Assembly (NCBI RefSeq): GCF_014822185.1
Contig: NZ_QVLR01000103.1
Span: 62,001-126,000 of the forward strand
Reading direction: 5' to 3'
DNA from: Azoarcus sp. Aa7
GTDB taxonomy: Bacteria > Pseudomonadota > Gammaproteobacteria > Burkholderiales > Rhodocyclaceae
Length of the DNA stretch: 64,000 nucleotides
The translations under genes and the position numbers were made by a program. The notes below the pieces were generated by a model. It was not told where the DNA came from and made no database searches. It worked only from the letters and a program-made list of their open reading frames with translations. Shown here one piece after another: positions 1 to 64,000 of this stretch (positions within the stretch are counted from its first letter, which is position 1; each line of letters opens with the position of its first letter).

Positions 1-110
1 GCCTGCGCGGGAACCTCCGACGGATCCTGAAATCCCGCCGCCAGCGGTCCCGCCGCCAGTGCGAGGGCCAATACGAGCCATCTCCCGCCCGCCATTCCTG
101 GACACTTCAT
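1..110 (-). CDS. N-terminus of exported YCF48/BNR-repeat-like protein (partial)
   Basis: Only the first 36 codons are in the window and the rest runs off the left edge. The visible residues form a signal peptide: a short basic start, then a Leu/Ala-rich stretch ending in an AAG cleavage-like site. The mature start reads FQDPSEVPAQA. DUF1302/DUF1329 genes are commonly followed by a YCF48-like (WD40/YVTN/BNR-like) periplasmic protein whose mature start resembles F-x-DPLDxPA, so I infer that family from position and this short match. The ATG at 110 is preferred over an in-frame ATG at 116 because a GGAG lies about 7 bases upstream of it. A terminator lies between this gene and DUF1329, so it may be partly uncoupled from it. 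Confidence 0.5.
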   Translation of the reverse strand, partial: MKCPGMAGGRWLVLALALAAGPLAAGFQDPSEVPAQ

Positions 111-156
111 GTTCATGCTCCGGATTGCGCGTGCCGCGCGTGAATCTCGACAAGAA

Positions 157-183
157 AGAGGCCGTGCCCGGGGCACGGCCTCT
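157..183 (-). terminator. Rho-independent terminator after DUF1329 gene
   Basis: A perfect 12-bp inverted repeat (157-168 with 172-183) with a 3-base loop. On the minus strand it is followed by a T-rich stretch (CTTTCTTG). It sits just past the stop codon of the DUF1329 gene and before the next minus-strand start. Confidence 0.75.
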
Positions 184-189
184 CCGTTG

Positions 190-1575
190 CTAGCGCACGC
201 CGCCCTGGCTCAGTGCGGACGACTCGTAGAAATTCACCGGCTTGGCGTCCGACTCCTTCGTCACCACCATCATCCCGCCGCCGGCCGGTGTGTAGGCCTG
301 ACGCACGTAGGCACCGTTGGTCAGGTCATGCACCACGAATTCGTGGGTGTTGTGGCCGGTGGTCTCGTAGAAGGGATAGAAGTTGGTCTGGCTCACGCGG
401 TAGATCTTGCCCGCGTCGTCGTAGTTTTCCGCCATGCCGACTGCCGGGATGTCCTCGTCCCAGTAGATCACGCGACGCGGATAGACGTGGCGCTTGCCCG
501 GCTTGAGCGTCGCCTCGACGACCCAGACGCGATGCAGTTCCCAGCGCATGCAGTCCGGATTGAGGTGGTTGGGCGTGAACACCTTTTCGGACGAGCACTG
601 CTTGTCGTCGTGCAGGCGGAAGGTGTTGTAGGGAATGATCACCTCCTTCTTGCCCAGCAGCTTGTAGTCGTAGCGGTCCTGCGAGCCGTAGAACACCTGG
701 GTGTCATCGACGGTACCCACCCCGCCGCCGGCCGGGCTCGGGGTGTCGTAGGCGACGTCCGGCGAGAGCTTCACGCGACGCTGGCCCGGCAGATACGTCC
801 ACGCGCGGCGGCCGACGTTGATCATGTCCACCGAATCGTGCAGCACGAGAATCTCGCCCGCCTTGCGCGCCGGACCGGTCCAGTCGACACGTCCGTACTC
901 GAGGATCTCGTCGCCCCCCAGCGGCGTCGTCCGCGCCGGATTGAGCGTCGGGAAAGTCTGCCAGTACACGAAGGCACCGGTCTGGATCACGCGGCCCCGC
1001 GCGTCGACCAGCGTCGAGGTCTGCGCCGGCGAATAGTACGCATACTGGTCGTACTTCATCGTGCGGTTCCACATCACCTCCGCGCCGTTCTTCGGAATCG
1101 GGAACGGCACCCCGCCAAAGCAGGTTCCCGCCAGTTGCAGCAGGTTGTCCGCCAGCTTGCACGTGGCCGCGTTCTTCAGCGTGTTGTCGACGACGTATTT
1201 CGGATACTTGGCGCTGCGGTGGGTCGGATAGACATCGATGCGGAAGGTCGGGTACTTCTTCAGCAGCTCCTTCGCGCCCTCGGTGAGCTTGTCCGCGTAC
1301 TGCGCGGCATTCGCCGCAGTGATGCTGTACAGCGGCTTCTCGGCGGCGAACGGGTCGGGGCGGAAGCCCGGCTTGGCCGGGTCATAGCCGGCGGGCGGTT
1401 CGATGCCGCCGGTATAGTCCGGAATGCTCTTGTCGGCATTGCCCGCCTTGACCGCACCCCACGGGGTCAGCGTCGTGCCCAGCTGTTTGATCTCGTCCGC
1501 TGTCAGCACCGCGGCGGCATTGCCGGCCACCCCCATCGCGAACATCAATGCCACAGTCTTGCCATGCAGTTTCAT
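190..1575 (-). CDS. DUF1329 family exported protein
   Basis: A 461-residue protein with a clear signal peptide (basic MKLHGK, hydrophobic core, cleavage near residue 22 after NAAA). The mature protein begins LTADEIKQLGTTLTPWGAVKAGN, written here as LTADEIKQLG then TTLTPWGA, typical of DUF1329, a family with a LolA/LolB-like fold expected in the periplasm or at the outer membrane. DUF1329 proteins are almost always encoded beside DUF1302, as here with 38 bases between them, and often beside RND permeases in clusters for hydrophobic substrates. I infer a role in moving a lipophilic substrate or product across the envelope. The biochemical function of the family is not established. Length is normal for the family and I see no sign of damage. 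Confidence 0.88.
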   Translation of the reverse strand: MKLHGKTVALMFAMGVAGNAAAVLTADEIKQLGTTLTPWGAVKAGNADKSIPDYTGGIEPPAGYDPAKPGFRPDPFAAEKPLYSITAANAAQYADKLTEGAKELLKKYPTFRIDVYPTHRSAKYPKYVVDNTLKNAATCKLADNLLQLAGTCFGGVPFPIPKNGAEVMWNRTMKYDQYAYYSPAQTSTLVDARGRVIQTGAFVYWQTFPTLNPARTTPLGGDEILEYGRVDWTGPARKAGEILVLHDSVDMINVGRRAWTYLPGQRRVKLSPDVAYDTPSPAGGGVGTVDDTQVFYGSQDRYDYKLLGKKEVIIPYNTFRLHDDKQCSSEKVFTPNHLNPDCMRWELHRVWVVEATLKPGKRHVYPRRVIYWDEDIPAVGMAENYDDAGKIYRVSQTNFYPFYETTGHNTHEFVVHDLTNGAYVRQAYTPAGGGMMVVTKESDAKPVNFYESSALSQGGVR

Positions 1576-1613
1576 TTGTCAGCTCCAGTGTCTTGTTGCC
1601 GCTGCGGGGCGGC

Positions 1614-3278
1614 TCAGAATACGGTCTTGAAGGTCAGCGACACCCAGCCACGGTCGCGCAGGATGCCCGCGCCGTTGGTGGCTTCCCACGTTCTCGCCCC
1701 CACACCCGGCACCGGCGTGATGTTCGGGCCGGTGGTGTAATTGCCGATGTAGTCGTTGTAGGTGAGGTTCACGTTGTATTTGGAATAGATGTCGAGGCCG
1801 AGCCCGATACTCCAGGCACCTGCATCCTGCGCGGCGCCCAGCGGTGCCGGCGAGTTGCCCTTGAGGCCGATCCCGAAGTTCACCGGCATCGTCAGGTCGA
1901 TACCCGGCAGCACCTGGAACCAGGTCGGGGTAACGCCGATGTTGAAACCCCATGCATCGTCGGTCGCGCAGCCCGCCTTGACGCCGCCGCTGCAACCGCC
2001 GTACTTCGAGTCCTTGTGCTTGAAGAAGGCGCGGGTCGAGCGATTGACGTCGTCGAGACGGCTGTACGAGATTTCCGCCGTCACTGCGGCCGAATCGAAC
2101 AGCGGCGTCTGGCCGATGTAGGCGATCATGTTGAGCAGGCCGTGCCAGGTGCTGCCGAGCGCGAGGCCCCCTCCGTTGGACGCCAGCGGCGTGTCCTCGC
2201 GGCGGGACAATTCGCCGCTCACCGACACGGCCCCCACCAGGCGGGAGAAGCTCACGCCATACAGTTTGACGTCCTCGGCATAGGCATTGACGAGGCCCTG
2301 CGGGGTCGCGACCATCGTCGGATAACGGTCGTCGAAACGGCGATAGTAGAGGCCGAGATCGCCACCGAGGGTATCCGACTTGATCTTCGACATCACGCCC
2401 CAACTGCCGGCGTTGTCGGGCTTCTTGTGGGGACCGTGGTCACGGTCGCCGAGCACCGGAAAACCGAGGAAATTGGTGCCACCCAGAAAGCTCAGGTCGG
2501 CACCGCCGAGATAGGTGCCGCCTTCCGGCAGACGGTGCGGATCCCATTCGAGGTAATAGTTCGCCGCGACGCTGACCTTGTCGGTCAGCTGTCCCGCGGC
2601 GGAGATCTGGTTCTGCGGCAGGAACAGTTCCTTCGCCTCGATGCCGGGCGTCGAGGTCGCCTTGCGCAGGTCGAGCGGCCCCTGGCCGTAGGCGATGCTG
2701 TTGCCGAAGGTATACAGCGACTCGCCCCAATACACGTTGTGGCGGCCGGCGCGAATATTCACCGGCACGGAACCGAGATCGACGCGGGTGAACGCGAAGG
2801 CGTCGAGCAGTTCGCCCGACGTGCCGTACCAGCGCTTCACGTCGCTGGTGAACTTATTGCGCGGATAGGCGGTGCCCAGGCCCGCGCGCTGATAGGCCGG
2901 ATGCCCCTTGACGTCCTCGTCGAAGGCCATGTCGCTCCAGCCCGTCGCCGAGATGCGGAAGCCATGGTTCAGCTTGTAGACCAGGTCGAATTCGGTAAGC
3001 AGGTCGAACCGGTTGGTCACGACATCGCCTTTGTCCCACCCGTGGTTCGTCGCCTGCGACACCCACGCGTCACCCAGCTTGTTGTCGCGGCCCTCGACAC
3101 GCCAGCCGATGTTGTACTTGACCGTGTTGTCCCAGCGCACCACCAGGTCGTCACTGCCGGTGTCGAACTTGAACGCGCTTGCCGGCGACGCCGCAAAGGC
3201 CATCGCCACCGCGGCAGCGACGCCAGCAACCCGCCTGCCGCCCGCCCCGCATCCTGCACCCGTCCTGCTTCTTCTCAT
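1614..3278 (-). CDS. DUF1302 family outer-membrane protein
   Basis: A 554-residue exported protein. The start at 3278 (MRRSRTG) is chosen because GAGGAGGAAC lies 5 bases upstream; longer in-frame readings lack such a site. The signal peptide ends near SPASA, residue 35. The mature chain has alternating polar/aromatic strands (for example FKFDTGSDDLVVRWDNTVK) and ends in an aromatic residue, TFKTVF, as outer-membrane beta-barrels do. DUF1302 proteins are predicted barrels found next to DUF1329 in gene clusters for steroids, terpenes and other hydrophobic compounds. It is the first gene of a DUF1302-DUF1329 operon whose upstream region holds an ACAAACC-type palindrome (3350-3371), so it is probably induced with the rest of the pathway. 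Confidence 0.88.
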   Translation of the reverse strand: MRRSRTGAGCGAGGRRVAGVAAAVAMAFAASPASAFKFDTGSDDLVVRWDNTVKYNIGWRVEGRDNKLGDAWVSQATNHGWDKGDVVTNRFDLLTEFDLVYKLNHGFRISATGWSDMAFDEDVKGHPAYQRAGLGTAYPRNKFTSDVKRWYGTSGELLDAFAFTRVDLGSVPVNIRAGRHNVYWGESLYTFGNSIAYGQGPLDLRKATSTPGIEAKELFLPQNQISAAGQLTDKVSVAANYYLEWDPHRLPEGGTYLGGADLSFLGGTNFLGFPVLGDRDHGPHKKPDNAGSWGVMSKIKSDTLGGDLGLYYRRFDDRYPTMVATPQGLVNAYAEDVKLYGVSFSRLVGAVSVSGELSRREDTPLASNGGGLALGSTWHGLLNMIAYIGQTPLFDSAAVTAEISYSRLDDVNRSTRAFFKHKDSKYGGCSGGVKAGCATDDAWGFNIGVTPTWFQVLPGIDLTMPVNFGIGLKGNSPAPLGAAQDAGAWSIGLGLDIYSKYNVNLTYNDYIGNYTTGPNITPVPGVGARTWEATNGAGILRDRGWVSLTFKTVF

Positions 3279-3349
3279 GTGTTCCTCCTCGCCTCTTTTT
3301 AATATTCCCGGCCCGGGCAGACCGGGAGTCCCTGTCAACAACCACCAAA

Positions 3350-3371
3350 ACAAACCATCAGGTTCGTTTTA
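3350..3371. promoter_or_regulatory. Putative TetR operator, ACAAACC family (site A1)
   Basis: Inverted repeat AAAACAAACC-ATCA-GGTTCGTTTT (3347-3370), 9 of 10 positions paired. It aligns without gaps with the sites at 6052, 13993 and 15688 as ACAAACC-N6-TTCGTTT. It lies 72 bases upstream of the DUF1302 start. The binding protein is inferred to be the TetR encoded at 7437-8180. Confidence 0.6.
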
Positions 3372-3432
3372 ACATTGTCCGGCTTTCTCCCTTGATGCTT
3401 CGTACTGCAACCCCCTTTTCTACCTCCCTGCC

Positions 3433-3478
3433 GACACGGGCCCGCCCCCGCACGCCCATGCGCGCGCGGGCCCGTGTC
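3433..3478 (-). terminator. Strong hairpin after cytochrome gene
   Basis: Perfect 13-bp inverted repeat GACACGGGCCCGC (3433-3445) / GCGGGCCCGTGTC (3466-3478) directly after the stop of the minus-strand cytochrome gene. There is no T-run, so termination is inferred from position and stem strength only. Confidence 0.4.
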
Positions 3479-3486
3479 CACCAGTT

Positions 3487-3888
3487 TCAGTTGTCCTTTG
3501 CGCCGTCGGCGATCCAGGCACGAATCCGGTCGCGCGTTTCATCCTCCAGCGGCGGCTGCGCGAACGGCATGCGCACCCCGTTGCCGCCCGCTTCCAGATG
3601 CGTACCCTCGACCTTGTGCAACAGATAACTGCCGGCCGGGTCTCCCGGCGCGACCAGCTGCAACGGACTCCCCTTCGACAGAACCTTGACGATGCTGCGG
3701 TACGCCGCTGCAGGATAGAGCTTCATCCCGCCGGGCTCGTCACCGGTCAGATGGCAGGTGGCGCAGCGGGTACGCAGCACCGGAACGATGTCGCGCGAAA
3801 AACTCACCTGCTGCGCATGGGCCGCCGTGGCCCCGGCGAGCGCGGCGCCCATCGCGACGGCCACGACCGCCCAAGCGCGCGGCATCAT
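3487..3888 (-). CDS. Periplasmic c-type cytochrome, partner of the Tat flavoprotein
   Basis: A 133-residue protein with a Sec signal peptide cleaved after AHA (residue 25). One haem c site, CATCH, is at residues 42-46, and a likely axial Met is in GVRMPF (about residue 107). The layout (SFSRDIVPVLRTRCATCH, later PGDPAGSYLLHKVEG) is that of the small planctomycete-type or DUF1549-neighbouring cytochrome c domains. The start codon overlaps the stop of the upstream flavoprotein gene as ATGA, so the two are translationally coupled. I infer that it takes electrons from the FAD protein in the periplasm and passes them to the respiratory chain. The haem motif is seen; the partner role is inference. 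Confidence 0.85.
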   Translation of the reverse strand: MMPRAWAVVAVAMGAALAGATAAHAQQVSFSRDIVPVLRTRCATCHLTGDEPGGMKLYPAAAYRSIVKVLSKGSPLQLVAPGDPAGSYLLHKVEGTHLEAGGNGVRMPFAQPPLEDETRDRIRAWIADGAKDN

Positions 3889-5645
3889 GCCTTTTGCGCG
3901 GCCACGTGCCGGCCCGCCAGATAGCCGAACGTCATCGCGAGCCCGATCGTCCCGCCCGCACCCAAGTAGGCCGGTCCCGACGGGCTGGCGATGCAGTTGC
4001 CGGCGCCATACAGGCCGGGAATCGGCTTGCCGTTCGCGGCCAGCACCTGGCCGTTCTCGTTGATCGCCGGCCCGCCGTTGGTGTCCAGCGCACCCGGCGC
4101 GAGGATCACCGCATACAGAGGCCCCTTGCGGTCGATCGGGTACATGGTGCTGTTCGGCTTGTCGTTGTCCGGGTAGGTGCTCTTCTTGTTGACGGGCGAA
4201 AACACCTTCTGCCACTGCCGGTCGTACTCGTGCAGGCCGCGGTCGAAATCCTCGTCGCGTCCCGCTTCGGCGAAACGGTTGAAACGTTCGATGGTGGCGT
4301 CGAGGTTCTCGGCGAAGTTGTCCACGACACGGTAGTTGCCCACCGCCGCCGACAGCGACGTCAGGCGCTTGCGGATGTTGTCCGCGAGCTCGCGCGAATC
4401 ACGCCCCTCGATCAGCCATTTCGACTCGCGCTTGTCCAGCGGCAACGGCAGCGCACCGGCATAGCGATTGAGGGTGCGATCGTCGAACACCATGAACATG
4501 AACTGGTTCGGGTATTCGGCATTCACGGGATCGAATGCAAAGTGCGCGCGCGTACGGTCGTTGTAGTTGCGCTTCTCGTTCACCACGCGCTTGCCGTACT
4601 TGTTCACATGGATCATCGAGTCGCCCGGCGCGAAGAACACGCCGTGCCCGATCGCGCGGTTGTTGAGCGCGTCCTCGAGGATCACCGGCGTGCGCCACGC
4701 CGTACCCAGCGAACCCATCTTCGCGCCCGCCTGCTGCGCGATCGAAATGAAATCGCCGGTCGAGCCGACCGCGGCACACGCGCCATACACGCCCGGCTGG
4801 TGCAGCCGAACCAGTTCGAGGTTGTGCGAATAACCGCCGGTGCCGAAGATCACGCCCTTGCGTGCCCGGATGCGCAGCAACTTGTCATTGTTGCGAACCT
4901 CCAGCCCGATCACCCGCTCGCCGTCCTTGATCAACGCGACCGCGCGATGCTCGAGCAGGAAGGGTACGTTGCGCTTGGTCAGCCACTGCTCCAGCTGATA
5001 GGCGAGGCTGTTGCCCCCCGTCGTCGACCCCGCCCCGGCCGCGGGCTCCAGCGCACGCACGTTGTTGGCCTTGTTCTCGGGCAGGTGGTCGCCGTAGTCG
5101 GGCGGGAAGATATTGACGTCCCACACCTTGAACTCGCGGAATTTCGTCGCCCCGATCTCCTCCATCCAGTCGACCATCTTCGAGCCGTTGTCGTAGAAGG
5201 CCTCGAGCAGGCGGAACGACTCCGGCGCGAGCCCGAGCGTCGGACTGTTGGCGTCGTAGGACTCGGGATGCGAATAGCGGGCCATGTAGCGCAGGCAGTC
5301 GGCGCGGTTGTCCTGCATGTTCTTCGCCGCGATGAAACGGTTGTTGGGAATCCACGTCACGCCGCCCGACTTGCCGGTCGTCCCCCCCGCCATCGGCAGC
5401 TTTTCGACGACGATGACCTTCGCACCGGATGCCACCGCGGTCACAGCGGCCGAACACGCCGCCGCACCCGAACCGACGCAGATCACGTCGGTTTCCATGT
5501 CCCACTTCCGCTCATCGCGGCTGCGCGCCACGGCGGTCGCCGGCATGGCCGCGACAGCCGCCGCTCCCGCCGCCGCCCCTGCGCCCAGCAGCACCTTGCG
5601 GCGCGCCAACAATTTCCCCAGATCCTTCTCTTCCTTGCCGCTCAT
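3885..5645 (-). CDS. Tat-exported FAD-dependent dehydrogenase (FAD_binding_2; ketosteroid dehydrogenase/fumarate reductase-like)
   Basis: A 586-residue flavoprotein. The N-terminus has a twin-arginine signal, ARRKVLLGAG (Arg15-Arg16), followed by an Ala-rich core ending at about residue 39, so a folded, FAD-loaded enzyme would reach the periplasm. The dinucleotide motif DVICVGSGAAAC and EKLPMAGGTTGKSGG follow from about residue 52. The C-terminal GAGNCIASPSGPAYLGAGG closes the FAD site as in 3-ketosteroid-delta-1-dehydrogenase and fumarate-reductase-like proteins. Start 5645 is chosen for GGGGAA 6 bases upstream (ATG at 5660 is possible). It overlaps the cytochrome gene. I infer desaturation of a ring carbonyl substrate outside the cytoplasm; the substrate is unknown. 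The promoter region carries a CGACCG palindrome and an ACAAACC-type site. Confidence 0.85.
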   Translation of the reverse strand: MSGKEEKDLGKLLARRKVLLGAGAAAGAAAVAAMPATAVARSRDERKWDMETDVICVGSGAAACSAAVTAVASGAKVIVVEKLPMAGGTTGKSGGVTWIPNNRFIAAKNMQDNRADCLRYMARYSHPESYDANSPTLGLAPESFRLLEAFYDNGSKMVDWMEEIGATKFREFKVWDVNIFPPDYGDHLPENKANNVRALEPAAGAGSTTGGNSLAYQLEQWLTKRNVPFLLEHRAVALIKDGERVIGLEVRNNDKLLRIRARKGVIFGTGGYSHNLELVRLHQPGVYGACAAVGSTGDFISIAQQAGAKMGSLGTAWRTPVILEDALNNRAIGHGVFFAPGDSMIHVNKYGKRVVNEKRNYNDRTRAHFAFDPVNAEYPNQFMFMVFDDRTLNRYAGALPLPLDKRESKWLIEGRDSRELADNIRKRLTSLSAAVGNYRVVDNFAENLDATIERFNRFAEAGRDEDFDRGLHEYDRQWQKVFSPVNKKSTYPDNDKPNSTMYPIDRKGPLYAVILAPGALDTNGGPAINENGQVLAANGKPIPGLYGAGNCIASPSGPAYLGAGGTIGLAMTFGYLAGRHVAAQKA

Positions 5646-5753
5646 GCCAATTCCCCGCATTTTCAAGCCCGAGCCGAAAAATCCGCCTCATGCGCGCCAC
5701 GCGAACCGCTGTCGCGCACATGCGGCACCAGATCCATACGAAGCAGACAAGCA

Positions 5754-5767
5754 CGACCGACCGGTCG
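5754..5767. promoter_or_regulatory. Putative TetR operator CGACCG-N2-CGGTCG (site B1)
   Basis: Perfect copy of the 14-bp palindrome. A minus-strand promoter TTGACC-N17-TAATTC lies at 5789-5817, so the site falls about 15-28 bases after the expected transcription start of the flavoprotein-cytochrome operon, in a position to block elongation. It is one of only two copies outside the right-hand half of the window. Confidence 0.7.
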
Positions 5768-5788
5768 GCTTACGTCCGCCCCGATGCA

Positions 5789-5817
5789 GAATTAACGCAT
5801 TCCGGTGAAACGGTCAA
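5789..5817 (-). promoter_or_regulatory. Sigma70-type promoter for flavoprotein operon
   Basis: Reading the minus strand, TTGACC, 17 bases, then TAATTC. It faces the flavoprotein gene (start 5645), with site B1 just downstream. Confidence 0.5.
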
Positions 5818-5831
5818 CACAGGTGACGCCC

Positions 5832-5852
5832 GGCGGCCGCGAAGCGGCCGCC
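5832..5852. other. GC-rich hairpin GGCGGCCGC-GAA-GCGGCCGCC
   Basis: Near-perfect 21-bp palindrome with a 3-base loop in the 509-bp gene-free stretch 5646-6154. It lies downstream of the MFS gene (minus strand) and upstream of the flavoprotein promoter, so it may end MFS transcription. No T-run is present. The rest of this stretch holds sites B1 and A2 and no gene that I can support. Confidence 0.35.
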
Positions 5853-6051
5853 AGACAATAGAACGCGGCCGAACGGCCCCGAGGAAGTGTCCATGAACTG
5901 TCTCCTGTATCGTTATGACCGTATCGACGTCGCTGCGGCGCTCCCGCGAACGGGATCCACCGCAACCGACATGACCGGTTTTATTTTTGCTGCACAAACC
6001 CGCCGCGCCCGGAACCTGCAGCCCGAAGACCGCAACGCGGTCATCGCATAA

Positions 6052-6073
6052 AAGAACCAACACGTTGGTTTGT
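6052..6073. promoter_or_regulatory. Putative TetR operator, ACAAACC family (site A2)
   Basis: Inverted repeat with core AACCAA-CACG-TTGGTT, aligning with sites A3 and A4 (AACC, central CACG, TTSGTTTGT). It lies between the MFS gene end (6155) and the flavoprotein gene, about 400 bases upstream of the latter. Which promoter it serves is not clear. Confidence 0.5.
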
Positions 6074-6154
6074 TTTTATGAGAGTACGCCTAATGACCCC
6101 ATTTGCCAAGTGCCCTTCCAAAAAAATGTTCGCCCTGCTGGCGAGGCTCTGCAG

Positions 6155-7339
6155 TCAGGGACGCAGGCGCGCGCGGGCGAGCAGGATGCCGACGAATGCC
6201 ACCCCGCTTGCCGTCAAGGCGGCAGCGGTTCCGAAACGCTCCGCGACGCTTCCCCACAATACGCTGCCGAACGCGCCCGATCCCTGAAAGACCACCAGGA
6301 ACAGCCCCAACGCGCGGGCGCGCGCCGCGTCGGGAATATCCACCTGCATCGCGCCGATGCCGGCATTGACGACCATGACCCACGCCGCGCCGGTCATCCA
6401 GACGAGCACGAGGAGCACCTCCCTGCTGTGCGCGCGTGCTATGGCGAGGGTCGTCGCGGCGCAAACCAGTATGGCGCAGCCCACCACGGCCTCGCGTCCG
6501 TAACGGCGCGTCAAGGTCCCCAGCAGCGCCGCGCCGGTCGCCGCACCGACGCCGGAGGCCGCCACCAGGAATCCGTACGCCGGCGCATCCCCCCCGAGGC
6601 GTTCGCGCACCAGCGCGGGCAACAGCGCGATCAGACCCGCCCCGCTGGCAACGAACAGGCCGACCCGCAACAGGTGCAGGCGGCAGGGGCGCGAGGCGCG
6701 GGCAAGCCCGACGATATCGCCCAGCCCGGAGGCCCGCGCCGCGGGCGACGCGGCAGCGATGTGGCCGAGCGGGTCGAGAAAATGAATCATCGCGATGACG
6801 GCGGCGAAACCGGCCACCGCACCGCCGAACACGGCGCTGCTGCCGTACCCCGCGATCACCACGCCGGCTATCGCGGGCGCCGCAGCCCGCGCGAGATTGT
6901 AGGGAATGGTCGCCAGGCTGATCGCATCGGAAAGATGCTCCGGCGCCGCCGCGCGGCAATGAGCGGAATGCCACGCCGGGGCCAGCAGGGCCGACAGGCA
7001 GCCGAACAGAAAGGTCAGGCCGAGCAAGGCGGCCGGATGCACCTGCGGCGACAGGCTGACCGCCCACAACAAGGTCGCCGATACCAGCATGCAGCACTGC
7101 ACGGTCAGCACATAGCGCCGCAGCGCGAACCGGTCGGCCATGATTCCGCCGGCCAGCGCGAACAGACACGCCGCGAGGCTGCTTGCAGCCGGCACCAGCG
7201 CCACCAGGAGCGGCGACGGCGTCAGCGAGACCATCAGCCACGAAACGCCGACCGTCTGCATCCACACCGCGAAATACATGACACACCCGCTCGTCCACAG
7301 CAGGCGGAAATTGCGCTCGCGCAGGGGAGCGAAACTCAT
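6155..7339 (-). CDS. MFS transporter (EntS/MFS_3 type)
   Basis: A 394-residue membrane protein with the 12-helix pattern of the major facilitator superfamily. The N-terminal FAPLRERNFRLLWTSGCV is typical of the MFS_3/EntS-like branch, in which the cytoplasmic N-terminus reads F..L....FR.L...... The loop between helices 2 and 3, GGIMADRFALRRYV, is the MFS motif A (G-x3-D-R-x-x-R-R). It follows the TetR gene at 97 bases and is the last gene of the minus-strand operon that begins at the OYE-type reductase. I infer export of, or tolerance to, a pathway compound; import is not excluded. Confidence 0.8.
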   Translation of the reverse strand: MSFAPLRERNFRLLWTSGCVMYFAVWMQTVGVSWLMVSLTPSPLLVALVPAASSLAACLFALAGGIMADRFALRRYVLTVQCCMLVSATLLWAVSLSPQVHPAALLGLTFLFGCLSALLAPAWHSAHCRAAAPEHLSDAISLATIPYNLARAAAPAIAGVVIAGYGSSAVFGGAVAGFAAVIAMIHFLDPLGHIAAASPAARASGLGDIVGLARASRPCRLHLLRVGLFVASGAGLIALLPALVRERLGGDAPAYGFLVAASGVGAATGAALLGTLTRRYGREAVVGCAILVCAATTLAIARAHSREVLLVLVWMTGAAWVMVVNAGIGAMQVDIPDAARARALGLFLVVFQGSGAFGSVLWGSVAERFGTAAALTASGVAFVGILLARARLRP

Positions 7340-7436
7340 CGCGCGAACTCAGCCGCAGACCGGTCTGGACATGTCACCGGGGACGGGAACAGACGCCGCC
7401 GCGCCGCGCGAACCACGGCGCCTGCGGACCACCGCC

Positions 7437-8180
7437 TCAGGCCCGGGAGGCGAGATCGAGCGCCTCTATGGCCGCCTTGTCATGCGCCACGAGCGCCAGC
7501 AAACGCTCCATCCTCGATATGCGTTCGGGGTCGAGATCGTCCATGTGGCTCATCGCCACGCCGCGGAAGGTAAAGTGGGCGATGTCGGTCAGCAGGAGCA
7601 GCAGTTCGGACGACTTGTCGGCCCAGAACGGGAACACGCGCAGAATGATTGGCGCGATCCCGTCGTTGAGGATTTCCTGCGCGCGCCGCACTACCTTGGC
7701 GAGTTTCTTGTCGGTCCGCGCGGCCATCAGCAATTCGTGTGCAGCGGCAAACGACGGCAGCGAATAATAGGTGCGTACCAACTCCATCGCCTTCAGCGTA
7801 TGCGAAAGCTGCGGTTCGGTGCCGGCCGGCAACGGCGGAACGATGGTCCTTGCCAGATGCTCGAATTCTTCGAGCCGCCGCTCGGCGAGGTAGATGGCCG
7901 CCTTTTCGATGACGTCGGCACGCGAGCTGAAATGGTGCATCATCGCGCCGCGCGAAACCTTGCCGCATTTGGCCACCAGTTCCATGGTGGTCTTCGCATA
8001 GCCCTTCTCGATCAGGCACTTGATGACCGCCTCGAGAATCACGGTCTGCGTGACGAGGCTCTTCTCGGCCTGCTTGCCCGACGCGCGCACGGTCGCGAGC
8101 ACCCGCGAATTCTTCCTGACCACACCGGGGCTGCCGGTGCTGCGCGAACGCTCACTGCTGGGGGGGGTGGTTTTGCTCAT
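7437..8180 (-). CDS. TetR-family regulator (candidate binder of ACAAACC sites)
   Basis: A 247-residue protein. After a 35-residue basic, low-complexity lead, an N-terminal TetR helix-turn-helix is visible (ILEAVIKCLIEKGYAKTTM, ELVAKCGKVSRGAMMHHF). The second half is a helical ligand-binding domain without close motifs. It is encoded in the operon running from 13883 down to 6155, whose promoter holds ACAAACC site A3. TetR proteins usually regulate their own operon, so I infer it recognises that family. Codons 5-7 contain a run of eight C (8160-8167), a slippage-prone tract that would knock the gene out if changed by one. There is no good ribosome site before the ATG. Confidence 0.88.
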   Translation of the reverse strand: MSKTTPPSSERSRSTGSPGVVRKNSRVLATVRASGKQAEKSLVTQTVILEAVIKCLIEKGYAKTTMELVAKCGKVSRGAMMHHFSSRADVIEKAAIYLAERRLEEFEHLARTIVPPLPAGTEPQLSHTLKAMELVRTYYSLPSFAAAHELLMAARTDKKLAKVVRRAQEILNDGIAPIILRVFPFWADKSSELLLLLTDIAHFTFRGVAMSHMDDLDPERISRMERLLALVAHDKAAIEALDLASRA

Positions 8181-8187
8181 ATCAAGT

Positions 8188-8200
8188 AATCGCCGCGATT
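8188..8200. promoter_or_regulatory. Small dyad in TetR leader
   Basis: AATCG-CCG-CGATT inverted repeat just upstream of the TetR start at 8180. A TATAAT (minus strand, 8211-8216) precedes it, so an internal promoter for TetR and MFS is possible. No matching -35 is seen. Confidence 0.25.
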
Positions 8201-8225
8201 GTTTTTTTAGATTATAACACTCTGA

Positions 8226-10598
8226 TCAAACAAGGACTTGCGCATCCTTCAGGCTGGCGATGGTGTTCTCGTCGAGGCCGAGCAGTTCGCGGTAGACGTA
8301 GTCGTTGTGCTCACCGATCGCCGGCGTCGGTCGGCTCACCGCGGGCGGCGTCCGCGTCAGCAGCCACGGCGTGGCGTAGATCTCGCACGGATCGAAGCTG
8401 CCGCCGTCATGCCGCACCTTCAGGCCCCGGCCACCAAACACCTCGTGACCGTCGCGTTCGACGAGCTCCAGCACCGGAGCGGCCGGCACTCCGGCGGCAG
8501 CCAGCGCATCGACCGCCTCGTCGCGGTCGGCCGCCTCGCACCACGCGCGAACGGCTGCCCCGATCTCCCCTGCCCGTGCGCGCCGCGCCGCGGCATCGCG
8601 CAAGGCTTCGTCCGCCGCCCAGTCGCCACGCCCCATCACCCGGCACAGGGCACGCCAGTCGCCGTCGTCGCGGACCGCGAGCGCCAGCCACTGTCCGCCG
8701 CCGCGCGTCGCAAAGATACCATGCGGGAAATAGTGCGGGTGGGTATCCCCCTGTATGCCCGCTTCACGTCCGTTGAGCTGGAAGTCCACCAGCGGCTCGC
8801 CGGTCGTGGCGCACATCGATGCCGTCTGCCCGAGGTCGACGAACTGTCCCTCGCCGGTGCGGTCACGATGGGCCAGCGCCGCCAACGCGCCGATGGCCCC
8901 CTGAATGGCCTGGGTGGTGTCGCCGAGGCCGAAACACATGAACCCGGTGGCATCGCCGCAGTCGGGATAGCCGACCTGGCTGTCGAGGCCGGCATAGGCC
9001 GAGGCGATCGCCGCAAAACCCCGCATGTCGCGCTTCGGCCCTTCCTGCCCGGCCATGCTCATCGACACCACGACTATCGCCGGATTCTCCTTCGCCAGAT
9101 CGGCATAGCCGAGGCCGTTCTTCGCCATCACGCCGGCGGCGAAGTTGTCCATCACGATGTCGCAGCGGGCCGCCAGCCTGCGCACCAATTCCGCACCGCG
9201 CGGATCGGCGATATTGAAGGTGGCGGATTTCTTGGAACGGTTGTTGTGACAGAAGAAATACGAGTTGTGCGCGTACAGGCGCATGTTGTCGGGGCGCAGC
9301 GTGGTTTCGATGCGGATCACCTCGGCGCCCATGTCGGCGAGCAGCTGGCCGGCCATCGGTCCGGCCCAGTTCCAGCCGAAGTCGAGGACGCGCACCCCGT
9401 CGAGCGCACCGCGCCCGCTGCCCGTTCCCTGCAGCGCACGCTGGCCGGGACCGGCGGCGCGCACCTCGGCACCGTTCGCATCGAGCGCCGGTGCGGCGGC
9501 GCGTATTGCCGTCGGCGTGCGCGAGAACAGGTAGCCAGGCCTGGGGATGCGCACATCGCGCCCGCCGATGTCGACATGCGCCCACTGGTCGCGGAACGCC
9601 AGCTGGCTGCTGTCGAGCACCTCGGGAATGTTGTTCACCCCACCGATGATGAGGCCGTTTGCATTGGCCAGCTCCTGCAATTCGGCGCGCGTATGCTGCT
9701 TGAGCCAGCCGCGGAAGGCGAGGTCCACCGCGCCCCCTTCGTCGAGCGCCCCGAGGTACAGCGAATCGCGGTTCTGGCCCTCGTCGGCCCACGCCGGATC
9801 GCCCATCAGGCGGAGGTAGGAATGCCACTGTTTGCCATGGATCGTGGCAATACAGACATACCCGTCCGCGGCCTCGAAGAAGCCGGTCGGGTACAGCGCG
9901 CCCTTGATCGTCCTGCCCGCCCGCTTCCATTCGATGCGGCGCTTGGCGGTCACCAGCGCCATGCCGCCGACCTGGTAGGCGAGCACCTGCGCCGACGAGA
10001 TGTCGATGCCCTGGCCGCGCCCCGAGCGGCCACGCTCGCGCAACGCGCACAGGGCCGCGGCGAGGCCGTGAAAGCCGGCCTGGTAGTCCGCCTGGTCGAA
10101 GGGCAGCGGCAGCGGCGCGCGGTCCGGGCGGCCGATCGCGACCGGGAGCGCGCTGACGGCCTGAACGGTCAGGTCCGTTCCGGCACGCTCCGCCCATTTC
10201 CCGGTGCGCCCGTAAGGGGACAGCGAGACGATGACCAGATGCGGATGACGCGCCTGCAGGGCGTCGAAGTCGAGCCCGTGGCGGCGGCGCTCGTCGGCGT
10301 CGAGATTTTCGACCAGCACGTCGGCGCCGGCCAGCAGCGAATGAAAGAACTCCAGTTCCGCGGCATCGTCGAGGTCGGCGACGACGCCCTTCTTGCCGGC
10401 GTTGAGCAGGTGGAAGAAGCCGCTGCGGTCAGGGTGCGGCAGGTCCTGCGGGAAGGGACCGCGCCGCCGCGCGGAGTCCCCTTCCGGCGGTTCGACCTTC
10501 GTCACTTCGGCGCCCAGGTCTGCGAACAGACGGGCGCAGAACGGCGCGGCGACGCCGCTGCCGTACTCGATGACGCGCAGATGGGCGAGCGCGCTCAC
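8226..10598 (-). CDS. Double-domain CaiB/BaiF (class III) CoA-transferase
   Basis: A 790-residue fusion of two CoA-transferase family III units. Unit 1 covers about residues 1-390 (LRVIEYGSGVAAPFCARLFADLGAEV at the start, seen as LRVIEYGSGVAAPF then ADLGAEVTKVE). Unit 2 covers about 405-790 (VRVLDFGWNWAGPMAGQLLADMGAEVIRIE, again with ADMGAEVIRIE). Family members use an Asp as the CoA-carrying residue. Unit 1 has it in GTDLTVQAVSAL (about Asp142), whereas the aligned stretch of unit 2, RGFAAIASAYAGL, has Ala. One half may therefore be structural. The GTG start at 10598 overlaps the stop of the upstream gene (GTGA), with GGGAG 7 bases upstream. It should move CoA between an acyl-CoA and a free acid, activating the substrate without ATP. 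Confidence 0.85.
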   Translation of the reverse strand: MSALAHLRVIEYGSGVAAPFCARLFADLGAEVTKVEPPEGDSARRRGPFPQDLPHPDRSGFFHLLNAGKKGVVADLDDAAELEFFHSLLAGADVLVENLDADERRRHGLDFDALQARHPHLVIVSLSPYGRTGKWAERAGTDLTVQAVSALPVAIGRPDRAPLPLPFDQADYQAGFHGLAAALCALRERGRSGRGQGIDISSAQVLAYQVGGMALVTAKRRIEWKRAGRTIKGALYPTGFFEAADGYVCIATIHGKQWHSYLRLMGDPAWADEGQNRDSLYLGALDEGGAVDLAFRGWLKQHTRAELQELANANGLIIGGVNNIPEVLDSSQLAFRDQWAHVDIGGRDVRIPRPGYLFSRTPTAIRAAAPALDANGAEVRAAGPGQRALQGTGSGRGALDGVRVLDFGWNWAGPMAGQLLADMGAEVIRIETTLRPDNMRLYAHNSYFFCHNNRSKKSATFNIADPRGAELVRRLAARCDIVMDNFAAGVMAKNGLGYADLAKENPAIVVVSMSMAGQEGPKRDMRGFAAIASAYAGLDSQVGYPDCGDATGFMCFGLGDTTQAIQGAIGALAALAHRDRTGEGQFVDLGQTASMCATTGEPLVDFQLNGREAGIQGDTHPHYFPHGIFATRGGGQWLALAVRDDGDWRALCRVMGRGDWAADEALRDAAARRARAGEIGAAVRAWCEAADRDEAVDALAAAGVPAAPVLELVERDGHEVFGGRGLKVRHDGGSFDPCEIYATPWLLTRTPPAVSRPTPAIGEHNDYVYRELLGLDENTIASLKDAQVLV

Positions 10599-11806
10599 GA
10601 CGCGGCTCCCGGACGTGCGGGCAAACACACCGTGGCGCTGCCGACCGAGGTCTTCTCGCCGCGCGGGTGGCTGACGCTCCAGATCTCCAGATCCACCAGA
10701 TGGTCGTTGCCGACCACTCGCTTGCCCGTGACTTTGGCATGCAGGCGGATGGCGTCGCCCTGCCAGTGGAAGGCGAGGAAGCGTACCTGCAGGCGCCGCA
10801 TGCAGCCGTGATCGCCCGCCCACGCGGTGAGCAGCTGGCTGTACCACGCGAGCCGCTCGAAACCCGCCTCGTACGCGGCCGGCATACCGAGGTACTTCTG
10901 GCAGCGCTCGTTGGTCCAGTGGATCGCCACGGGAGGCTCGGGAACGTTCTCCTCGTTGCGGATCGCCAGTGCCGGGTAGCGGTCGTAGAGTTCCAGCGCC
11001 ATCTCGTGGCCGACGAACCAGCCGCCGGGCCCGCGCACGAATTCGAAGGCGAGCTTGCTGGTCAGCGTCACCGGGCCCTTGATGATGTGCGGGATCTCGC
11101 ACCCGACCTCGACATCCCCGAACCAGCGCGGTTCGGCGCCGCGCCGGTTGGCGAGGTTCTGGCGGCGGTACTCGTCCCAGACCTCCTCCAGCGCCTCGTT
11201 GGTCCACTGCACCGGCTCGATCTTGCCGTACTTGGACGACCCGGTCGCCTTCTTGCGCGAAAAGCGGTGCCACGAGGTGCGGTAGGTTGCGACGTCCTCG
11301 CCGGCGAGCGTGCGGATGGAGGTCTCATAGTCCTGGATACCCGCCTTGCCGCCGGCAAATTCGCTGTCCACGATGCGCGCGCCGGTCAGACTCGTCGCCA
11401 CCTTCATCGGGTCGTCGGCGAACAGCGGCCGCGTCCATTCGAACTCGCATTCGCGCCAGATCGCATGACACCCCGGGAAGCCGTCGGTGGCGCCGTTCAT
11501 CGCCTCGGTGTAGGAGAGCAGCGTCGGCGGCGCGAGCATGCGCCCCCACGGCGAGCGGCGGGCGTAGGCGAGATCGGTATAGAGCGGATTCTCGTCGGCG
11601 AAGCCGCGCGCGAAGCGGGCTGCAGTTTCGAGGCTGATGAAGAAGTTCGACTCACCGTAGCCGGCGTCCCACTGGTTCGGCACCAGAAAGCCACGCATCA
11701 GCGAACCACGCTCCGAGCGCTCCACGCCCTTGCGCTGCAGCAACCGCTCCAGGTGCGCCTCCGTTACCTCACCCCACCCCTCGGCGGGCTTCTTCAATGC
11801 AGTCAT
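10595..11806 (-). CDS. MaoC/FAS1-like hydratase-dehydratase
   Basis: A 403-residue protein with two hot-dog-fold halves. The N-terminal half is FAS1-like dehydratase in type, with ARFARGFADENPLYTD (the A.....DxNPLH/Y.D signature) near residue 65 and RRSPWGRMLAPPTLL after it. The C-terminal half (from about residue 240, EVGCEIPHIIKGPVT) resembles MaoC domains. It should hydrate an enoyl-CoA or dehydrate a 3-hydroxyacyl-CoA. It lies between the reductase and CoA-transferase genes in one operon, overlaps the latter's start, and has GAGGAG 7 bases before its ATG. The catalytic D/H pair of (R)-hydratases is only partly recognisable (D..NPLY rather than D.NPLH). Confidence 0.75.
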   Translation of the reverse strand: MTALKKPAEGWGEVTEAHLERLLQRKGVERSERGSLMRGFLVPNQWDAGYGESNFFISLETAARFARGFADENPLYTDLAYARRSPWGRMLAPPTLLSYTEAMNGATDGFPGCHAIWRECEFEWTRPLFADDPMKVATSLTGARIVDSEFAGGKAGIQDYETSIRTLAGEDVATYRTSWHRFSRKKATGSSKYGKIEPVQWTNEALEEVWDEYRRQNLANRRGAEPRWFGDVEVGCEIPHIIKGPVTLTSKLAFEFVRGPGGWFVGHEMALELYDRYPALAIRNEENVPEPPVAIHWTNERCQKYLGMPAAYEAGFERLAWYSQLLTAWAGDHGCMRRLQVRFLAFHWQGDAIRLHAKVTGKRVVGNDHLVDLEIWSVSHPRGEKTSVGSATVCLPARPGAAS

Positions 11807-11891
11807 GCTTGCTCCTCGTTCCTGTTGGTGTCGCCGGGCCGCCCCGCCGGGCCGCCTTCCGGCGTGTGTGTCCTGCGTGCGTAACTGACGC

Positions 11892-13883
11892 CTAAATCTC
11901 CAACGCCACCATGGCGCCATGTCGGGTCGCCTCGGCAATGCGCCGCGGCACCCATGCCGAGCCGGCCAGATAAATTTCCGCGATGCTGCCGTCGGCCTTG
12001 AGTTGTTCGTAAAGCGATGCCTCGGGCACCGAGCCGCACACCAGCACGACGCTGTCGAAACCGGCGTGGCGGGACGGGCGACCGCCGAAAGCCGAGACGA
12101 AATCGAGACCTTCGGCGTCGATGGCGGCCAGGCGCAGGTTGGTGTGGATGCGGATGCCGTGGCGTTCGAGCCGGTCGAACACGCTGCCGAGCGAATAGCG
12201 GTCGATGGCGGAGCCGAGTTGCGGCGACTTGTGGAAGATCTCCACCTCACGGCCCGATTCGGCGATGAACTCGGCGACGTTGGGCGTCTCGAAGTAATCC
12301 TCCTGGGCGATCAGCGCGACCCGTCGCCCCGGCACGGCCTTGCCCTGCAACACGTCCCAGCCCTGCATCACGTGCGGCAGTCCGGTGCCCGGGATGCCCT
12401 GCGGCACGCGCGGCAGCGAACCGGTCGCGACGATCACCGCGTCGGGCGACAGCTTCGTGATCGCCTCGACGGTCGCCGGGCTGTCCAGGCGCAGATCCAC
12501 GCCCAGACGGGCCATCTCGTTTTCCTGGAAGTAGATCTGGTCGCCGAAGGAATCGCGCCCCGGCGCGTTGGCGGCGATGCGCAACTGGCCGCCGACCTTT
12601 TTGCCCTGCTCCAGCACCGTCACGCGGTGGCCGCGCATCGCCGCGACGCGCGCGGCCTCCAGCCCCGCCGCGCCGGCGCCGACGACGACCACCTTCTTCG
12701 ATACCGCCGCGGGCCGGAAGGCGGTCTTCCAGTGGAGCTCGTTGCCGATCACGGGATTGACCGAGCAGATCGGCGCGCGCAGCGGGTCCGGCACGTAACT
12801 GTGCACGGCCTCGGCGATGCAGCGGTTGCAGCCGATGCAGCGGCGGATCTCGATGAGCCGGCCCTCGCGCGCCTTGTTGGCGAAATCGGGATCGGCAATG
12901 CCGGCGCGGGTCATGCCGACGAGGTCGCAGCAGCCTTCGCGCAGCAACTCCTCGGCCAGCACCGGGTCGTTGACGCGACCGCTGAACAGCACCGCCACCT
13001 TGCCGTCGAGGTCGGCGCGCGCCGCCTTGCCGACCTCGCGGTAGTCGGCGTGGCCGTGGAAGGACGGCGGCACATAGGCATGCACGCCCCAACCGTGGCC
13101 GACATCGATATTGACGAAATCGAGCAGTCCCGTTTCGCCGAGGTAGTACGTCATCTCGCGCATCGCCATGTGGTCGTAGCCGCCCTGGCGCGACTCGCAG
13201 CCGTTGATGCGTATGCCTACCGCCAGTTTGTCGCCGGTGCGGCTGCGGATGCGCTCCAACGCCTCGACGACGAAGCGGATGCGCTCGCGCGCGCCGCCGC
13301 CCCAACGGTCATTCCTGAGATTGGTGACCGGCGACAGGAAGGTGTGCGGCAGCGTCTCGTGCGCGCAATGCAGCTCGATGCCGTCCGCGCCCGCAGCCAG
13401 GGCCGCGGCGGCGGCGTCCGCGTAGGTGTCGAGAATGAACGCGATCATCGCGTCGTCGAGTTCGTGAGGGATGTAGTCGTAGGTCTCGGTCACCGGGACC
13501 GGCGACGCCGCCATCGCGTGGTTGAGGTGGGTGAGCTGGAAGACCGCCACCGCCCCGGCCGTGTGCACTTCGTCGCAGAAGCGACCGACGGAGTCGAGGA
13601 AGGCCGGCACCTGCCACAGCGCGGTACGCACCGCCGCGGCGCCCGGATAGAACTCGTCGCGCGCGCCGGACACCAGCGGCGAATTGAGCAGCCACGTTTC
13701 GCTGCCGATCCAGCCGGTACCGCCGCGCGCCTTGGCGACGTGGTGCTCGATGAAGCGCTCGTCGAGCAGCCCGCCCGAGGCCGAGGCGCCGATCGAGTTG
13801 GTGGTTTCGCAAATGCGGTTGGGCACCCGCACCGGGCCGACCTGAAGCGGCGAAAACAGTCGATCGAACCGCACACTGCTCAT
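11892..13883 (-). CDS. OYE-type 2,4-dienoyl-CoA reductase-like FMN/FAD/4Fe-4S enzyme
   Basis: A 663-residue protein of full family length. The N-terminal TIM barrel (residues 1 to about 350) begins FDRLFSPLQVGPVRVPNRI and has the FMN-barrel GIELHCAHETLPHTFLSP region with the GADG-x-E-x-H motif. The cluster motif RRCIGCNRCIAEA with a later PICSVNP supplies four Cys for a 4Fe-4S centre. The C-terminal part has an FAD site VVVVGAGAAGLEAARVAA and an NAD(P)-binding region. This is the layout of FadH, BaiCD/BaiH and trimethylamine dehydrogenase. I infer reduction of a conjugated C=C, perhaps in a ring. It is the first gene of the operon and ACAAACC site A3 lies about 110 bases upstream. Confidence 0.88.
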   Translation of the reverse strand: MSSVRFDRLFSPLQVGPVRVPNRICETTNSIGASASGGLLDERFIEHHVAKARGGTGWIGSETWLLNSPLVSGARDEFYPGAAAVRTALWQVPAFLDSVGRFCDEVHTAGAVAVFQLTHLNHAMAASPVPVTETYDYIPHELDDAMIAFILDTYADAAAAALAAGADGIELHCAHETLPHTFLSPVTNLRNDRWGGGARERIRFVVEALERIRSRTGDKLAVGIRINGCESRQGGYDHMAMREMTYYLGETGLLDFVNIDVGHGWGVHAYVPPSFHGHADYREVGKAARADLDGKVAVLFSGRVNDPVLAEELLREGCCDLVGMTRAGIADPDFANKAREGRLIEIRRCIGCNRCIAEAVHSYVPDPLRAPICSVNPVIGNELHWKTAFRPAAVSKKVVVVGAGAAGLEAARVAAMRGHRVTVLEQGKKVGGQLRIAANAPGRDSFGDQIYFQENEMARLGVDLRLDSPATVEAITKLSPDAVIVATGSLPRVPQGIPGTGLPHVMQGWDVLQGKAVPGRRVALIAQEDYFETPNVAEFIAESGREVEIFHKSPQLGSAIDRYSLGSVFDRLERHGIRIHTNLRLAAIDAEGLDFVSAFGGRPSRHAGFDSVVLVCGSVPEASLYEQLKADGSIAEIYLAGSAWVPRRIAEATRHGAMVALEI

Positions 13884-13992
13884 GCTCTACCCCTCTCTTG
13901 CTGACCCGGCGATGCCGTCCGGCACCTTCCCGGCGCCGTCCCTCACGGGCAGGTGCCGCCCTCGCACCCGCGGCGCACGGCGGGCCCTAAAT

Positions 13993-14014
13993 ATAAACCA
14001 ACGTGATTGTTTGT
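13993..14014. promoter_or_regulatory. Putative TetR operator, ACAAACC family (site A3)
   Basis: ATAAACC-AACGTG-ATTGTTTGT, aligned without gaps to A2 and A4. A minus-strand TATATT (13990-13995) abuts it, so it would cover the spacer of the promoter for the OYE-reductase operon (start 13883). Confidence 0.6.
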
Positions 14015-14027
14015 TACGATGGTATGA

Positions 14028-14056
14028 AAAGCACGCGCGAATGTAAAGCGTGCTTT
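14028..14056 (-). terminator. Weak terminator hairpin after usp gene
   Basis: A 9-bp stem AAAGCACGC / GCGTGCTTT with an 11-base loop, followed on the minus strand by TTTTCAT. It lies 30 bases past the universal stress protein gene. Confidence 0.4.
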
Positions 14057-14086
14057 CGCGGGAAGGCGCAAAGCCTGCCCATACCG

Positions 14087-14530
14087 TCAGCGGTAGACGA
14101 GCACCGGGAACTTCGAGTGCAGCAACACCTTCTGCGTCTGCGACCCGAGCAACAGGCCCTTGATGCCCCGGTGTCCGTGCGAAGCCATCAGGATCAGGTC
14201 GCACTCGCACTCCTCGGCCGCGGCGATGATCGCCTCCCACGGCTCCTGGGCGGACCGCGAACGCACGTCCGCGCTGACGCGACCTTCCCCGGCGACTTTC
14301 GCCGCGCGCTCCAGCACCTCGCGCGCAAGCTGCTCGCGCCGCGTCTGGTACTCCTGCGGGTCAATGGTGCGCAGCAGTTCTTCCTCGCCATAGATCGAAG
14401 AGCCGGTATCCGGCGTGGCATAGAAGAAGGTGATTTTCGCGTCGGCTTCGCCCGCGAACGACACGGCCTTGCGGACCGCACCGTCGGATAGGGGGGAGCC
14501 GTCGATGGGAACGAGCAGATGGCGAAACAC
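14087..14530 (-). CDS. Universal stress protein (UspA family)
   Basis: A 147-residue single-domain protein. The N-terminal FRHLLVPIDGSPLSDGAV and C-terminal LILMASHGHRGIKGLLLGS are the family signatures. The latter contains the ATP-binding pattern G-x2-G-x9-G-S/T (GHRGIKGLLLGSQT). It probably binds ATP and acts in the cytoplasm under stress; no enzyme activity is implied. The start is GTG, with AGGA about 10 bases upstream. It follows the Cache protein gene by 54 bases and is likely transcribed with it. Confidence 0.92.
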   Translation of the reverse strand: MFRHLLVPIDGSPLSDGAVRKAVSFAGEADAKITFFYATPDTGSSIYGEEELLRTIDPQEYQTRREQLAREVLERAAKVAGEGRVSADVRSRSAQEPWEAIIAAAEECECDLILMASHGHRGIKGLLLGSQTQKVLLHSKFPVLVYR

Positions 14531-14584
14531 GATGCAGGATTCCTTTAATTGTTACGAAAAGAGGTTGGCACTGCCACGACATAT

Positions 14585-15439
14585 TCAGGGCTGGTAGGAG
14601 CCCACCGCGACGATATATTTGTCGACGCGGACGAAGAACGAGCGCTTGCGTTCGGTCTTCCGTGTCACCGGATTGAGCCAAAGATAGTCGACCTCGCCTT
14701 CGCTCTTCGTTTTCGCGGTCTTGAGCATGGGCGCGACGACCGGCTTTCCGTCCGTATCCTTCAACCCGCTGACGTCCTTGCCGATGAGGCGCGGCGTCGC
14801 CCCATGGGCACGCATGCGGCCGTCCTCCGTGCTCACCACGAAGACGTACAGGTCATCCTGGACGAATCCACCGTTGAGGTCGTTGAAGGCGGCAAACGCC
14901 TTGCTGCCTTCCTGCTTCAGCTCGTGGACCGCACGCCACAGCAAGGCCTTCGCCTGCTCCGCCGAGGCACGCGGCAGATAGTAGCCCGCGACGAAGACAC
15001 GGTCGCCGACGGGCCGGAAATACGCCACCTTGCGCTCGATCCGCGCGTGCTGACGGTTGAGCCAGCGGTATTCCACATTGCCCGGGCGCCCTGCCCGCGC
15101 CGCGTCGAGAATTTCGCGCACGAACGGTTTGCCTTCCGCGTCGCGCAGGTCGCTGATGTCGCGCCCGACGAGTATCAGGGACGGGCCGCCGCTGATCTGC
15201 ATGACGCCGTCCATGCCTACAACATAGATGTACAGATCTTCGGTGACGAACTCGCCCGGGCGGGTGAAGGCGCCGAAGGCGAGTTCGCCATCCTTCTCGA
15301 AGCGCGCCACGGCTCGGTTGAGCAGATCCTGAACGCGGGCAGAATCCGCCATCGGGGCGTCATCCGCCGCACGGGCAACCGAGGTCGCGGCCAAGAGCAC
15401 GCCCAGACAACACGTCAACAGAAATCGAACCGGGTTCAT
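14585..15439 (-). CDS. Periplasmic protein with two tandem Cache domains
   Basis: A 284-residue protein with a signal peptide (MNPVRFLLTCCLGVLLAATS, cleavage near AARA). Two similar repeats follow: GELAFGAFTRPGEFVTEDLYIYV / GRDISDLRDAEGKPFVREIL and SKAFAAFNDLNGGFVQDDLYVFV / GKDVSGLKDTDGKPVVAPML, with each half ending in W-L-N and ..VGDRVFVAGYYLP or ..VDKYIVAVGSYQP. This matches single-Cache-2 sensor domains in tandem. There is no transmembrane helix or signalling output domain, so it is a soluble periplasmic binding protein that may pass a ligand signal to another protein. Start 15439 is supported by the signal peptide and GAGG upstream. Its promoter holds ACAAACC site A4. Confidence 0.82.
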   Translation of the reverse strand: MNPVRFLLTCCLGVLLAATSVARAADDAPMADSARVQDLLNRAVARFEKDGELAFGAFTRPGEFVTEDLYIYVVGMDGVMQISGGPSLILVGRDISDLRDAEGKPFVREILDAARAGRPGNVEYRWLNRQHARIERKVAYFRPVGDRVFVAGYYLPRASAEQAKALLWRAVHELKQEGSKAFAAFNDLNGGFVQDDLYVFVVSTEDGRMRAHGATPRLIGKDVSGLKDTDGKPVVAPMLKTAKTKSEGEVDYLWLNPVTRKTERKRSFFVRVDKYIVAVGSYQP

Positions 15440-15682
15440 CGTGCAAGCCTCATAAGTCTGCTCTGCGGTCACTGTTGCAAACACCGGCGGCACGCCGGGA
15501 CACGAGGTCAATGATGCCGGAAAAAAACGGGCGTCGCGAAAAAAAGCACGATCGAGAGGAGAGAAGTCCGATCACACAGGTCATGACATTGCGACGCCCT
15601 ACAACGGGAAAGCTGCCCTTGCGCGCACCACAATTCCGCGCCGAGTACCCCGCAATCACACTGAATTGCCGAGATTTATTGC

Positions 15683-15712
15683 ATAATACAAACCGACACG
15701 TTCGTTTGTCAA
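15683..15712 (-). promoter_or_regulatory. Promoter TTGACA-N18-TATTAT with operator A4 in its spacer
   Basis: On the minus strand TTGACA (15707-15712) and TATTAT (15683-15688) are 18 bases apart. The spacer is occupied by the palindromic site ACAAACC-GACACG-TTCGTTTGT (15688-15709). It drives the Cache-usp genes, 244 bases downstream. The rest of 15440-15982, about 540 bp between divergent genes, shows no supportable gene. Confidence 0.65.
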
Positions 15713-15982
15713 TAATTCTCGCACCGAATCCATCGGGCATCGGGCGGGCGCGACATCGCTAGTCCCGGGTCGATTTCTCCCCCAGCCATGTCTGTTTTTT
15801 TCATGGATAATGGGGCGCGGCACGGCATCGACCCGCGAGGACGGCGCCCCCGCGCGGTTCCGGAGGTGCGCATCATGCGACGCACGGACAGGTGCCCTGC
15901 CCCGAATGGGTGATAATGCCCATCTCCGGCGTGCGCGCCGCCCCCGTTCACCGTCCCGGCCCGCCTCCGCGGAAGACTTCTC

Positions 15983-16704
15983 ATGGCCAACTCTGTCCTT
16001 CACGTCATCACCAGAAAGGAAGATCTCGACACCCGCCGAATCTCGGCGCAGGTGGTGCTCGTGGTCGATACCCTTTTCGCGACCACCAGCATCGTCACGG
16101 CACTGGCCGAGGGTGCCGAAACCGTCGTGCCGGCCCTCGACGAGCACGAGGCCAGGTCGATTGCCGCCGGCCACGGCGACCCCGAACGACTGGTGCTCGC
16201 CGGCGAGTACATGGCGCAAACGCCGCCCGGCTTCCATTCGCCCCCCCCCTTGCGCTGACGCGGCACGGGCTTGCCGGCAAGACCCTCATTTATGCGACCA
16301 CCAACGGCACGGTCGCGCTGCGCCTCGCGGCGCCCGCGTGGCGGGTGTTCGCGACCTGCCTGCGCAACGCCGAGGCCACCGCACGGCACGTCGTCAAGAC
16401 GCACGAGGGCCGCACGGTGGTGATCGTGTGCGCGGGATCGTCGGGCCGCTTCAACCTGGAAGATTTCTATACCGCGGGCTGGCTGGTGCGGCATCTCGCC
16501 GCCCGAGGCATGTTCACGCTCACCGACGCCGCGCGCGTCGCCGCGGGCTACGCCGGCACCCACCGCACCGAAGTGCTGCAGCAGTCGTGGATCGCGCAGC
16601 ACGAGGGCGAACGCTGGGGCAGCGAGGTAAGCTTCGCCAGCGAGGCCGACAGCGTCACCCTGGTGGCGCGCATGACCGGCGACCGCGTCGTGCGCCAGGA
16701 GTAG
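15983..16704 (+). pseudogene. ComB-like (2-phosphosulfolactate phosphatase family) gene with frameshift at a C9 tract
   Basis: The N-terminal part (MANSVLHVITRKEDLDTRRI..., ending ...QTPPGFHSP) and the C-terminal part (LALTRHGLAGKTLIYATTNG...) belong to one ComB-family protein. They lie in different frames joined at a run of nine C (16241-16249). With seven or ten C the frame is continuous and gives about 240 residues, the normal family length; with nine it stops at TGA 16256-16258. VLVVDTLFATTSIVTAL, the D-x-x-x-A-T/S-S region, and IYATTNGT are family hallmarks. It may be truly broken, phase-variable, or a sequencing error in the homopolymer. It stands alone on the plus strand, and its link to the catabolic genes is unclear. 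Confidence 0.75.
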
Positions 16705-16747
16705 GCGCCCCGCCGACACCCGGCGCGCCACGCATGCGGGCGCCGCA

Positions 16748-17155
16748 TCAGGCGGCGGTACGCGCGCCGGTGCCGAGATATTTCGGGTTGCTTTCGCCGA
16801 CCTTGGTGCGGGCGACCCGTACCAGATGGGCCCGCACCGCGTCGCGGACCTCCCCCGCATCGGCCTGCCCCTCGCGGATCCGGTGGCTCAGGCGGCGGTT
16901 GAGTTCCTTCAATCGCGCGCGCATCGGGGTGCCGGCCTCGCCGGCGCCGCCCGCACGGAGGATTTTTTCCAGCGCCCGCAGCTCGGCACGCTCCGGTTCG
17001 TCGCCGTTTTGCAGCTGGCGCATCGCGATCGACATCGCGTTCGCGATCATCAGCGCCGCGTGGCGGCTCCCGGCCGGCAGGGCCGGCATCAGCTGTTCCC
17101 GCAGGACGTCGCGGGCGCTGTCGAGCAACTGCTCGCCGGTCGGTTCGTCGCGCAT
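16748..17155 (-). CDS. DUF6285 protein, partner of the APH-like gene
   Basis: A 135-residue, probably all-helical protein (TGEQLLDSARDVLREQLMPALP, then a long charged helix and RLSHRIREGQADAG). It matches DUF6285, a small family encoded directly after APH-like phosphotransferases and acyl-CoA dehydrogenases of the ACAD10/11 type. Its ATG overlaps the stop of the APH gene by one base (TGATG), showing tight coupling. Its function is unknown; a complex with, or an accessory role to, the kinase-like protein is inferred from constant pairing. Confidence 0.7.
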   Translation of the reverse strand: MRDEPTGEQLLDSARDVLREQLMPALPAGSRHAALMIANAMSIAMRQLQNGDEPERAELRALEKILRAGGAGEAGTPMRARLKELNRRLSHRIREGQADAGEVRDAVRAHLVRVARTKVGESNPKYLGTGARTAA

Positions 17156-18165
17156 CAGGCGGCCTCCGTCATCATCAGGATTTCGTATTCCAGTTCGGGG
17201 ACGATGTGACCGGTGAGCGCCAGCATCAGCGAGGTTTCCTCGCCCGACAGGTGACGCTCCGCCTGCTGGATCGCGATCACGGCCCAGTTGAGATGCGCCA
17301 TCACTTCCCAGTAGTGGATGTTCTCCGCTTCCAGCCGCCGGCCGGAGACGCTGGCATAGCCCCGGTAGAAGTCCTCCCGCGCGCCGATGCCGCCCGCGTC
17401 GCCCTTGCCGCCGAAACGCCAGCATTTGGCACAGAACCAACCCACGTCCTCGAGCGGATCGCCCCAGCCTGAAAACTCCCAGTCGAGAATGCCGGTGAGG
17501 CCGCTCTCGTCCACCATGTAGTTGCCGGTGCGAAAATCGCGGTGGCACAGCACCACCTCGCCGCGCGGCGGTGCGTTGCGTTCCAGCCAGCGCAGCCCCC
17601 ACTCCAGCGCCGGGTAGGGCGTGTGGTGTTTATCGAGGTAGCCGCGCAGGCGGCGCACATTGTGCAGGGCCGGCGATCCTTCGACCGCGGGCAGGAACGC
17701 GAGGTCGGGCCGCGGCGGACGGATCGAGTGGATGCGCGCGAGCTCGGCCCCGAGGCGTTCGAGCAGCTGCCTGCGGTCGCCGCCGTAGCGCGGCTCCCGC
17801 GCCACGACGTGCGACGCGGCGACGCCCTGCACGCGGCGCATGACGAAGAACTGGCGTCCGATCAGGCCGGCGTCGTGGCACATCCACAGCGGCTCGGGCA
17901 CGGTCACGCCGGCATCGAAGGCGGCCGTGAGCAGGGCGAACTCCTCCGCCCGGGTATGGCTGCCCGCCACCCCCGAGGGTGCGTCGGTGCGCACCACGAC
18001 GTCGAGTTCGCTCCCCTGGTTGCCGCCGGCAAGCTCGGCATGCACCAGCCAGTTTTCCTGGATCGAGCCCCCCGAAAGGAGCGTCGCCTGGGTAATCGCG
18101 ACGCTGTCGGCGCCTGTCTCGCGCCGGATGAATCCTTCCAGCGCACTGCGCGTCAAGTCGTTCAT
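17155..18165 (-). CDS. APH-like phosphotransferase (ACAD10/11 kinase-domain family)
   Basis: A 336-residue protein with the aminoglycoside-phosphotransferase/choline-kinase fold. The catalytic loop VLCHRDFRTGNYMVDE (H-x-D-x4-N) and the metal site GILDWEFSGWGDPLEDVGW (D-x-E/D) are intact, so it should be an active kinase. Relatives beside acyl-CoA dehydrogenases form the ACAD10/11 pathway, where a 4-hydroxyacyl-CoA is phosphorylated and then eliminated to an enoyl-CoA. Here it sits between an acyl-CoA dehydrogenase and DUF6285 in one operon. By analogy I infer activation of a hydroxylated acyl-CoA. Start 18165 gives the usual N-terminus (LTRSALEGFIRRETG). Confidence 0.82.
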   Translation of the reverse strand: MNDLTRSALEGFIRRETGADSVAITQATLLSGGSIQENWLVHAELAGGNQGSELDVVVRTDAPSGVAGSHTRAEEFALLTAAFDAGVTVPEPLWMCHDAGLIGRQFFVMRRVQGVAASHVVAREPRYGGDRRQLLERLGAELARIHSIRPPRPDLAFLPAVEGSPALHNVRRLRGYLDKHHTPYPALEWGLRWLERNAPPRGEVVLCHRDFRTGNYMVDESGLTGILDWEFSGWGDPLEDVGWFCAKCWRFGGKGDAGGIGAREDFYRGYASVSGRRLEAENIHYWEVMAHLNWAVIAIQQAERHLSGEETSLMLALTGHIVPELEYEILMMTEAA

Positions 18166-18220
18166 GGTTCGAAAGTTTCCGTGGCCGGGAATGGTGGAAG
18201 GCAGGCGATGCCGTGGCGGC

Positions 18221-19393
<1,173 letters not shown>

Positions 19394-19428
19394 GGGCAAC
19401 TCACTCCTGGATGTGTTCGCGACGGCCG

Positions 19429-19574
19429 TCACGCGTCGCGGCAGAAGCCCCGCCCGCTCTTGCGTCCGCGGAAATGTCGACCATGACGACGGTCAGCCCG
19501 GCTGCCGCACAGACCTGGGCGATCCCGTTGCCCATGGTGCCGGCTCCCACGATGCCGACGGTATTGATCGCCAT
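19429..19574 (-). pseudogene. 3-hydroxyacyl-CoA dehydrogenase gene gutted by internal deletion
   Basis: From the ATG at 19574 the reading is MAINTVGIVGAGTMGNGIAQ followed by VCAAAGLTVVMVDIS, the exact start of a 3-hydroxybutyryl-CoA dehydrogenase (GxGxxG NAD site). It then stops resembling the family. In a different frame, the next bases read GRKSGRGFCRDA followed by TGA, the conserved C-terminal end of the same enzyme (usual ending GRKSGRGFYxY). About 240 central codons are thus missing and the two ends are joined out of frame. The gene lies between thiolase and acyl-CoA dehydrogenase, where a working dehydrogenase would be expected. The FadJ-like enzyme at 42349 may supply this step instead. 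Confidence 0.85.
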
Positions 19575-19602
19575 GGTTCGTCCTCGCTCGGGATTGTCCG
19601 GC

Positions 19603-20796
19603 TCAGGCCGGGATACGTTCGTAGATGGCGGCGATGCCCTGCCCGCCGCCGATGCACATCGTCACCAGCGCATAGCGGCCGCCGGTGCGATGCAGCTCGT
19701 GAATGGCCTTGACGGTGATGATCGCCCCGGTGGCGCCCACCGGGTGGCCGAGCGCGATGCCCGAACCGTTCGGATTCACCCTGGCCGGATCGAGGCCCAG
19801 CTCCCGCGTCACGGCGCAGGCCTGCGCGGCGAAGGCCTCGTTGGCCTCGATCACGTCGATGTCTTCCGCGCGGATGCCGGTGCGCTCGAGCACCATGCGC
19901 GTCGCCGGGACCGGCCCGATGCCCATGTACAGCGGCTCCACGCCGGCATGGGCATAGCCCACCAGCCGGGCCAGCGGCTTCAGGCCCAGCGCTGCGGCGC
20001 GCCCCGCTTCCGCCAGCACCACCGCCGCCGCGCCGTCGTTGAGGCCCGACGCATTGCCGGCCGTGACCGTGCCGCCGTCCTTCTTGAACGCCGGTTTCAT
20101 CGACGCCAGCGACTCCATCGTCACGCCGCTGCGGACGTGCTCGTCGGTGTCGAACAGCGCGGCGCCACCTCTGGTCTTCACCTCGACCGGCACGATCTGC
20201 TCGCGGAAGTATCCGTGGGCGATCGCGTTACTCGCGCGGCGCTGGCTTTCGAGGGCCAGTTCGTCCTGCATCACGCGCGAAATGCCGTAGCGCTCGGCGA
20301 CGTTTTCGGCGGTGACGCCCATATGCACCTGCTTCCACGGGTCGTGCAGGATGCCGTTCATGTAGTCGACGAGACGTGCGTCGAGCATGCGCGCGCCCCA
20401 GCGCAGGTTCGGCACGGTATAGGGGCCGCGGCTCATCGACTCGGCGCCGGCACCGATCGCGATATCGCAGTCGCCCAGGCGGATCGCCTGCGCGGCGGAC
20501 ACGATCGCCTGCAGGCCCGATCCGCAAAGACGGTTCACGTTGAAGGCCGGCACGGTATCCGGAATGCCCGAATCGATCGCCGCGACGCGGCTCAGGTAGG
20601 CGTCGCGCGGCTCCGTCGGTATGACGTTGCCCATGACCACATGGCCGACCGCATCGGGCGCCACGCCCGAGCGCGTCAGCGCCGCCTTCACGGCGACGGT
20701 GGCGAGATCCCCGAGCGGAATGTCCTTCAGCGACCCGCCATAGGTTCCGATGGGCGTGCGCGCGGCCCCTACCACGACTACTTCACGTTGCGACAT
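19603..20796 (-). CDS. Acetyl-CoA acetyltransferase family thiolase
   Basis: A 397-residue thiolase. The nucleophilic Cys is in [12 protein letters not shown] (Cys91), the catalytic His is in GHPVGATGA and the second Cys is in [18 protein letters not shown] is also present, so it is complete. It should carry out thiolytic cleavage of a 3-ketoacyl-CoA, or the reverse condensation. It is the first gene of a minus-strand operon (thiolase, HAD remnant, acyl-CoA dehydrogenase, APH, DUF6285). An ACAAAC palindrome (A5) lies about 90 bases upstream of its start. Confidence 0.92.
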
Positions 20797-20885
20797 ATCT
20801 TCCCTTGCCTCGCGTATGCGTTATGACGGTGTTGCCTCGCCGCCGGCCTGGCTACCTTGTCGGCACCAATGCGACGGAGGTCTAC

Positions 20886-20908
20886 ACAAACAAGTCCGTC
20901 TTGTTTGT
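20886..20908. promoter_or_regulatory. Putative TetR operator, variant ACAAAC family (site A5)
   Basis: Perfect inverted repeat ACAAACAAG-TCCGT-CTTGTTTGT. It resembles sites A6 and A7 (CAAG...C.TGTTTGT) more than A1-A4 and has one extra central base. It lies upstream of the thiolase operon. The remainder of the gap 20797-21204 holds only the terminator at 21001-21040. Confidence 0.6.
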
Positions 20909-21000
20909 TTTGCGCATGGTAAGCCAGATTGACCGTGCCAACAAGCCACACCTGCAGGTCATGTTCCGTACGAGACCACTCGCTGGTGTCGGCAGCCACG

Positions 21001-21040
21001 AAAAAAAGTTGCCGTTCGGCGGCACCATGCCACCGAACGG
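21001..21040 (-). terminator. Rho-independent terminator of MDR gene
   Basis: A 9-bp stem GCCGTTCGG (21010-21018) / CCGAACGGC (21032-21040), followed on the minus strand by AAC and a T-run (21001-21006). It is placed between the MDR gene and the next promoter, so the MDR gene is a single-gene unit. Confidence 0.8.
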
Positions 21041-21204
21041 CGAAGCTTCGACGAGAATTGCCGGGAGAGGAGGCGCAACCATCGAAGTAAGACATCGGCA
21101 AGACCGCGGCCGGGCGCACGACCCATTACGCGCCTTCGGCGAATCAGCCGAAGCGCTCGACACCTGCGCGGCCGAGCCTGCGCTGGTGCTGCGCCGCAGA
21201 CCGT

Positions 21205-22236
21205 TCAGGCGCCCAGCGTCGCCACGCCGTCATCCAGGCGCACCACCGTCTTGCCGGTGGTCTCGCCCGACATCAGGCGGATGAAGGCGGCCGGCGTGTT
21301 CTCCAGACCGGTGGTGACGTTCTCGAGCGCCTTCAGCTGCCCCGACTTGATCCAGCCGGCGATACTGTCCTCGGCCTCGGCGAGGATCTCGGGATGCTCG
21401 AAGGCAAGGAAGCCGCGCATCGTGATGCGATGCACCAGCACCTGCCACAGGTTGCGCAGCGGGTAGGGATCGCCGGCATTGTTGTAATTGGCGACCATGC
21501 CGCACACGACGATGCGCCCGAAGTCGGCCATCAGCGGCAGCATCGTGTCGAGGACCCTGCCGCCGACGTTGTCGAAGTAGATGTTCGCCCCGCCCGGGCA
21601 GGCCGCGCGGATCGCCCCGGCGAGGTCGTCGGTGGCGCGGTAATTCACCGCGGCGTCCATGCCGAGCCCGGTGGCGATGTCCGCCTTGTCGGCACTGCCG
21701 ACGATGCCGACGACGCGGTTGCCGCGCAGTTTGGCGATCTGCCCGGCGACGCTGCCGACCGCCCCGGCCGCAGCGCTCACCACCACGGTTTCGCCGGAAC
21801 GCATCTCGCCGATCTTCTGCAGGCCGATGTAGGCCGTGATGCCCGACCAGCCCAGCGCGCCCATGTAGGCGGAGAGCGGGATCTGCGGATCGACGTGGAG
21901 ATTCTCCATCGCGATGTTCGACGGGTTGAGGATCGAATAGCGCTCCCAGCCGGCATAGCCGCGGCCGTAGTCGCCCTCGCGGAAGGCGGGATTGCGCGAC
22001 TTCACGACGCGGCCCAGCACCATCGAGGGAATCAGGCCGCCGATCTCGACCGGCTTCATGTAACTCTCGCGATCGTCGAGCATGCCGCGCGTGGCCGGAT
22101 CGATCGCGAAGACCTTGTTTTCGATCAGCACTTCGCCGTCGGCCAGCTCCCCCACCGGTGCCTCGACGAGCCGGAAGTTTTCCGGCACCGGCACCCCGGT
22201 CGGACGTGAATTCAGCACCACCCTGCGGTTCAACAT
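21205..22236 (-). CDS. NADP-dependent MDR reductase (CurA/leukotriene-B4-dehydrogenase-like)
   Basis: A 343-residue zinc-free medium-chain reductase. The N-terminus LVEAPVGELADGEVLIENKVFAIDP (LVEAPVGEL...VFAIDP), the NADP-binding VSAAAGAVGSVAGQIAKLRG and YFDNVGG are signatures of the group that reduces the C=C of alpha,beta-unsaturated ketones or aldehydes. ATG 22236 is chosen over longer forms for the GGAG 10 bases upstream. It is monocistronic, with a terminator behind and a CGACCG site in front. It is a paralogue of the gene at 53251, which also has a CGACCG site. Confidence 0.88.
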   Translation of the reverse strand: MLNRRVVLNSRPTGVPVPENFRLVEAPVGELADGEVLIENKVFAIDPATRGMLDDRESYMKPVEIGGLIPSMVLGRVVKSRNPAFREGDYGRGYAGWERYSILNPSNIAMENLHVDPQIPLSAYMGALGWSGITAYIGLQKIGEMRSGETVVVSAAAGAVGSVAGQIAKLRGNRVVGIVGSADKADIATGLGMDAAVNYRATDDLAGAIRAACPGGANIYFDNVGGRVLDTMLPLMADFGRIVVCGMVANYNNAGDPYPLRNLWQVLVHRITMRGFLAFEHPEILAEAEDSIAGWIKSGQLKALENVTTGLENTPAAFIRLMSGETTGKTVVRLDDGVATLGA

Positions 22237-22349
22237 GTCATTTCTCCGTCGCTGTCCGGTCGCGACGACCGGCATCTCATTCTGGTCCCGGTCGGCGTAA
22301 CGTTGCGGCCATGCCACTACACGCTACGCCGACAAACATCTGTCGGGAA

Positions 22350-22376
22350 ATTATAGCTCAGCCGACCGGTCGGTCG
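22350..22376 (-). promoter_or_regulatory. Operator CGACCG-N2-CGGTCG (site B2) on the MDR promoter
   Basis: A perfect palindrome at 22363-22376. A minus-strand TATAAT lies at 22350-22355, so the site covers the spacer and -35 region of the promoter for the MDR gene (start 22236). The -35 itself is poor. Confidence 0.7.
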
Positions 22377-22444
22377 TATATTTTTACATGCGCGGGTGAG
22401 GTCGTGCCGCGGCGACGCCGCACCATTTTCGCTACCGCCAGGAC

Positions 22445-23470
22445 TCACGCTTCCGCGGGGGCAACCATCACCTTGCACTGCGTCCGGTCCGTGCGCAGTT
22501 GCTTGAAAACCTGCGGCAGGCGGTCGAGCGGGACCGTGTCGGTGACCATCAGCCGCGGCTCCGGCGCCCCCGTCGCGAGGGCCTCCGCGCTCACCGCGAA
22601 ATCCCTCGCGCTGTAGCCGAGCGGGAAGAGCAGGCGTGCCTCCTTGACGCTCGCGGCGGCCGGCGTCAGTGTGTCCGCCGTCATGCAGAAGCCCAGCGAA
22701 ACGACCGTTCCGCGCGGACGCACGTGGCCAATGGCCTGCGCGATCAGCCCCGGCTTGCCGACGCACTCGAATACGATTTCCGGTGCAGTGGGGTCGGGTG
22801 CGCCGCCCATGGCGAAGGCAGCGGGATCGACCGCGCAATCGCCGGGCGCGCGGCAGGCCGATGCGCCCATGCGCAGGGCCAGCGCCGCACGCGCCGGCGC
22901 CCCCTCGACGACGGTGATGTGGCCGGCGCCGAGGCGGCGTGCCCAGAACACCACGCCAAGTCCGATCGGTCCTGCCCCCTGCACCATCACCCGCGCCCCC
23001 GGCCGGATGCCCGCCGCGTCGACGCCGTGCAGGGCGACGGCCAGCGGCTCGACGAGTGCGCCATCGGCGAGCGACAGCGCATCGGGCAGGCGGAAGCAAC
23101 TGGTTTGCGCCGCGACGGCATATTCGGCGTAGCCGCCATAGCACGGCTGCACGGACGGGCACCATGACGGCTCCCCTGCGAGACAACTGGCGCAGTGGCC
23201 GCAGCCGCGCAGCGGCAATACGAACACCCGGTCGCCGCACCTGAAGCGGTCGACGCCGGGGCCGAGCGCGGCCACCTCGCCAGCGAACTCGTGCCCGAGC
23301 ACCGTGCCCGGCGGCACCTTCGGGTCCCGCGCATCGGTCAGGTGCAGGTCGGTGCCACAAATACCGCTGCGGCCGACGCGCACCAGCACCTCGCCCGGCC
23401 CGGGAACCGGGTCCGCCACCGTCTCGACGCTCAATGGCCGACCGGCCTCACGGAATACCGCTGCACGCAT
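22445..23470 (-). CDS. Zinc-dependent medium-chain alcohol dehydrogenase
   Basis: A 341-residue enzyme. The catalytic zinc ligands are in RSGICGTDLH and LGHEFAGEV. The four structural-zinc Cys are in GCGHCASCLAGEPSWC, and the nucleotide site is VQGAGPIGLGVVFWARRLG. Both zinc sites are complete. It resembles the threonine/sorbitol dehydrogenase branch and should oxidise a secondary alcohol with NAD(P). The start at 23470 has GGGGAG 6 bases upstream. It is the last of a run of minus-strand genes for two SDRs and a flavoprotein. Confidence 0.88.
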   Translation of the reverse strand: MRAAVFREAGRPLSVETVADPVPGPGEVLVRVGRSGICGTDLHLTDARDPKVPPGTVLGHEFAGEVAALGPGVDRFRCGDRVFVLPLRGCGHCASCLAGEPSWCPSVQPCYGGYAEYAVAAQTSCFRLPDALSLADGALVEPLAVALHGVDAAGIRPGARVMVQGAGPIGLGVVFWARRLGAGHITVVEGAPARAALALRMGASACRAPGDCAVDPAAFAMGGAPDPTAPEIVFECVGKPGLIAQAIGHVRPRGTVVSLGFCMTADTLTPAAASVKEARLLFPLGYSARDFAVSAEALATGAPEPRLMVTDTVPLDRLPQVFKQLRTDRTQCKVMVAPAEA

Positions 23471-23515
23471 CACATGCTCCCCGCCGGACGACGCCGGCAA
23501 TCCGCAATCCGGCTT

Positions 23516-24310
23516 TCAGTGCGCCGCGCCGGCCTCGGCCGCCAGCACCGCCGCCATTTCGCTGACACGCGGATTGCGCCGCAGGGTCAGGCCGCCATTG
23601 ACCTGCAGGTTCTGGCCGGTAACGAAGCATTCGTCCGCGGCAAGCCACAGCGCCGCCTCCGCGACGTCGTCGGCGGTGCCGACGCGGCCGAGCGGATACT
23701 CGCGGCGGAACAGGTCGACCAGTGCCTGGCTCTCGAACGCGGACGCCGCCATCGGCGTGTCGGTGATACCCGGCGAGATCGAGTTCGCGCGGATGCCGCG
23801 CTCGCCGAACTCGTTGGCGACGCAGCGGACGACGTGGTCGATCCCGGCCTTGGTGCCCATGTAGGCGGCATGGTTGTCGAGCATGATCGTCGCCGTCGCC
23901 GACGAGATCTGGATGATCGAGCCGCCGTCCTTCATCGCCCCGACCGCGGCCTGAAAGAACTGGAACGGTCCGGTGAATTGCACCGCGTTCATGAACTCGA
24001 GATCCTCGCGCGTCGTCTCGAGGAAGGGTTTCAGCAGGCCGTAGCCGGTGGCGTTGACGGCGACGTCGAGCCGTCCGAAACGTTCGACGGTCGCCGCGAC
24101 CAGCGCCGCGATGTCCGCCTCGCGGGTGATGTCGCACAGCGCCCAGGCGCCGCCGATTTCCTCCGCGAGTGTCCGCAGCGTCTCCTCCTTGCGCCCGGCC
24201 ACCATCACCTTCGCGCCCTCGCGCGCAAACCGCCGCGCGATCACCTGCCCCATGTTGTTGGCCCCGGCGGCCCCCAGAACGATTACGACCTTCCCTGCCA
24301 CGCTGCCCAT
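23516..24310 (-). CDS. Short-chain dehydrogenase/reductase
   Basis: A 264-residue classical SDR. It has a divergent cofactor loop (VLGAAGANNMGQVIARRFA), VNATGYG in place of NNAG, Ser in QISSATATI, and the catalytic Y-x3-K in AAYMGTKAGID. The last 15 residues form an Ala-rich tail. It should oxidise or reduce a hydroxyl/keto group on the pathway substrate with NAD(P). It lies between the zinc ADH and an atypical SDR in the same direction, with gaps of about 40 bases. Confidence 0.85.
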   Translation of the reverse strand: MGSVAGKVVIVLGAAGANNMGQVIARRFAREGAKVMVAGRKEETLRTLAEEIGGAWALCDITREADIAALVAATVERFGRLDVAVNATGYGLLKPFLETTREDLEFMNAVQFTGPFQFFQAAVGAMKDGGSIIQISSATATIMLDNHAAYMGTKAGIDHVVRCVANEFGERGIRANSISPGITDTPMAASAFESQALVDLFRREYPLGRVGTADDVAEAALWLAADECFVTGQNLQVNGGLTLRRNPRVSEMAAVLAAEAGAAH

Positions 24311-24352
24311 GCGCCGTGCTCCTTCGGTAAATTTGTGAGAACAACCCGCCCG

Positions 24353-25090
24353 TTACAGCGTGGTCCAGCCCCCGTCGATATCCATCACCATGCCCGTGGC
24401 GTAGTTGCAGCCGGCGAGGAACATCGCCGCATCGGCCATGTCCTCCGCACCGCCGGGCCGCTTCAGCGGAATGCGCGAGTTGATGAATTCGCGCCGCACG
24501 ATGTCGTCGGGCAACTGCCCGGCCACCGCGCGTTCGCGCTCTTCGGGCGACAGGATCAGGCCCGGCGACAACACGTTCACGCGGATATCGCGCGGCGCCA
24601 GTTCGAGCGCGAGTTGGCGTCCCAGCGAATTGACCGCCCCGCACAGCGCCGAGCCGCCCGCATAGTTCGGGATCGCCGCCTTCGCCGCGATGCCCGAACA
24701 CAGCATGATCGAGCCGCCTGCGGGCATTTTCGGCACCGCGTAATGGCACGCATACATCTGGCCGAAGAAGCGCCCGGCGAACAGTTCCACCCAGCGCTGC
24801 GGCGGCAGCTCGTCGATGGCGCCGAACACCCAGCCGCCGGCGCAGGTCACGAGCAGATCGACCCGCTCCAGCGGCTCGAACAGCGCCTTCACCTGGGCCT
24901 CGTCGGCGACATCGACGGAGACGCCCGTCGCGCCGTGGCCGATGGCGTCCACCGCCTGCTCCAGCCGCGCCCCGTCGCGCGCGGCGATCACCACCTGCGC
25001 ACCCTCGGCGGCAAAGCGCCGGCCGATTTCCAGGCCGATGTTGGAACTGCCGCCTGTAATCACGGCGGTCTTGCCTTCGAGCTTGCCCAT
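24353..25090 (-). CDS. Atypical SDR lacking the catalytic lysine
   Basis: A 245-residue SDR-fold protein with a good cofactor motif, TGGSSNIGLEIGRRFA, and the family C-terminus GMVMDIDGGWTTL. The active-site tetrad is altered. NNAG is TCAG, and the Y-x3-K motif reads YAGGS (Tyr143 with Ser147), so the Lys is missing; Ser is retained in CSGIAA. Loss of Lys usually cripples classical SDR catalysis, so it may act as a lyase/hydratase-like SDR, a binding subunit, or use a substitute. The ATG at 25090 has GGGAGG upstream. Confidence 0.8.
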   Translation of the reverse strand: MGKLEGKTAVITGGSSNIGLEIGRRFAAEGAQVVIAARDGARLEQAVDAIGHGATGVSVDVADEAQVKALFEPLERVDLLVTCAGGWVFGAIDELPPQRWVELFAGRFFGQMYACHYAVPKMPAGGSIMLCSGIAAKAAIPNYAGGSALCGAVNSLGRQLALELAPRDIRVNVLSPGLILSPEERERAVAGQLPDDIVRREFINSRIPLKRPGGAEDMADAAMFLAGCNYATGMVMDIDGGWTTL

Positions 25091-25147
25091 GCCTCCCTCC
25101 CCTCCAGTCCCGCTTCGCGCGCGCGGGCGACCGCGCTGCGCCCCCCT

Positions 25148-26557
25148 TTACCGCGCCGCGGCACGCGCAGCGTTCTGCCCCGCGAGCCGCCCCAGGATGA
25201 CCGCGTTGGCGATGCTCAGGCCGCCGCCCGCGTAGCGCTTGCCCTGCACCGCGCCGACCACTTCACCGGCTGCGAACAGGCCCGGGATCCGGCGCTGATG
25301 CTTGTCGAGCACGCGGCACTGCCCGTCGATTTCGGGGCCGCAGCCGGTCCAACCGATCACCGAGGCGCGCACCTCGATCGCGTAGAACGGCGCCTTGCGG
25401 ACGGCGAAGCGCCGCTCGGCCTGCTTGAAGAATTCACCGTCGATGCCACGGTCGCAGTCGGCGTTGTAGTTCTCGACCGTCACGCCGAGGCTGATCGGGT
25501 CGACACCGATCTTGCGCGCGAGCGCGTCGATCGAGTCGGCGACGAACACCTCGCCCTTCTCGATGCGGTTGCGGATCGTCTGGTGGTCCCAGGTCGTCGC
25601 CGCGAGCTCGGAGTGGTAGGGATCCGAATACGCGGTGTCGGCGCTGGCGGTCGCGAGCGTCGGCTCGTCGAAGATCGCGTACGCCCGCCGGTCGGTCTGG
25701 CTGTTGAGGATGTAGCCCGAGACGCTGTAGGTCACCGTCTCGTCCATGAAGCGGCGCCCTTCACGGTTGACGAGCACAATCCACGGCGGCAGGAAGGGCT
25801 CGACGACGCGGCCGGCCGCGCCCGACGCGGGCAGCGGCAGGCCGCTATCGAAACCGACGATGTTAGCGCCGACCTCCTCGCCCATCCTCAACCCGTCGCC
25901 CAGGATGAAGGGCGCGTGCCAATGCACCGCGTAGACGCGGTCGCCGTGGTAGGCCATGCTTGGCCAGTAGCGTTCGAGCATCTCGCGGCTGTTGCCGAAG
26001 CCGCCGGTGGTGACGACGACCGCGCCCGCGCGCAGCTCGGCACCGGCAGCGCGCACGCCGACAACGCGGCCGTCCTCGACGATCAGGGACTCGACGCGGG
26101 TCGCGACCGCGGTCTCGATGCCGCGGGCCTCGAAGGCGCGCACGACCGTCTCGCCGATGCTGCCCGCCCCGCCGCGGCTCGGATGGCCGCGCGGCACCGA
26201 ATCGACACCCGAGCACATCAGCCACTCGGGCGGGAACTCGGCGCCGTGCCCGATCAGCCAGTCGATCGCCTCGGGGCCGCGATCGCACAGCAGGCGCAGG
26301 ATCGCCGGGCTGAACTCCCACTGGTTGAGGTTCATCACGTACTCGTACATCGCGTCGGGCGTGTCCTCGATGCCACGGGCCTTCTGCACGCTCGTGCCGG
26401 CCGCATAGAACACCCCGCCCGACTGCAGCGTTGCACCGCCGAGGTGCTTGTCGGCCTCGAGCACCATCACCGACGCACCGGCCTCCTGTGCCTCGATCGC
26501 CGCGCACAGGCCCGCCCCGCCGCCGCCGACCACGATGACATCAAAATCACGTTCCAC
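25148..26557 (-). CDS. FAD-dependent dehydrogenase (FAD_binding_2, ketosteroid dehydrogenase-like)
   Basis: A 469-residue cytoplasmic flavoprotein without a signal peptide. The N-terminus DFDVIVVGGGGAGLCAAIEA binds FAD and GGATLQSGGVFYAAGTS follows. The C-terminal GLFAAGEVVGAVQGKRYAGGG and GLSIANAVILGRLAG complete the fold of fumarate reductase/3-ketosteroid dehydrogenase-like enzymes. It starts at GTG (26557) with GGGGAG upstream. It is a second member of the same superfamily as the Tat protein at 3885, one inside and one outside the cell. I infer a ring or side-chain C-C dehydrogenation or reduction. Confidence 0.85.
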   Translation of the reverse strand: MERDFDVIVVGGGGAGLCAAIEAQEAGASVMVLEADKHLGGATLQSGGVFYAAGTSVQKARGIEDTPDAMYEYVMNLNQWEFSPAILRLLCDRGPEAIDWLIGHGAEFPPEWLMCSGVDSVPRGHPSRGGAGSIGETVVRAFEARGIETAVATRVESLIVEDGRVVGVRAAGAELRAGAVVVTTGGFGNSREMLERYWPSMAYHGDRVYAVHWHAPFILGDGLRMGEEVGANIVGFDSGLPLPASGAAGRVVEPFLPPWIVLVNREGRRFMDETVTYSVSGYILNSQTDRRAYAIFDEPTLATASADTAYSDPYHSELAATTWDHQTIRNRIEKGEVFVADSIDALARKIGVDPISLGVTVENYNADCDRGIDGEFFKQAERRFAVRKAPFYAIEVRASVIGWTGCGPEIDGQCRVLDKHQRRIPGLFAAGEVVGAVQGKRYAGGGLSIANAVILGRLAGQNAARAAAR

Positions 26558-26634
26558 TCAGCTCTCCCCGGATAGTGAATCCGTCCGCCATTCCCCGCTC
26601 CGCGCCCCCTGCCCTGCCCGCCCCCGATTCCCGC

Positions 26635-27645
26635 TCAGTAGCGCCAGCGCGGCTGCGGATGCAGGATCGAGTACTCGGCGCAGCCGTAGCCGCGCTCGCC
26701 GGTCTCGACGATCTCGAAGTCGAAGAACGACTCGTAACAATCGAGAGTGCATTCGGCGTCGTTCTCGCCGCGCATCAGTCCGTTCATCGTGTGCGCATGC
26801 TTGCGCCCGGTGCGCACGTGGATCACGTCGCCGCCGGGCAAGGTCAGCTCGTAGAGGAAGCTCATCGCAGTGCGGCGGTCGTCCTCGGTGCGGATGATGC
26901 AGCTCGCCCCTTCGATCGGACGGCTGCCGCTCGCGTCGGACAGGAAGCCGCCGAAGCGCGGCGCGCCCTTGTGCGGCACGACGAAGTCGGGGTTCATCCA
27001 GCCGAAGGCGTTGAGGTGGAAGCGGTCCGTCTGGATCGACGGCCAGAAGTGGAACAGGCTGTCCTGGTAGGACAGCGGCGGCAGCTCCCACGGCGTCTCG
27101 CCGCCGAAGCGGTTGGTCCACGAGTGGTCACGGTGCGCGTAGGAGTTGATCTGCCGGCGGCCGCGGCGCGGGCCGTCGCGCACCTCGAACTCGCCGGTGC
27201 ACAACAGTCCCTGCTCGTAGTGGCCGCCGTAGTTGTAGGTGTCCGCGCTCGTCAGCGGATTGCCGCCGAGGCAATCCTTGTAGTCGAAGACCGGGAAGCG
27301 CCCGGTATAGAGCAGGTCGAAACCGTACTTCGGGCCATCGAACTGGATGCGAATCTGCTCCAGCGGCTTGACGACCTGATAGCTCATGTGCCCGCCGACG
27401 AGCTTGTCGAACTTGCGCGGCGCGTCGGCCGCAAACGGCACCTTGTTCGCCCACGGCTGAGCGACGCCGTCGATGACCATCATTGTGCTGAAGCGGCCAT
27501 AGCCCTTGTTGCTGACGTGGAGGTGGTTGACGCCGAAGATGTCGGCCTCGCGGTCACAGATCGAGAACCAGAAGTTGTCGCTGAACAGGGCGTCGCTGCC
27601 CGCGGGGGCGAAGTGCAGGTACTCGTCGTCGGCATTTATGGTCAT
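26635..27645 (-). CDS. AttH/CrtC-like lipocalin-fold protein (DUF7064/DUF7065 type)
   Basis: A 336-residue protein rich in Trp, Tyr and His, with motifs such as YAHRDHSWTNRFGG, FHFWPSIQTDRFHLNAFGW and FDLLYTGRFPVFDY. This pattern fits the double-lipocalin fold of AttH/CrtC-like proteins, found as DUF7064/DUF7065 in catabolic clusters of sterol and terpenoid degraders. CrtC relatives hydrate isoprenoid double bonds, so hydration of, or binding to, a hydrophobic intermediate is conceivable but not shown. There is no signal peptide. It heads the minus-strand group 22445-27645. Confidence 0.65.
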   Translation of the reverse strand: MTINADDEYLHFAPAGSDALFSDNFWFSICDREADIFGVNHLHVSNKGYGRFSTMMVIDGVAQPWANKVPFAADAPRKFDKLVGGHMSYQVVKPLEQIRIQFDGPKYGFDLLYTGRFPVFDYKDCLGGNPLTSADTYNYGGHYEQGLLCTGEFEVRDGPRRGRRQINSYAHRDHSWTNRFGGETPWELPPLSYQDSLFHFWPSIQTDRFHLNAFGWMNPDFVVPHKGAPRFGGFLSDASGSRPIEGASCIIRTEDDRRTAMSFLYELTLPGGDVIHVRTGRKHAHTMNGLMRGENDAECTLDCYESFFDFEIVETGERGYGCAEYSILHPQPRWRY

Positions 27646-27740
27646 GACAGGCTTTCCTTGTGGTCAATATTCATGGCGCGAGGCACCGGCCCGGCACCGC
27701 ATGGTTTCCGGGTTGCGCCGCCTGCGGCCAACGCGTTTTG

Positions 27741-27761
27741 TGATTACTGATTCATGATTCA
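27741..27761. repeat. Three tandem 7-bp repeats before the DUF7064-like gene
   Basis: TGATTAC, TGATTCA, TGATTCA in a row in the 139-bp gap between the second TetR gene and the DUF7064-like gene. It could be a regulator site; nothing else is recognisable in this gap. Confidence 0.3.
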
Positions 27762-27784
27762 TCCGGGATCGCAATCGCGCGCCG

Positions 27785-28528
27785 TTAGCGCACGCCACCC
27801 CGCACCAGCTTCATGTACACCGCGACGGCCGCATCGATCTGCCGGCGCGACACGCGCGTACTGCGGTAATAGCGCCGGTACAGCGCGGTGCGCGCCGCGA
27901 TCAGCATGTGCGCCAGCGCCTCCAGTTCCGCCTCGCCGTAGTTGGCGATCTCGCCGGCCTCGACGCTTCGTCGCAGCGACGCGATGTAGTGCGCGGTGGT
28001 CACCGCGACATACTTGCTGTAGGCGACCGGCGCGGCGACCTCGGCCTCGTTGAGCACACGGAACAGCCACGGGTGTTTGCGCATGTACTCGAAGAAGGCG
28101 CGGTAGCCGCGTTCCTCGATCTCGTAGAAACCGGTCGCTCCCATCACCGCCGTGCCCATCGCTTTCAGCAGGTCCATGCCGACATGGGTGAGCAGTTCGT
28201 CCATCAGGGCCTGACGCGACTCGAAATAATGGTAGAAGGTCCCCTGCGCGATGCCGGCCAGCTCGGTGATGCGGTTGACCGAGGTATCCCAGTAACCGTG
28301 CTCGCCGACCACCGTCGCGGCCGCCTGGAAGATCGCCTCGCGCACGCTCGACGCCCGCTCGGCGCGCGTGGGCCGACGGCTGCGGCCCGCCGGGCGCGTC
28401 TCCGCCGCCGGTGCTGCAACCGCTCCGGCCCCGCCACGCTCTGCGCGCCCGCGACCGGCAGGCGCCGCTGCGCCCTCCTTACCCGCTTCCCTGGCATTCA
28501 TTCCCACATCGAACTCCTCCGACTGCAT
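27785..28528 (-). CDS. TetR-family regulator (candidate binder of variant sites A5-A7)
   Basis: A 247-residue protein. A long Ala/Arg-rich lead of about 50 residues precedes the TetR DNA-binding domain (AIFQAAATVVGEHGYWDTSV, NRITELAGIAQGTFYHYF). The recognition helix region GTFYHYFESRQALMDELL is canonical. The C-terminal domain contains HPWLFRVLNEAEV. Start 28528 is chosen for GGGGAG 7 bases upstream; a shorter form from 28501 is possible. It is the last gene downstream of VOC, ADH, APH, SDR and SnoaL genes that are preceded by site A6, so I infer that it controls that set. Confidence 0.85.
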   Translation of the reverse strand: MQSEEFDVGMNAREAGKEGAAAPAGRGRAERGGAGAVAAPAAETRPAGRSRRPTRAERASSVREAIFQAAATVVGEHGYWDTSVNRITELAGIAQGTFYHYFESRQALMDELLTHVGMDLLKAMGTAVMGATGFYEIEERGYRAFFEYMRKHPWLFRVLNEAEVAAPVAYSKYVAVTTAHYIASLRRSVEAGEIANYGEAELEALAHMLIAARTALYRRYYRSTRVSRRQIDAAVAVYMKLVRGGVR

Positions 28529-28556
28529 CCTCGTCTCCCCCCGCTGTGCGTCGCCG

Positions 28557-29108
28557 CTAACCGATACGCGCGGCGATCGCCCCTGCCGCCGCGGCGCCGG
28601 GCCGGGCGGCATATGCCGCAGCCTTCATTTGCGCCATCCCCTCCGTCGTCGCGGCATCGAAGCCGAGAATCTCGATCACCGACGCCCCCGCCTCCTCGCA
28701 GTCGAAATATGCGAATTTCACACTGCCGCCGCCGAAAACGCCCGAAGACAGTTCCGGTAAACCCTGCTCGCGCAGGCGCGCGACGGTGGCGTCGAAATCC
28801 GGCACCGCGAACGCGACATGGTGCAGGCCCGGGCCCTTGCGCTCGAGAAACTCGGTGTAGATGCTGGGTCCGCGCAGCGATTCGATGAGTTCGACCTGCA
28901 CCTCGCCGGCATAGCCGAGCGACAGGCGCATCGCCGAATCGGCCGGCCGGCCGCGGTAACGGCTCTCCTCGCCGAGCACAAGGTCGAAGCGCGTCCACGC
29001 CGGCACGCCCATCACCCGTCCGAACCACTCCTCCGCGGCATCAAGGTCACGCACCACCCAGGCGGTCTGAAAATAATGCGCGGCCAGCGCGTCCAACTCG
29101 TTCGTCAT
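28557..29108 (-). CDS. VOC (glyoxalase/epimerase-fold) protein
   Basis: A 183-residue protein with the vicinal-oxygen-chelate fold. FQTAWVVRDLDAAEEWFGRVMG opens the first module and GPGLHHVAFAVPDFDATVARL the second, with SVIEILGF supplying the final Glu ligand. Metal ligands appear as His and Glu in the second module. An Ala-rich tail of about 30 residues follows. Members include epimerases, lyases and dioxygenases, so no specific reaction can be given. The start at 29108 lies 10 bases past the ADH stop. Confidence 0.8.
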   Translation of the reverse strand: MTNELDALAAHYFQTAWVVRDLDAAEEWFGRVMGVPAWTRFDLVLGEESRYRGRPADSAMRLSLGYAGEVQVELIESLRGPSIYTEFLERKGPGLHHVAFAVPDFDATVARLREQGLPELSSGVFGGGSVKFAYFDCEEAGASVIEILGFDAATTEGMAQMKAAAYAARPGAAAAGAIAARIG

Positions 29109-29118
29109 CGTGGTATTC

Positions 29119-30174
29119 CTAGGGGACAAGAATTACTTTCATGGCGCCACGGCTCTTGTCGGCGGCCACTTCAAAGGCCTCGCCGATCTGCTCCAGCGGC
29201 ATCACGTGCGTCACCAGATCCTGCATCGGTACCTTGCGCGAACCCATCAGGTCGACGGTGTAACCGAAGTCGGTCTTCAATCCCTGCGTCCCGTAGGTCA
29301 GGCAGAAACGGTAGGTCACGTCCTTGAGCACCGATTTCCACGAGTCGACCGGCACCAGTTCCTCCCACAACCCCAGCACCAGTACCTCGCCGCGCGGGCG
29401 CACGATGTCGGTCGCCTGGCCCAGCGTCGGCGCGTGGCCGCCTACGGTCTCGACAACGATGTCCGCAGCGCCGCCGTCGAGGTGCGAGCGGATCTCCTCG
29501 ACCGAGGCGTCACCGCTGCCGCGCACCACCACGTCGGCGCCGAAGGCCTGCGCGAACTGCGCCTGCAGGTCGTACTTGGCGGTAACGATCACCCGGCCCG
29601 CCCCCATCGCCTTCGCCGCGCCGACAGCCGCCAGTCCGAGCACGCCCGCGCCGAGCACCACCACCTGCTCGCCGCCGCGCAGGCCGGCGCGCCGCAGCGC
29701 GCTGACGGGAGCCGCCGCCGGCTCGGCAATCGCCGCCGCGTGCGTCGCGATGGTGTCGGGCAGGATATGCAGACCGCGTTCCGACAGCTTGAGGTAATCG
29801 ACGTAGCCGCCCGTCGCATGGGCCGCACGACCGGTGCACTGGTTCGGCCAGCCCGCCGTGCAATACGGACACACGCCGCACGCGGTGCTGTGAAAGAAGT
29901 CCACCGCGACGCGGTCGCCGACCTTGACGCGACGCACGTTGCGGCCGGCTTCGGTCACGACGCCGCCGAACTCGTGCCCGGCAGCACCAGGCATCGGATA
30001 GCAGCACATCGCATTGGCCGAACCGCCGCCATGCCAGAAATGCAGGTTGCTGCCGCAGATGCCGTGCCCCTCGACTTTCACGATGACGGAATCGTCATCG
30101 ACCTCGGGCTTGTCGACCTCGACGATCTCGAACCTGCGCGGGGCCACGAGGGTGACCGATCGCATCTTCGCCAT
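29119..30174 (-). CDS. Zinc-dependent alcohol dehydrogenase (threonine/sorbitol dehydrogenase-like)
   Basis: A 351-residue enzyme. Catalytic zinc residues are in EGHGICGSNLHFWHGG and AGHEFGGVV; structural-zinc Cys are in CGVCPYCTAGWPNQC; the nucleotide loop is VLGAGVLGLAAVGAAKAMG. All zinc ligands are present. It should be an NAD(P)-dependent secondary alcohol dehydrogenase. It lies between the APH pair and the VOC gene in the operon with site A6 at its head. It is one of three zinc ADHs in the window (also 22445 and 55652). Confidence 0.88.
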   Translation of the reverse strand: MAKMRSVTLVAPRRFEIVEVDKPEVDDDSVIVKVEGHGICGSNLHFWHGGGSANAMCCYPMPGAAGHEFGGVVTEAGRNVRRVKVGDRVAVDFFHSTACGVCPYCTAGWPNQCTGRAAHATGGYVDYLKLSERGLHILPDTIATHAAAIAEPAAAPVSALRRAGLRGGEQVVVLGAGVLGLAAVGAAKAMGAGRVIVTAKYDLQAQFAQAFGADVVVRGSGDASVEEIRSHLDGGAADIVVETVGGHAPTLGQATDIVRPRGEVLVLGLWEELVPVDSWKSVLKDVTYRFCLTYGTQGLKTDFGYTVDLMGSRKVPMQDLVTHVMPLEQIGEAFEVAADKSRGAMKVILVP

Positions 30175-30200
30175 GCCTGTCTCTCCTTGCGCTGCTGCGA

Positions 30201-30686
30201 TTACGCTGCCGCGTCCGCGGCAAGATGCTGCTTGCCCTCGCGGTCGCGCGTCGTCATTTCTTCGAACAACTGCACCGCCACCCCCTCCCCTTCGCGGCGC
30301 GCGCTGCGCACGAAGAAGCGCTGGATGTCGCGCAGGGTTTCACCGGCCGCGGCGTCGCCGGCGCTGCGGCAACGCGCCGCGAGCGCCTCCAGACGCTCCT
30401 TGAGCACGGCGTTCTCCGCCATCAGGGCATCGACGTGGAAACCGTCCGCCGCCAGCGGCGCCTCGGCGCCGCAGCCCCGCAGCAGCTCGCGGGCCTCGTC
30501 GCTGTCGGCGCGGATGCGCGCCAGCGCGGCCGGTGCAACGATGCGCGGCAGATCTTCGAGCAGCGTCACCAGCTGCTCGGCCTGGATGCGCGCCATCGCG
30601 TCGGAAAGATGCGGCAGGATCCACTCGCGCACGCAGGCGGCCATGCCGGCGGTGAGCTGCTGCAGCGGTACGGTCTGTTCGATCAT
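30201..30686 (-). CDS. Small helical protein coupled to APH-like gene
   Basis: A 161-residue protein without a recognised domain. It is mostly helical, with repeated ALxxLExx-like stretches (HVDALMAENAVLKERLEALAARC suggests a short coiled coil, residues about 83-106). Its start overlaps the end of the APH gene as ATGA. The same arrangement (APH followed by a small helical protein) occurs with DUF6285 at 16748, so it may be a divergent functional equivalent. Function unknown. Confidence 0.7.
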   Translation of the reverse strand: MIEQTVPLQQLTAGMAACVREWILPHLSDAMARIQAEQLVTLLEDLPRIVAPAALARIRADSDEARELLRGCGAEAPLAADGFHVDALMAENAVLKERLEALAARCRSAGDAAAGETLRDIQRFFVRSARREGEGVAVQLFEEMTTRDREGKQHLAADAAA

Positions 30687-31684
30687 GCTCCCAGTCCTAT
30701 CGCCGCGGCTTCGGCGGGTATGTTGTTGGCGAGTACGTTGCGCCCGATCTGCAGCAGGCGCAGGTCGGACGAGCGGCCGTCGGCGAACACCTTCAGGCCC
30801 GTCAGGCCGACCAGGTCGGCCTTGAGCGTTTCGAGCAGCGTCCAGTAGCGCACGCGTTCCTCATCGACGGCGATGCCCGACTGCTGCGTGTAGCGCTCCG
30901 CCATCTCCCCGCTGATGCTGCACCAGCCCGCCAGAGCGGGGATGCGCGTGAAGGCGATGTCCGCCATCGGGTCGCCGATGAATACGCGTTCCCAGTCGAG
31001 CACGGCGCGGATGCGGCCGTCGCGCCAGACGAAATTGCCCATGCGGTAGTCGTTGTGGATCAGCGACAGGCGCGGGCTGCGCGGCCGGTTGGCGCGCAGC
31101 CACGCGATGACCTCGCGCAGCACGGGATAGGGCCGCAGGCGGATGCGGTCGAGCACCTCCTCGCAGCGGTCGAGCGCCAGCGCCGCCGGATCGCCGCGGT
31201 CGGCGGGCACGCCGAGAAAGGCCAGCCCGTGCGCCTCCCAGTCGAAGATATGCAGCTTCGCCAGCGCGTCGACGAACTGGCAGTGAACCTGCGGGCGCGA
31301 AGCCTCGGGCAGGATGTCGCTCCACGGCAGCGGCACATCGCCGTCGACGAATTCCATGATGTAGAACGAGGTGCCGAGCAGTTCGCCACCCGCATCGCAC
31401 CAGTACACCCTGGGCACGGGCACGCCCGAATCCTGCAGAACGCGCAGCACGCGGAATTCGACGCTGGCATCGTAGGGTTCGAGCAGTCCCGCGCGCGGCG
31501 CCTTGCGCATGATCAGCGGCGCGCTGCGCGGTTCGCCCGCCTCGACCCAGGTCGCGCGCATGCGCCAGGTTTCGTAGGAGAAACCGCCGGGCATGCGTTC
31601 GAGCCCGCTCACCGTGGCCGGCGCACCGGTCTGGTCGGTGATGAAGCGGGCGAGGATCGCGGTGGCATCATCGATGGTCGGCAT
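30683..31684 (-). CDS. APH-like phosphotransferase
   Basis: A 333-residue kinase-fold protein. The catalytic loop LIHNDYRMGNFVWRDG (H-x-D-x4-N) and AVLDWERVFIGDPMADIAF (metal-binding Asp) are intact, as is the N-terminal GGFSYETWRM nucleotide loop. It is the second of three APH paralogues here (17155, 40065). It is followed at an ATGA overlap by a small helical protein and lies four bases from the SDR gene. By analogy with ACAD10/11 it may phosphorylate a hydroxyacyl-CoA. Confidence 0.82.
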   Translation of the reverse strand: MPTIDDATAILARFITDQTGAPATVSGLERMPGGFSYETWRMRATWVEAGEPRSAPLIMRKAPRAGLLEPYDASVEFRVLRVLQDSGVPVPRVYWCDAGGELLGTSFYIMEFVDGDVPLPWSDILPEASRPQVHCQFVDALAKLHIFDWEAHGLAFLGVPADRGDPAALALDRCEEVLDRIRLRPYPVLREVIAWLRANRPRSPRLSLIHNDYRMGNFVWRDGRIRAVLDWERVFIGDPMADIAFTRIPALAGWCSISGEMAERYTQQSGIAVDEERVRYWTLLETLKADLVGLTGLKVFADGRSSDLRLLQIGRNVLANNIPAEAAAIGLGA

Positions 31685-31687
31685 CGC

Positions 31688-32467
31688 TCACACCCCCCGC
31701 AGTCCGGCGGTGGAGCCGCCGTCGATCAGATATTCGGCGCCGGTGACGAAAGCCGCCTCATCGCTGGCGAGGTAGGTCACCAGTCCGGCGATCTCCTCGA
31801 CCGAGCCCATCCGCCGCAGCGGCGACAGACCGCACAGCTGCGCCCGCGCGGCCGCCGGATCGGGCGCGCTCGCCATCGCCTCCCGGATCATTTGCGTTTC
31901 GACGACGCCGGGATGGATGGTGTTGCAGCGAATGTTCAGGCCGGCATCGGCGCAGTGCATTGCGATGGACTTCGCGAGCAGGCGCTGCGCCCCCTTCGCG
32001 ACGCTGTAGCCGACGTTGCGCGGCAGGGCCAGGATGCCGTTCATCGACGAGTTGATGATGATCGACCCGCCGGGGCCGCCGGGGTTGGTGCGCATCGCGG
32101 CGACCGCGTGCTTGCACGTCAGCATCGTGCCGGTGAGGTTCACGTCGATGATGCGGTCCCACGCGTCGACGTCGATGTCCTCGATGTTGCTGTCGGCGCC
32201 TTCCATGCCGGCGTTCGCAAAGACGACGTCGAGCCGCCCGAGGCGGCCGCGGATCATTTCCATCAGCGGCGCCCAGCCGGCGCGGTCATCGATGTGATGG
32301 GCGTGGAAGATCGCCCCGGTGGCCTCGCACAGGGCGGCGGCGCGTCCGGCGTTCGAACCGGTAAACACCACGCTGGCGCCTTCGCGGCGGAAGCGCTCCA
32401 CCGTCGCAGCCCCGATCCCCGCGGTGCCGCCGGTCACCAGCGCCACCTTACCCGCAAGTCGTCCCAT
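31688..32467 (-). CDS. Short-chain dehydrogenase/reductase
   Basis: A 259-residue classical SDR with TGGTAGIGAATVERF, ANAG (FANAGMEG), Ser in IIINSSMNG and the catalytic Y-x3-K in GYSVAKGAQ. The active site is complete. The start at 32467 has GGGGAG 6 bases upstream. It is encoded between the SnoaL-like and APH genes in the operon headed by site A6. Likely a hydroxyacyl-CoA or ring-hydroxyl dehydrogenase; substrate unknown. Confidence 0.88.
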   Translation of the reverse strand: MGRLAGKVALVTGGTAGIGAATVERFRREGASVVFTGSNAGRAAALCEATGAIFHAHHIDDRAGWAPLMEMIRGRLGRLDVVFANAGMEGADSNIEDIDVDAWDRIIDVNLTGTMLTCKHAVAAMRTNPGGPGGSIIINSSMNGILALPRNVGYSVAKGAQRLLAKSIAMHCADAGLNIRCNTIHPGVVETQMIREAMASAPDPAAARAQLCGLSPLRRMGSVEEIAGLVTYLASDEAAFVTGAEYLIDGGSTAGLRGV

Positions 32468-32492
32468 ATCGCTCCCCTGCCCGCCGTGCCGC

Positions 32493-32906
32493 TCAGTCGG
32501 CCCGGATGGTCTTGTAAACGCGCTTCGTGAACAGCCACCGGCCGTCGATACGCGCCAACTCGTCGTCATACTGGCCGCGCAGGCGCAACACGCGCCCGTC
32601 GGGATGCGGAAACACCTCCGAGGTGTAGGTGCGGGCCGTCGCGCGGTCGCCGTCGACCGTGATCGCCCCCGGCGTGGCGACGTAGGCGAGGCCCGGGTAG
32701 TCGCCCATCGAACGGATCCAGCCGGCGACGATCTCGTCGCGGCCGCGAAAGCATTCGAGCCCCGGATACTCGGGCAGGCTCCATTCGCTGTCCTCGGCCC
32801 ACACCCCGGCCCACGCCACGGCGTCGCGCTGCATCACCGCGTCCGCGTATTGCTCGATCAGTTCGCGAACTGCGAGACGGTCTTCAATCGGGCCACTGAA
32901 CGACAT
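32493..32906 (-). CDS. SnoaL-like (NTF2-fold) protein
   Basis: A 137-residue protein of the SnoaL_4 type: IEDRLAVRELIEQYADAVMQRD at the start, ..W.GVWAEDSEWSLPE, FRGRDEIVAGWIRSM, and a C-terminal YDDELARIDGRWLFTKRVY. This family includes ketosteroid isomerase-like folds and dehydratases with no fixed reaction. It is the first gene of the operon and site A6 lies 45 bases upstream of its start, with GGAGGGAG as the ribosome site. Confidence 0.82.
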   Translation of the reverse strand: MSFSGPIEDRLAVRELIEQYADAVMQRDAVAWAGVWAEDSEWSLPEYPGLECFRGRDEIVAGWIRSMGDYPGLAYVATPGAITVDGDRATARTYTSEVFPHPDGRVLRLRGQYDDELARIDGRWLFTKRVYKTIRAD

Positions 32907-32950
32907 GCGCTGCTCCCTCCGGCAAACGGGCAGATCTTGCCCGGACATAT

Positions 32951-32972
32951 ACAAGCAAGCCGTTCTGTTTGT
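32951..32972. promoter_or_regulatory. Putative TetR operator, variant ACAAAC family (site A6)
   Basis: ACAAGCAAG-CCGTT-CTGTTTGT, related to A5 and A7. A minus-strand TATATG (32946-32951) abuts it, as in sites A3 and A4. It controls the SnoaL-SDR-APH-ADH-VOC-TetR genes. Confidence 0.5.
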
Positions 32973-33437
32973 TTACTGCGGCGATGCGGCGAAGCCGGGC
33001 TGTCCGGTGAGCTGTTGCAGCTCGAACACGTTGCCGTCGGGATCCCGCCCGTAGGTCGCGCGCACGCTGCCGAAATCCTGCGGCGGGCAGTGGAAGCGCA
33101 CACCGGCATCGACCATGCGCTCGTAAGCGGCGTCGACATCCGCCACATCGAAGCACAGGTGGGTGATGCCGTAGCGATTCACGGGGCGGTCGCCGCCGCC
33201 CTTCGGCGCCTGGGCCGGGAAGGTGAACTGGAACAGCTCGATGCTGGTCGGGCCGCGCCGCAGCATCACGGCCGTCGCCGCGGTGGCGGTCAGAGCCATG
33301 ACGCGGTCGATCTTCGCCTCACCCGGTTGCCATGCCGTGCGCGACATCTCCTCGAATCCGAGCAGACCACAATAAAAATCGCACATCGGTTTCAGGTCGG
33401 GCGTCGAAATTGCAACGTGGTGGATCGCACGGATCAT
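32973..33437 (-). CDS. VOC (glyoxalase-fold) protein
   Basis: A 154-residue protein. Metal ligands are visible: His in IHHVAISTPDL, His in GITHLCFDVADVD and the terminal Glu in DGNVFELQQLTG. It resembles methylmalonyl-CoA epimerase-like and other lyase or isomerase members, so a CoA-ester epimerase is a reasonable but unproven guess. The start at 33437 has AAGG 8 bases upstream. The operator-like site A7 lies 60 bases upstream. Confidence 0.82.
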   Translation of the reverse strand: MIRAIHHVAISTPDLKPMCDFYCGLLGFEEMSRTAWQPGEAKIDRVMALTATAATAVMLRRGPTSIELFQFTFPAQAPKGGGDRPVNRYGITHLCFDVADVDAAYERMVDAGVRFHCPPQDFGSVRATYGRDPDGNVFELQQLTGQPGFAASPQ

Positions 33438-33495
33438 GGAACAGACCTTGAATCGATTGAGGAGTCGGGCCCTGTCTGCGCTGCAGACCGACCTT

Positions 33496-33517
33496 AAAAA
33501 CAAACTGTCCTGTTTCG
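33496..33517. promoter_or_regulatory. Putative TetR operator, variant ACAAAC family (site A7, weak)
   Basis: On the minus strand it reads CGAAACAGGAC-AGTTTGTTTTT and matches site A6 at 15 of 22 aligned positions. It lies in the gap upstream of the VOC gene (start 33437). Confidence 0.35.
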
Positions 33518-33526
33518 AATAATGAT

Positions 33527-34801
33527 TCAGCAGTCAATGACTGTCAATTCATTTTTTGCGCTTTCCGCGACAGGCGCTTCCTCTTCCCCGCCGAGGTGCC
33601 GCAGCACCAGCAGAGCCGTGACACCCAGGATCACGTACGCGCCCAGCACCGGGCGCAGCGTGCCGTCGAAGAATTGCCCGACCAGCCCGCCGAGGAGCGC
33701 GCCGACGGTCATCGATACGAAGCCGAACATCGACGACGCGGTGCCGGCGATGCTGCCGAGCGGATTCATCGACATCGCGGTGAGGTTGGGCAGCAGCATG
33801 CCGAAGACGAACATGTTGCACGCCTGCGCGGCGAGGAACACCGGCAGCGTGATGCGGTCGGCTACGGCCAGCGCGAACGCGACTGCGCTCACCGTAACGA
33901 GGACGTACAGCGCCGCGCGAATCAGCTTCGCGCTGCCGAAACGGCGCACGAGGCGCGCGTTGGCGAAGGCCGCGGCGGACATCGCCAGCGAGACCAGCGC
34001 CAGCAGCGGCGTAAAGTGCAGACCGACGTCGAAGGTGCGCTGGAAGATTGCCTGCGCCGAGGACAGGAAGCCGAGATGCGCCCCCATCACGAGGCCGCAT
34101 ACGATCATGCAGACGAGGGCGACGCGGGTGCGGACAACCGTCCGGTAAGCGGCCACCAGCGAGCGCGGCGAGAGCGAACGGCGCCGCGCCGCCGGCAGCG
34201 ATTCGTCGAGGCGCCACAGCGCCCAGCCGAGCGAAATTCCCCCGACCACCGCCACCGCCGCGACGATCCAGCGCCACGACGCGAACAGCAGGATGAATTG
34301 CCCGAGCAGCGGCGCGACGATCGGCTCGAGCAGCACGACCGCCATCGCCAGCGACATGACCCGCGTCATCTGCGGACCGGCATGGAGGTCGCGCACGATC
34401 GAGAAGGTCACCACGCGCTGCGCGCCCGCGCCGATGCCCTGCAGCAGGCGTGCCACGAGCAGTGCCTGGAAGTCCTGCGCCAGAGCACCGGCGGCACTGC
34501 CTGCGACGAGGAGCAGCACGCCGGCGATGAACAACGGGCGCCGGCCGTAACGGTCGCTGAGCGGACCGAACAGGAGTTGCGATGCGCCGACGCCGAGCAC
34601 GAAGACCGCGATCACCGCCTGGCCGCGGTTCGAATCCGCCAACCCGAGGTCTTCGCCGAGCGGCAGCAACGCGGGCAGCATCATGTCGACCGCCACCGCG
34701 CCGACGACCAGGCTGAGCGCGACGAAGGCGACGAATTCGGTGGGCCCCATGCGCGGCGCATGGGCCGCACCGACGCCCTCCGCCGCGTCGCTAACTGCCA
34801 C
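33527..34801 (-). CDS. Bcr/CflA-type MFS transporter
   Basis: A 424-residue, 12-helix protein. LLFGPLSDRYGRRPLFIAG is the MFS motif A (G-x3-D-R-x-G-R-R-P), the exact form found in Bcr/CflA drug-efflux proteins. GQAVIAVFVLGVGASQLLFG precedes it, and SIVRDLHAG is the helix 4-5 region of this group. Start GTG 34801 overlaps the crotonase gene end by 11 bases. It is the last gene of the operon that starts at 41204. I infer efflux of a toxic intermediate or substrate. Confidence 0.88.
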   Translation of the reverse strand: MAVSDAAEGVGAAHAPRMGPTEFVAFVALSLVVGAVAVDMMLPALLPLGEDLGLADSNRGQAVIAVFVLGVGASQLLFGPLSDRYGRRPLFIAGVLLLVAGSAAGALAQDFQALLVARLLQGIGAGAQRVVTFSIVRDLHAGPQMTRVMSLAMAVVLLEPIVAPLLGQFILLFASWRWIVAAVAVVGGISLGWALWRLDESLPAARRRSLSPRSLVAAYRTVVRTRVALVCMIVCGLVMGAHLGFLSSAQAIFQRTFDVGLHFTPLLALVSLAMSAAAFANARLVRRFGSAKLIRAALYVLVTVSAVAFALAVADRITLPVFLAAQACNMFVFGMLLPNLTAMSMNPLGSIAGTASSMFGFVSMTVGALLGGLVGQFFDGTLRPVLGAYVILGVTALLVLRHLGGEEEAPVAESAKNELTVIDC

Positions 34802-35588
34802 GAAATTCCGGCTTGCGTCGGCCGAGGAAGGCGGTCACCGCCTCCGAGAAGTCGTGCGAGCCGGCTGCGGCGAGGAAGGCCTGCAGCTCGGCGTCGATCT
34901 GGCCGGCGAGGTCCTTCTCGAACGAGCCGTAGAACAGCTGCTTGGTCCGTCCCAGCGCCGCCGTCGGCTGCGCGGCGAGGCGTGCGGCCAGCGCGAGAGC
35001 CGCGGCGTCGAGTTCCGCGTCGGCCACGACCCGGCTCACGAGTCCCAGTTCCAGCGCGCGCGGCGCGTCGATACGCTCGTCCAGCAGGGCCAGCTCCATC
35101 GCCCGACGCACACCCAGCAGCCGCGGCAGGGTGTAGCTGCCGCCGCCGTCGGGCGAGGCACCGAGCTGGCCATAGGCCAGCTTGCAGTTCACGGTGTCGC
35201 TGACGATCACGACATCGCAGGCGCACATCAGCGAAAAGCCGAATCCGGCTGCGGCACCGCGCACCGCCCCGATCACCGGTTTGGCCATCGTCCGCAGGCT
35301 TGTGACGGCGCGCCCGACGTCGCTCACCAGCGCCCCGAGCTTCGCGTCGCGCTCCGCGGCAGGCAGCCCGAGCAGTTCCGAGAAATAGCGGATGTCACCG
35401 CCCGCCATGAAATGCGGTCCGGCCCCGGCGACGACCACGCAGCGCACTGCCGCATCCGCAGCTGCGTCGGCCGCGACGGCGGCGAACCGGCTGGCCATTT
35501 CCGGACCGATGGCGTTCATCGACTCCGGCTGGTTGAGGACGATGCGCAACACCGCGCCATGCTGCTCGACGATGACCTTGTCACCCAT
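34791..35588 (-). CDS. PaaG-like enoyl-CoA isomerase/hydratase (crotonase family)
   Basis: A 265-residue crotonase. The oxyanion-hole and CoA sites are present (GPHFMAGGDIRYF, VRGAAAGFGFSLMCACD). The first hydratase Glu (usual GGGxEL) is Ser in GFGFSL. A possible catalytic Asp stands in LGASPDGGGSYTLPR, the position used by PaaG-type isomerases. So isomerisation of a double bond is more likely than hydration. It lies between an SDR and an MFS gene in the operon, overlapping the latter. Confidence 0.82.
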   Translation of the reverse strand: MGDKVIVEQHGAVLRIVLNQPESMNAIGPEMASRFAAVAADAAADAAVRCVVVAGAGPHFMAGGDIRYFSELLGLPAAERDAKLGALVSDVGRAVTSLRTMAKPVIGAVRGAAAGFGFSLMCACDVVIVSDTVNCKLAYGQLGASPDGGGSYTLPRLLGVRRAMELALLDERIDAPRALELGLVSRVVADAELDAAALALAARLAAQPTAALGRTKQLFYGSFEKDLAGQIDAELQAFLAAAGSHDFSEAVTAFLGRRKPEFRGS

Positions 35589-35627
35589 GCCTTGCTCCCT
35601 ATTCCTGTTGTCGCCTGTCAGCGGTTG

Positions 35628-36410
35628 TCACAGCGTATTCACGGTATGGCCGCCGTCGACCACCAGCACCGCGCCGGTCATGTAGGAGGACGCAGCCGAA
35701 GCCAGCAGCAGCAGCGGGCCAACCAGTTCCGTGCTCTGCCCGAGACGGCGCGCCGGAATGCGCTTGATCAGCCCCTTGCCCGCCTCGGAGGCGAAGAAAT
35801 CCCGGTTGAGCGGCGTTTCGACGTAACCCGGCGCCAGCGCATTGACACGAATTCCGTAGCGGGCGAGTTCCAGCGCCATGGCTTTCGTGAGCTGGATCAG
35901 CGCCGCCTTCGATGCCGCGTAGGCCGGCACCTGCTGCGCCACGCGCAAACCGAGGATCGAGGCGATGTTGATGATGCTGCCGGCCCTGCCGGCCTCCTTC
36001 ATCGCCCGCGCCACGCCCTGCGCGACCCGCCACGAGCCGTCGAGATTGACATCCATGATGCTGCCCCAGTCCTGCTCGTCGACGTCGAGCAGCGGTTTCG
36101 TGAGGGTCACGCCGGCATTGTTCACGAGGATGTCGGGCACCCCGACGTTGGCGACGATCCACGCCAAGGCCTCGCTCACGCTTTCGGCGCGCGTCACGTC
36201 CATGGCCACTGCATGCGCCTGGTGTCCGGCCGCAACCAGCGCGGCCGCGACATCGCGCCCCTGGTCGATGCGCCGGCCGGCGAGGACGACCACGGCCCCG
36301 GCTCCCGCCAGTGCCTCGGCGAACTCGCGGCCGAGGCCGCTGAAAGCGCCCGTGACCAGCGCGATTTTTCCCGATATGTCGAACAGCCCTGCAACATTCA
36401 AGGTGCTCAT
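35628..36410 (-). CDS. Short-chain dehydrogenase/reductase
   Basis: A 260-residue classical SDR: TGAFSGLGREFAEAL, NNAGVT, Ser in NIASILG and Y-x3-K in PAYAASKAALIQL, with C-terminal MTGAVLVVDGGHTVNTL. The active site is complete. It overlaps the upstream acyl-CoA dehydrogenase stop as ATGA. Likely a 3-hydroxyacyl-CoA dehydrogenase-like or ring-hydroxyl dehydrogenase in the same pathway module. Confidence 0.88.
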   Translation of the reverse strand: MSTLNVAGLFDISGKIALVTGAFSGLGREFAEALAGAGAVVVLAGRRIDQGRDVAAALVAAGHQAHAVAMDVTRAESVSEALAWIVANVGVPDILVNNAGVTLTKPLLDVDEQDWGSIMDVNLDGSWRVAQGVARAMKEAGRAGSIINIASILGLRVAQQVPAYAASKAALIQLTKAMALELARYGIRVNALAPGYVETPLNRDFFASEAGKGLIKRIPARRLGQSTELVGPLLLLASAASSYMTGAVLVVDGGHTVNTL

Positions 36411-37516
36411 GCGTGCATCCCCCCTGCCCCCAGTTTCTGGCCGGCCGCGAGGAAACGGGCGAAATGCTCGTCGCGGCCGCCGAACAACGCCGCATTGACC
36501 ATCAGGCGGCGAAAATAGTGGCTCACGTCCAGTTCTTCGGTGACGCCCAGGCCGCCGTGCATCTGCACCGCCTCGTTGGCCACGTGGCGCGCTGCATTGC
36601 AGATATAGGCCTTCGCGCCGCTGACCACGCGCGCCCGCTCCACGGCCGGCCGGCCGAGCGCTTGCTGCGCCGCCAGCGTCAATGCAGCAACTTCTTCCTG
36701 CAACAGGAACATGTCGACGGCACGGTGCTGCAGGGCCTGGTTGGTGCCGATGGCGCGTCCGAACTGCTTGCGGATCTTGAGGTACTCGCAGGTGGTCGTG
36801 ACCAGCACGCGCACGGCACCGAGCGCCTCGGCGCAGGCCGCCACGGCCGCCTCGTCGAGCACCTCCGCAAGGGCCGCCTCCACCGCCGCCGTGTCGGCAC
36901 CGAGCGGCTCGGCGGGCGCACCGGCAAAATGCAGGTTCGCCGCACCCCGACCGTCCACGAGCCGGTAGCGCGTGATTTCGGTTTCCCCGGCCGCGGGATC
37001 GACGAGGTAGAGCCGCCTGCCGCCGTTGTCGCCATCCAGCGCGGAGACGATCAGGCGGTCGGCGACGTCGCCGTGCAGCACCGATATCTTTCTACCCGAC
37101 AGGCGCCCGCCACGCACCCGGCAGGGGCTGTCGGCGGGCTCGGCATCGGCGAAGGCGAGCCGCAGCGAGCCGTCGGCGAGCCCGGGAAACAGCGCGACCT
37201 GCTGCGCGTCACTGCCGAGTTTCACCAGCAGCCCGGTACCGACGATGGCGCTGGCCAGCACCGGCTCCATCAACAGGCGGCTGCCTACCACTTCCATCAG
37301 CGCACCGACCGCCAGCGGATCGGCGTCGAGACCGCCGTGGGCCTCGGGCAGGCGCAGCGCCAGCCAGCCCAGTTCGGCGTAGTCGCGCCACGCACTCGTG
37401 CTGTATCCGGTGGCCTCGCGGAGCACGGCGTGACGCTGCAGGAAGCCGTAATTGTCCGCCGCATAGCGCGCTGCGCTGTCGCGCAGCATCGCCGCCGTTT
37501 CAAGATCCATGTTCAT
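36407..37516 (-). CDS. Acyl-CoA dehydrogenase, probable non-catalytic partner subunit
   Basis: A 369-residue acyl-CoA dehydrogenase-fold protein. The C-terminal region EAVQMHGGLGVTEELDVSHYFRRL is typical. The following stretch, where the catalytic Glu would lie, reads ALFGGRDEHFARF, so no obvious catalytic Glu is seen. The start overlaps the stop of the next acyl-CoA dehydrogenase gene (ATGA). Adjacent, dissimilar acyl-CoA dehydrogenase genes of this kind encode alpha2-beta2 enzymes in mycobacterial steroid side-chain degradation (FadE26-FadE27, FadE28-FadE29). I infer the same architecture here. Confidence 0.82.
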   Translation of the reverse strand: MNMDLETAAMLRDSAARYAADNYGFLQRHAVLREATGYSTSAWRDYAELGWLALRLPEAHGGLDADPLAVGALMEVVGSRLLMEPVLASAIVGTGLLVKLGSDAQQVALFPGLADGSLRLAFADAEPADSPCRVRGGRLSGRKISVLHGDVADRLIVSALDGDNGGRRLYLVDPAAGETEITRYRLVDGRGAANLHFAGAPAEPLGADTAAVEAALAEVLDEAAVAACAEALGAVRVLVTTTCEYLKIRKQFGRAIGTNQALQHRAVDMFLLQEEVAALTLAAQQALGRPAVERARVVSGAKAYICNAARHVANEAVQMHGGLGVTEELDVSHYFRRLMVNAALFGGRDEHFARFLAAGQKLGAGGMHA

Positions 37517-38712
37517 AGCCCCAACACTCCCTTGGCAACGATGTTGCGCTGGATCTCGGAGGCGCCGCCGAAGATCGTCGCGGCGCGGTTGTAGAAATGA
37601 TCCTTGATGATGCCGCCGGCGTCCTCCGGCCCCAGCGGCGGCGGCGCAGCGGCGTGCAGGGCCGCCGCGTCCCAGGCGACGCCCGCCAGGCCCAGGGTGT
37701 CGACCGCCGCTTCGGCGATGTGCTGGTACAGCTCGGTGCCGCGCAGCTTGATCAGCGAGGCCTCGGCGCCGTGCTCGGTGCCGCGCATCATCGACTCCAC
37801 CGCCTGGTAGGACGCCACTTCGAGCGCCATGAAGCGCAGCTCGAGCTCGCCGATGCGGGTTTCGAGCCGGTCGCGCGACGCGGGTGCAGCCTCTGCCGCC
37901 AGACTCTTCAGACGCTCCAGCGCGTGCCATGCCATGCCGACGATGGCGCCCGCGGTGCGCTCGTTCTTGAGCAGGTATTTGGCGTAGGTCCACCCCTCCC
38001 CTTCGGCCCCGACGAGATTTTCGGCGGGGACGCGGACGTTTTCGAGCCACACCTCGTTGACGTGGTGATAGCCGTCCATGGTCGGAATCGGCTTCACGGT
38101 CACGCCCGGACTGCGCATGTCGATCAGCAGGAAGGAAATGGACTTCTGCGCCTGCTCGCCGCGCGCCGTCTTCACGAGACAGAACAGCCAGTCCGCCCAT
38201 TGCGCGTAGGTCGTCCACACCTTCTGGCCGTTGACGACATAGTGGTCGCCCTCACTCGACGCCACCCGGATCGCCTCGGTGCGCAGGCCCGCCAGGTCCG
38301 AGCCCGCACCCGGCTCCGAATAGCCCTGGGCCCAGAACTCGTCGGTGGTCGCGATGCGCGGCAGGAAGCGCGCCTTCTGCTCCGGCGAACCGAAGGCATA
38401 GATCACCGGCCCCACGTACTTGACGCCGAAGGGGATCACCCACGGACAGCCGAGCCGTGCGAGCTGATCCTCGAAGGCGAAGCGCTCGAGCAGCGACCAC
38501 GCCTGGCCGCCATATTCCTTCGGCCAGTGCCCGATGGCCCAGCCCTGATCGTTGAGCAGGCGCATCCAGCGGACGTAGTCATCCTTGTCCAGCACCTGGT
38601 GCAGCCGCGACTTGCGCTTCAGGTCCGCGGGCATCACCCCGTCGTAAAAGCTGCGGATCGCCGCCTTGAGTCCTTCGGCCCGTTGCCGGGCTTCGGTGAT
38701 CGGATCGGTCAT
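37513..38712 (-). CDS. Acyl-CoA dehydrogenase, probable catalytic subunit
   Basis: A 399-residue acyl-CoA dehydrogenase. The FAD site is QGYSEPGAGSDLAGLRTEA, with NGQKVWTTYAQWADW after it. The C-terminal HFYNRAATIFGGASEIQRNIVAKGVLGL carries the usual Ile-Phe-Gly-Gly-x-x-Glu segment, with Glu in ASEIQRN. It overlaps both neighbours by 4 bases, the MFS gene upstream and the partner subunit downstream, so all three are translationally coupled. Substrate unknown; large or branched CoA esters are typical of such pairs. Confidence 0.88.
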   Translation of the reverse strand: MTDPITEARQRAEGLKAAIRSFYDGVMPADLKRKSRLHQVLDKDDYVRWMRLLNDQGWAIGHWPKEYGGQAWSLLERFAFEDQLARLGCPWVIPFGVKYVGPVIYAFGSPEQKARFLPRIATTDEFWAQGYSEPGAGSDLAGLRTEAIRVASSEGDHYVVNGQKVWTTYAQWADWLFCLVKTARGEQAQKSISFLLIDMRSPGVTVKPIPTMDGYHHVNEVWLENVRVPAENLVGAEGEGWTYAKYLLKNERTAGAIVGMAWHALERLKSLAAEAAPASRDRLETRIGELELRFMALEVASYQAVESMMRGTEHGAEASLIKLRGTELYQHIAEAAVDTLGLAGVAWDAAALHAAAPPPLGPEDAGGIIKDHFYNRAATIFGGASEIQRNIVAKGVLGL

Positions 38713-40010
38713 GACATTTCCTGCGCAATGGTCACAGTCGGATGCGGACGCGCCCGCGGCGTCTCCCGCTGCAGGTGGCTTGCCGCCCGCCAGAAGAGGC
38801 CGCCGGCCACGAGTGAAAAAAGGGTCGCCGAACAGATCGCATAGCGGATCGATTCGGTCTGCATGCCGTAACGGGTCGCCAGCAGGTCGCTGAGCAGCCC
38901 CGTCACGAAGGGGCCGAGCCCGAGCCCCAGCAGGTTGAAGGTGAGGATCACCACTGCCGACGTGAACGCCCGCATCGACGAGGGCACCAGCAACTGCGGC
39001 ACGGCGACGATCGGGCCGAAGTAGAACATCATCAACGTGGAGGCGACCGCACCGAAGGCGAGCGACAGCGCCGCCGAGGCGGTCAGGTACTGCGCAAGGG
39101 CGAAAGGCGTCATCGCAATCAGCGCGACCGCCACGACCCGCAGGCGGCCGCCCGGATCGCGCTGCCCCATATGGTCCGACAGCCGCCCCCCGGCGTACAT
39201 GCCGACCGCACTGCAGAGGCCGTTGAGCAGCGCGAGGTACAGCGAGATCTGTGCGAGCGGCATGCCATGCACACGGCCATAGAAGGGCGCATTCCAGTTC
39301 ATGACCGAGTACTGCGCGTAGGCCTGGCAGGCGCCGGCGAGAATGATGTAGCGGAAGGTGCGCAGCCCCCACAGATGACGGACCACCGCGGCCATGCTGT
39401 GCGCCTGCGACACCTGCGGCGCGGGCGGATCGAAACGCCCCCTGACCGGCTCCCGCATCGACAGGAATACCAGCGGCGCCAGTGCGACCCCGGCGATGCC
39501 GACGATCGCGAAAGTGGTGCGCCAGCCGACCACCGCCTCCAGCTGGCCGGCGACGACATAGCCGAAGGCCATGCCCGCAGGCAGCGACAGTCCCCACAGG
39601 GCGAGCACCGTCGCGCGGCGCGCGGGGGCGTACAGGTCGGCCACGATCGAATGGGTGGACGGCACGCTTCCCGCCTCGCCCACCGCCACGCCGATGCGCA
39701 GCAGCACGAGGGCTGCGAAGCCCGCGGCGAGCCCGGTCAGGGCGGTCATCACGCTCCACAGCGCGAGCGAACCGGCGATGATGCGGACGCGGTTGCTGCG
39801 GTCCGCCCAGTACGCCACGGGCAGGGACAGCGTCGAATAGACGATTGCGAAGGACAGGCCGGTGAGCGCCCCCAACTGGGCGTCCGACAGGCCGAGGTCG
39901 CGCTTGATCGGCACCTGCAGGATCGAAATGATCGTCCTGTCGATGTAATTGAACATCGACACGAGGAACAGCAGGAGCAGCGTGTATCTGCGCTGGAGGT
40001 CTTCGCTCAC
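38709..40010 (-). CDS. Spinster-type MFS transporter
   Basis: A 433-residue, 12-helix protein. RRYTLLLLFLVSMFNYIDRTIISIL is the first helix of the Spns-like branch (YTLLLLFLVSMFNYIDR). VAVGEAGSVPSTHSIVADLYAP, with GEAGxxPs, is a family hallmark, and AYWADRSNRVRIIAG is motif A. Only GTG starts are available near the N-terminus; 40010 is chosen for GGGG about 7 bases upstream, though 40016 or 40043 are possible. It is coupled to the acyl-CoA dehydrogenase gene. I infer uptake or export of the acid substrate. Confidence 0.85.
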   Translation of the reverse strand: MSEDLQRRYTLLLLFLVSMFNYIDRTIISILQVPIKRDLGLSDAQLGALTGLSFAIVYSTLSLPVAYWADRSNRVRIIAGSLALWSVMTALTGLAAGFAALVLLRIGVAVGEAGSVPSTHSIVADLYAPARRATVLALWGLSLPAGMAFGYVVAGQLEAVVGWRTTFAIVGIAGVALAPLVFLSMREPVRGRFDPPAPQVSQAHSMAAVVRHLWGLRTFRYIILAGACQAYAQYSVMNWNAPFYGRVHGMPLAQISLYLALLNGLCSAVGMYAGGRLSDHMGQRDPGGRLRVVAVALIAMTPFALAQYLTASAALSLAFGAVASTLMMFYFGPIVAVPQLLVPSSMRAFTSAVVILTFNLLGLGLGPFVTGLLSDLLATRYGMQTESIRYAICSATLFSLVAGGLFWRAASHLQRETPRARPHPTVTIAQEMS

Positions 40011-40064
40011 TGTCACGCCCCGCCCGTCGTGTCGGCGCCGCACATTACCGGAACCCCGCCCGTT

Positions 40065-41204
40065 TCAGATGCCGCCGCCCCCGTTCGCGAACCGCCACGC
40101 CGCCTTCGCCAGCGGACGGATGTTGGCGGTGATCTCCGCGGCATTGGCCGACGCGGCGTTGCCTTCCTGCAGGCGGAAGGCGATGCCCTGCAGGATTGCC
40201 GCAGTGCGAAACAGGTTGAACGCGCGGTAGAAAGGCAGGGTCGCGTCGACCTTGAAGCCCGTGCGCTCGCAATAGCGTCGGATGTATTCCGTCAGCGTCG
40301 GGATCCCCAGCGCCGCGAGATCGGCGTCCTGCAGCGTACCGCGCGCATCGACACCGGGCGGACGGTACCACTCCATGGTGTGATACATCAGGTCGCCGAG
40401 CGGATGACCCAGCGTGGACAGCTCCCAGTCCACCACCCCGACCACCCGCGGTTCGGTGGGATGAATCAGCAGGTTGTGGAAGGAGTAATCCCCATGGATG
40501 ATCGACGACAGCCCGTCTTCTTCCGGCACATTGGACGGCAGCCAGGCCATCAGCCAATCCATTTCGGGAATCGTCTCGATGCGCGACTGGTCGTACTGGC
40601 GCGACCAGCGCGAGATCTGGCGCTCGAAGTAATTTCCGGGACGGCCGAAATCCGACAGGCCGAGCGCGGCGTAATCGACCTTGTGCAGCCGCGCGAGGGT
40701 TTCGTTGGCCGAGTCGAACACCGCCGCGCGCTCCTTCGGCGTGAGGTCCGGCATGCGACAGTTCCAGAAGATCCGCCCCGGCACATGGCGCATGACATAG
40801 AACATGCTGCCCAGCACCTCGCGGTCCTCGCACAGCGTGAAGGGCTCGGGCACGGGAAAGCCCGGAATGCGCGACAGGGCTTCGATGACGCGGAACTCGC
40901 GGTCCACCGCATGGGCGGATTTCAGCAGCACGCCGGACGGCTGACGACGCAGCACGTATTTGGTCTGCGGTGTCTCGAGCAGATAGGTCAGGTTCGACTG
41001 TCCCCCCTGGAACTGCCGGATCGTCAGCGGCCCGCGAAAATCCGGCAAATGCTCGCGCAGCCAATCCTGCAGGCGCCCTTCGTCGATCCGGGCGACCTGG
41101 CGGATTTCACCCACCTCGCCGATATAGGCCTTGGGCTCGGCACCCGCAGGCGACTCGCCGACCACGGCATCCAGTTGTATCGCGCTGTTTGCTATTTCAC
41201 CCAT
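40065..41204 (-). CDS. APH-like phosphotransferase (ACAD10 kinase-like)
   Basis: A 379-residue kinase-fold protein, the longest of the three paralogues. Signatures: FQGGQSNLTYLLET, SIIHGDYSFHNLLIHP (H-x-D-x4-N) and VVDWELSTLGHPLGDLMYH (metal site). FYVMRHVPGRIFWNCRMP is also typical of the ACAD10 group. It is the first gene of the seven-gene operon 41204-33527 that includes a paired acyl-CoA dehydrogenase. The promoter holds a CGACCG operator in its spacer (41417-41445). Confidence 0.85.
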   Translation of the reverse strand: MGEIANSAIQLDAVVGESPAGAEPKAYIGEVGEIRQVARIDEGRLQDWLREHLPDFRGPLTIRQFQGGQSNLTYLLETPQTKYVLRRQPSGVLLKSAHAVDREFRVIEALSRIPGFPVPEPFTLCEDREVLGSMFYVMRHVPGRIFWNCRMPDLTPKERAAVFDSANETLARLHKVDYAALGLSDFGRPGNYFERQISRWSRQYDQSRIETIPEMDWLMAWLPSNVPEEDGLSSIIHGDYSFHNLLIHPTEPRVVGVVDWELSTLGHPLGDLMYHTMEWYRPPGVDARGTLQDADLAALGIPTLTEYIRRYCERTGFKVDATLPFYRAFNLFRTAAILQGIAFRLQEGNAASANAAEITANIRPLAKAAWRFANGGGGI

Positions 41205-41416
41205 GGCATTCTTTATCCGTCGTTGGCACCGCGAGGATGCGAATTGGCGCTACCCTGGGTCTCCGCGCCGTGGACACGAAAACCCGTGCTTTCCTTTCCC
41301 GTCCCGCCGCTGCCGGGACTGTTCGACAACACCGGCTTTCACACCGAATTCGCCCGTACGTTCGGTCGATAGAGACCCCGTATGCGGCCAAGGCAAAGCA
41401 CCAGCCGTTCCGCCGA

Positions 41417-41445
41417 AGATTATCGACCGACCGGTCGGCTGTCAA
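41417..41445 (-). promoter_or_regulatory. Promoter TTGACA-N17-TAATCT with operator B3 filling the spacer
   Basis: On the minus strand TTGACA (41440-41445) and TAATCT (41417-41422) are spaced by 17 bases that contain CGACCG-AC-CGGTCG (41424-41437). Repressor binding would exclude RNA polymerase. It drives the operon starting with APH (41204). The opposing promoter lies about 60 bases away. Confidence 0.8.
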
Positions 41446-41505
41446 CATGAAAAATGCGACCCGCGTTGTGTCGCATCTCCGGGAATCCCGGTGATCATCT
41501 GATTA

Positions 41506-41534
41506 TTGACACTCGACCGCCCGGTCGGTAGGCT
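41506..41534 (+). promoter_or_regulatory. Promoter TTGACA-N17-TAGGCT with operator B4 in the spacer
   Basis: TTGACA (41506-41511), then 17 bases holding CGACCG-CC-CGGTCG (41514-41527), then TAGGCT. It drives the CMD-FadJ-thiolase genes from 41663. Together with site B3 this gives a divergent, jointly repressed control region. No gene is seen in 41205-41662. Confidence 0.78.
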
Positions 41535-41662
41535 TTTGCAAAAAAGGGACTTGTCCAACCTCCTGCGGACTGCCAACCTGCCATCGACCGACATCCGGGC
41601 GGAGCCGCCCGGTACGCGGCAGCGCCCCAGACTGCACCTGACCACACACCGGGAGACCCAAG

Positions 41663-42348
41663 GTGACGGAATCGAATGCCCTGCTCCAGTCGGAGCTACT
41701 GAAACAGCTCGCACCCTTTACGCGTTCGGGGTATGCCCTGTTCCGCGAGGTGATCGAAACCGATGGCGCACTGCCCGCAAGACTCAAGTGCCTGTTTGCC
41801 GCGGTCGCAGCGTGCAATCGTGGCTACAGGGAGCTCGCGCGCAGCGAGCTGGAACGCGCCGCGGCGCTCGGCCTGCCGCTCGAGGAGGCGGCCAGCGGAC
41901 TGATCCTGCTGAGCAGCCTGCGTGGCGAAGGTGCGGCACTCGCATTCGACGCCCTGCTCCGCGCCGTGTATCCGCAGCAGCAGGCAAGCGTGCCGGATGC
42001 GCCGCTGGTGCGCGCCAACCCCGGCGAAGCCGAAGCGAACTTCAAGGCCTACTTCGGCACCATCCCGCCTGCGCTGGCCACTCTGCTCAAGCTCGCACCA
42101 AAAGGTGCGGACGGCTACTTCCTGATGCGCAAGGGCACCATCGACTGCAACCAGCTCGACCGCAAGGCCGCCGAGCTGATGCTGGTCGCCGTGCTCGCAT
42201 CCGACTACAGCCCGATGGCCGCCACCCACATCCGCGCCGCGCGCGCGGTCGGCGCGACCGACGAGGAGCTGGCCGAGGCCATTCTGTGCGCGATCCCCTG
42301 CGCCGGCATCGCCGCGTGGATGGGTGCCGGCGTGCTGCTGGAGGCCCA

Positions 42349-42352
<4 letters not shown>
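41663..42352 (+). CDS. Carboxymuconolactone decarboxylase-family protein, Cys-less tandem type
   Basis: A 229-residue protein with two CMD-like modules: LPARLKCLFAAVAACNRGYRELA near residue 40 and KAAELMLVAVLASDYSPMAATHIRAA near residue 175. The second keeps Glu and His, but the Cys pair of AhpD-type peroxidases is replaced (SDYSPMAATH), so a thiol-redox role is unlikely. It is clearly paralogous to the gene at 50061. Its stop overlaps the start of the FadJ-like gene as ATGA. The reaction is unknown; isomerase or decarboxylase chemistry on a pathway acid is possible. Confidence 0.82.
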
Positions 42353-44442
<2,090 letters not shown>

Positions 44443-44493
44443 GCGCCGGCCACAACTTTCCTCACCCACCAACCACTACAGGGAGCGCACAAG

Positions 44494-45696
44494 ATGCGTG
44501 ACGCGGTAATCGTTTCCGTCGCCCGCACCCCGATCGGCAAGGCCTATCGCGGTGCATTCAACAACACCCAGGGCCAGGCCCTGGCCGCGCACGTCGTGCG
44601 GGCCGCCCTCGACCGCGCCGCGGTCGAATCCGACGCCGTCGACGACGTCATCATGGGCTGCGCGATCCAGCAGGGCACCACGAGCTTCAACGTCGCCCGC
44701 CAGGCCGCCCTGCGCGCCGGCCTGCCGGTCAGCGTGCCCGGCATGACCATCGACCGCCAGTGCGGCTCGGGCCTGATGGCAATCGCCACCGCGGCCAAGC
44801 AGATCATCGTCGACGGCATGAATGTCGCGGTCGCCGGCGGCGTGGAATCCGTGTCGCTGGTGCAGAACGAGCACTACAACATGTTCCGCATCAAGGACCC
44901 GGTGCTCGATGAACGCGTCCCGGCACTCTACATGTCGATGCTCGAAACCGCCGAGATCGTCTCGCAGCGCTACGGCATCAGCCGCGAGCGCCAGGACGAG
45001 TTCGCCCTGCGCTCGCAGCAGCTCACCGCCCGGGCGCAGGCCGAAGGTCGCTTCGACGGCGAGATCGTGCCGATGGAGTCGGTCATGGCGCGCTTCGACA
45101 AGGCGAGCGGCAACACCGTGTTCGAGACGGTCACCCTCGACCGCGACGAAGGCAACCGCCCGCAGACGACGCTGGAAGACCTCACCAAGCTGCAGCCGGT
45201 GTTCAACGGCGGGCAGATCCTCAAGGAAGGCCGTTACGTCACCGCGGGCAACGCCTCCCAGCTCTCCGATGGCGCCGCGGCATTGGTGCTGATGGAAGCC
45301 GGCGAAGCGGCGCGACGCGGACTCACCCCGCTCGGGCGCTATCGCGGCATGGCGGTCGCCGGCTGCAACCCCGACGAGATGGGCATCGGCCCGGTCCTCG
45401 CCGTGCCCAAGCTGCTCGCGCAGGCGGGCCTGAAGGTCGAGGACATCGACCTGTGGGAGCTCAACGAAGCCTTCGCGTCGCAGGTGCTGTACTGCCGCGA
45501 CACGCTGGGCATCCCCGACGAGCGCATGAACGTCTCCGGCGGCGCAATCGCCATCGGCCACCCCTATGGCATGTCCGGCGCGCGCATGACCGGCCACATC
45601 CTGCTCGAAGGCCGCCGCCGCAAGGCAAAATACGGCGTTGTCACGATGTGTGTCGGCGGAGGTATCGGCGCGGCGGGCCTGTTCGAAATTTTCTGA
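44494..45696 (+). CDS. Acetyl-CoA acetyltransferase family thiolase
   Basis: A 400-residue thiolase with an intact active site: Cys90 in [12 protein letters not shown], His in [12 protein letters not shown] and Cys in [25 protein letters not shown] is in place of the common NEAFAAQ. It ends the CMD-FadJ-thiolase operon and should cleave the 3-ketoacyl-CoA made by the fusion enzyme. It differs well from the thiolase at 19603, so the two may serve different chain or ring stages. Confidence 0.93.
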
Positions 45697-45706
45697 AAAC
45701 ACGGCA

Positions 45707-45734
45707 TTGACAAATATCGTTGCCGTGGTAAGGT
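45707..45734 (+). promoter_or_regulatory. Promoter TTGACA-N16-TAAGGT
   Basis: Located 10 bases after the thiolase stop, upstream of the crotonase operon. Operator B5 starts 11 bases downstream of the -10 element. Confidence 0.55.
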
Positions 45735-45744
45735 TTCACTTAAT

Positions 45745-45758
45745 CGACCGACCGGTCG
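45745..45758. promoter_or_regulatory. Putative TetR operator CGACCG-N2-CGGTCG (site B5)
   Basis: A perfect palindrome at about +4 to +17 of the promoter at 45707-45734. It heads the operon that contains the third TetR gene (49419), which fits autoregulation. Confidence 0.75.
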
Positions 45759-45824
45759 GGTGCTAAACGAAGCCCGGGGCCACCCCGGGCTCGACTCGAA
45801 ATTCACACAGGAGCGGATACAGCC

Positions 45825-46622
45825 ATGGAATTGGAAAAGGACGTCATTCAGTACGAAGTTGCCCCCAACGGCGTTGCCACGATCTGGCTCAATCGCCCGC
45901 ACAAGCGCAACTGCGTGAGCCCCCAGCTGTTGAAGGAACTCGAGAAGGCCGTCGATCGCGCCTCCGAGGACAAGGAAGCCTTGGCCGTCGTGTTCCGCGG
46001 CCGCGCCAACACCTTCTGCTCGGGCGCCGACCTCGACCTGCTGGTCAGCCCGGTGCTGCAGGAGACCACGACCTCGCTGCAACTGGCAATCGATTCCGCG
46101 CGCACCTTCGACAAGATCTTCAACATGAAGAAGCCCACCATCGCGGCCGTTGAAGGTTTCGCGGTTGCCGGCGGTTTCGAGCTGATGATCTCCTGCGACT
46201 TCGCGCTCGCCGCCAACGAAGCCAAGATCGGCGACTTCCACATCCGCCGCGCGCTGTTCGGCGGTGCGGGCCCGATCTACCGCCTGCCGCGCATGATCGG
46301 CATGCGTCGTTCGAAGGAGCTGATGCTCACCGGCAAGCTGCTCACCGGCGTGCAGTGCGCCGATTGGGGCCTGGTGAACGCCGCCGCGCCGCAAGCCGAG
46401 TTCGACAAGCTGATCCAGGACTTCTGCGCGCCGCTGATCGACAAGAGCCCGTTCTGCATGTGGATGACCAAGATGGCGTTGAACCGCGGCCTCGACGCGG
46501 ATACCAACTCCCTGATCACCCTCGAAACCATGACCTGCAACGTGGTCCATCACTCGGAAGACGCCAAGGAAGGCGTGCGCGCGTTCCTCGACAAGCGCGC
46601 TCCGAAGTGGACCGGTCACTGA
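45825..46622 (+). CDS. Crotonase-family enoyl-CoA hydratase/isomerase
   Basis: A 265-residue crotonase. The first catalytic Glu is present in EGFAVAGGFELMISCDFALA. The second (usual I-G-x-P-E) is replaced in AKIGDFHIRRALFGGAG. The CoA site FCSGADLDLL is present. Single-Glu crotonases are often isomerases or act on unusual substrates, so simple hydration is not certain. It is the first gene of the crotonase-EthD-SDR-ligase-TetR operon, with operator B5 about 70 bases upstream. Confidence 0.85.
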   Translation: MELEKDVIQYEVAPNGVATIWLNRPHKRNCVSPQLLKELEKAVDRASEDKEALAVVFRGRANTFCSGADLDLLVSPVLQETTTSLQLAIDSARTFDKIFNMKKPTIAAVEGFAVAGGFELMISCDFALAANEAKIGDFHIRRALFGGAGPIYRLPRMIGMRRSKELMLTGKLLTGVQCADWGLVNAAAPQAEFDKLIQDFCAPLIDKSPFCMWMTKMALNRGLDADTNSLITLETMTCNVVHHSEDAKEGVRAFLDKRAPKWTGH

Positions 46623-46643
46623 TCCGCAGAGGCAGATAGGCAT

Positions 46644-46979
46644 ATGTCAGCAAGCTTGGTCATCCTGGCGACCCGCCCCCCCGAGTGGTCGCGCGAGCAA
46701 TTCACCACCTGGTGGCGCAGCGAGCACGCGGACTACGCGAAGAAGCTCCCCGGCCTCGCCGCCTACCGCCACGGCGAGGTGACGTTCGACTACGATCACC
46801 CGGAAGGGCCCGCCTGGGATGGCCATGCCGTGCTGACCTTCGCCTCGCGCGAAGTGCTCGATGCGGCACTTCATTCCCCCGAGTGGGCCGCCGCCGTGGC
46901 CCACGTCGGCAAGATGAAAGGAAAACGGATCGCCCTGATCACCGAGGAGCTCGACCTCCTCGCCGGTCACGGCGCCTGA
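46644..46979 (+). CDS. EthD-family small protein
   Basis: A 111-residue ferredoxin-like dimeric alpha-beta barrel protein of the EthD type (LATRPPEWSREQFTTWWRSEHADYAKKLPGL, where W-x3-H-A is the family core). EthD proteins accompany catabolic oxidoreductases and have no agreed activity; some relatives are isomerases or lactone-forming enzymes. It is encoded between the crotonase and SDR genes. Confidence 0.8.
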   Translation: MSASLVILATRPPEWSREQFTTWWRSEHADYAKKLPGLAAYRHGEVTFDYDHPEGPAWDGHAVLTFASREVLDAALHSPEWAAAVAHVGKMKGKRIALITEELDLLAGHGA

Positions 46980-47004
46980 AACCCGGCATCGCAAGGATAA
47001 CAAG

Positions 47005-47802
47005 GTGAGCGAAAACTTTTCCCCGGGCTTCGTCGCCCGCCAGTTTCGCCTCGACGGCAAGGTCGCACTCATCACCGGAGGCCGCGGCGCGCTCGCCGAG
47101 GCCATCGCGGCGACCCTCGCCGACCTCGGCTGCAAGGTCGCGCTGGCCTCGCGCCACCAGCAGGAATGCGCCGACATGGCGGCGAGCATTGCCGAGCGCT
47201 TCTCGACCACGGCCATCGGCCTGCGCTGCGACATCGCCAACGAGGAAGAGGTCGAAGCGGCCGTCGCTGCGACCGTCGAGCAGTTGGGCGGCCTCGACAT
47301 CCTGATCAACAACGCCGGCGCCTCGTGGTGGGGTCTGCCCGAGGAAATCCCCCTCTCGGGCTGGCGCAAGGTCGTCGACGTCAACCTCACGGGCACCTTC
47401 CTCGCGTGCCGCCATGCCGCGCGCCACATGATCGGCAAGGGCGGCGGCTGCATGGTCAACATCGCCTCGGTAGGCGCCTTCCTCTCCTACCGGCCGGACG
47501 CTGGCCAGGTCGTGCCCTACACGACGACCAAGGCCGCGATGGTGCATCTCACCAGCGACCTCGCCGCGCAGTGGGCGCATCACGGTATCCGCGTCAATGC
47601 GGTCGCGCCGGGCTCGGTCGAGACGGGCATGACCGAAACACTGACGGACACCATCCAGCAGAAGCTGATCGACGGCATCCTGCTGCGCCGCTTCGGCAAG
47701 CCCGCCGAAGTCGCCCCGACCGTTGCGCTGCTGGTGTCGGACGCCGGGAGCTTCATCACCGGCCAGACCTTCCTTGTCGATGGAGGGCAGTCGATTGCCT
47801 GA
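47005..47802 (+). CDS. Short-chain dehydrogenase/reductase
   Basis: A 265-residue SDR with a slightly divergent cofactor loop (TGGRGALAEAIAATL), NNAGASW, Ser in NIASVGAFLSY, and Y-x3-K in VPYTTTKAAMVHL; C-terminal FITGQTFLVDGGQSIA. The active site is complete. The GTG start has AAGGA 7 bases upstream. The AMP-ligase gene begins inside its last codons. Confidence 0.88.
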   Translation: MSENFSPGFVARQFRLDGKVALITGGRGALAEAIAATLADLGCKVALASRHQQECADMAASIAERFSTTAIGLRCDIANEEEVEAAVAATVEQLGGLDILINNAGASWWGLPEEIPLSGWRKVVDVNLTGTFLACRHAARHMIGKGGGCMVNIASVGAFLSYRPDAGQVVPYTTTKAAMVHLTSDLAAQWAHHGIRVNAVAPGSVETGMTETLTDTIQQKLIDGILLRRFGKPAEVAPTVALLVSDAGSFITGQTFLVDGGQSIA

Positions 47803-49330
47803 CCGCAGCCCCGCACAATTCTCCGCCGACGGCCTGACCTGGACCGACGCTTCGCTGTGGCGGCAGTTCTCGGCGCTGGCCGAGGCCGCCCCGGACGCGC
47901 TGGCCGTGGTCGGCGCCGACGGACGCCGCTGGAGCCGCGGCGAACTCCGCACGATGGCGCAAGCCGTCACCGCAGCCCTGCTCGCGGCCGGCGTACGTCC
48001 GCACGACCGCATCATGCTGCAGGGGCGCAAGAACGCACCGGTACTGGCTGCCGCGCTCGGAATCTCGGGCGCGCAGGCGGTCATCTGCCCGTTCACGCCC
48101 GACCTCGGCGCCGCTGAACGGGCGGTGCTCGACGAACGCCTCGGTCATGTCGCCGTGATCCGCGACAGCGACGGTGAAGCCATCCCCGGTGTGCCCGGTC
48201 TGCACCTGCAGTACCGCGGGCGACAACCGCAGCACGGCGCCGACGAACGCGATGCACAGACGGCGATGATCGGCTTCACCTCCGGCACCACCGGCGTGCC
48301 CAAGGGCGTGATGCACTCGTCGGCGGCGATGAACTACACGGTGCGCGCCTGCGAACAGATCGCCGGCCTCGCGCCGGACGACGCCATCCTCGGCGTCGTG
48401 CCCCTCGGCAGCGCCCCCGGATTCACCTTCACCGCGCATTTCGCGCTGGCCCTCGGCCACCCGCTGGTCGTCGTGGATCCGTGGGACGCACTGGAAACGC
48501 TGAAAAGGATCGAGGAATACGGCTGCCGCTGGGGCATCTGCGTGCCCACGCACCTCGCAACGCTGATCGAGGTGGCCCGCAGCGGCCGCTGGACACGGCC
48601 CAGTCCGCTCAAGGTGCTCGGCGTCGGCGGCAGCGCGATGACACCCGAGCTGATCCGCGACGCGAAGGACCTGCTCGGCATCAGCGCGCTGCGCATGTTC
48701 GGCATGTCGGAATGCATGGGGCACGCCTCGACGCGTCCCGACGACACGCCGGAGCGCCTGTGCCACTCCGACGGCAAGCCCTTCCCCGGCACCCGCGACG
48801 AAGCCTTCGATGGCGAACAACGGATGTTGCCGCGCGAACAGCGCGGCCAGGCCGGGGTGCGCGGACCGTCGCTGTTCCTCGGCTATTGCCGCGGCCTCGG
48901 CGACCAGGAATACCGTCTCACCGATGACGGCTACTTCCTCACCGGCGACGAGATCATCTGCGATGCCGACGGTTACCTCAAGGTCGTCGGGCGCATCAAG
49001 GACCAGATCATCCGCGGCGGATACAACATCGATCCCGCCGAGGTCGAGGCGGCCCTGCTGCGCCATCCCGCGATCGCCCAGACCTCCGTCATCGCGGTGC
49101 CCGAACAGCGCCTCGGCGAGCAGGCCTGCGCGGTGTGCGCGATCCGTGACGGTCATCAGGCGCCCACGCTGGAGGAGATCAAGGACCACCTCGCAACGAT
49201 CGGCCTGTCGAAGAAGAAATGGCCGGAGCATTTGCTCGTGGTACCGGATTTCGTGTATACGACAACGGGAAAGATCGACAAGAAACGCCTGTCCAGGATG
49301 GTCGCATCCGAGCTGGGTCTCGGCGGGTAG
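47795..49330 (+). CDS. AMP-dependent acyl-CoA synthetase
   Basis: An ANL-superfamily ligase of about 511 residues. Motifs: MIGFTSGTTGVPKGVMHS (P-loop), MFGMSECMG, GYFLTGDEIICDADGYLKVVGRIKDQI and the C-terminal catalytic Lys in YTTTGKIDKKRLSRM. All parts are intact. It should activate a carboxylic acid to its CoA ester with ATP, the probable entry step. TTG at 47795 is chosen because GGAGGG stands 7 bases upstream and the alternative ATG at 47780 has none; either way it overlaps the SDR gene. Confidence 0.9.
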   Translation: MPDRSPAQFSADGLTWTDASLWRQFSALAEAAPDALAVVGADGRRWSRGELRTMAQAVTAALLAAGVRPHDRIMLQGRKNAPVLAAALGISGAQAVICPFTPDLGAAERAVLDERLGHVAVIRDSDGEAIPGVPGLHLQYRGRQPQHGADERDAQTAMIGFTSGTTGVPKGVMHSSAAMNYTVRACEQIAGLAPDDAILGVVPLGSAPGFTFTAHFALALGHPLVVVDPWDALETLKRIEEYGCRWGICVPTHLATLIEVARSGRWTRPSPLKVLGVGGSAMTPELIRDAKDLLGISALRMFGMSECMGHASTRPDDTPERLCHSDGKPFPGTRDEAFDGEQRMLPREQRGQAGVRGPSLFLGYCRGLGDQEYRLTDDGYFLTGDEIICDADGYLKVVGRIKDQIIRGGYNIDPAEVEAALLRHPAIAQTSVIAVPEQRLGEQACAVCAIRDGHQAPTLEEIKDHLATIGLSKKKWPEHLLVVPDFVYTTTGKIDKKRLSRMVASELGLGG

Positions 49331-49418
49331 CCCGCAGAGGAGGCGGATCGGCAGCGCGGGGCGGCAAATCCGGAATCCGTCCCGCGGCAATACTTCACAC
49401 GGGATTCACGGGAGTCAT

Positions 49419-50060
49419 ATGAAAAGTCCAGTCAAGCCGGCGGAGCCGCCAAAAAAGAAGCGGGCCCGCACCACGACGGCGGCACATGACGAAAAGCGCC
49501 ACGAGATCATCGCGGCCTGCGCCTCGCTGTTCGACCGCGTCGGCTATCACGGCACCTCGATGCAGATGCTCGCGGACGAGGTCGGCCTCGGCAAGCCGAC
49601 GCTGTACCACTATTTCGCCAGCAAGGGCGACATCCTCTACGAAATGCACCAGCTGCACATCGACGCGATGATCGGCGGCCTGCAGGGGGATTCGCAGCAG
49701 GACGACGCGCAGCCGGCCGAGCTGCTCGAACGCGCCTGCGCCTCGACGCTGCGCGAGATCGCGCTGCACCCCGGTTACGTGCGCGCCTTCATGGACCACT
49801 ACGCCGAACTGGAAGACAAGCAGCGCGCCGAGATGCGGCACCGGCGGCGCGAGTACTTCACGCGCATCACCAACATCATCCGCGACGGGATGAGCAAGGG
49901 TCACTTCCGCGAGATGGATCCCGAGCTGGCCACCCTCACCTTCGTCGGCATGTGCAACTGGGCCTACAAGTGGTATCCGCGCATGGCGGATGAGGTGCCG
50001 CCGGAGAAAATGGCCAAATCCATGTGCCAGATTCTCCTCGACGGCTTCAACAAGCGCTGA
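49419..50060 (+). CDS. TetR-family regulator (candidate binder of CGACCG sites)
   Basis: A 213-residue protein. A Lys/Arg-rich lead (about 20 residues) precedes the DNA-binding domain: HEIIAACASLFDRVGYHGTS, MQMLADEVGLGKPTLYHYFASKGDIL. The C-terminal domain has LHPGYVRAFMDHYAELEDKQRAE. It closes the operon with operator B5 and lies at the centre of the CGACCG sites, so it is the best candidate for that repressor. Its TGA abuts the TCA of the convergent CMD gene with no gap. A ligand such as a pathway CoA ester is usual for such TetR proteins. Confidence 0.9.
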   Translation: MKSPVKPAEPPKKKRARTTTAAHDEKRHEIIAACASLFDRVGYHGTSMQMLADEVGLGKPTLYHYFASKGDILYEMHQLHIDAMIGGLQGDSQQDDAQPAELLERACASTLREIALHPGYVRAFMDHYAELEDKQRAEMRHRRREYFTRITNIIRDGMSKGHFREMDPELATLTFVGMCNWAYKWYPRMADEVPPEKMAKSMCQILLDGFNKR

Positions 50061-50753
50061 TCAGGCCGGCGCGTCCATTGCGGTCGCGCCGCTGACCCAC
50101 CCCGACAGACCGCTGGTCGCCACGGTGCACACGACCGCCTCCGCGATCTCCTGTTCGCTCGCGCCCGCGGTGCGCGCTCCCCTGATGTGCACCGCCGCGA
50201 GCGGGCTGTAGTCGGCGACCAGCACCGCCACCAGCAGCAGCTCCGAGTACTTCGGCCCGAGTCGCGTCCCGTTGATGGTGCCCTCGCGCATCAGGTAATA
50301 CGCGTCGGCTCCCAGCGGCAGCAGGCTGGCGAGCTTGCCCAGCGAGGGCGGCATCGAACCGAAATACGCGAGGAAGTTCTTCTCGGCTTCGCCGGGCGCC
50401 ACATCGATTTCGCGCAGCGGCTCGTCCCCGCCCGTCTCGCCGGGATAGACGGCCTCGAGTGCGGCGATGAAGGACAGCGCCGCGCCCTCGCCGCGCACGC
50501 TGCTGAGCACGATCGCCGCCGACGACGCCTCGTCGAAAGTCAGGCCCAGCTCCTTCGCGCGCGCGAGCTCGCGCGACGCCATCTCGCGATAACCCTTGGT
50601 GGTCGCTGCCACCGCGACGAACAACACCTTGATCCTCGCCGGCAGCGCGCCGTCCTCCTCGATCACCCGCCTGAAGCGCGCGTAGCCGCCCAGCGTGAGC
50701 GGCGCGATGCGCCTGAGCAGCGGCGAACCCAGCAACCGGTTTTGCGTGGTCAC
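50061..50753 (-). CDS. Carboxymuconolactone decarboxylase-family protein, Cys-less tandem type
   Basis: A 230-residue paralogue of the protein at 41663, sharing DGALPARIKVLFVAVAAT, LSSVRGEGAALSF, FLAYFGSMPPSL and LLLVAVLVADYSPLAAVHIRGA. The Cys residues of AhpD-like enzymes are absent here too. The GTG start at 50753 has GGGGGG 5 bases upstream. It is transcribed with, and after, the aldehyde dehydrogenase gene, so both paralogues are in CGACCG-controlled units. Confidence 0.8.
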   Translation of the reverse strand: MTTQNRLLGSPLLRRIAPLTLGGYARFRRVIEEDGALPARIKVLFVAVAATTKGYREMASRELARAKELGLTFDEASSAAIVLSSVRGEGAALSFIAALEAVYPGETGGDEPLREIDVAPGEAEKNFLAYFGSMPPSLGKLASLLPLGADAYYLMREGTINGTRLGPKYSELLLVAVLVADYSPLAAVHIRGARTAGASEQEIAEAVVCTVATSGLSGWVSGATAMDAPA

Positions 50754-50790
50754 AACATCCCCCCGAAAGAAAGCGAAAGAAAGATTCAAC

Positions 50791-50822
50791 GCGGGTGCCG
50801 CGCGGTGAAGACCGGCACCCGC
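50791..50822 (-). terminator. Hairpin between ALDH and CMD genes
   Basis: A 9-bp stem GCGGGTGCC / GGCACCCGC with a 14-base loop just past the ALDH stop. It is followed by a loose T-rich stretch that overlaps the upstream region of the CMD gene. It could attenuate read-through into that gene. Confidence 0.35.
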
Positions 50823-50847
50823 AAAGGCCCGAACGGGCCCGGGACGC

Positions 50848-52353
50848 CTAGTCGAGATTGAACCAGACGCTCTTGACGTGAGTGAACTCCTCGATCGACA
50901 CCGCGCCGAGACTGCGGCCGAAGCCCGAAGCCTTCACCCCGCCGTAAGGGACCGATGTCTCGTTGAGCTGGTAGGCATTGACCCACACGGTGCCGACCTT
51001 GAGGCGCTGCGAGGCCCGGTGCGCACGCACGACATCGCGCGTCCACACGCCTGCAGCCAGACCGAACTCGGTGGCGTTCGCGATCGCCCAAGCCTCGTCA
51101 TCCGAGTCGAAGGGAATCACCGCCATCACCGGGCCGAAGATCTCTTCCTGCGCGATGGTCATGTCGTTGCTCACCCCGGTGAAGATGGTGGGCTGGAAGA
51201 AATACCCGTCGGCATCATGCCGCCGGCCGCCGAGCGCGACGGTTGCACCCTCGGTCTTGCCGATCTCCACGTAGCGGCTGACCTGGTCGAGCTGCTGTTG
51301 CGAGATCACCGGGCCGACATGCGTGTCGGCGTCGAAGCACGAGCCGACCTTCAGCGCCCGCGACGCCTCGACCATGCGCGCGACGAACTCGTCGTGGATC
51401 GAACGGTGCACCAGCACGCGCGATCCCGCCGTGCAGATCTGCCCCGAATGGCCCCACACGGCCCACGCCGCAGCCATCGAGGCCCGTTCGATATCGGCAT
51501 CCGCAAAGACCAGCTGCGGACTCTTGCCACCGAGCTCCAGCGACACGCGCTTCAGTCGGGCCGCCGCGGCAGCCTGGATGCGCTTGCCGGTCGCAACCGA
51601 ACCGGTGAAGCTGATCGAATCGACCTCCGGATGATCCACCAGCGCAGCGCCGACGGTGTGGCCGAGCCCCTGCACGACGTTCACCACGCCCGCCGGCACG
51701 CCCGCCTCCATGCACAGCATGCCGAACAGCAAGGCCGTCAGCGGCGTCTGCTCGGCCGGTTTGAGCACCACCGAGTTGCCGCACGCGAGCGGCGCAACCA
51801 CCCCCAGCGACACGGCCGACGGGGCATTCCACGGCATGATCACGCCGCAGACGCCGACCGGCTCGCGCACCTGCTGCACGACCAGATTCGAGCCGGTGGG
51901 CGACATCGCCCCCTCGATCTTGCTCGGCCAGCCGGCATAGTAGTTGGTGACGTCGATGCCGAACTGCACGAAGAAAGGCGTCTGCGCACGGATGATGCCG
52001 CCGTCGAGCATGTCGAGATCCATCAGCACCTCGCGGTGCTCCTCGAGCAGCGCACCGAGACGCCGCAGCACGGCCTCCTTCTTCATCGGCGGCAGGTTGC
52101 GCCAGCGACCGTCCTCGAAAGCCCTGCGCGCCGCCTGCGCCGCCCGGTCCACCTCGGCGACACCGCCGAGTGCCACGCGGACGAACTCCCGCCCGGTGTT
52201 GGGATCGATGACCGGCATCGTGGCGCCATCGGCGGAGAGCACCAACTCGCCATCGATCAGATGGCCGAGCCGCGTTTCCGTCAGAAAACGCCGGGTCCTT
52301 GGCGACAGGGCGTGATCGCCGACCGACACCTTCCCGCTAACCGCATCATTCAT
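50848..52353 (-). CDS. NAD(P)-dependent aldehyde dehydrogenase
   Basis: A 501-residue ALDH with catalytic Glu in SLELGGKSPQLVF and nucleophilic Cys in WGHSGQICTAGSRVLVH. The cofactor-site Asn is in PWNAPSAVSLG, and AQEEIFGPVMAVIPF is present. It should oxidise an aldehyde to the acid that the ligase can then activate. The start at 52353 has GGAGGAG upstream. A near-perfect promoter and operator B6 lie about 170 bases upstream, leaving a long leader. Confidence 0.92.
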   Translation of the reverse strand: MNDAVSGKVSVGDHALSPRTRRFLTETRLGHLIDGELVLSADGATMPVIDPNTGREFVRVALGGVAEVDRAAQAARRAFEDGRWRNLPPMKKEAVLRRLGALLEEHREVLMDLDMLDGGIIRAQTPFFVQFGIDVTNYYAGWPSKIEGAMSPTGSNLVVQQVREPVGVCGVIMPWNAPSAVSLGVVAPLACGNSVVLKPAEQTPLTALLFGMLCMEAGVPAGVVNVVQGLGHTVGAALVDHPEVDSISFTGSVATGKRIQAAAAARLKRVSLELGGKSPQLVFADADIERASMAAAWAVWGHSGQICTAGSRVLVHRSIHDEFVARMVEASRALKVGSCFDADTHVGPVISQQQLDQVSRYVEIGKTEGATVALGGRRHDADGYFFQPTIFTGVSNDMTIAQEEIFGPVMAVIPFDSDDEAWAIANATEFGLAAGVWTRDVVRAHRASQRLKVGTVWVNAYQLNETSVPYGGVKASGFGRSLGAVSIEEFTHVKSVWFNLD

Positions 52354-52508
52354 GCTTACTCCTCCAGTCGTCGTACGAAATGGCCAGACCCGCCCCGTGC
52401 CTGCACACGGGCCGGCCGGCCGGGCATCCGCGCCCCCGCAGGCCCCTGCGGAACCGAACCGCGGCATCGCCCGGGCGCGAGAGGGCAGCGCACCACGAAC
52501 AATGAAAC

Positions 52509-52522
52509 CGACCGGTCGGTCG
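52509..52522. promoter_or_regulatory. Putative TetR operator CGACCG-N2-CGGTCG (site B6)
   Basis: A perfect palindrome just downstream of the promoter at 52531-52558 (minus strand), covering the expected start of ALDH transcription. Confidence 0.75.
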
Positions 52523-52530
52523 ATAGATGG

Positions 52531-52558
52531 ATTATAACCCCCGCCGACGGGCTGTCAA
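52531..52558 (-). promoter_or_regulatory. Consensus sigma70 promoter TTGACA-N16-TATAAT for ALDH
   Basis: On the minus strand both boxes match the consensus fully (TTGACA 52553-52558, TATAAT 52531-52536) with 16 bases between. Such a strong promoter would need tight repression, which fits operator B6 at its start site. Nothing else is seen in 52354-52697 apart from the dyad at 52672-52686. Confidence 0.75.
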
Positions 52559-52671
52559 TGTCCCGCCGCAGCCGCCGAAGCCCGCCAAAACTTCATGCGG
52601 CCTCGCATCAATCGTCTTGGCGATAAAAACACAGTTCATTCAACATCAATACATTACGTTGACAATTTGAT

Positions 52672-52686
52672 TGGTGCGGCGCACCA
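52672..52686. promoter_or_regulatory. Dyad TGGTGC-GGC-GCACCA before the small unknown gene
   Basis: A perfect 6-bp-arm inverted repeat downstream of a TTGACA (52659-52664) and just before the start of the small plus-strand gene. It may be an operator of a different regulator; it matches neither operator family found here. Confidence 0.35.
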
Positions 52687-52715
52687 TACAAACATTGATG
52701 ACTGGAACTTTCACC

Positions 52716-53009
52716 ATGAATGCACCGATGATACTGCCGTGGCTGGCAAGCAAGTGGGACGTCAGCCAGGAACGCACCCTGGCCCTGTGGCAACAGGCCT
52801 GCACCGACGCGCGCAGCGCCGTCGGACCGGAGCCGTCGTCCGCGTACTGGGCTCACGCCAAGAGCCGCTGGATCGACCTCCTCGACCAGGAAGTGATCGC
52901 CCGCTATCCGGTGATCGAGACGCCGTGGATCATGATCCACCTCAACCTGCTGCGCCTGGTTGCCACTGTACGCTTCTGGTTCAACGCGCGCGGCCCCCGC
53001 TTCGCCTGA
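52716..53009 (+). CDS. Small unknown protein
   Basis: A 97-residue protein (an ATG at 52698 would add six). I do not recognise a family. It is Trp-rich and amphipathic: ILPWLASKWDVSQERTLALWQQA at the start, YWAHAKSRWIDLLDQEVI in the middle, and a more hydrophobic end, PWIMIHLNLLRLVATVRFWF. The profile could suit a membrane- or granule-associated protein, but this is only a suggestion. A TTGACA and a dyad upstream and the ordinary codon pattern support it as a gene. Confidence 0.6.
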   Translation: MNAPMILPWLASKWDVSQERTLALWQQACTDARSAVGPEPSSAYWAHAKSRWIDLLDQEVIARYPVIETPWIMIHLNLLRLVATVRFWFNARGPRFA

Positions 53010-53153
53010 ACCACCGCCGCGGGCGGGCAGGCCCTGCGGGGCATCGCCCGCCCGCGTCCGCGCAGGCCCCTGCCCCACCGGGCCCGATACGCTTCTGAAA
53101 TCCGACATACCGGTTTCTCCCGGGGCGTCACACACTCCTTCGCCGCTTCGTGA

Positions 53154-53175
53154 CATAATATCGACCGTCCGGTCG
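53154..53175. promoter_or_regulatory. Operator CGACCG-N2-CGGTCG (site B7) beside a -10 element
   Basis: The palindrome at 53162-53175 follows a plus-strand CATAAT (53154-53159). It lies 76 bases before the MDR gene. No clear -35 is seen. Confidence 0.7.
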
Positions 53176-53250
53176 GGCGCATGCGCGGAACGGACGCCCG
53201 TTACGCCGCAACGGCGTCACGCATCGAACACCCCTTCAGGAGGAGATCCC

Positions 53251-54270
53251 ATGACCCGCGGCGAAAACAGGCAAATCCTGCTGCAACGAAGACCGGACGG
53301 CGCACTGCGCGAAAGCGACTTCGCGCTCGTCGCCTCCCCCATGCCGGAAATCCGGGCGGGCCAGTTTCTGCTCAGGAATGCGTGCTTTTCGCTCGACGCC
53401 GGTTTCCGCAAGTGGATGAACGCGGGCGCCGACGACAACTACCTCAGCGCGATGGCGCTGGACGCGCCGGTGCAAAGCATCGTGCTGGGCCATGTAACGG
53501 AGTCGCTGCACGCGGACTTTCCCGTGGGCAGCCTCGTACTGGCGCGCGCGTCATGGGAAGAGTTCAGCGCGCTGGACGGTTCGGACTTTGCGCAAAAACT
53601 CGAACACGACGGCAGCTTCCCTCTGCACGAATTCGTCGCCACGCTCGGCCCCACAGGCATGACCGCCTATTTCGGCCTGCTCGACGTCGGCCGGCCGCGC
53701 GCCGGCGACACCGTGCTGGTGAGTGCGGCCGGCGGCGCGGTCGGATCGGTGGTCGGCCAGATCGCGAAAATTCTCGGCTGCCGCACCGTCGGCATCACCA
53801 GTTCGCCCGAAAAGTGCCGCTGGCTCACCGACGAGCTCGGCTACGATGCCGCCATCAACCACCGCGATCCCGCGGGTCTCGCCGCCGCCATGCGCGAGAC
53901 GATGCCGGACGGTTTCGACGTGTATTTCGACAACGTCGGCGGCGCGATGCTCGACGAGGCCGTCCGGCACATGAAGCTCGGTGCGCGCGTGGTGCTGTGC
54001 GGCGCCATCGCCGACTACGACCACAACGACCGCGAATCCGGCATGTTCCACATGTGGGAGTTCATCGTCAAACGCGCGAGCGCCGCCGGCTTCATGTTCT
54101 CCGACTACGTCGCGCGCTACCCGGAGGCGGTGCGCGACCTGTCGCAGTGGCTGCGCGACGGCCGGCTGAAGAGCGTCGTCGACATCCGCCACGGCATCGC
54201 CGAGACGCCGAAGGCGTTTTGCGACATGCTCTCCGGTGCCAGCCGCGGCAAGTGCATCGTCCAGCTGTAA
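53251..54270 (+). CDS. NADP-dependent MDR reductase (CurA/leukotriene-B4-dehydrogenase-like)
   Basis: A 339-residue zinc-free MDR enzyme, paralogue of the gene at 21205. Signatures: TLGPTGMTAYFGLLDVG, VSAAGGAVGSVVGQIAKILG (NADP site), YFDNVGGAMLDEAV. ATG 53251 has AGGAGGAG just upstream. It should reduce the double bond of an enone or enal. It is a single-gene unit facing a convergent SnoaL gene, with operator B7 in front; its paralogue also has such a site. Confidence 0.88.
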   Translation: MTRGENRQILLQRRPDGALRESDFALVASPMPEIRAGQFLLRNACFSLDAGFRKWMNAGADDNYLSAMALDAPVQSIVLGHVTESLHADFPVGSLVLARASWEEFSALDGSDFAQKLEHDGSFPLHEFVATLGPTGMTAYFGLLDVGRPRAGDTVLVSAAGGAVGSVVGQIAKILGCRTVGITSSPEKCRWLTDELGYDAAINHRDPAGLAAAMRETMPDGFDVYFDNVGGAMLDEAVRHMKLGARVVLCGAIADYDHNDRESGMFHMWEFIVKRASAAGFMFSDYVARYPEAVRDLSQWLRDGRLKSVVDIRHGIAETPKAFCDMLSGASRGKCIVQL

Positions 54271-54330
54271 GCGTACCGGAAGCGGCGCCGCGACCCTCTG
54301 CGGGCCGCGGCGTCAGGCGTCAGGCGTTCG

Positions 54331-54783
54331 CTATTCCGCGCCGGTCGTGCCGAGTCCGATATCGCCGGCCGTCTGGAACATCGCCAGCTCGCGATGCACG
54401 ATGCGCCATCCCTCGGGGCGACGCTCCAGCCGGTCGCTGTACTCCCCCCACACGGTCATGGTCTGCGCTGCCAGCGCCCCCAGGCCGACATGGATCGCCT
54501 GCAGATAGCATTTCGCCGTCGCCTTGTCGCCATTGATGGCGATGCGGAAATTCCCCAGCAAGTGCTGGGTTCGCCCGCAGGTCTGCAGCACACCGGAAAT
54601 CATGTCGCGAATCGCCTCGCGGCTGGAGAAATCGCCGATCCCCTGATACCACGCCGTCGCCTCGGGCACGAAGACCTCGTCGAGGCCCGCCCAGTCATGC
54701 TCGTCCAGCGCCAGCGCATAGCGCACCAGCACGCGCTCGATGCGCTTCTCTTCGAGCAGGGTTTCCACGGTCACGTCTGTCAT
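54331..54783 (-). CDS. SnoaL-like (NTF2-fold) protein
   Basis: A 150-residue protein: EEKRIERVLVRYALALDEHDWAGLDEVF (here RIERVLVRYALALDEHDW), FSSREAIRDMISGVLQ and GWRIVHRELAMFQTAGD are SnoaL_4 traits. No catalytic assignment is possible; relatives include dehydratases and isomerases. It is the last gene of the minus-strand operon 57957-54331. Confidence 0.8.
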   Translation of the reverse strand: MTDVTVETLLEEKRIERVLVRYALALDEHDWAGLDEVFVPEATAWYQGIGDFSSREAIRDMISGVLQTCGRTQHLLGNFRIAINGDKATAKCYLQAIHVGLGALAAQTMTVWGEYSDRLERRPEGWRIVHRELAMFQTAGDIGLGTTGAE

Positions 54784-54806
54784 GGTTGCAAGTCCCTTTC
54801 GCTGTG

Positions 54807-55568
54807 TCAGAACAGGGTGAAGCCGCCGTCCACGGCGACGGTATTGCCGTGAATGAAGCTCGCGTCGTCGCTGGCGAGGAAGGCGACCACCGCGGCCACC
54901 TCCTCGGGACGTCCCGGCCTGCCGGAAGGCGCACGCAGCTGCTTCTGAAAGTCGGCGCTGGCCTCGACAAATTCCTTGGGCATATTCTCGATCATCGGCG
55001 TCATGATCACGCCCGGCGCGATCGCCACGGCGCGGATGTTCTGCTGACCGTATTCATAGGCGATCTCCTTGGTGATCCCCACGACCGCGTGCTTGGCCGC
55101 GGTGTATTCGATGCCCGCGGTCGTGGCGATCAGCCCGGCCGTCGACGCGATGTTGATGATCACGCCGCCGCCCTGCTTGAGCATCTGGGGAATCGCCTCG
55201 CGGCAGAAGAAGAAGATGCTCTTGAGGTTCACGTTGAGCACGCGGTCCCAGGATTCATCGCTCACTTCCGCCGTCTTGACGAATTCGCCGACGATGCCGG
55301 CGTTGTTCACCAGCACGTCGATGGCGCCGAAGGTCGCGACGGTATCGTGCGCGACCCGCGCCACGTCCTCGCGCCGCGCCACGTCCGCCTGCATGGCGAC
55401 CGCCTCGCCCCGCTCCGCCGCAATGGCGGCCACCGTGTCGCGCGCCGCCGCCAGGTTGAGGTCGGCCACCACCACGCGCGCACCGTCGCGCGCGAGGCGG
55501 ATGCACATCGCGCGGCCGAGGCCCGAGCCGCCGCCGGTCACGATCGCCACCTTGTTCTGCAGTTTCAC
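54807..55568 (-). CDS. Short-chain dehydrogenase/reductase
   Basis: A 253-residue classical SDR: TGGGSGLGRAMCIRL, NNAGIVG, Ser in NIASTAGLIA, Y-x3-K in IEYTAAKHAVVG, and FIHGNTVAVDGGFTLF at the end. The GTG at 55568 is preferred because GAGGAG stands 7 bases upstream; an ATG at 55589 would add seven residues. It follows the zinc ADH gene in the operon. Confidence 0.88.
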   Translation of the reverse strand: MKLQNKVAIVTGGGSGLGRAMCIRLARDGARVVVADLNLAAARDTVAAIAAERGEAVAMQADVARREDVARVAHDTVATFGAIDVLVNNAGIVGEFVKTAEVSDESWDRVLNVNLKSIFFFCREAIPQMLKQGGGVIINIASTAGLIATTAGIEYTAAKHAVVGITKEIAYEYGQQNIRAVAIAPGVIMTPMIENMPKEFVEASADFQKQLRAPSGRPGRPEEVAAVVAFLASDDASFIHGNTVAVDGGFTLF

Positions 55569-55651
55569 TGTCGTCTCCTCGCTGTTCATGAATTTCCGCG
55601 CCCGGTCCGCACCGTCCGGCATCCGGCCGGTACGGCAGCCGCGGCGAAACC

Positions 55652-56701
55652 TCAGTTCAGGCCGGGCACGAGCACGCCGCGCCCGTGCACCTTGCCCGCG
55701 CGCATGTCCTGCAACACGCGCGGCCCGTCTTCGATGCCGAAATAGTGGGCGTCGACCTGGATGCGCCCGTATTGCGCCAGCGCGATGACTTCCAGCAGCT
55801 CCGCACGCGAACCCCACAAGGGCGTGCATACCGAGCAGCCGAAAGGCAGGGTCATCTGGCTCAACTGGAGGACGCCGCCGCCCACGCCGACCACGGTGAG
55901 CTGGCTGTTGCGTCCGACCAGCTGCACGGCCAGGTCGAGCGTCGGCTGCAGGCCGACGAAGTCCAGCACCAGCGCCGCCCGGCGCGGCCCGCAGAAGGCG
56001 CGGATGGTCTCGGCCGCCTGCGCGCCGTTGCGCGAATTCACGACGAGGTCGGCGCCGAGCTGGCGCGCGTGTTCGAGGCGCCCGTCGTCGAGGTCCACCG
56101 CGACGATGCGCGACCCGCACATCACCCGCAACAACTGGACCGCCATGTGGCCGAGGCCGCCGACACCGATCACCACCACGTTGGCGTCCGGCGTCAGCAG
56201 CGGCAGGGCGCGCTTGATGGCGTGGTACGGTGTCAGTGCCGCATCGGTGAGCGGCGCGGCGGCGCGCGGGTCGAGCGAACCCAGCGGCACCAGCAGCCGC
56301 GGCGACGGCACGAGCATGTATTCGGCCATGCCGCCGTCGAGACCGAAGCCGCCACCGGCCTGCGGGACGTCGTCGGCGTTCTCGCAGTAGTTTTCCATCG
56401 ACGACTGGCACGGGCGGCAATGGCCGCAGCCCCAGTAGCCGTACACCGCCACCGGGTCGCCCTCGCGCAGGCCCTGCACCCCCGCCCCCCACGCCGCCAC
56501 CCAGCCGGCATTTTCGTGACCGAGCGTGAACGCGGGCTTGCTGCCCGCGCCCTGTGCGCCATGGTCCAGCACATGCAGGTCGGAATGGCACACCCCGGCG
56601 CCACCGATTTTCACCAGAACCTCGCCCGGCCCGGGGATGGGCACCGGCACGTCTTCCACGACCGGCGGGAGCCCTGCCCCGACATAACGGAGTGCTTTCA
56701 T
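55652..56701 (-). CDS. Zinc-dependent alcohol dehydrogenase
   Basis: A 349-residue MDR enzyme of the NAD-dependent ADH type. The catalytic zinc site is GGAGVCHSDLHV and LGHENAGWV; the structural-zinc Cys are in GCGHCRPCQSSMENYC; the NAD loop is VIGVGGLGHMAVQLLRV. All ligands are present. An early motif ends VDAHYFGIEDGP near the C-terminus. It should oxidise a primary or cyclic alcohol. It lies between the SRPBCC and SDR genes. Confidence 0.9.
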   Translation of the reverse strand: MKALRYVGAGLPPVVEDVPVPIPGPGEVLVKIGGAGVCHSDLHVLDHGAQGAGSKPAFTLGHENAGWVAAWGAGVQGLREGDPVAVYGYWGCGHCRPCQSSMENYCENADDVPQAGGGFGLDGGMAEYMLVPSPRLLVPLGSLDPRAAAPLTDAALTPYHAIKRALPLLTPDANVVVIGVGGLGHMAVQLLRVMCGSRIVAVDLDDGRLEHARQLGADLVVNSRNGAQAAETIRAFCGPRRAALVLDFVGLQPTLDLAVQLVGRNSQLTVVGVGGGVLQLSQMTLPFGCSVCTPLWGSRAELLEVIALAQYGRIQVDAHYFGIEDGPRVLQDMRAGKVHGRGVLVPGLN

Positions 56702-56723
56702 GTTCGTCTCCTGGCCGGGGCCA

Positions 56724-57179
56724 TCACTGACCGGCGCGGCGGGTCACGGCGGCCGCAAGGCCCGCGAACATCAACTCGTAGGCGATGCGCAACCACGCCT
56801 CGGCATCGTCGGGCTTGCCCGATTCGGTCATGAACTCGCTCGCATAGTTGAGGCGGGAACGGTCGTCCGGGAGCGCCTCGATGCGGCCGGTGGCCTGGTA
56901 GTGCGTGATCCCCATCGGCTTGTTGCCGACGATCGACAGGCTGTAGGTGAGCTTCGCCGGATCGAGGGCATCGAGCCGCTCCGAGACGGGCGCATCGTAG
57001 CCCTTGTTGTAGATGTGGCGGATCATGCCGACGCCCTCGCCTTCCATATCCACCCGGTCGATCTGCACGGCCGGGTCGTGCCTCGGCCACCAGCGTTCGA
57101 TGTGGGCGAAGTCCTGCAGGAAGTCCCACAGCACCGCGGCGGGGGCATCGAACTCGTGACTCGTGGCGATCTTGTACAT
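56724..57179 (-). CDS. SRPBCC (START/polyketide-cyclase-like) protein
   Basis: A 151-residue helix-grip protein: YKIATSHEFDAPAAVLWDFLQDFAHIERWWP at the start, VGMIRHIYNKGYDAPVSERLDALDP in the middle and a C-terminal long helix (AEAWLRIAYELMFAGLAAAV). It binds hydrophobic ligands in this family, so a carrier or cyclase-like role for a lipophilic intermediate is inferred. Start 57179 gives the normal family length. Confidence 0.82.
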   Translation of the reverse strand: MYKIATSHEFDAPAAVLWDFLQDFAHIERWWPRHDPAVQIDRVDMEGEGVGMIRHIYNKGYDAPVSERLDALDPAKLTYSLSIVGNKPMGITHYQATGRIEALPDDRSRLNYASEFMTESGKPDDAEAWLRIAYELMFAGLAAAVTRRAGQ

Positions 57180-57237
57180 GGTTGTCGGCTTCCTCAAGAA
57201 TGGTTTGGACGGCATGACCGATGGTCCGCGGTCCGGC

Positions 57238-57957
57238 TCAAGCCGCACCACCGATGACGCTCGACGCGTTGTCGAGCACGATCTGGGCGCCATTGACGTG
57301 GCGCGACTCGTCGGAGGCGAGGAACAGCACCATGTTGGCGACGTCCTCGGGCTGACCGATGCCGGGAACGCCCTGTCCGGTCACCGCTTCGAGCAGGGGC
57401 GTGGAGATCATGCCGGGAAGGATCGCGTTGCAGCGCACCGGGTAGTTCTTGTCGCGGCAGTGCGCGGCGATGGTATGCGTCATCGCCGCGATGGCGCCCT
57501 TGGCCGCCGCATAGGTAATGACGCCGGGAAAACCGCGGATGGCCGACAGCGACGAGATGTTGATGATCGAGCCGCCACGCGCCTTCATCGCGGCGATGGC
57601 CTGTTTGCAGCCGAGGAAGGTGCCCTCGGCATGGATCGCGTTGAGCAGACGGTACTGCTCCAGCGTGGCGGTCTCGATGTCTGCCGGCACGACGATGCCG
57701 GCGTTGTTGACGAGAATGTCGAGGTGGCCGTAGCGGTCGAGGGTGTGCGCCGCGACCGCCTGCCAGTCGGCCTCGCTGCGCACGTCATGACGCAGGAAGT
57801 CGCAGTCCAGTTCGCGCGCGAGTGCGCGTCCGGCTTCCTCGCTGACGTCGGTGACGACGACTTTCGCGCCTTCCCGCGCAAGTACGACCGCATCCGCCCG
57901 TCCCAGTCCCGAAGCGCCCCCCGTGATGATTGCCACCTTGCCGCTGACACGTCCCAT
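57238..57957 (-). CDS. Short-chain dehydrogenase/reductase
   Basis: A 239-residue classical SDR: TGGASGLGRADAVVL, NNAGIVV, Ser in NISSLSAIRG, Y-x3-K in ITYAAAKGAIAAM. It is complete. It is the first gene of the minus-strand operon SDR-SRPBCC-ADH-SDR-SnoaL, with operator B8 about 85 bases upstream. Likely a secondary-alcohol dehydrogenase. Confidence 0.88.
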   Translation of the reverse strand: MGRVSGKVAIITGGASGLGRADAVVLAREGAKVVVTDVSEEAGRALARELDCDFLRHDVRSEADWQAVAAHTLDRYGHLDILVNNAGIVVPADIETATLEQYRLLNAIHAEGTFLGCKQAIAAMKARGGSIINISSLSAIRGFPGVITYAAAKGAIAAMTHTIAAHCRDKNYPVRCNAILPGMISTPLLEAVTGQGVPGIGQPEDVANMVLFLASDESRHVNGAQIVLDNASSVIGGAA

Positions 57958-58034
57958 TTGCTTCCCCCGTGTGGTCTCTCGAGTGTGCCCGGCGACGGAT
58001 TGCGAGCGCTGCCCGGTCCCGGGATTCGATGGAC

Positions 58035-58056
58035 AGAATATCCGACCGTCCGGTCG
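58035..58056 (-). promoter_or_regulatory. Operator CGACCG-N2-CGGTCG (site B8) on SDR operon promoter
   Basis: The palindrome at 58043-58056 lies just upstream of a minus-strand TATTCT (58035-58040), in the spacer. The -35 is weak. It controls the operon starting at 57957. Confidence 0.68.
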
Positions 58057-58132
58057 GCCGTCCACAGGATTCGCCTGTGCAGTGCACAAGAAACAGGATA
58101 GGCTGTTTTTCTCGCAAACGTCCCGTGGCATC

Positions 58133-58161
58133 TTGACGTCCGACCGGACGGTCGATACACT
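58133..58161 (+). promoter_or_regulatory. Promoter TTGACG-N17-TACACT with operator B9 in the spacer
   Basis: TTGACG (58133-58138) and TACACT (58156-58161) are 17 bases apart, with CGACCG-GA-CGGTCG at 58141-58154 between them. It faces the molybdopterin oxidoreductase gene (58336). With B8 it forms a second divergent control region like that at 41.4-41.5 kb. No other feature is seen in 57958-58335. Confidence 0.75.
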
Positions 58162-58335
58162 TCGTCGCAACCTGGAATTCGTGTCTTTCCGAGAACCCCC
58201 CGGAGCAGCAGCGACAGCTTCCGGACGGGACAGACGGTCTTCCCTCCGCACGTCGGCCGTACGTGCGGAACGTCCGCCCTGCGCCGCGCCCCGTGATGCT
58301 CCATGCACCGCCGATCCACCACAGGAGACAGCCGC

Positions 58336-60495
58336 ATGATCGAGACACGAAAATCCTTTTGCCGCTTCTGCCATGTATTTTGCGGCATCCAGGTCGACGT
58401 CGACACCGACGCGAATCGCGTCGTCGCGGTGCGGCCGGACCGCGACAATCCCGTTTCCCAGGGCTACACCTGCCCCAAGGGCCGCGCGGAAGCGCAACGC
58501 CTGTATCACCCGGAGCGGCTGCTCTCCAGCAAGAAACGGGTCGGCGACGGGTTTGCGGACATCGCACCGCAACAGGCCCTCGACGAGGTTGCGGCGAAGC
58601 TGCGCGACATCATCGCGCGCCACGGACCGGAGGCGGTCGCGGTGTACACCGGCGACGCCGGCCACCGCATGTCGGCCTCCGGCCCGTGGTTCATCCGCAA
58701 GTGGCTCGATGCCATCGGCTCGCGCGGCTTCTACACCTCCTACACCGTGGATTCGCCCAGCCTCGTCGTCGCGATGCAGCGCCTGTGGGGCTCGCTGATG
58801 CCGTTCAGCCTGTTCGACATCGAACATGCCGGCGTGGCGATGTTCGTCGCGACCAACCCGGTGGTGTCGCACCTGATGACGATGCCGCAGTCGAACCCGT
58901 CGAAGCGGCTGCGCGACGCGCGCAAACGCGGCATGAAGCTGATCGTGATCGACCCGCGACGCTGCGAGGTGGCGCGCGTGGCCGACATCCACCTGCAGGT
59001 CAAGCCGGGCGAGGACGCGACGCTGCTCGCCGCGCTGATCAAGGTCATCCTCGACCGCGGCCTGCATGACCGGGACTACGTCGCGCACTTCGGCAGCGGC
59101 CTCGACGAACTGCACCGCGCCGTGGCGCCCTTCGACCTGGACTATGCCGCGCGCCGCACGGGCGTGCCGGCAGCGCTCATCGAGCAAGCCGCCGTAACCT
59201 TCGCCTCGGCGGGCAGCGGCGCGGCGACCAGCGGCACCGGCCTGCACATGGCGCGCCACCAGAACCTCACCACCCAGCTGGTTATGACGCTCAACGCGCT
59301 GTGCGGGCGTTACGACCGCCGCGGCGGGATGGTCGCGATGCCGGGCGTGCTGTCGCCGGCATTGCCGGAAAATCCGGAGCCGATCCCCCTGCCGCTCTTC
59401 CCCGGCCCCGTCTCGCGCGTGCGCGGCATCCGCGCCCTGACCAACTGGCTGGGCACCGAGGAAATGCCCGCCAATTGCCTGACGGACGAGATCCTGACGC
59501 CGGGCAAGGGGCAGATCCGCGCGCTGATCGTGCAGGGCGGCAACCCGGCGCTGGTGTTCCCCGACGAGGCCGCGACCGTCAAGGCACTCGAGAGCCTCGA
59601 CCTGCTCGTGGTCAACGAGCTCTTCATGTCGGCCACCGCCCGCTTCGCCGACTATGTGCTCGCCTGCCGGCACCCGTACGAGCGGACCGACATGCCGCGC
59701 CTGATGGACGCCTTCTTCCCCTTCCCGTTCTCGCAATACACGGAGCCGCTGGTGCAGCCGCCAGAGGGGCTGTTCCAGGAGTTCGAGATATTCTGGGACC
59801 TCGCGCGCCAGCTCGGCGTCGATCTCGGCATCCCCGGCGTCTCGATGGAACGCAAGCCCACCGCCGACGAGATGCTGAACGGCCTCAACGCCGGTTCGCG
59901 CATCCCCCTCGACGAGATCCGCAAATATCCCGAAGGGCACGTGTGGGGCGAGCGGGAAACACGCGTCGGGCACATCCTGCCGAACATGATCGGCAACCCC
60001 GACAAGCGCTTCGCGCTGGCCCATCCGGAAGTGCTGGACGAACTGCGCGAGGTGCGCGCCGAATTCTGGAGCGAGGGCGGTGGCTACGAGCCGGGCGAGA
60101 ACCACGCCTTCCGCATGATCACCTACCGCGAGGACGACGTGTACTGCACCCAGGGGCAGAACCTGCCCGACCTGCGTCACCGCATCCCCTACAACCCCGT
60201 TCTGATGCACGCCGAAGACATGGCCGCGCTGAACGTGGCCGACGGCGATCCGGTAGTGGTGACGAGCGGCTTCGGCAGCCTGGAGGGCCTCGTCGCGGCA
60301 TCGGCGGAACTGCCGCGCGGGGTGATCGGCATCGCCCATGGCTGGGGTGACCCGTCCGAACCCGGCGGCGCACGCGAAAAGGGGATCAATGTGCAGCGCC
60401 TGATCGCAGACGACTACCGCTTCGATCCCGTCACCGGGCTCGCGCTGATGTCGGCGGTGCCGGTGAGCGTGACGCCGGCGGCGCACATTCACTGA
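58336..60495 (+). CDS. Molybdopterin (bis-MGD) oxidoreductase with N-terminal 4Fe-4S site
   Basis: A 719-residue protein of the DMSO reductase superfamily. The N-terminus has four Cys for a 4Fe-4S cluster (KSFCRFCHVFCGI, then GYTCPKGR). The cofactor-binding domains follow (VIDPRRCEVARVADIHLQ, ALIVQGGNPALVFPDEA) with the C-terminal dinucleotide domain (NPVLMHAEDMAALNVADGD). No Tat signal or partner subunits are encoded nearby, so it is probably cytoplasmic and uses a soluble electron carrier. It may hydroxylate or reduce a pathway intermediate; the substrate is unknown. ATG 58336 has AGGAG upstream. Confidence 0.88.
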   Translation: MIETRKSFCRFCHVFCGIQVDVDTDANRVVAVRPDRDNPVSQGYTCPKGRAEAQRLYHPERLLSSKKRVGDGFADIAPQQALDEVAAKLRDIIARHGPEAVAVYTGDAGHRMSASGPWFIRKWLDAIGSRGFYTSYTVDSPSLVVAMQRLWGSLMPFSLFDIEHAGVAMFVATNPVVSHLMTMPQSNPSKRLRDARKRGMKLIVIDPRRCEVARVADIHLQVKPGEDATLLAALIKVILDRGLHDRDYVAHFGSGLDELHRAVAPFDLDYAARRTGVPAALIEQAAVTFASAGSGAATSGTGLHMARHQNLTTQLVMTLNALCGRYDRRGGMVAMPGVLSPALPENPEPIPLPLFPGPVSRVRGIRALTNWLGTEEMPANCLTDEILTPGKGQIRALIVQGGNPALVFPDEAATVKALESLDLLVVNELFMSATARFADYVLACRHPYERTDMPRLMDAFFPFPFSQYTEPLVQPPEGLFQEFEIFWDLARQLGVDLGIPGVSMERKPTADEMLNGLNAGSRIPLDEIRKYPEGHVWGERETRVGHILPNMIGNPDKRFALAHPEVLDELREVRAEFWSEGGGYEPGENHAFRMITYREDDVYCTQGQNLPDLRHRIPYNPVLMHAEDMAALNVADGDPVVVTSGFGSLEGLVAASAELPRGVIGIAHGWGDPSEPGGAREKGINVQRLIADDYRFDPVTGLALMSAVPVSVTPAAHIH

Positions 60496-60500
60496 CCCCG

Positions 60501-60537
60501 CGCATCGGGGGCATCCCTTGCGGATGCCCCGGATGCG
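60501..60537 (+). terminator. Long hairpin after molybdopterin enzyme gene
   Basis: Stem GGGGCATCC / GGATGCCCC (60508-60516, 60522-60530), extended by CGCATC (60501-60506) / GATGCG (60532-60537). It lies 6 bases after the stop. No T-run follows. Apart from this, 60496-60711 shows no gene. Confidence 0.5.
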
Positions 60538-60711
60538 CTGTCAACCGGCAGCCGCCGGAGCCGGAACCAACCCGCGCACCACGCACGGCGGAAAATCTCG
60601 CAATCTACGACCTCATCGAAGAAATGCCGCCGGAACGATAATCAAACGGCCGCAGCCGCGAGTCGCTATACATACGCCGACCACCGCGGGCGACCGATAC
60701 CGGCGACACGC

Positions 60712-61050
60712 CTACATCGTGCTCGCAAAGGCGATCAGGCCGCAGGCGACCAGCAAGATCGCGATCTTCGACGCCGAGGCGGACTCGCCGAAAAACAGGA
60801 TCCCGAGCGCGATGCCGCACAGCGGGACGATGGTGGCCATGACCGGAACCAGGAAACCGAGCGACAGTCCGCTGTTCACCAACCGCGCCATGAGACCGAG
60901 ACCGATCAAAAAGCCCAGCGCGCCGACCAGGGTCGGAAGCGGCTGTGTCAGGCCCTTGCTCAAGGGCAACATTGCGACGCCAAGTACCTGAAACGCCGCA
61001 GCACCGATGAATGACGCAATTACACCCGGATTGATGCCCACGCTACCCAT
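60712..61050 (-). CDS. Small four-helix transporter (SMR/EamA-like)
   Basis: A 112-residue membrane protein with four hydrophobic segments: GVIASFIGAAAFQVLGVAML, PTLVGALGFLIGLGLMARLV, LGFLVPVMATIVPLCGIALGILFF and the last, KIAILLVACGLIAFAS. The size and the FGES motif between helices 3 and 4 fit the small multidrug resistance/EamA half-size group, though the usual membrane Glu14 in helix 1 is not present. ATG 61050 has GGAGG upstream. It follows the SDR gene and may export a product. Confidence 0.72.
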   Translation of the reverse strand: MGSVGINPGVIASFIGAAAFQVLGVAMLPLSKGLTQPLPTLVGALGFLIGLGLMARLVNSGLSLGFLVPVMATIVPLCGIALGILFFGESASASKIAILLVACGLIAFASTM

Positions 61051-61104
61051 GTTTACCTCCGCAAGGTCTGCAAACCAGCAAAACCGAAAGGTGTCGGCCC
61101 GACG

Positions 61105-61141
61105 CCTGGCAAGGCGGACCGAACCGACACCGCCTGCCAGG
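61105..61141 (-). terminator. Hairpin after SDR gene
   Basis: Inverted repeat CCTGGCAAGGCGG / CCGCCTGCCAGG with one bulged base, directly past the SDR stop at 61148. No T-run; weak support. Confidence 0.3.
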
Positions 61142-61147
61142 GGTCGC

Positions 61148-61906
61148 CTAGAGCGCCCCCCAGCCACCGTCGACCGAAATCATCGCCCCGTGCACGAACG
61201 CCGCCTTGTCGCTGGCGAGCCACAGCACACATTCGGCGATGTCATTCCCGCTGCCGAGACGACCGATGGGATGCAGCGCAAGGAGGCTCTGCTCCAGCTC
61301 GGCAGCGTTGGGGCGGAGTTCCAGCAGGGGAGTCTTGATGACGCCCGGGCAAACCGCATTTATGCGGATATTCTGGCCGCCGTACTCCACCGCGCAGGTC
61401 TTGGTCAGGCCCGCCACGGCATGCTTGCTCGCCACATAGGCGGACGATCCGGCCAGCACGTGGGAACTCAGCGCCGACGCGGTATTGATCACCACGCCGC
61501 CGCCCTGCCGCAGCATCTGGGCGATGGCGTACTTCATGCACAGCCAGACGCCCTTCTGGTTCACCGCAGTGACACGATCGAAGTCCGCCTCGGGCATCTC
61601 GGTGATGGGGGCGGATTCGCACACGATGCCCGCATTGTTGTGGATGACGTCCAGCCGCCCCCAGGTCTCGACGACCTGGGCAATCAGGCGCTCGACCTGC
61701 GCCGCGCTGGTCACGTCCACCCTGAAAAAGCGCGCGATGCCGCCATCGGCCACGATCTGCGCGGCCGTTTCACCGCCCTCCTTCTCGGCGATATCGGCGA
61801 CTGCTACCTTCGCGCCCTCACGTGCAAACGCCAGCGCCGTCGCATGTCCGATGCCGGTACCGGCTCCGGTGATCAATACGACCTTCCCTTCGAATTGCCC
61901 GGACAT
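61148..61906 (-). CDS. Short-chain dehydrogenase/reductase
   Basis: A 252-residue classical SDR: TGAGTGIGHATALAFA, NNAGIV, Ser in NTASALSSHVLA, Y-x3-K in SAYVASKHAVAGL, FVHGAMISVDGGWGAL at the end. It is complete. It lies between the RND permease and the small transporter on the minus strand. No CGACCG or ACAAAC site precedes it, so its link to the regulon is unproven. Confidence 0.88.
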   Translation of the reverse strand: MSGQFEGKVVLITGAGTGIGHATALAFAREGAKVAVADIAEKEGGETAAQIVADGGIARFFRVDVTSAAQVERLIAQVVETWGRLDVIHNNAGIVCESAPITEMPEADFDRVTAVNQKGVWLCMKYAIAQMLRQGGGVVINTASALSSHVLAGSSAYVASKHAVAGLTKTCAVEYGGQNIRINAVCPGVIKTPLLELRPNAAELEQSLLALHPIGRLGSGNDIAECVLWLASDKAAFVHGAMISVDGGWGAL

Positions 61907-62083
61907 CCGTTGTCTCCTTGATGATTATCGTTGTTGGTTGCGCCGGGCGAACCCCTGCGCGAGGTGCGATTGCGGTGGAATGGCCGTGTCGGGTGTGCGG
62001 ACCGCGGCACGCACGTGCTCCGGCGGCGACCACCCGAAAACCAGCAGGGGGCCGACCCACCGGCCCGCCCCCCGCAGCTGCGC

Positions 62084-64000
62084 TCAGACGTCCGCGAGCG
62101 CTTCCTCCGGCAGGGTTGCCGGATCCGGCCGGGTCGCCGTGCCGCGCGTCTCGCCCTGAAGCAGGAAGTGCGACAGTGCCGGAATCAGGATCAGCGCACC
62201 GAGCATGTTCCACAGGAACATGAAGGTGAGCAGGATGCCCATGTCGGCCTGGAACTTGATCGGCGACCACGCCCAGGTGACCACGCCCGCCGCGAGGGTG
62301 ACGCCGACGAGGGCCACGACCTTGCCAGTGAAGGCCACCGCGCGCTGGTAGGCCTGGCCGAGCGAGTAGCCGAGCCGTTGCTGGGCGAGCTGCACGCTCA
62401 GCAGGTAGAGGGCGTAATCGACGCCGATACCGACACCGAGCGCCACGACCGGCAGGGTTGCCACCTTGATGCCGATACCCAGCTTCACCATCAGCGCCTC
62501 GGCCAGCACCGAGGTCAGGATCAGCGGCAGCACCGCGACCACGACCGCCCGCCAGCTGCGAAACGCAATGGCACACAGCAGGATCACCGACGCGTAGACA
62601 TACAGCAGCATGGTCCGGTTGGCTTCGCGCACGACGATGTTGGTCGCGGCATCGATACCGGAACTGCCGGCCGCGAGCAGGAACTTGCGCTCATCGTTAT
62701 CGTGCTTTGCCGCGAACTCGCTCGCCGCCTGCACCACCGCGTCGAGGGTCTCGGCCTTGTGATCGGACAGGTAGGCCAGCACCGGGCTCAAGGTGCAGAG
62801 GTTGTTGAGGAACTCCGAGTTCCACGCCAACGCGTTGTTGATCTGCGCATCGACGATGGACTGCGTGTCGGCCACGGCCTGCCACTTCGGATTGCCTTCC
62901 GCGCCCCCTGCCGTATAGGACCGCACGGTGTCGGCCAGCGACGTTGCCCGCTGCACGCCGGGGACCTGTTCGAGCGTCCAGCTCAGGCGGTCGATCTCCG
63001 TGATGGTCTGCCAGTTACGGCACATGTCGGGCGGTGTCTTGACCATGACCGCAAACACGTCGCTGGAAATCCGGTAATTCGCGGTGATGAAGGCGTTGTC
63101 CTTGTTGTAGCGGGAATCCGGACGCAGTTCGGGAGCTCCGGCATCGAGGTCCCCGACCTTCAGGTCGAGCGAGCCGTAATACCCGAGGACCCCGAGCACC
63201 GTACTGACCGCCACGGCGATCGTCGCCCAGCGCCGCTCGGTGAACTTGTCGAGCAGCTTCCAGACCACACCGACACCGCGCCCCGTGACCTCTTCACGCT
63301 CATCCGCGAGGCTGCGCGCCGCCGCCGTCGGGCTCACACCGACGTAGGAGAGCAACACCGGCAACAGGATCAGGTTGGTAAAGATCAGCACGCCGACGCC
63401 GAGGCTGGCGGTCATCGCCAGTTCGCGGATCACGGGAATGTCGATCACCATCAGCACCGCAAAACCGACCACGTCCGCAAGCAGGGCGGTCACGCCCGCC
63501 ATGAACAGGCGGCGGAAGGTGTAGCGCGCCGCGACCCACTTGTGCGTACCGCGCCCGACGTCCTGCATGATGCCGTTCATCTTCTGCGCGCCATGGCTCA
63601 CGCCGATGGCGAACACGAGGAAGGGCACCAGGATCGAGAACGGATCCAGACCATGCCCCAGCACCACTACACTGCCGAGCTGCCAGATCACCGCCACAAG
63701 GGAACACGCCAGCACCAGCACGGTACTGCGCACACAGCGCGTGAACATGTAGATGACCGCCGCGGCCACCGCCGCCGCGAGCAGGAAGAAGGTCATCACC
63801 TTCTCGAGACCGTCGATCAGGTCGCCGGCCATCTTGGCGAAACCGATGACGTAGATGCGCATCTTCGGTTCGCCGCCGTCGCTCGCCTTCGTATACTTGC
63901 TGCGGATGTTCTCCAGCGCCGTGGACAGGTGATGGTAGTCGAGCGGCTTGCCGGCGGCATCGGCAGGCAGCAGCGGCACGACGATCATGCTCGAGCGGTA
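62084..64000 (-). CDS. RND-superfamily (MMPL-like) permease, N-terminus beyond window
   Basis: 639 residues are visible and the gene continues past the right edge. Two hydrophobic blocks of five to six helices flank a large periplasmic loop (about 290-440 in the visible part), as in MMPL/SSD-type RND proteins. PFLVFAIGVSHGAQKMNGI and LPVVALGVGIGVDYALYLLSV carry the helix-4-like GVxxDYxL/GxSHG motif of the family. RND permeases of this kind are found with DUF1302/DUF1329 proteins in hydrophobic-substrate clusters. It could drive export or uptake of the lipophilic substrate using the proton gradient. Confidence 0.88.
   Translation of the reverse strand, partial: YRSSMIVVPLLPADAAGKPLDYHHLSTALENIRSKYTKASDGGEPKMRIYVIGFAKMAGDLIDGLEKVMTFFLLAAAVAAAVIYMFTRCVRSTVLVLACSLVAVIWQLGSVVVLGHGLDPFSILVPFLVFAIGVSHGAQKMNGIMQDVGRGTHKWVAARYTFRRLFMAGVTALLADVVGFAVLMVIDIPVIRELAMTASLGVGVLIFTNLILLPVLLSYVGVSPTAAARSLADEREEVTGRGVGVVWKLLDKFTERRWATIAVAVSTVLGVLGYYGSLDLKVGDLDAGAPELRPDSRYNKDNAFITANYRISSDVFAVMVKTPPDMCRNWQTITEIDRLSWTLEQVPGVQRATSLADTVRSYTAGGAEGNPKWQAVADTQSIVDAQINNALAWNSEFLNNLCTLSPVLAYLSDHKAETLDAVVQAASEFAAKHDNDERKFLLAAGSSGIDAATNIVVREANRTMLLYVYASVILLCAIAFRSWRAVVVAVLPLILTSVLAEALMVKLGIGIKVATLPVVALGVGIGVDYALYLLSVQLAQQRLGYSLGQAYQRAVAFTGKVVALVGVTLAAGVVTWAWSPIKFQADMGILLTFMFLWNMLGALILIPALSHFLLQGETRGTATRPDPATLPEEALADV

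What the first reader, a model, noticed from the sequence alone, without database searches (positions are those of the whole stretch)
5754..58154. Nine perfect copies of CGACCG-N2-CGGTCG define an island-wide regulon
The 14-bp palindrome occurs at 5754, 22363, 41424, 41514, 45745, 52509, 53162, 58043 and 58141. Both 6-bp arms are perfect in all nine copies, and every copy lies in a gap upstream of a gene. With 12 fixed bases, far fewer than one copy is expected by chance in 64 kb even at high GC. The sites precede the flavoprotein-cytochrome pair, both MDR paralogues, the APH-ACAD operon, the CMD-FadJ-thiolase operon, the crotonase-ligase-TetR operon, ALDH, the SDR operon and the molybdopterin enzyme. 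The likely binder is the TetR at 49419.
Basis: partly seen in the sequence, partly recalled or inferred. Interest (0 to 1): 0.82.

Follow-up and report, generated by a model that had tools for sequence, protein, structure and literature searches.

The report
One repressor's switches across catabolic island
Nine near-identical 14-letter DNA palindromes sit in front of degradation genes in an Aromatoleum bacterium and are very probably the binding sites of a repressor encoded among those genes, so that one protein could switch most of a 131-kb set of genes together.

Summary
Confirmed, and stronger than reported. All nine CGACCG-N2-CGGTCG copies exist (0.07 expected). The genome holds 16; 14 lie on this 156-kb contig, all intergenic; the other two look like chance. 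In the genus (Aromatoleum) the seven genomes with an orthologue of the 49419 TetR (78% identity or more) are exactly the seven with most sites. In the stretches fetched round it, 73 of 73 sites are intergenic and many recur before orthologous genes; orthologues in two Burkholderiales MAGs and an Erythrobacter also lie near sites. In 41 of 73 a TTGACA/G -35 box lies exactly 2 nt away, so the palindrome fills the sigma-70 spacer: a repressor layout. The TetR gene ends an operon behind one of the sites. The rival PaaR has its own similar operator, TTGACCGNNCGGTCAA, found in 17 of 17 genus genomes upstream of paaA. Of 20 TetR-type loci only these two carry KPxLYHY in the recognition helix; the operators differ mainly in the outer base pair. 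Binding, inducer and substrate are untested. [quoted passage not shown]

The parts
5754..5767 (-). operator, before the 3885-5645 flavoprotein and 3487-3885 CxxCH protein
   Evidence: no clear -35/-10 pair found; kept before the same gene in G000 and G005
22363..22376 (-). operator, before the 21205-22236 ADH/MDR gene; TATAAT follows 7 nt later, no good -35 box
   Evidence: same gene in G000, G005, G016
41424..41437 (-). operator inside a TTGACA-N18-AATCTT spacer, serves the APH-MFS-ACAD genes (41165 downwards)
   Evidence: 7 of 7 genomes; arms invariant
41514..41527 (+). operator inside a TTGACA-N17-TAGGCT spacer, serves the CMD-FadJ-thiolase genes (41663 upwards)
   Evidence: 7 of 7 genomes; arms invariant
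45745..45758 (+). operator just after a TTGACA-N16-TAAGGT promoter-like pair, serves the crotonase-EthD-SDR-ligase-TetR genes (autoregulation by position)
   Evidence: 7 of 7 genomes
52509..52522 (-). operator just after a perfect TTGACA-N16-TATAAT pair, serves the ALDH gene 50848-52353
   Evidence: site kept before the same gene in G000, G001, G005, G013, G016
53162..53175 (+). operator before the MDR gene 53251-54270, next to a CATAAT sequence; no clear -35/-10 pair
   Evidence: site kept in G000, G001, G005, G013, G016
58043..58056 (-). operator inside a TGGACG-N18-TATTCT spacer, serves the SDR genes (57957 downwards)
58141..58154 (+). operator inside a TTGACG-N17-TACACT spacer, serves the molybdopterin enzyme 58336-60495
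   Evidence: one-mismatch form in G016
49419..50060 (+). TetR-type repressor, the proposed binder (TetR_N + TetR_C_24)
45825..49330 (+). crotonase, EthD-domain protein, SDR and acyl-CoA ligase genes ahead of the TetR gene
41663..45696 (+). CMD, FadJ-like and thiolase genes (target)
33527..41165 (-). APH-type kinase, MFS, two acyl-CoA dehydrogenases (family scans) and SDR-, crotonase- and membrane-type genes (judged from N-terminus only); extent of the operon inferred
50848..52353 (-). aldehyde dehydrogenase (target)
53251..54270 (+). MDR reductase (target)
54331..57957 (-). SDR, polyketide-cyclase-fold and SnoaL-type genes (family scans) with a second SDR and an ADH-type gene (N-terminus only); extent of the operon inferred
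58336..60495 (+). molybdopterin oxidoreductase (target)
3487..5645 (-). FAD_binding_2 protein of the ketosteroid-dehydrogenase kind (below family cut-offs) plus small CxxCH protein without a Pfam match (target)
21205..22236 (-). ADH_N_2 / zinc-binding dehydrogenase (target)

Best explanation
The palindrome is the operator of the TetR-family protein encoded at 49419-50060. The dimer binds CGACCG-N2-CGGTCG placed within or against sigma-70 core promoters (most often filling the 17-18 bp between a TTGACA-like -35 box and the -10 box), so RNA polymerase cannot engage and the pathway is off. When the pathway substrate enters and is made into its CoA thioester, the thioester binds the repressor, it leaves the DNA, and at least 14 operators over 131 kb are freed together, including the one before the repressor's own operon. 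Shown by sequence: sites, position, conservation, co-inheritance, helix motif shared with PaaR. Inferred: binding, repression, release by an acyl-CoA (possibly made by the ligase in the TetR operon), and that the substrate is a hydrophobic alicyclic, terpenoid or steroid-like compound.
For: Sites cluster: 14 of 16 on one contig. The TetR orthologue is in exactly the seven of 17 genus genomes with most sites, 9-19 each against 2-8 in the other ten. 73 of 73 sites in the fetched stretches are intergenic (intergenic DNA 11-15%) and many recur before orthologous genes. In five aligned intergenic regions all 108 operator-arm columns are invariant, against 19-61% of the other columns. 41 of 73 sites have TTGACA/G exactly 2 nt away, against 22 of 14,065 intergenic positions of C103, 7 of those 22 being the sites themselves. 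The TetR is the last gene of an operon behind a site kept in 7 of 7. Two Burkholderiales MAGs (69 and 67% identity) and an Erythrobacter (49%) carry three exact intergenic sites each in the stretch held round the TetR (0.01-0.02 expected). Of 20 TetR_N loci only this one and PaaR have KPxLYHY, and PaaR's operator shares the GACCG-N2-CGGTC core. Near folds include acyl-CoA-responsive TetRs: AibR with isovaleryl-CoA, FadR with stearoyl-CoA, KstR2.
Against: No binding, expression or inducer data. The seven genomes may form a clade, so the co-occurrence (1 in 19,448 if genomes were independent) is not seven independent events, and sites and TetR travel together as one island anyway. Only 73 of the 107 exact sites of the seven genomes lie in the stretches fetched; of the other 34 only the two in G000 were looked at, and those two look like chance. 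A non-carrier reaches 8 sites (G003) against 9 in the carrier G014. The -10 hexamers at the 2-nt-spaced sites match TATAAT in only 3-4 of 6 letters, and 32 of 73 sites lack the fixed -35 box; in G000 the sites at 5754, 53162 and C103:9496 show no clear promoter pair. A PaaR that reads nearly the same word is also present.
Confidence: 0.85

Rival explanations
1. PaaR, the TetR-type repressor of phenylacetate genes elsewhere in the genome, binds the island sites, alone or together with 49419.
For: Same core GACCG-N2-CGGTC and same helix motif KPxLYHY. The published B. cenocepacia PaaR operator ACCGACCGGTCGGT also sits between -35 and -10.
Against: The operator at the paa operon in the genus is TTGACCGNNCGGTCAA: 17 of 17 genomes, once each in 16, twice in G010, with one copy 4.4-4.7 kb upstream of paaA by comparing places. 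In the stretches fetched from the seven carriers none of 74 intergenic GACCG-N2-CGGTC cores has T...A outside; 73 have C...G, one C...T. paaA is in all 17 genomes, the site-rich islands in seven.
Confidence: 0.08
2. Another TetR of the contig (27785-28345 or 7437-8102) binds the sites.
For: Both lie among the sites; the 7437 gene begins 1.7 kb from site 5754.
Against: Close orthologues of both in only G005 and G016 among the six other carriers (7437 also has a 42% relative in G014), while G001, G012 and G013 keep 12, 7 and 12 sites. Neither has the KPxLYHY motif. No exact site lies in the gap just upstream of either gene.
Confidence: 0.03
3. The sites are the binder's but the protein activates, or works by looping between sites, rather than simply blocking polymerase.
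For: Pairs of exact sites 79-304 bp apart in divergent regions could allow looping; a TetR-family activator, FasR, exists (name seen).
Against: The palindrome overlaps the core promoter in most cases, where a bound dimer would block polymerase; pairs are explained by one operator per divergent promoter, each pointing to its own gene.
Confidence: 0.04

Closest known systems
PaaR, TetR-type repressor of phenylacetate degradation (Burkholderia cenocepacia; Thermus thermophilus)
   Same: TetR repressor of an acyl-CoA pathway; inverted repeat ACCGACCGGTCGGT between -35 and -10 (PMC2770484, passages); Thermus site CNAACGNNCGTTNG and phenylacetyl-CoA as effector (PMC9493321, passages); KPxLYHY also in the six Aromatoleum PaaR-like proteins looked at.
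   Different: 25% identical to the PaaR-like protein of the same genome in my alignment; operator outer pair C:G instead of T:A; at least 14 operators on one contig instead of one or two per genome; different pathway.
PfmR (TTHB023) of Thermus thermophilus
   Same: Best fold match (3vpr, 29% identity); selected consensus centred on TGACCGATCGGTCA, with CCGACCGTTCGGTAAG among its genomic sites; fatty-acid genes. A second Thermus TetR, SbtR, reads TGACYRNNYRGTCA (PMC7022988, passages).
   Different: Outer T/A preferred; nine candidate promoter sites; helix KAALYHH rather than KPTLYHY; different bacterium and pathway.
KstR2, HIP-CoA-responsive repressor of steroid catabolism
   Same: TetR; profile and fold match (4w97); CoA-thioester effector (PMC8700777, passages).
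   Different: 21% identity; operator sequence differs (recalled, not tested); no steroid substrate shown here.
MbdR of Azoarcus sp. CIB
   Same: TetR repressor with 3-methylbenzoyl-CoA effector in a related denitrifier; sites overlap -10/-35 (PMC4424350, passages).
   Different: Operator ATACN10GTAT; weak match to 4uds (E 9e-8).

Membership tests
TetR family of transcriptional regulators | N-terminal TetR_N helix-turn-helix | tested here: met
   PF00440, 53.6 bits over a 24-bit cut-off
TetR family of transcriptional regulators | all-helical TetR fold with C-terminal ligand domain | tested here: met
   AlphaFold model pLDDT 86, nine helices; 494 PDB matches at E<=0.001, the top ones TetR proteins; TetR_C_24
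TetR-type repressor with palindromic operator in the core promoter | palindromic operator overlapping -35/-10 of target genes | tested here: met
   41 of 73 with TTGACA/G at a fixed 2 nt; the other 32 lie otherwise (some just after a -10 box, some unclear)
TetR-type repressor with palindromic operator in the core promoter | protein binds the operator and represses; ligand releases it | not testable with these tools
   needs gel shift and deletion strain
PaaR | encoded with paa genes | tested here: not met
   a PaaR-like TetR lies at the end of the paa operon on C80; 49419 lies on C103 among other genes
PaaR | sequence orthology to PaaR | tested here: not met
   25% identity to the PaaR-like protein of the same genome (21%); the two coexist in one genome
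KstR2 | orthology to KstR2 | tested here: inconclusive
   phmmer E 3.3e-12, behind 3dcf, 3vpr, 3ccy and AibR; no tree was made
NCBIfam named TetR regulators | match above a curated cut-off | tested here: not met
   17 NCBIfam families, none above cut-off (best FadR 47.7 of 200 bits)

The most novel reading that the evidence does not exclude
Two TetR paralogues in one cell, sharing one recognition-helix motif and one 10-bp core word, are kept apart genome-wide by essentially a single outer base pair per half-site: C:G marks at least 14 operators of the island repressor, T:A marks the paa operator. The island would then be a natural, replicated experiment on how paralogous repressors avoid crosstalk while one of them comes to control a 131-kb regulon.
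Probability: 0.5. Interest if true: 0.6.

Novelty: new member of a known kind. Interest (0 to 1): 0.45.

Why it matters
It gives a candidate control protein, its operator and a list of promoters it should control for a large unexplored catabolic island, so the pathway's inducer and substrate could be found by reporter assay, and it offers a clean test of how two paralogous repressors with nearly the same operator stay separate. I saw no description of this regulon in the held open-access library, by the term searches; for three of these only the top 10-20 listed papers were seen, as titles and abstract beginnings, so this is weak evidence of absence.

Tried and rejected
Tried and set aside: (1) Chance: rejected. 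(2) A repeat without regulatory role: rejected, since sites are promoter-placed and kept while flanks drift. (3) The two other TetRs of the contig: no matching distribution. (4) PaaR as sole binder: its own operator differs. (5) The one-mismatch level as a wider regulon: 177 against 134 for the reversed control, so not used genome-wide; but two one-mismatch sites recur at fixed places (before the 79119 ACAD in 7 of 7 genomes; before the 70463 FdhD-type gene in 5 of 7). (6) Naming the substrate: not settled; DUF1302, DUF1329 and YCF48-like genes with an RND-like pump judged from its N-terminus, a ChsH2-type plus thiolase-like pair, a ketosteroid-dehydrogenase-like flavoprotein and APH+ACAD modules point loosely to a hydrophobic alicyclic, terpenoid or steroid-like compound. 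(7) Orthologues elsewhere: order sample 0 of 398 others at 1e-30 (query A1), family sample 2 of 198 others at 1e-35, both in the window's genus (query A2), phylum sample 0 of 397 others at 1e-35 (query A2); these searches scored only up to 7 or 15 candidates per genome. (8) A two-sequence BLASTP against PaaR was given the wrong strand and was discarded; the alignment replaced it. (9) The fold search in pdb_via did not run.

Gene calls are from my own simple codon-usage script, not a published gene finder; starts may be off, and gene kinds not covered are judged from the N-terminal sequence.
Full report
What was checked. The nine copies are real and exact (nine found, 0.07 expected). Spacing is specific: N2 gives nine, spacings 5 and 8 one each, the others from 0 to 14 none. 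The window is bases 62001-126000 of contig C103 (156,325 bp) of a 5.39-Mb genome in 107 contigs. Genome-wide there are 16 exact sites: 14 on C103, from 9496 to 140627, and one each on C1 and C18; the reversed pattern occurs once. The C1 copy is inside a glycosyltransferase-like gene and the C18 copy lies in a 43-bp gap between two co-oriented genes. Given 16 sites, 14 or more on a contig that is 2.9% of the genome has a probability of about 3e-20. It is not gap-free: no exact site lies between C103:9798 and 67754.

The host. Orthologues of the 49419 TetR at 80-96% identity lie in named Aromatoleum genomes (A. tolulyticum, A. toluclasticum, A. diolicum, A. toluolicum), whose contig lengths equal those of G016, G005, G013 and G001, which genome search places in the window's genus.

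Which protein? The genome has 20 TetR_N loci, three on C103. In the 17 genus genomes, exact-site counts are 16, 19, 2, 8, 6, 19, 7, 6, 5, 3, 6, 7, 11, 14, 9, 5, 19 for G000 to G016; the reversed controls are 1, 1, 2, 6, 2, 1, 2, 2, 3, 2, 10, 4, 3, 4, 6, 2, 2. The 49419 orthologue (78-96% identity over 212-213 residues in the six others) is in G000, G001, G005, G012, G013, G014, G016, exactly the seven with the most sites; elsewhere the best long match is 33%. The 27785 and 7437 TetRs have close orthologues in only G005 and G016. This is suggestive, not proof: the carriers may be related, and sites and TetR are inherited as one island. Among genes kept at 60% identity or more in all six other fetched regions, 49419 is the only one that looks like a DNA-binding protein, judged from Pfam or NCBIfam where scanned and otherwise from N-terminal sequence.

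Conservation. I fetched the regions round the TetR in the seven genomes. They hold 73 exact sites (14, 10, 12, 7, 11, 12, 7 for G000, G016, G013, G012, G005, G001, G014), of 107 in the whole genomes; of the remaining 34 only the two in G000 were looked at. All 73 are intergenic, although intergenic DNA is 11-15% of the regions. The sites before the APH and CMD genes, the TetR operon and the 77269/79119 acyl-CoA dehydrogenase pair are present in 7 of 7; others are in fewer, for example the 5754 site before the same gene only in G000 and G005. In five aligned intergenic regions every one of 108 operator-arm columns is invariant (84 in exact sites, 24 in the two conserved one-mismatch sites), against 19-61% of the other columns; three alignments hold seven genomes, the other two only three and four. 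Outside the genus, two Burkholderiales MAGs (69 and 67% identity) and an uncultured Erythrobacter (49%) each have three exact, intergenic sites in the 8.6-16.6 kb held (0.01-0.02 expected).

Position. In 41 of 73 sites a TTGACA or TTGACG hexamer ends exactly 2 nt before the palindrome, against 22 of 14,065 intergenic positions of C103, 7 of which are the sites themselves; in G000 it is 7 of 14. A -10-like hexamer follows at a spacing of 17 or 18, though these match TATAAT in only 3 or 4 of 6 letters, so the palindrome fills the spacer. The direction of that promoter tells which gene of a divergent pair each site serves: 41424 the APH genes, 41514 the CMD genes, 58043 the SDR genes (with a weaker TGGACG box), 58141 the molybdopterin enzyme. 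At 52509 a perfect TTGACA-N16-TATAAT precedes the operator and points at the ALDH gene; at 45745 a TTGACA-N16-TAAGGT pair precedes it and points at the TetR operon. At 5754, 53162 and C103:9496 no good -35/-10 pair was found. The arrangement as a whole fits repression by exclusion of RNA polymerase.

The PaaR comparison. A full-text search for the palindrome led to PaaR: in B. cenocepacia the TetR-type PaaR represses paa genes through ACCGACCGGTCGGT placed between -35 and -10 (PMC2770484, passages). I therefore looked at the paa operon of six genus genomes: each has a PaaR-like TetR gene behind the paa genes and TTGACCG(AC/GT)CGGTCAA in front. A genus-wide search found that 16-mer in 17 of 17 genomes, once in 16 and twice in G010, with a copy 4.4-4.7 kb upstream of paaA in each, by comparing places. 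So the two operators share GACCG-N2-CGGTC and differ outside it. In the fetched regions of the seven carriers 74 intergenic copies of the core exist: 73 flanked C...G, one C...T, none T...A; three further copies are in coding sequence. The proteins are 25% identical yet, of the 20 TetR_N loci in the genome, only these two carry KPxLYHY in the recognition helix; the motif is invariant in the seven orthologues and in the MAG and Erythrobacter proteins. PfmR of Thermus, the best fold match (3vpr), reads a related word, TGACCGATCGGTCA at its centre (PMC7022988, passages), with KAALYHH in its helix. This links protein and DNA independently of gene position, as an argument by resemblance.

Mechanism and effector. 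Near solved structures include AibR with isovaleryl-CoA, KstR2 and FadR with stearoyl-CoA, but also DarR, which binds cyclic di-AMP. The TetR operon holds an acyl-CoA ligase. I infer that a CoA thioester of the pathway is the inducer. The substrate is open. Hints: DUF1302, DUF1329 and YCF48-like genes on the contig, kinds that together with an RND pump form AmeABCD of a monoterpene island in Castellaniella (PMC6394551, passages); a ChsH2-type protein next to a thiolase-like protein; a flavoprotein of the ketosteroid-dehydrogenase kind, below that family's cut-off.

Verdict. It is a new member of a known kind, with an unusually large and clean regulon and an appealing paralogue-separation question. 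No binding or expression was tested.

Noticed in passing
L016 (C103) 3964-7298, window 16748-19393 and 30201-31684: Recurring pairs or triplets of a small protein, an APH-type kinase and (in the first two) an acyl-CoA dehydrogenase; the first set is Pfam-tested (DUF6285, APH, acyl-CoA dehydrogenase) with a phosphatase-like gene beside it, the others judged by similarity or N-terminus. They resemble the LvaABC route for 4-hydroxyacyl-CoA (PMC6692424, passages). LvaB being DUF6285 is my recollection.
   Followed up: partly
L017 region, C103:28662-32816 (outside the window): Genes that look like F420 biosynthesis (CofGH/FbiC-, CofC- and CofD-like, judged from N-terminal sequence only) with LLM-type neighbours; no exact operator nearby.
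   Followed up: no
C103:141022 (before the 79119 ACAD) and C103:132256 (before the 70463 FdhD-type gene): Conserved one-mismatch operators at fixed places, in 7 of 7 and 5 of 7 genomes, so divergent partners also carry a weaker site.
   Followed up: partly
window 1-3203 plus about 3.5 kb upstream of it, and window 62084 onwards to C103:130813: Two sets with an RND-like pump, YCF48-, DUF1329- and DUF1302-type genes (second set Pfam-tested except the pump; first by N-terminus). The second stands behind an operator with TTGACA-N17-TATTCT; the first lies 283 bp downstream of the 3487 gene on the same strand, so it might be read from the 5754 promoter.
   Followed up: partly
G010:C27:33552: A second copy of the PaaR-type operator, the only genome of 17 with two.
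   Followed up: no
G034:C1:3189703-3191684: Five copies of CGACCGCGCGGTCG spaced 492 bp apart, perhaps a tandem coding repeat; a caution for counting palindromes.
   Followed up: no
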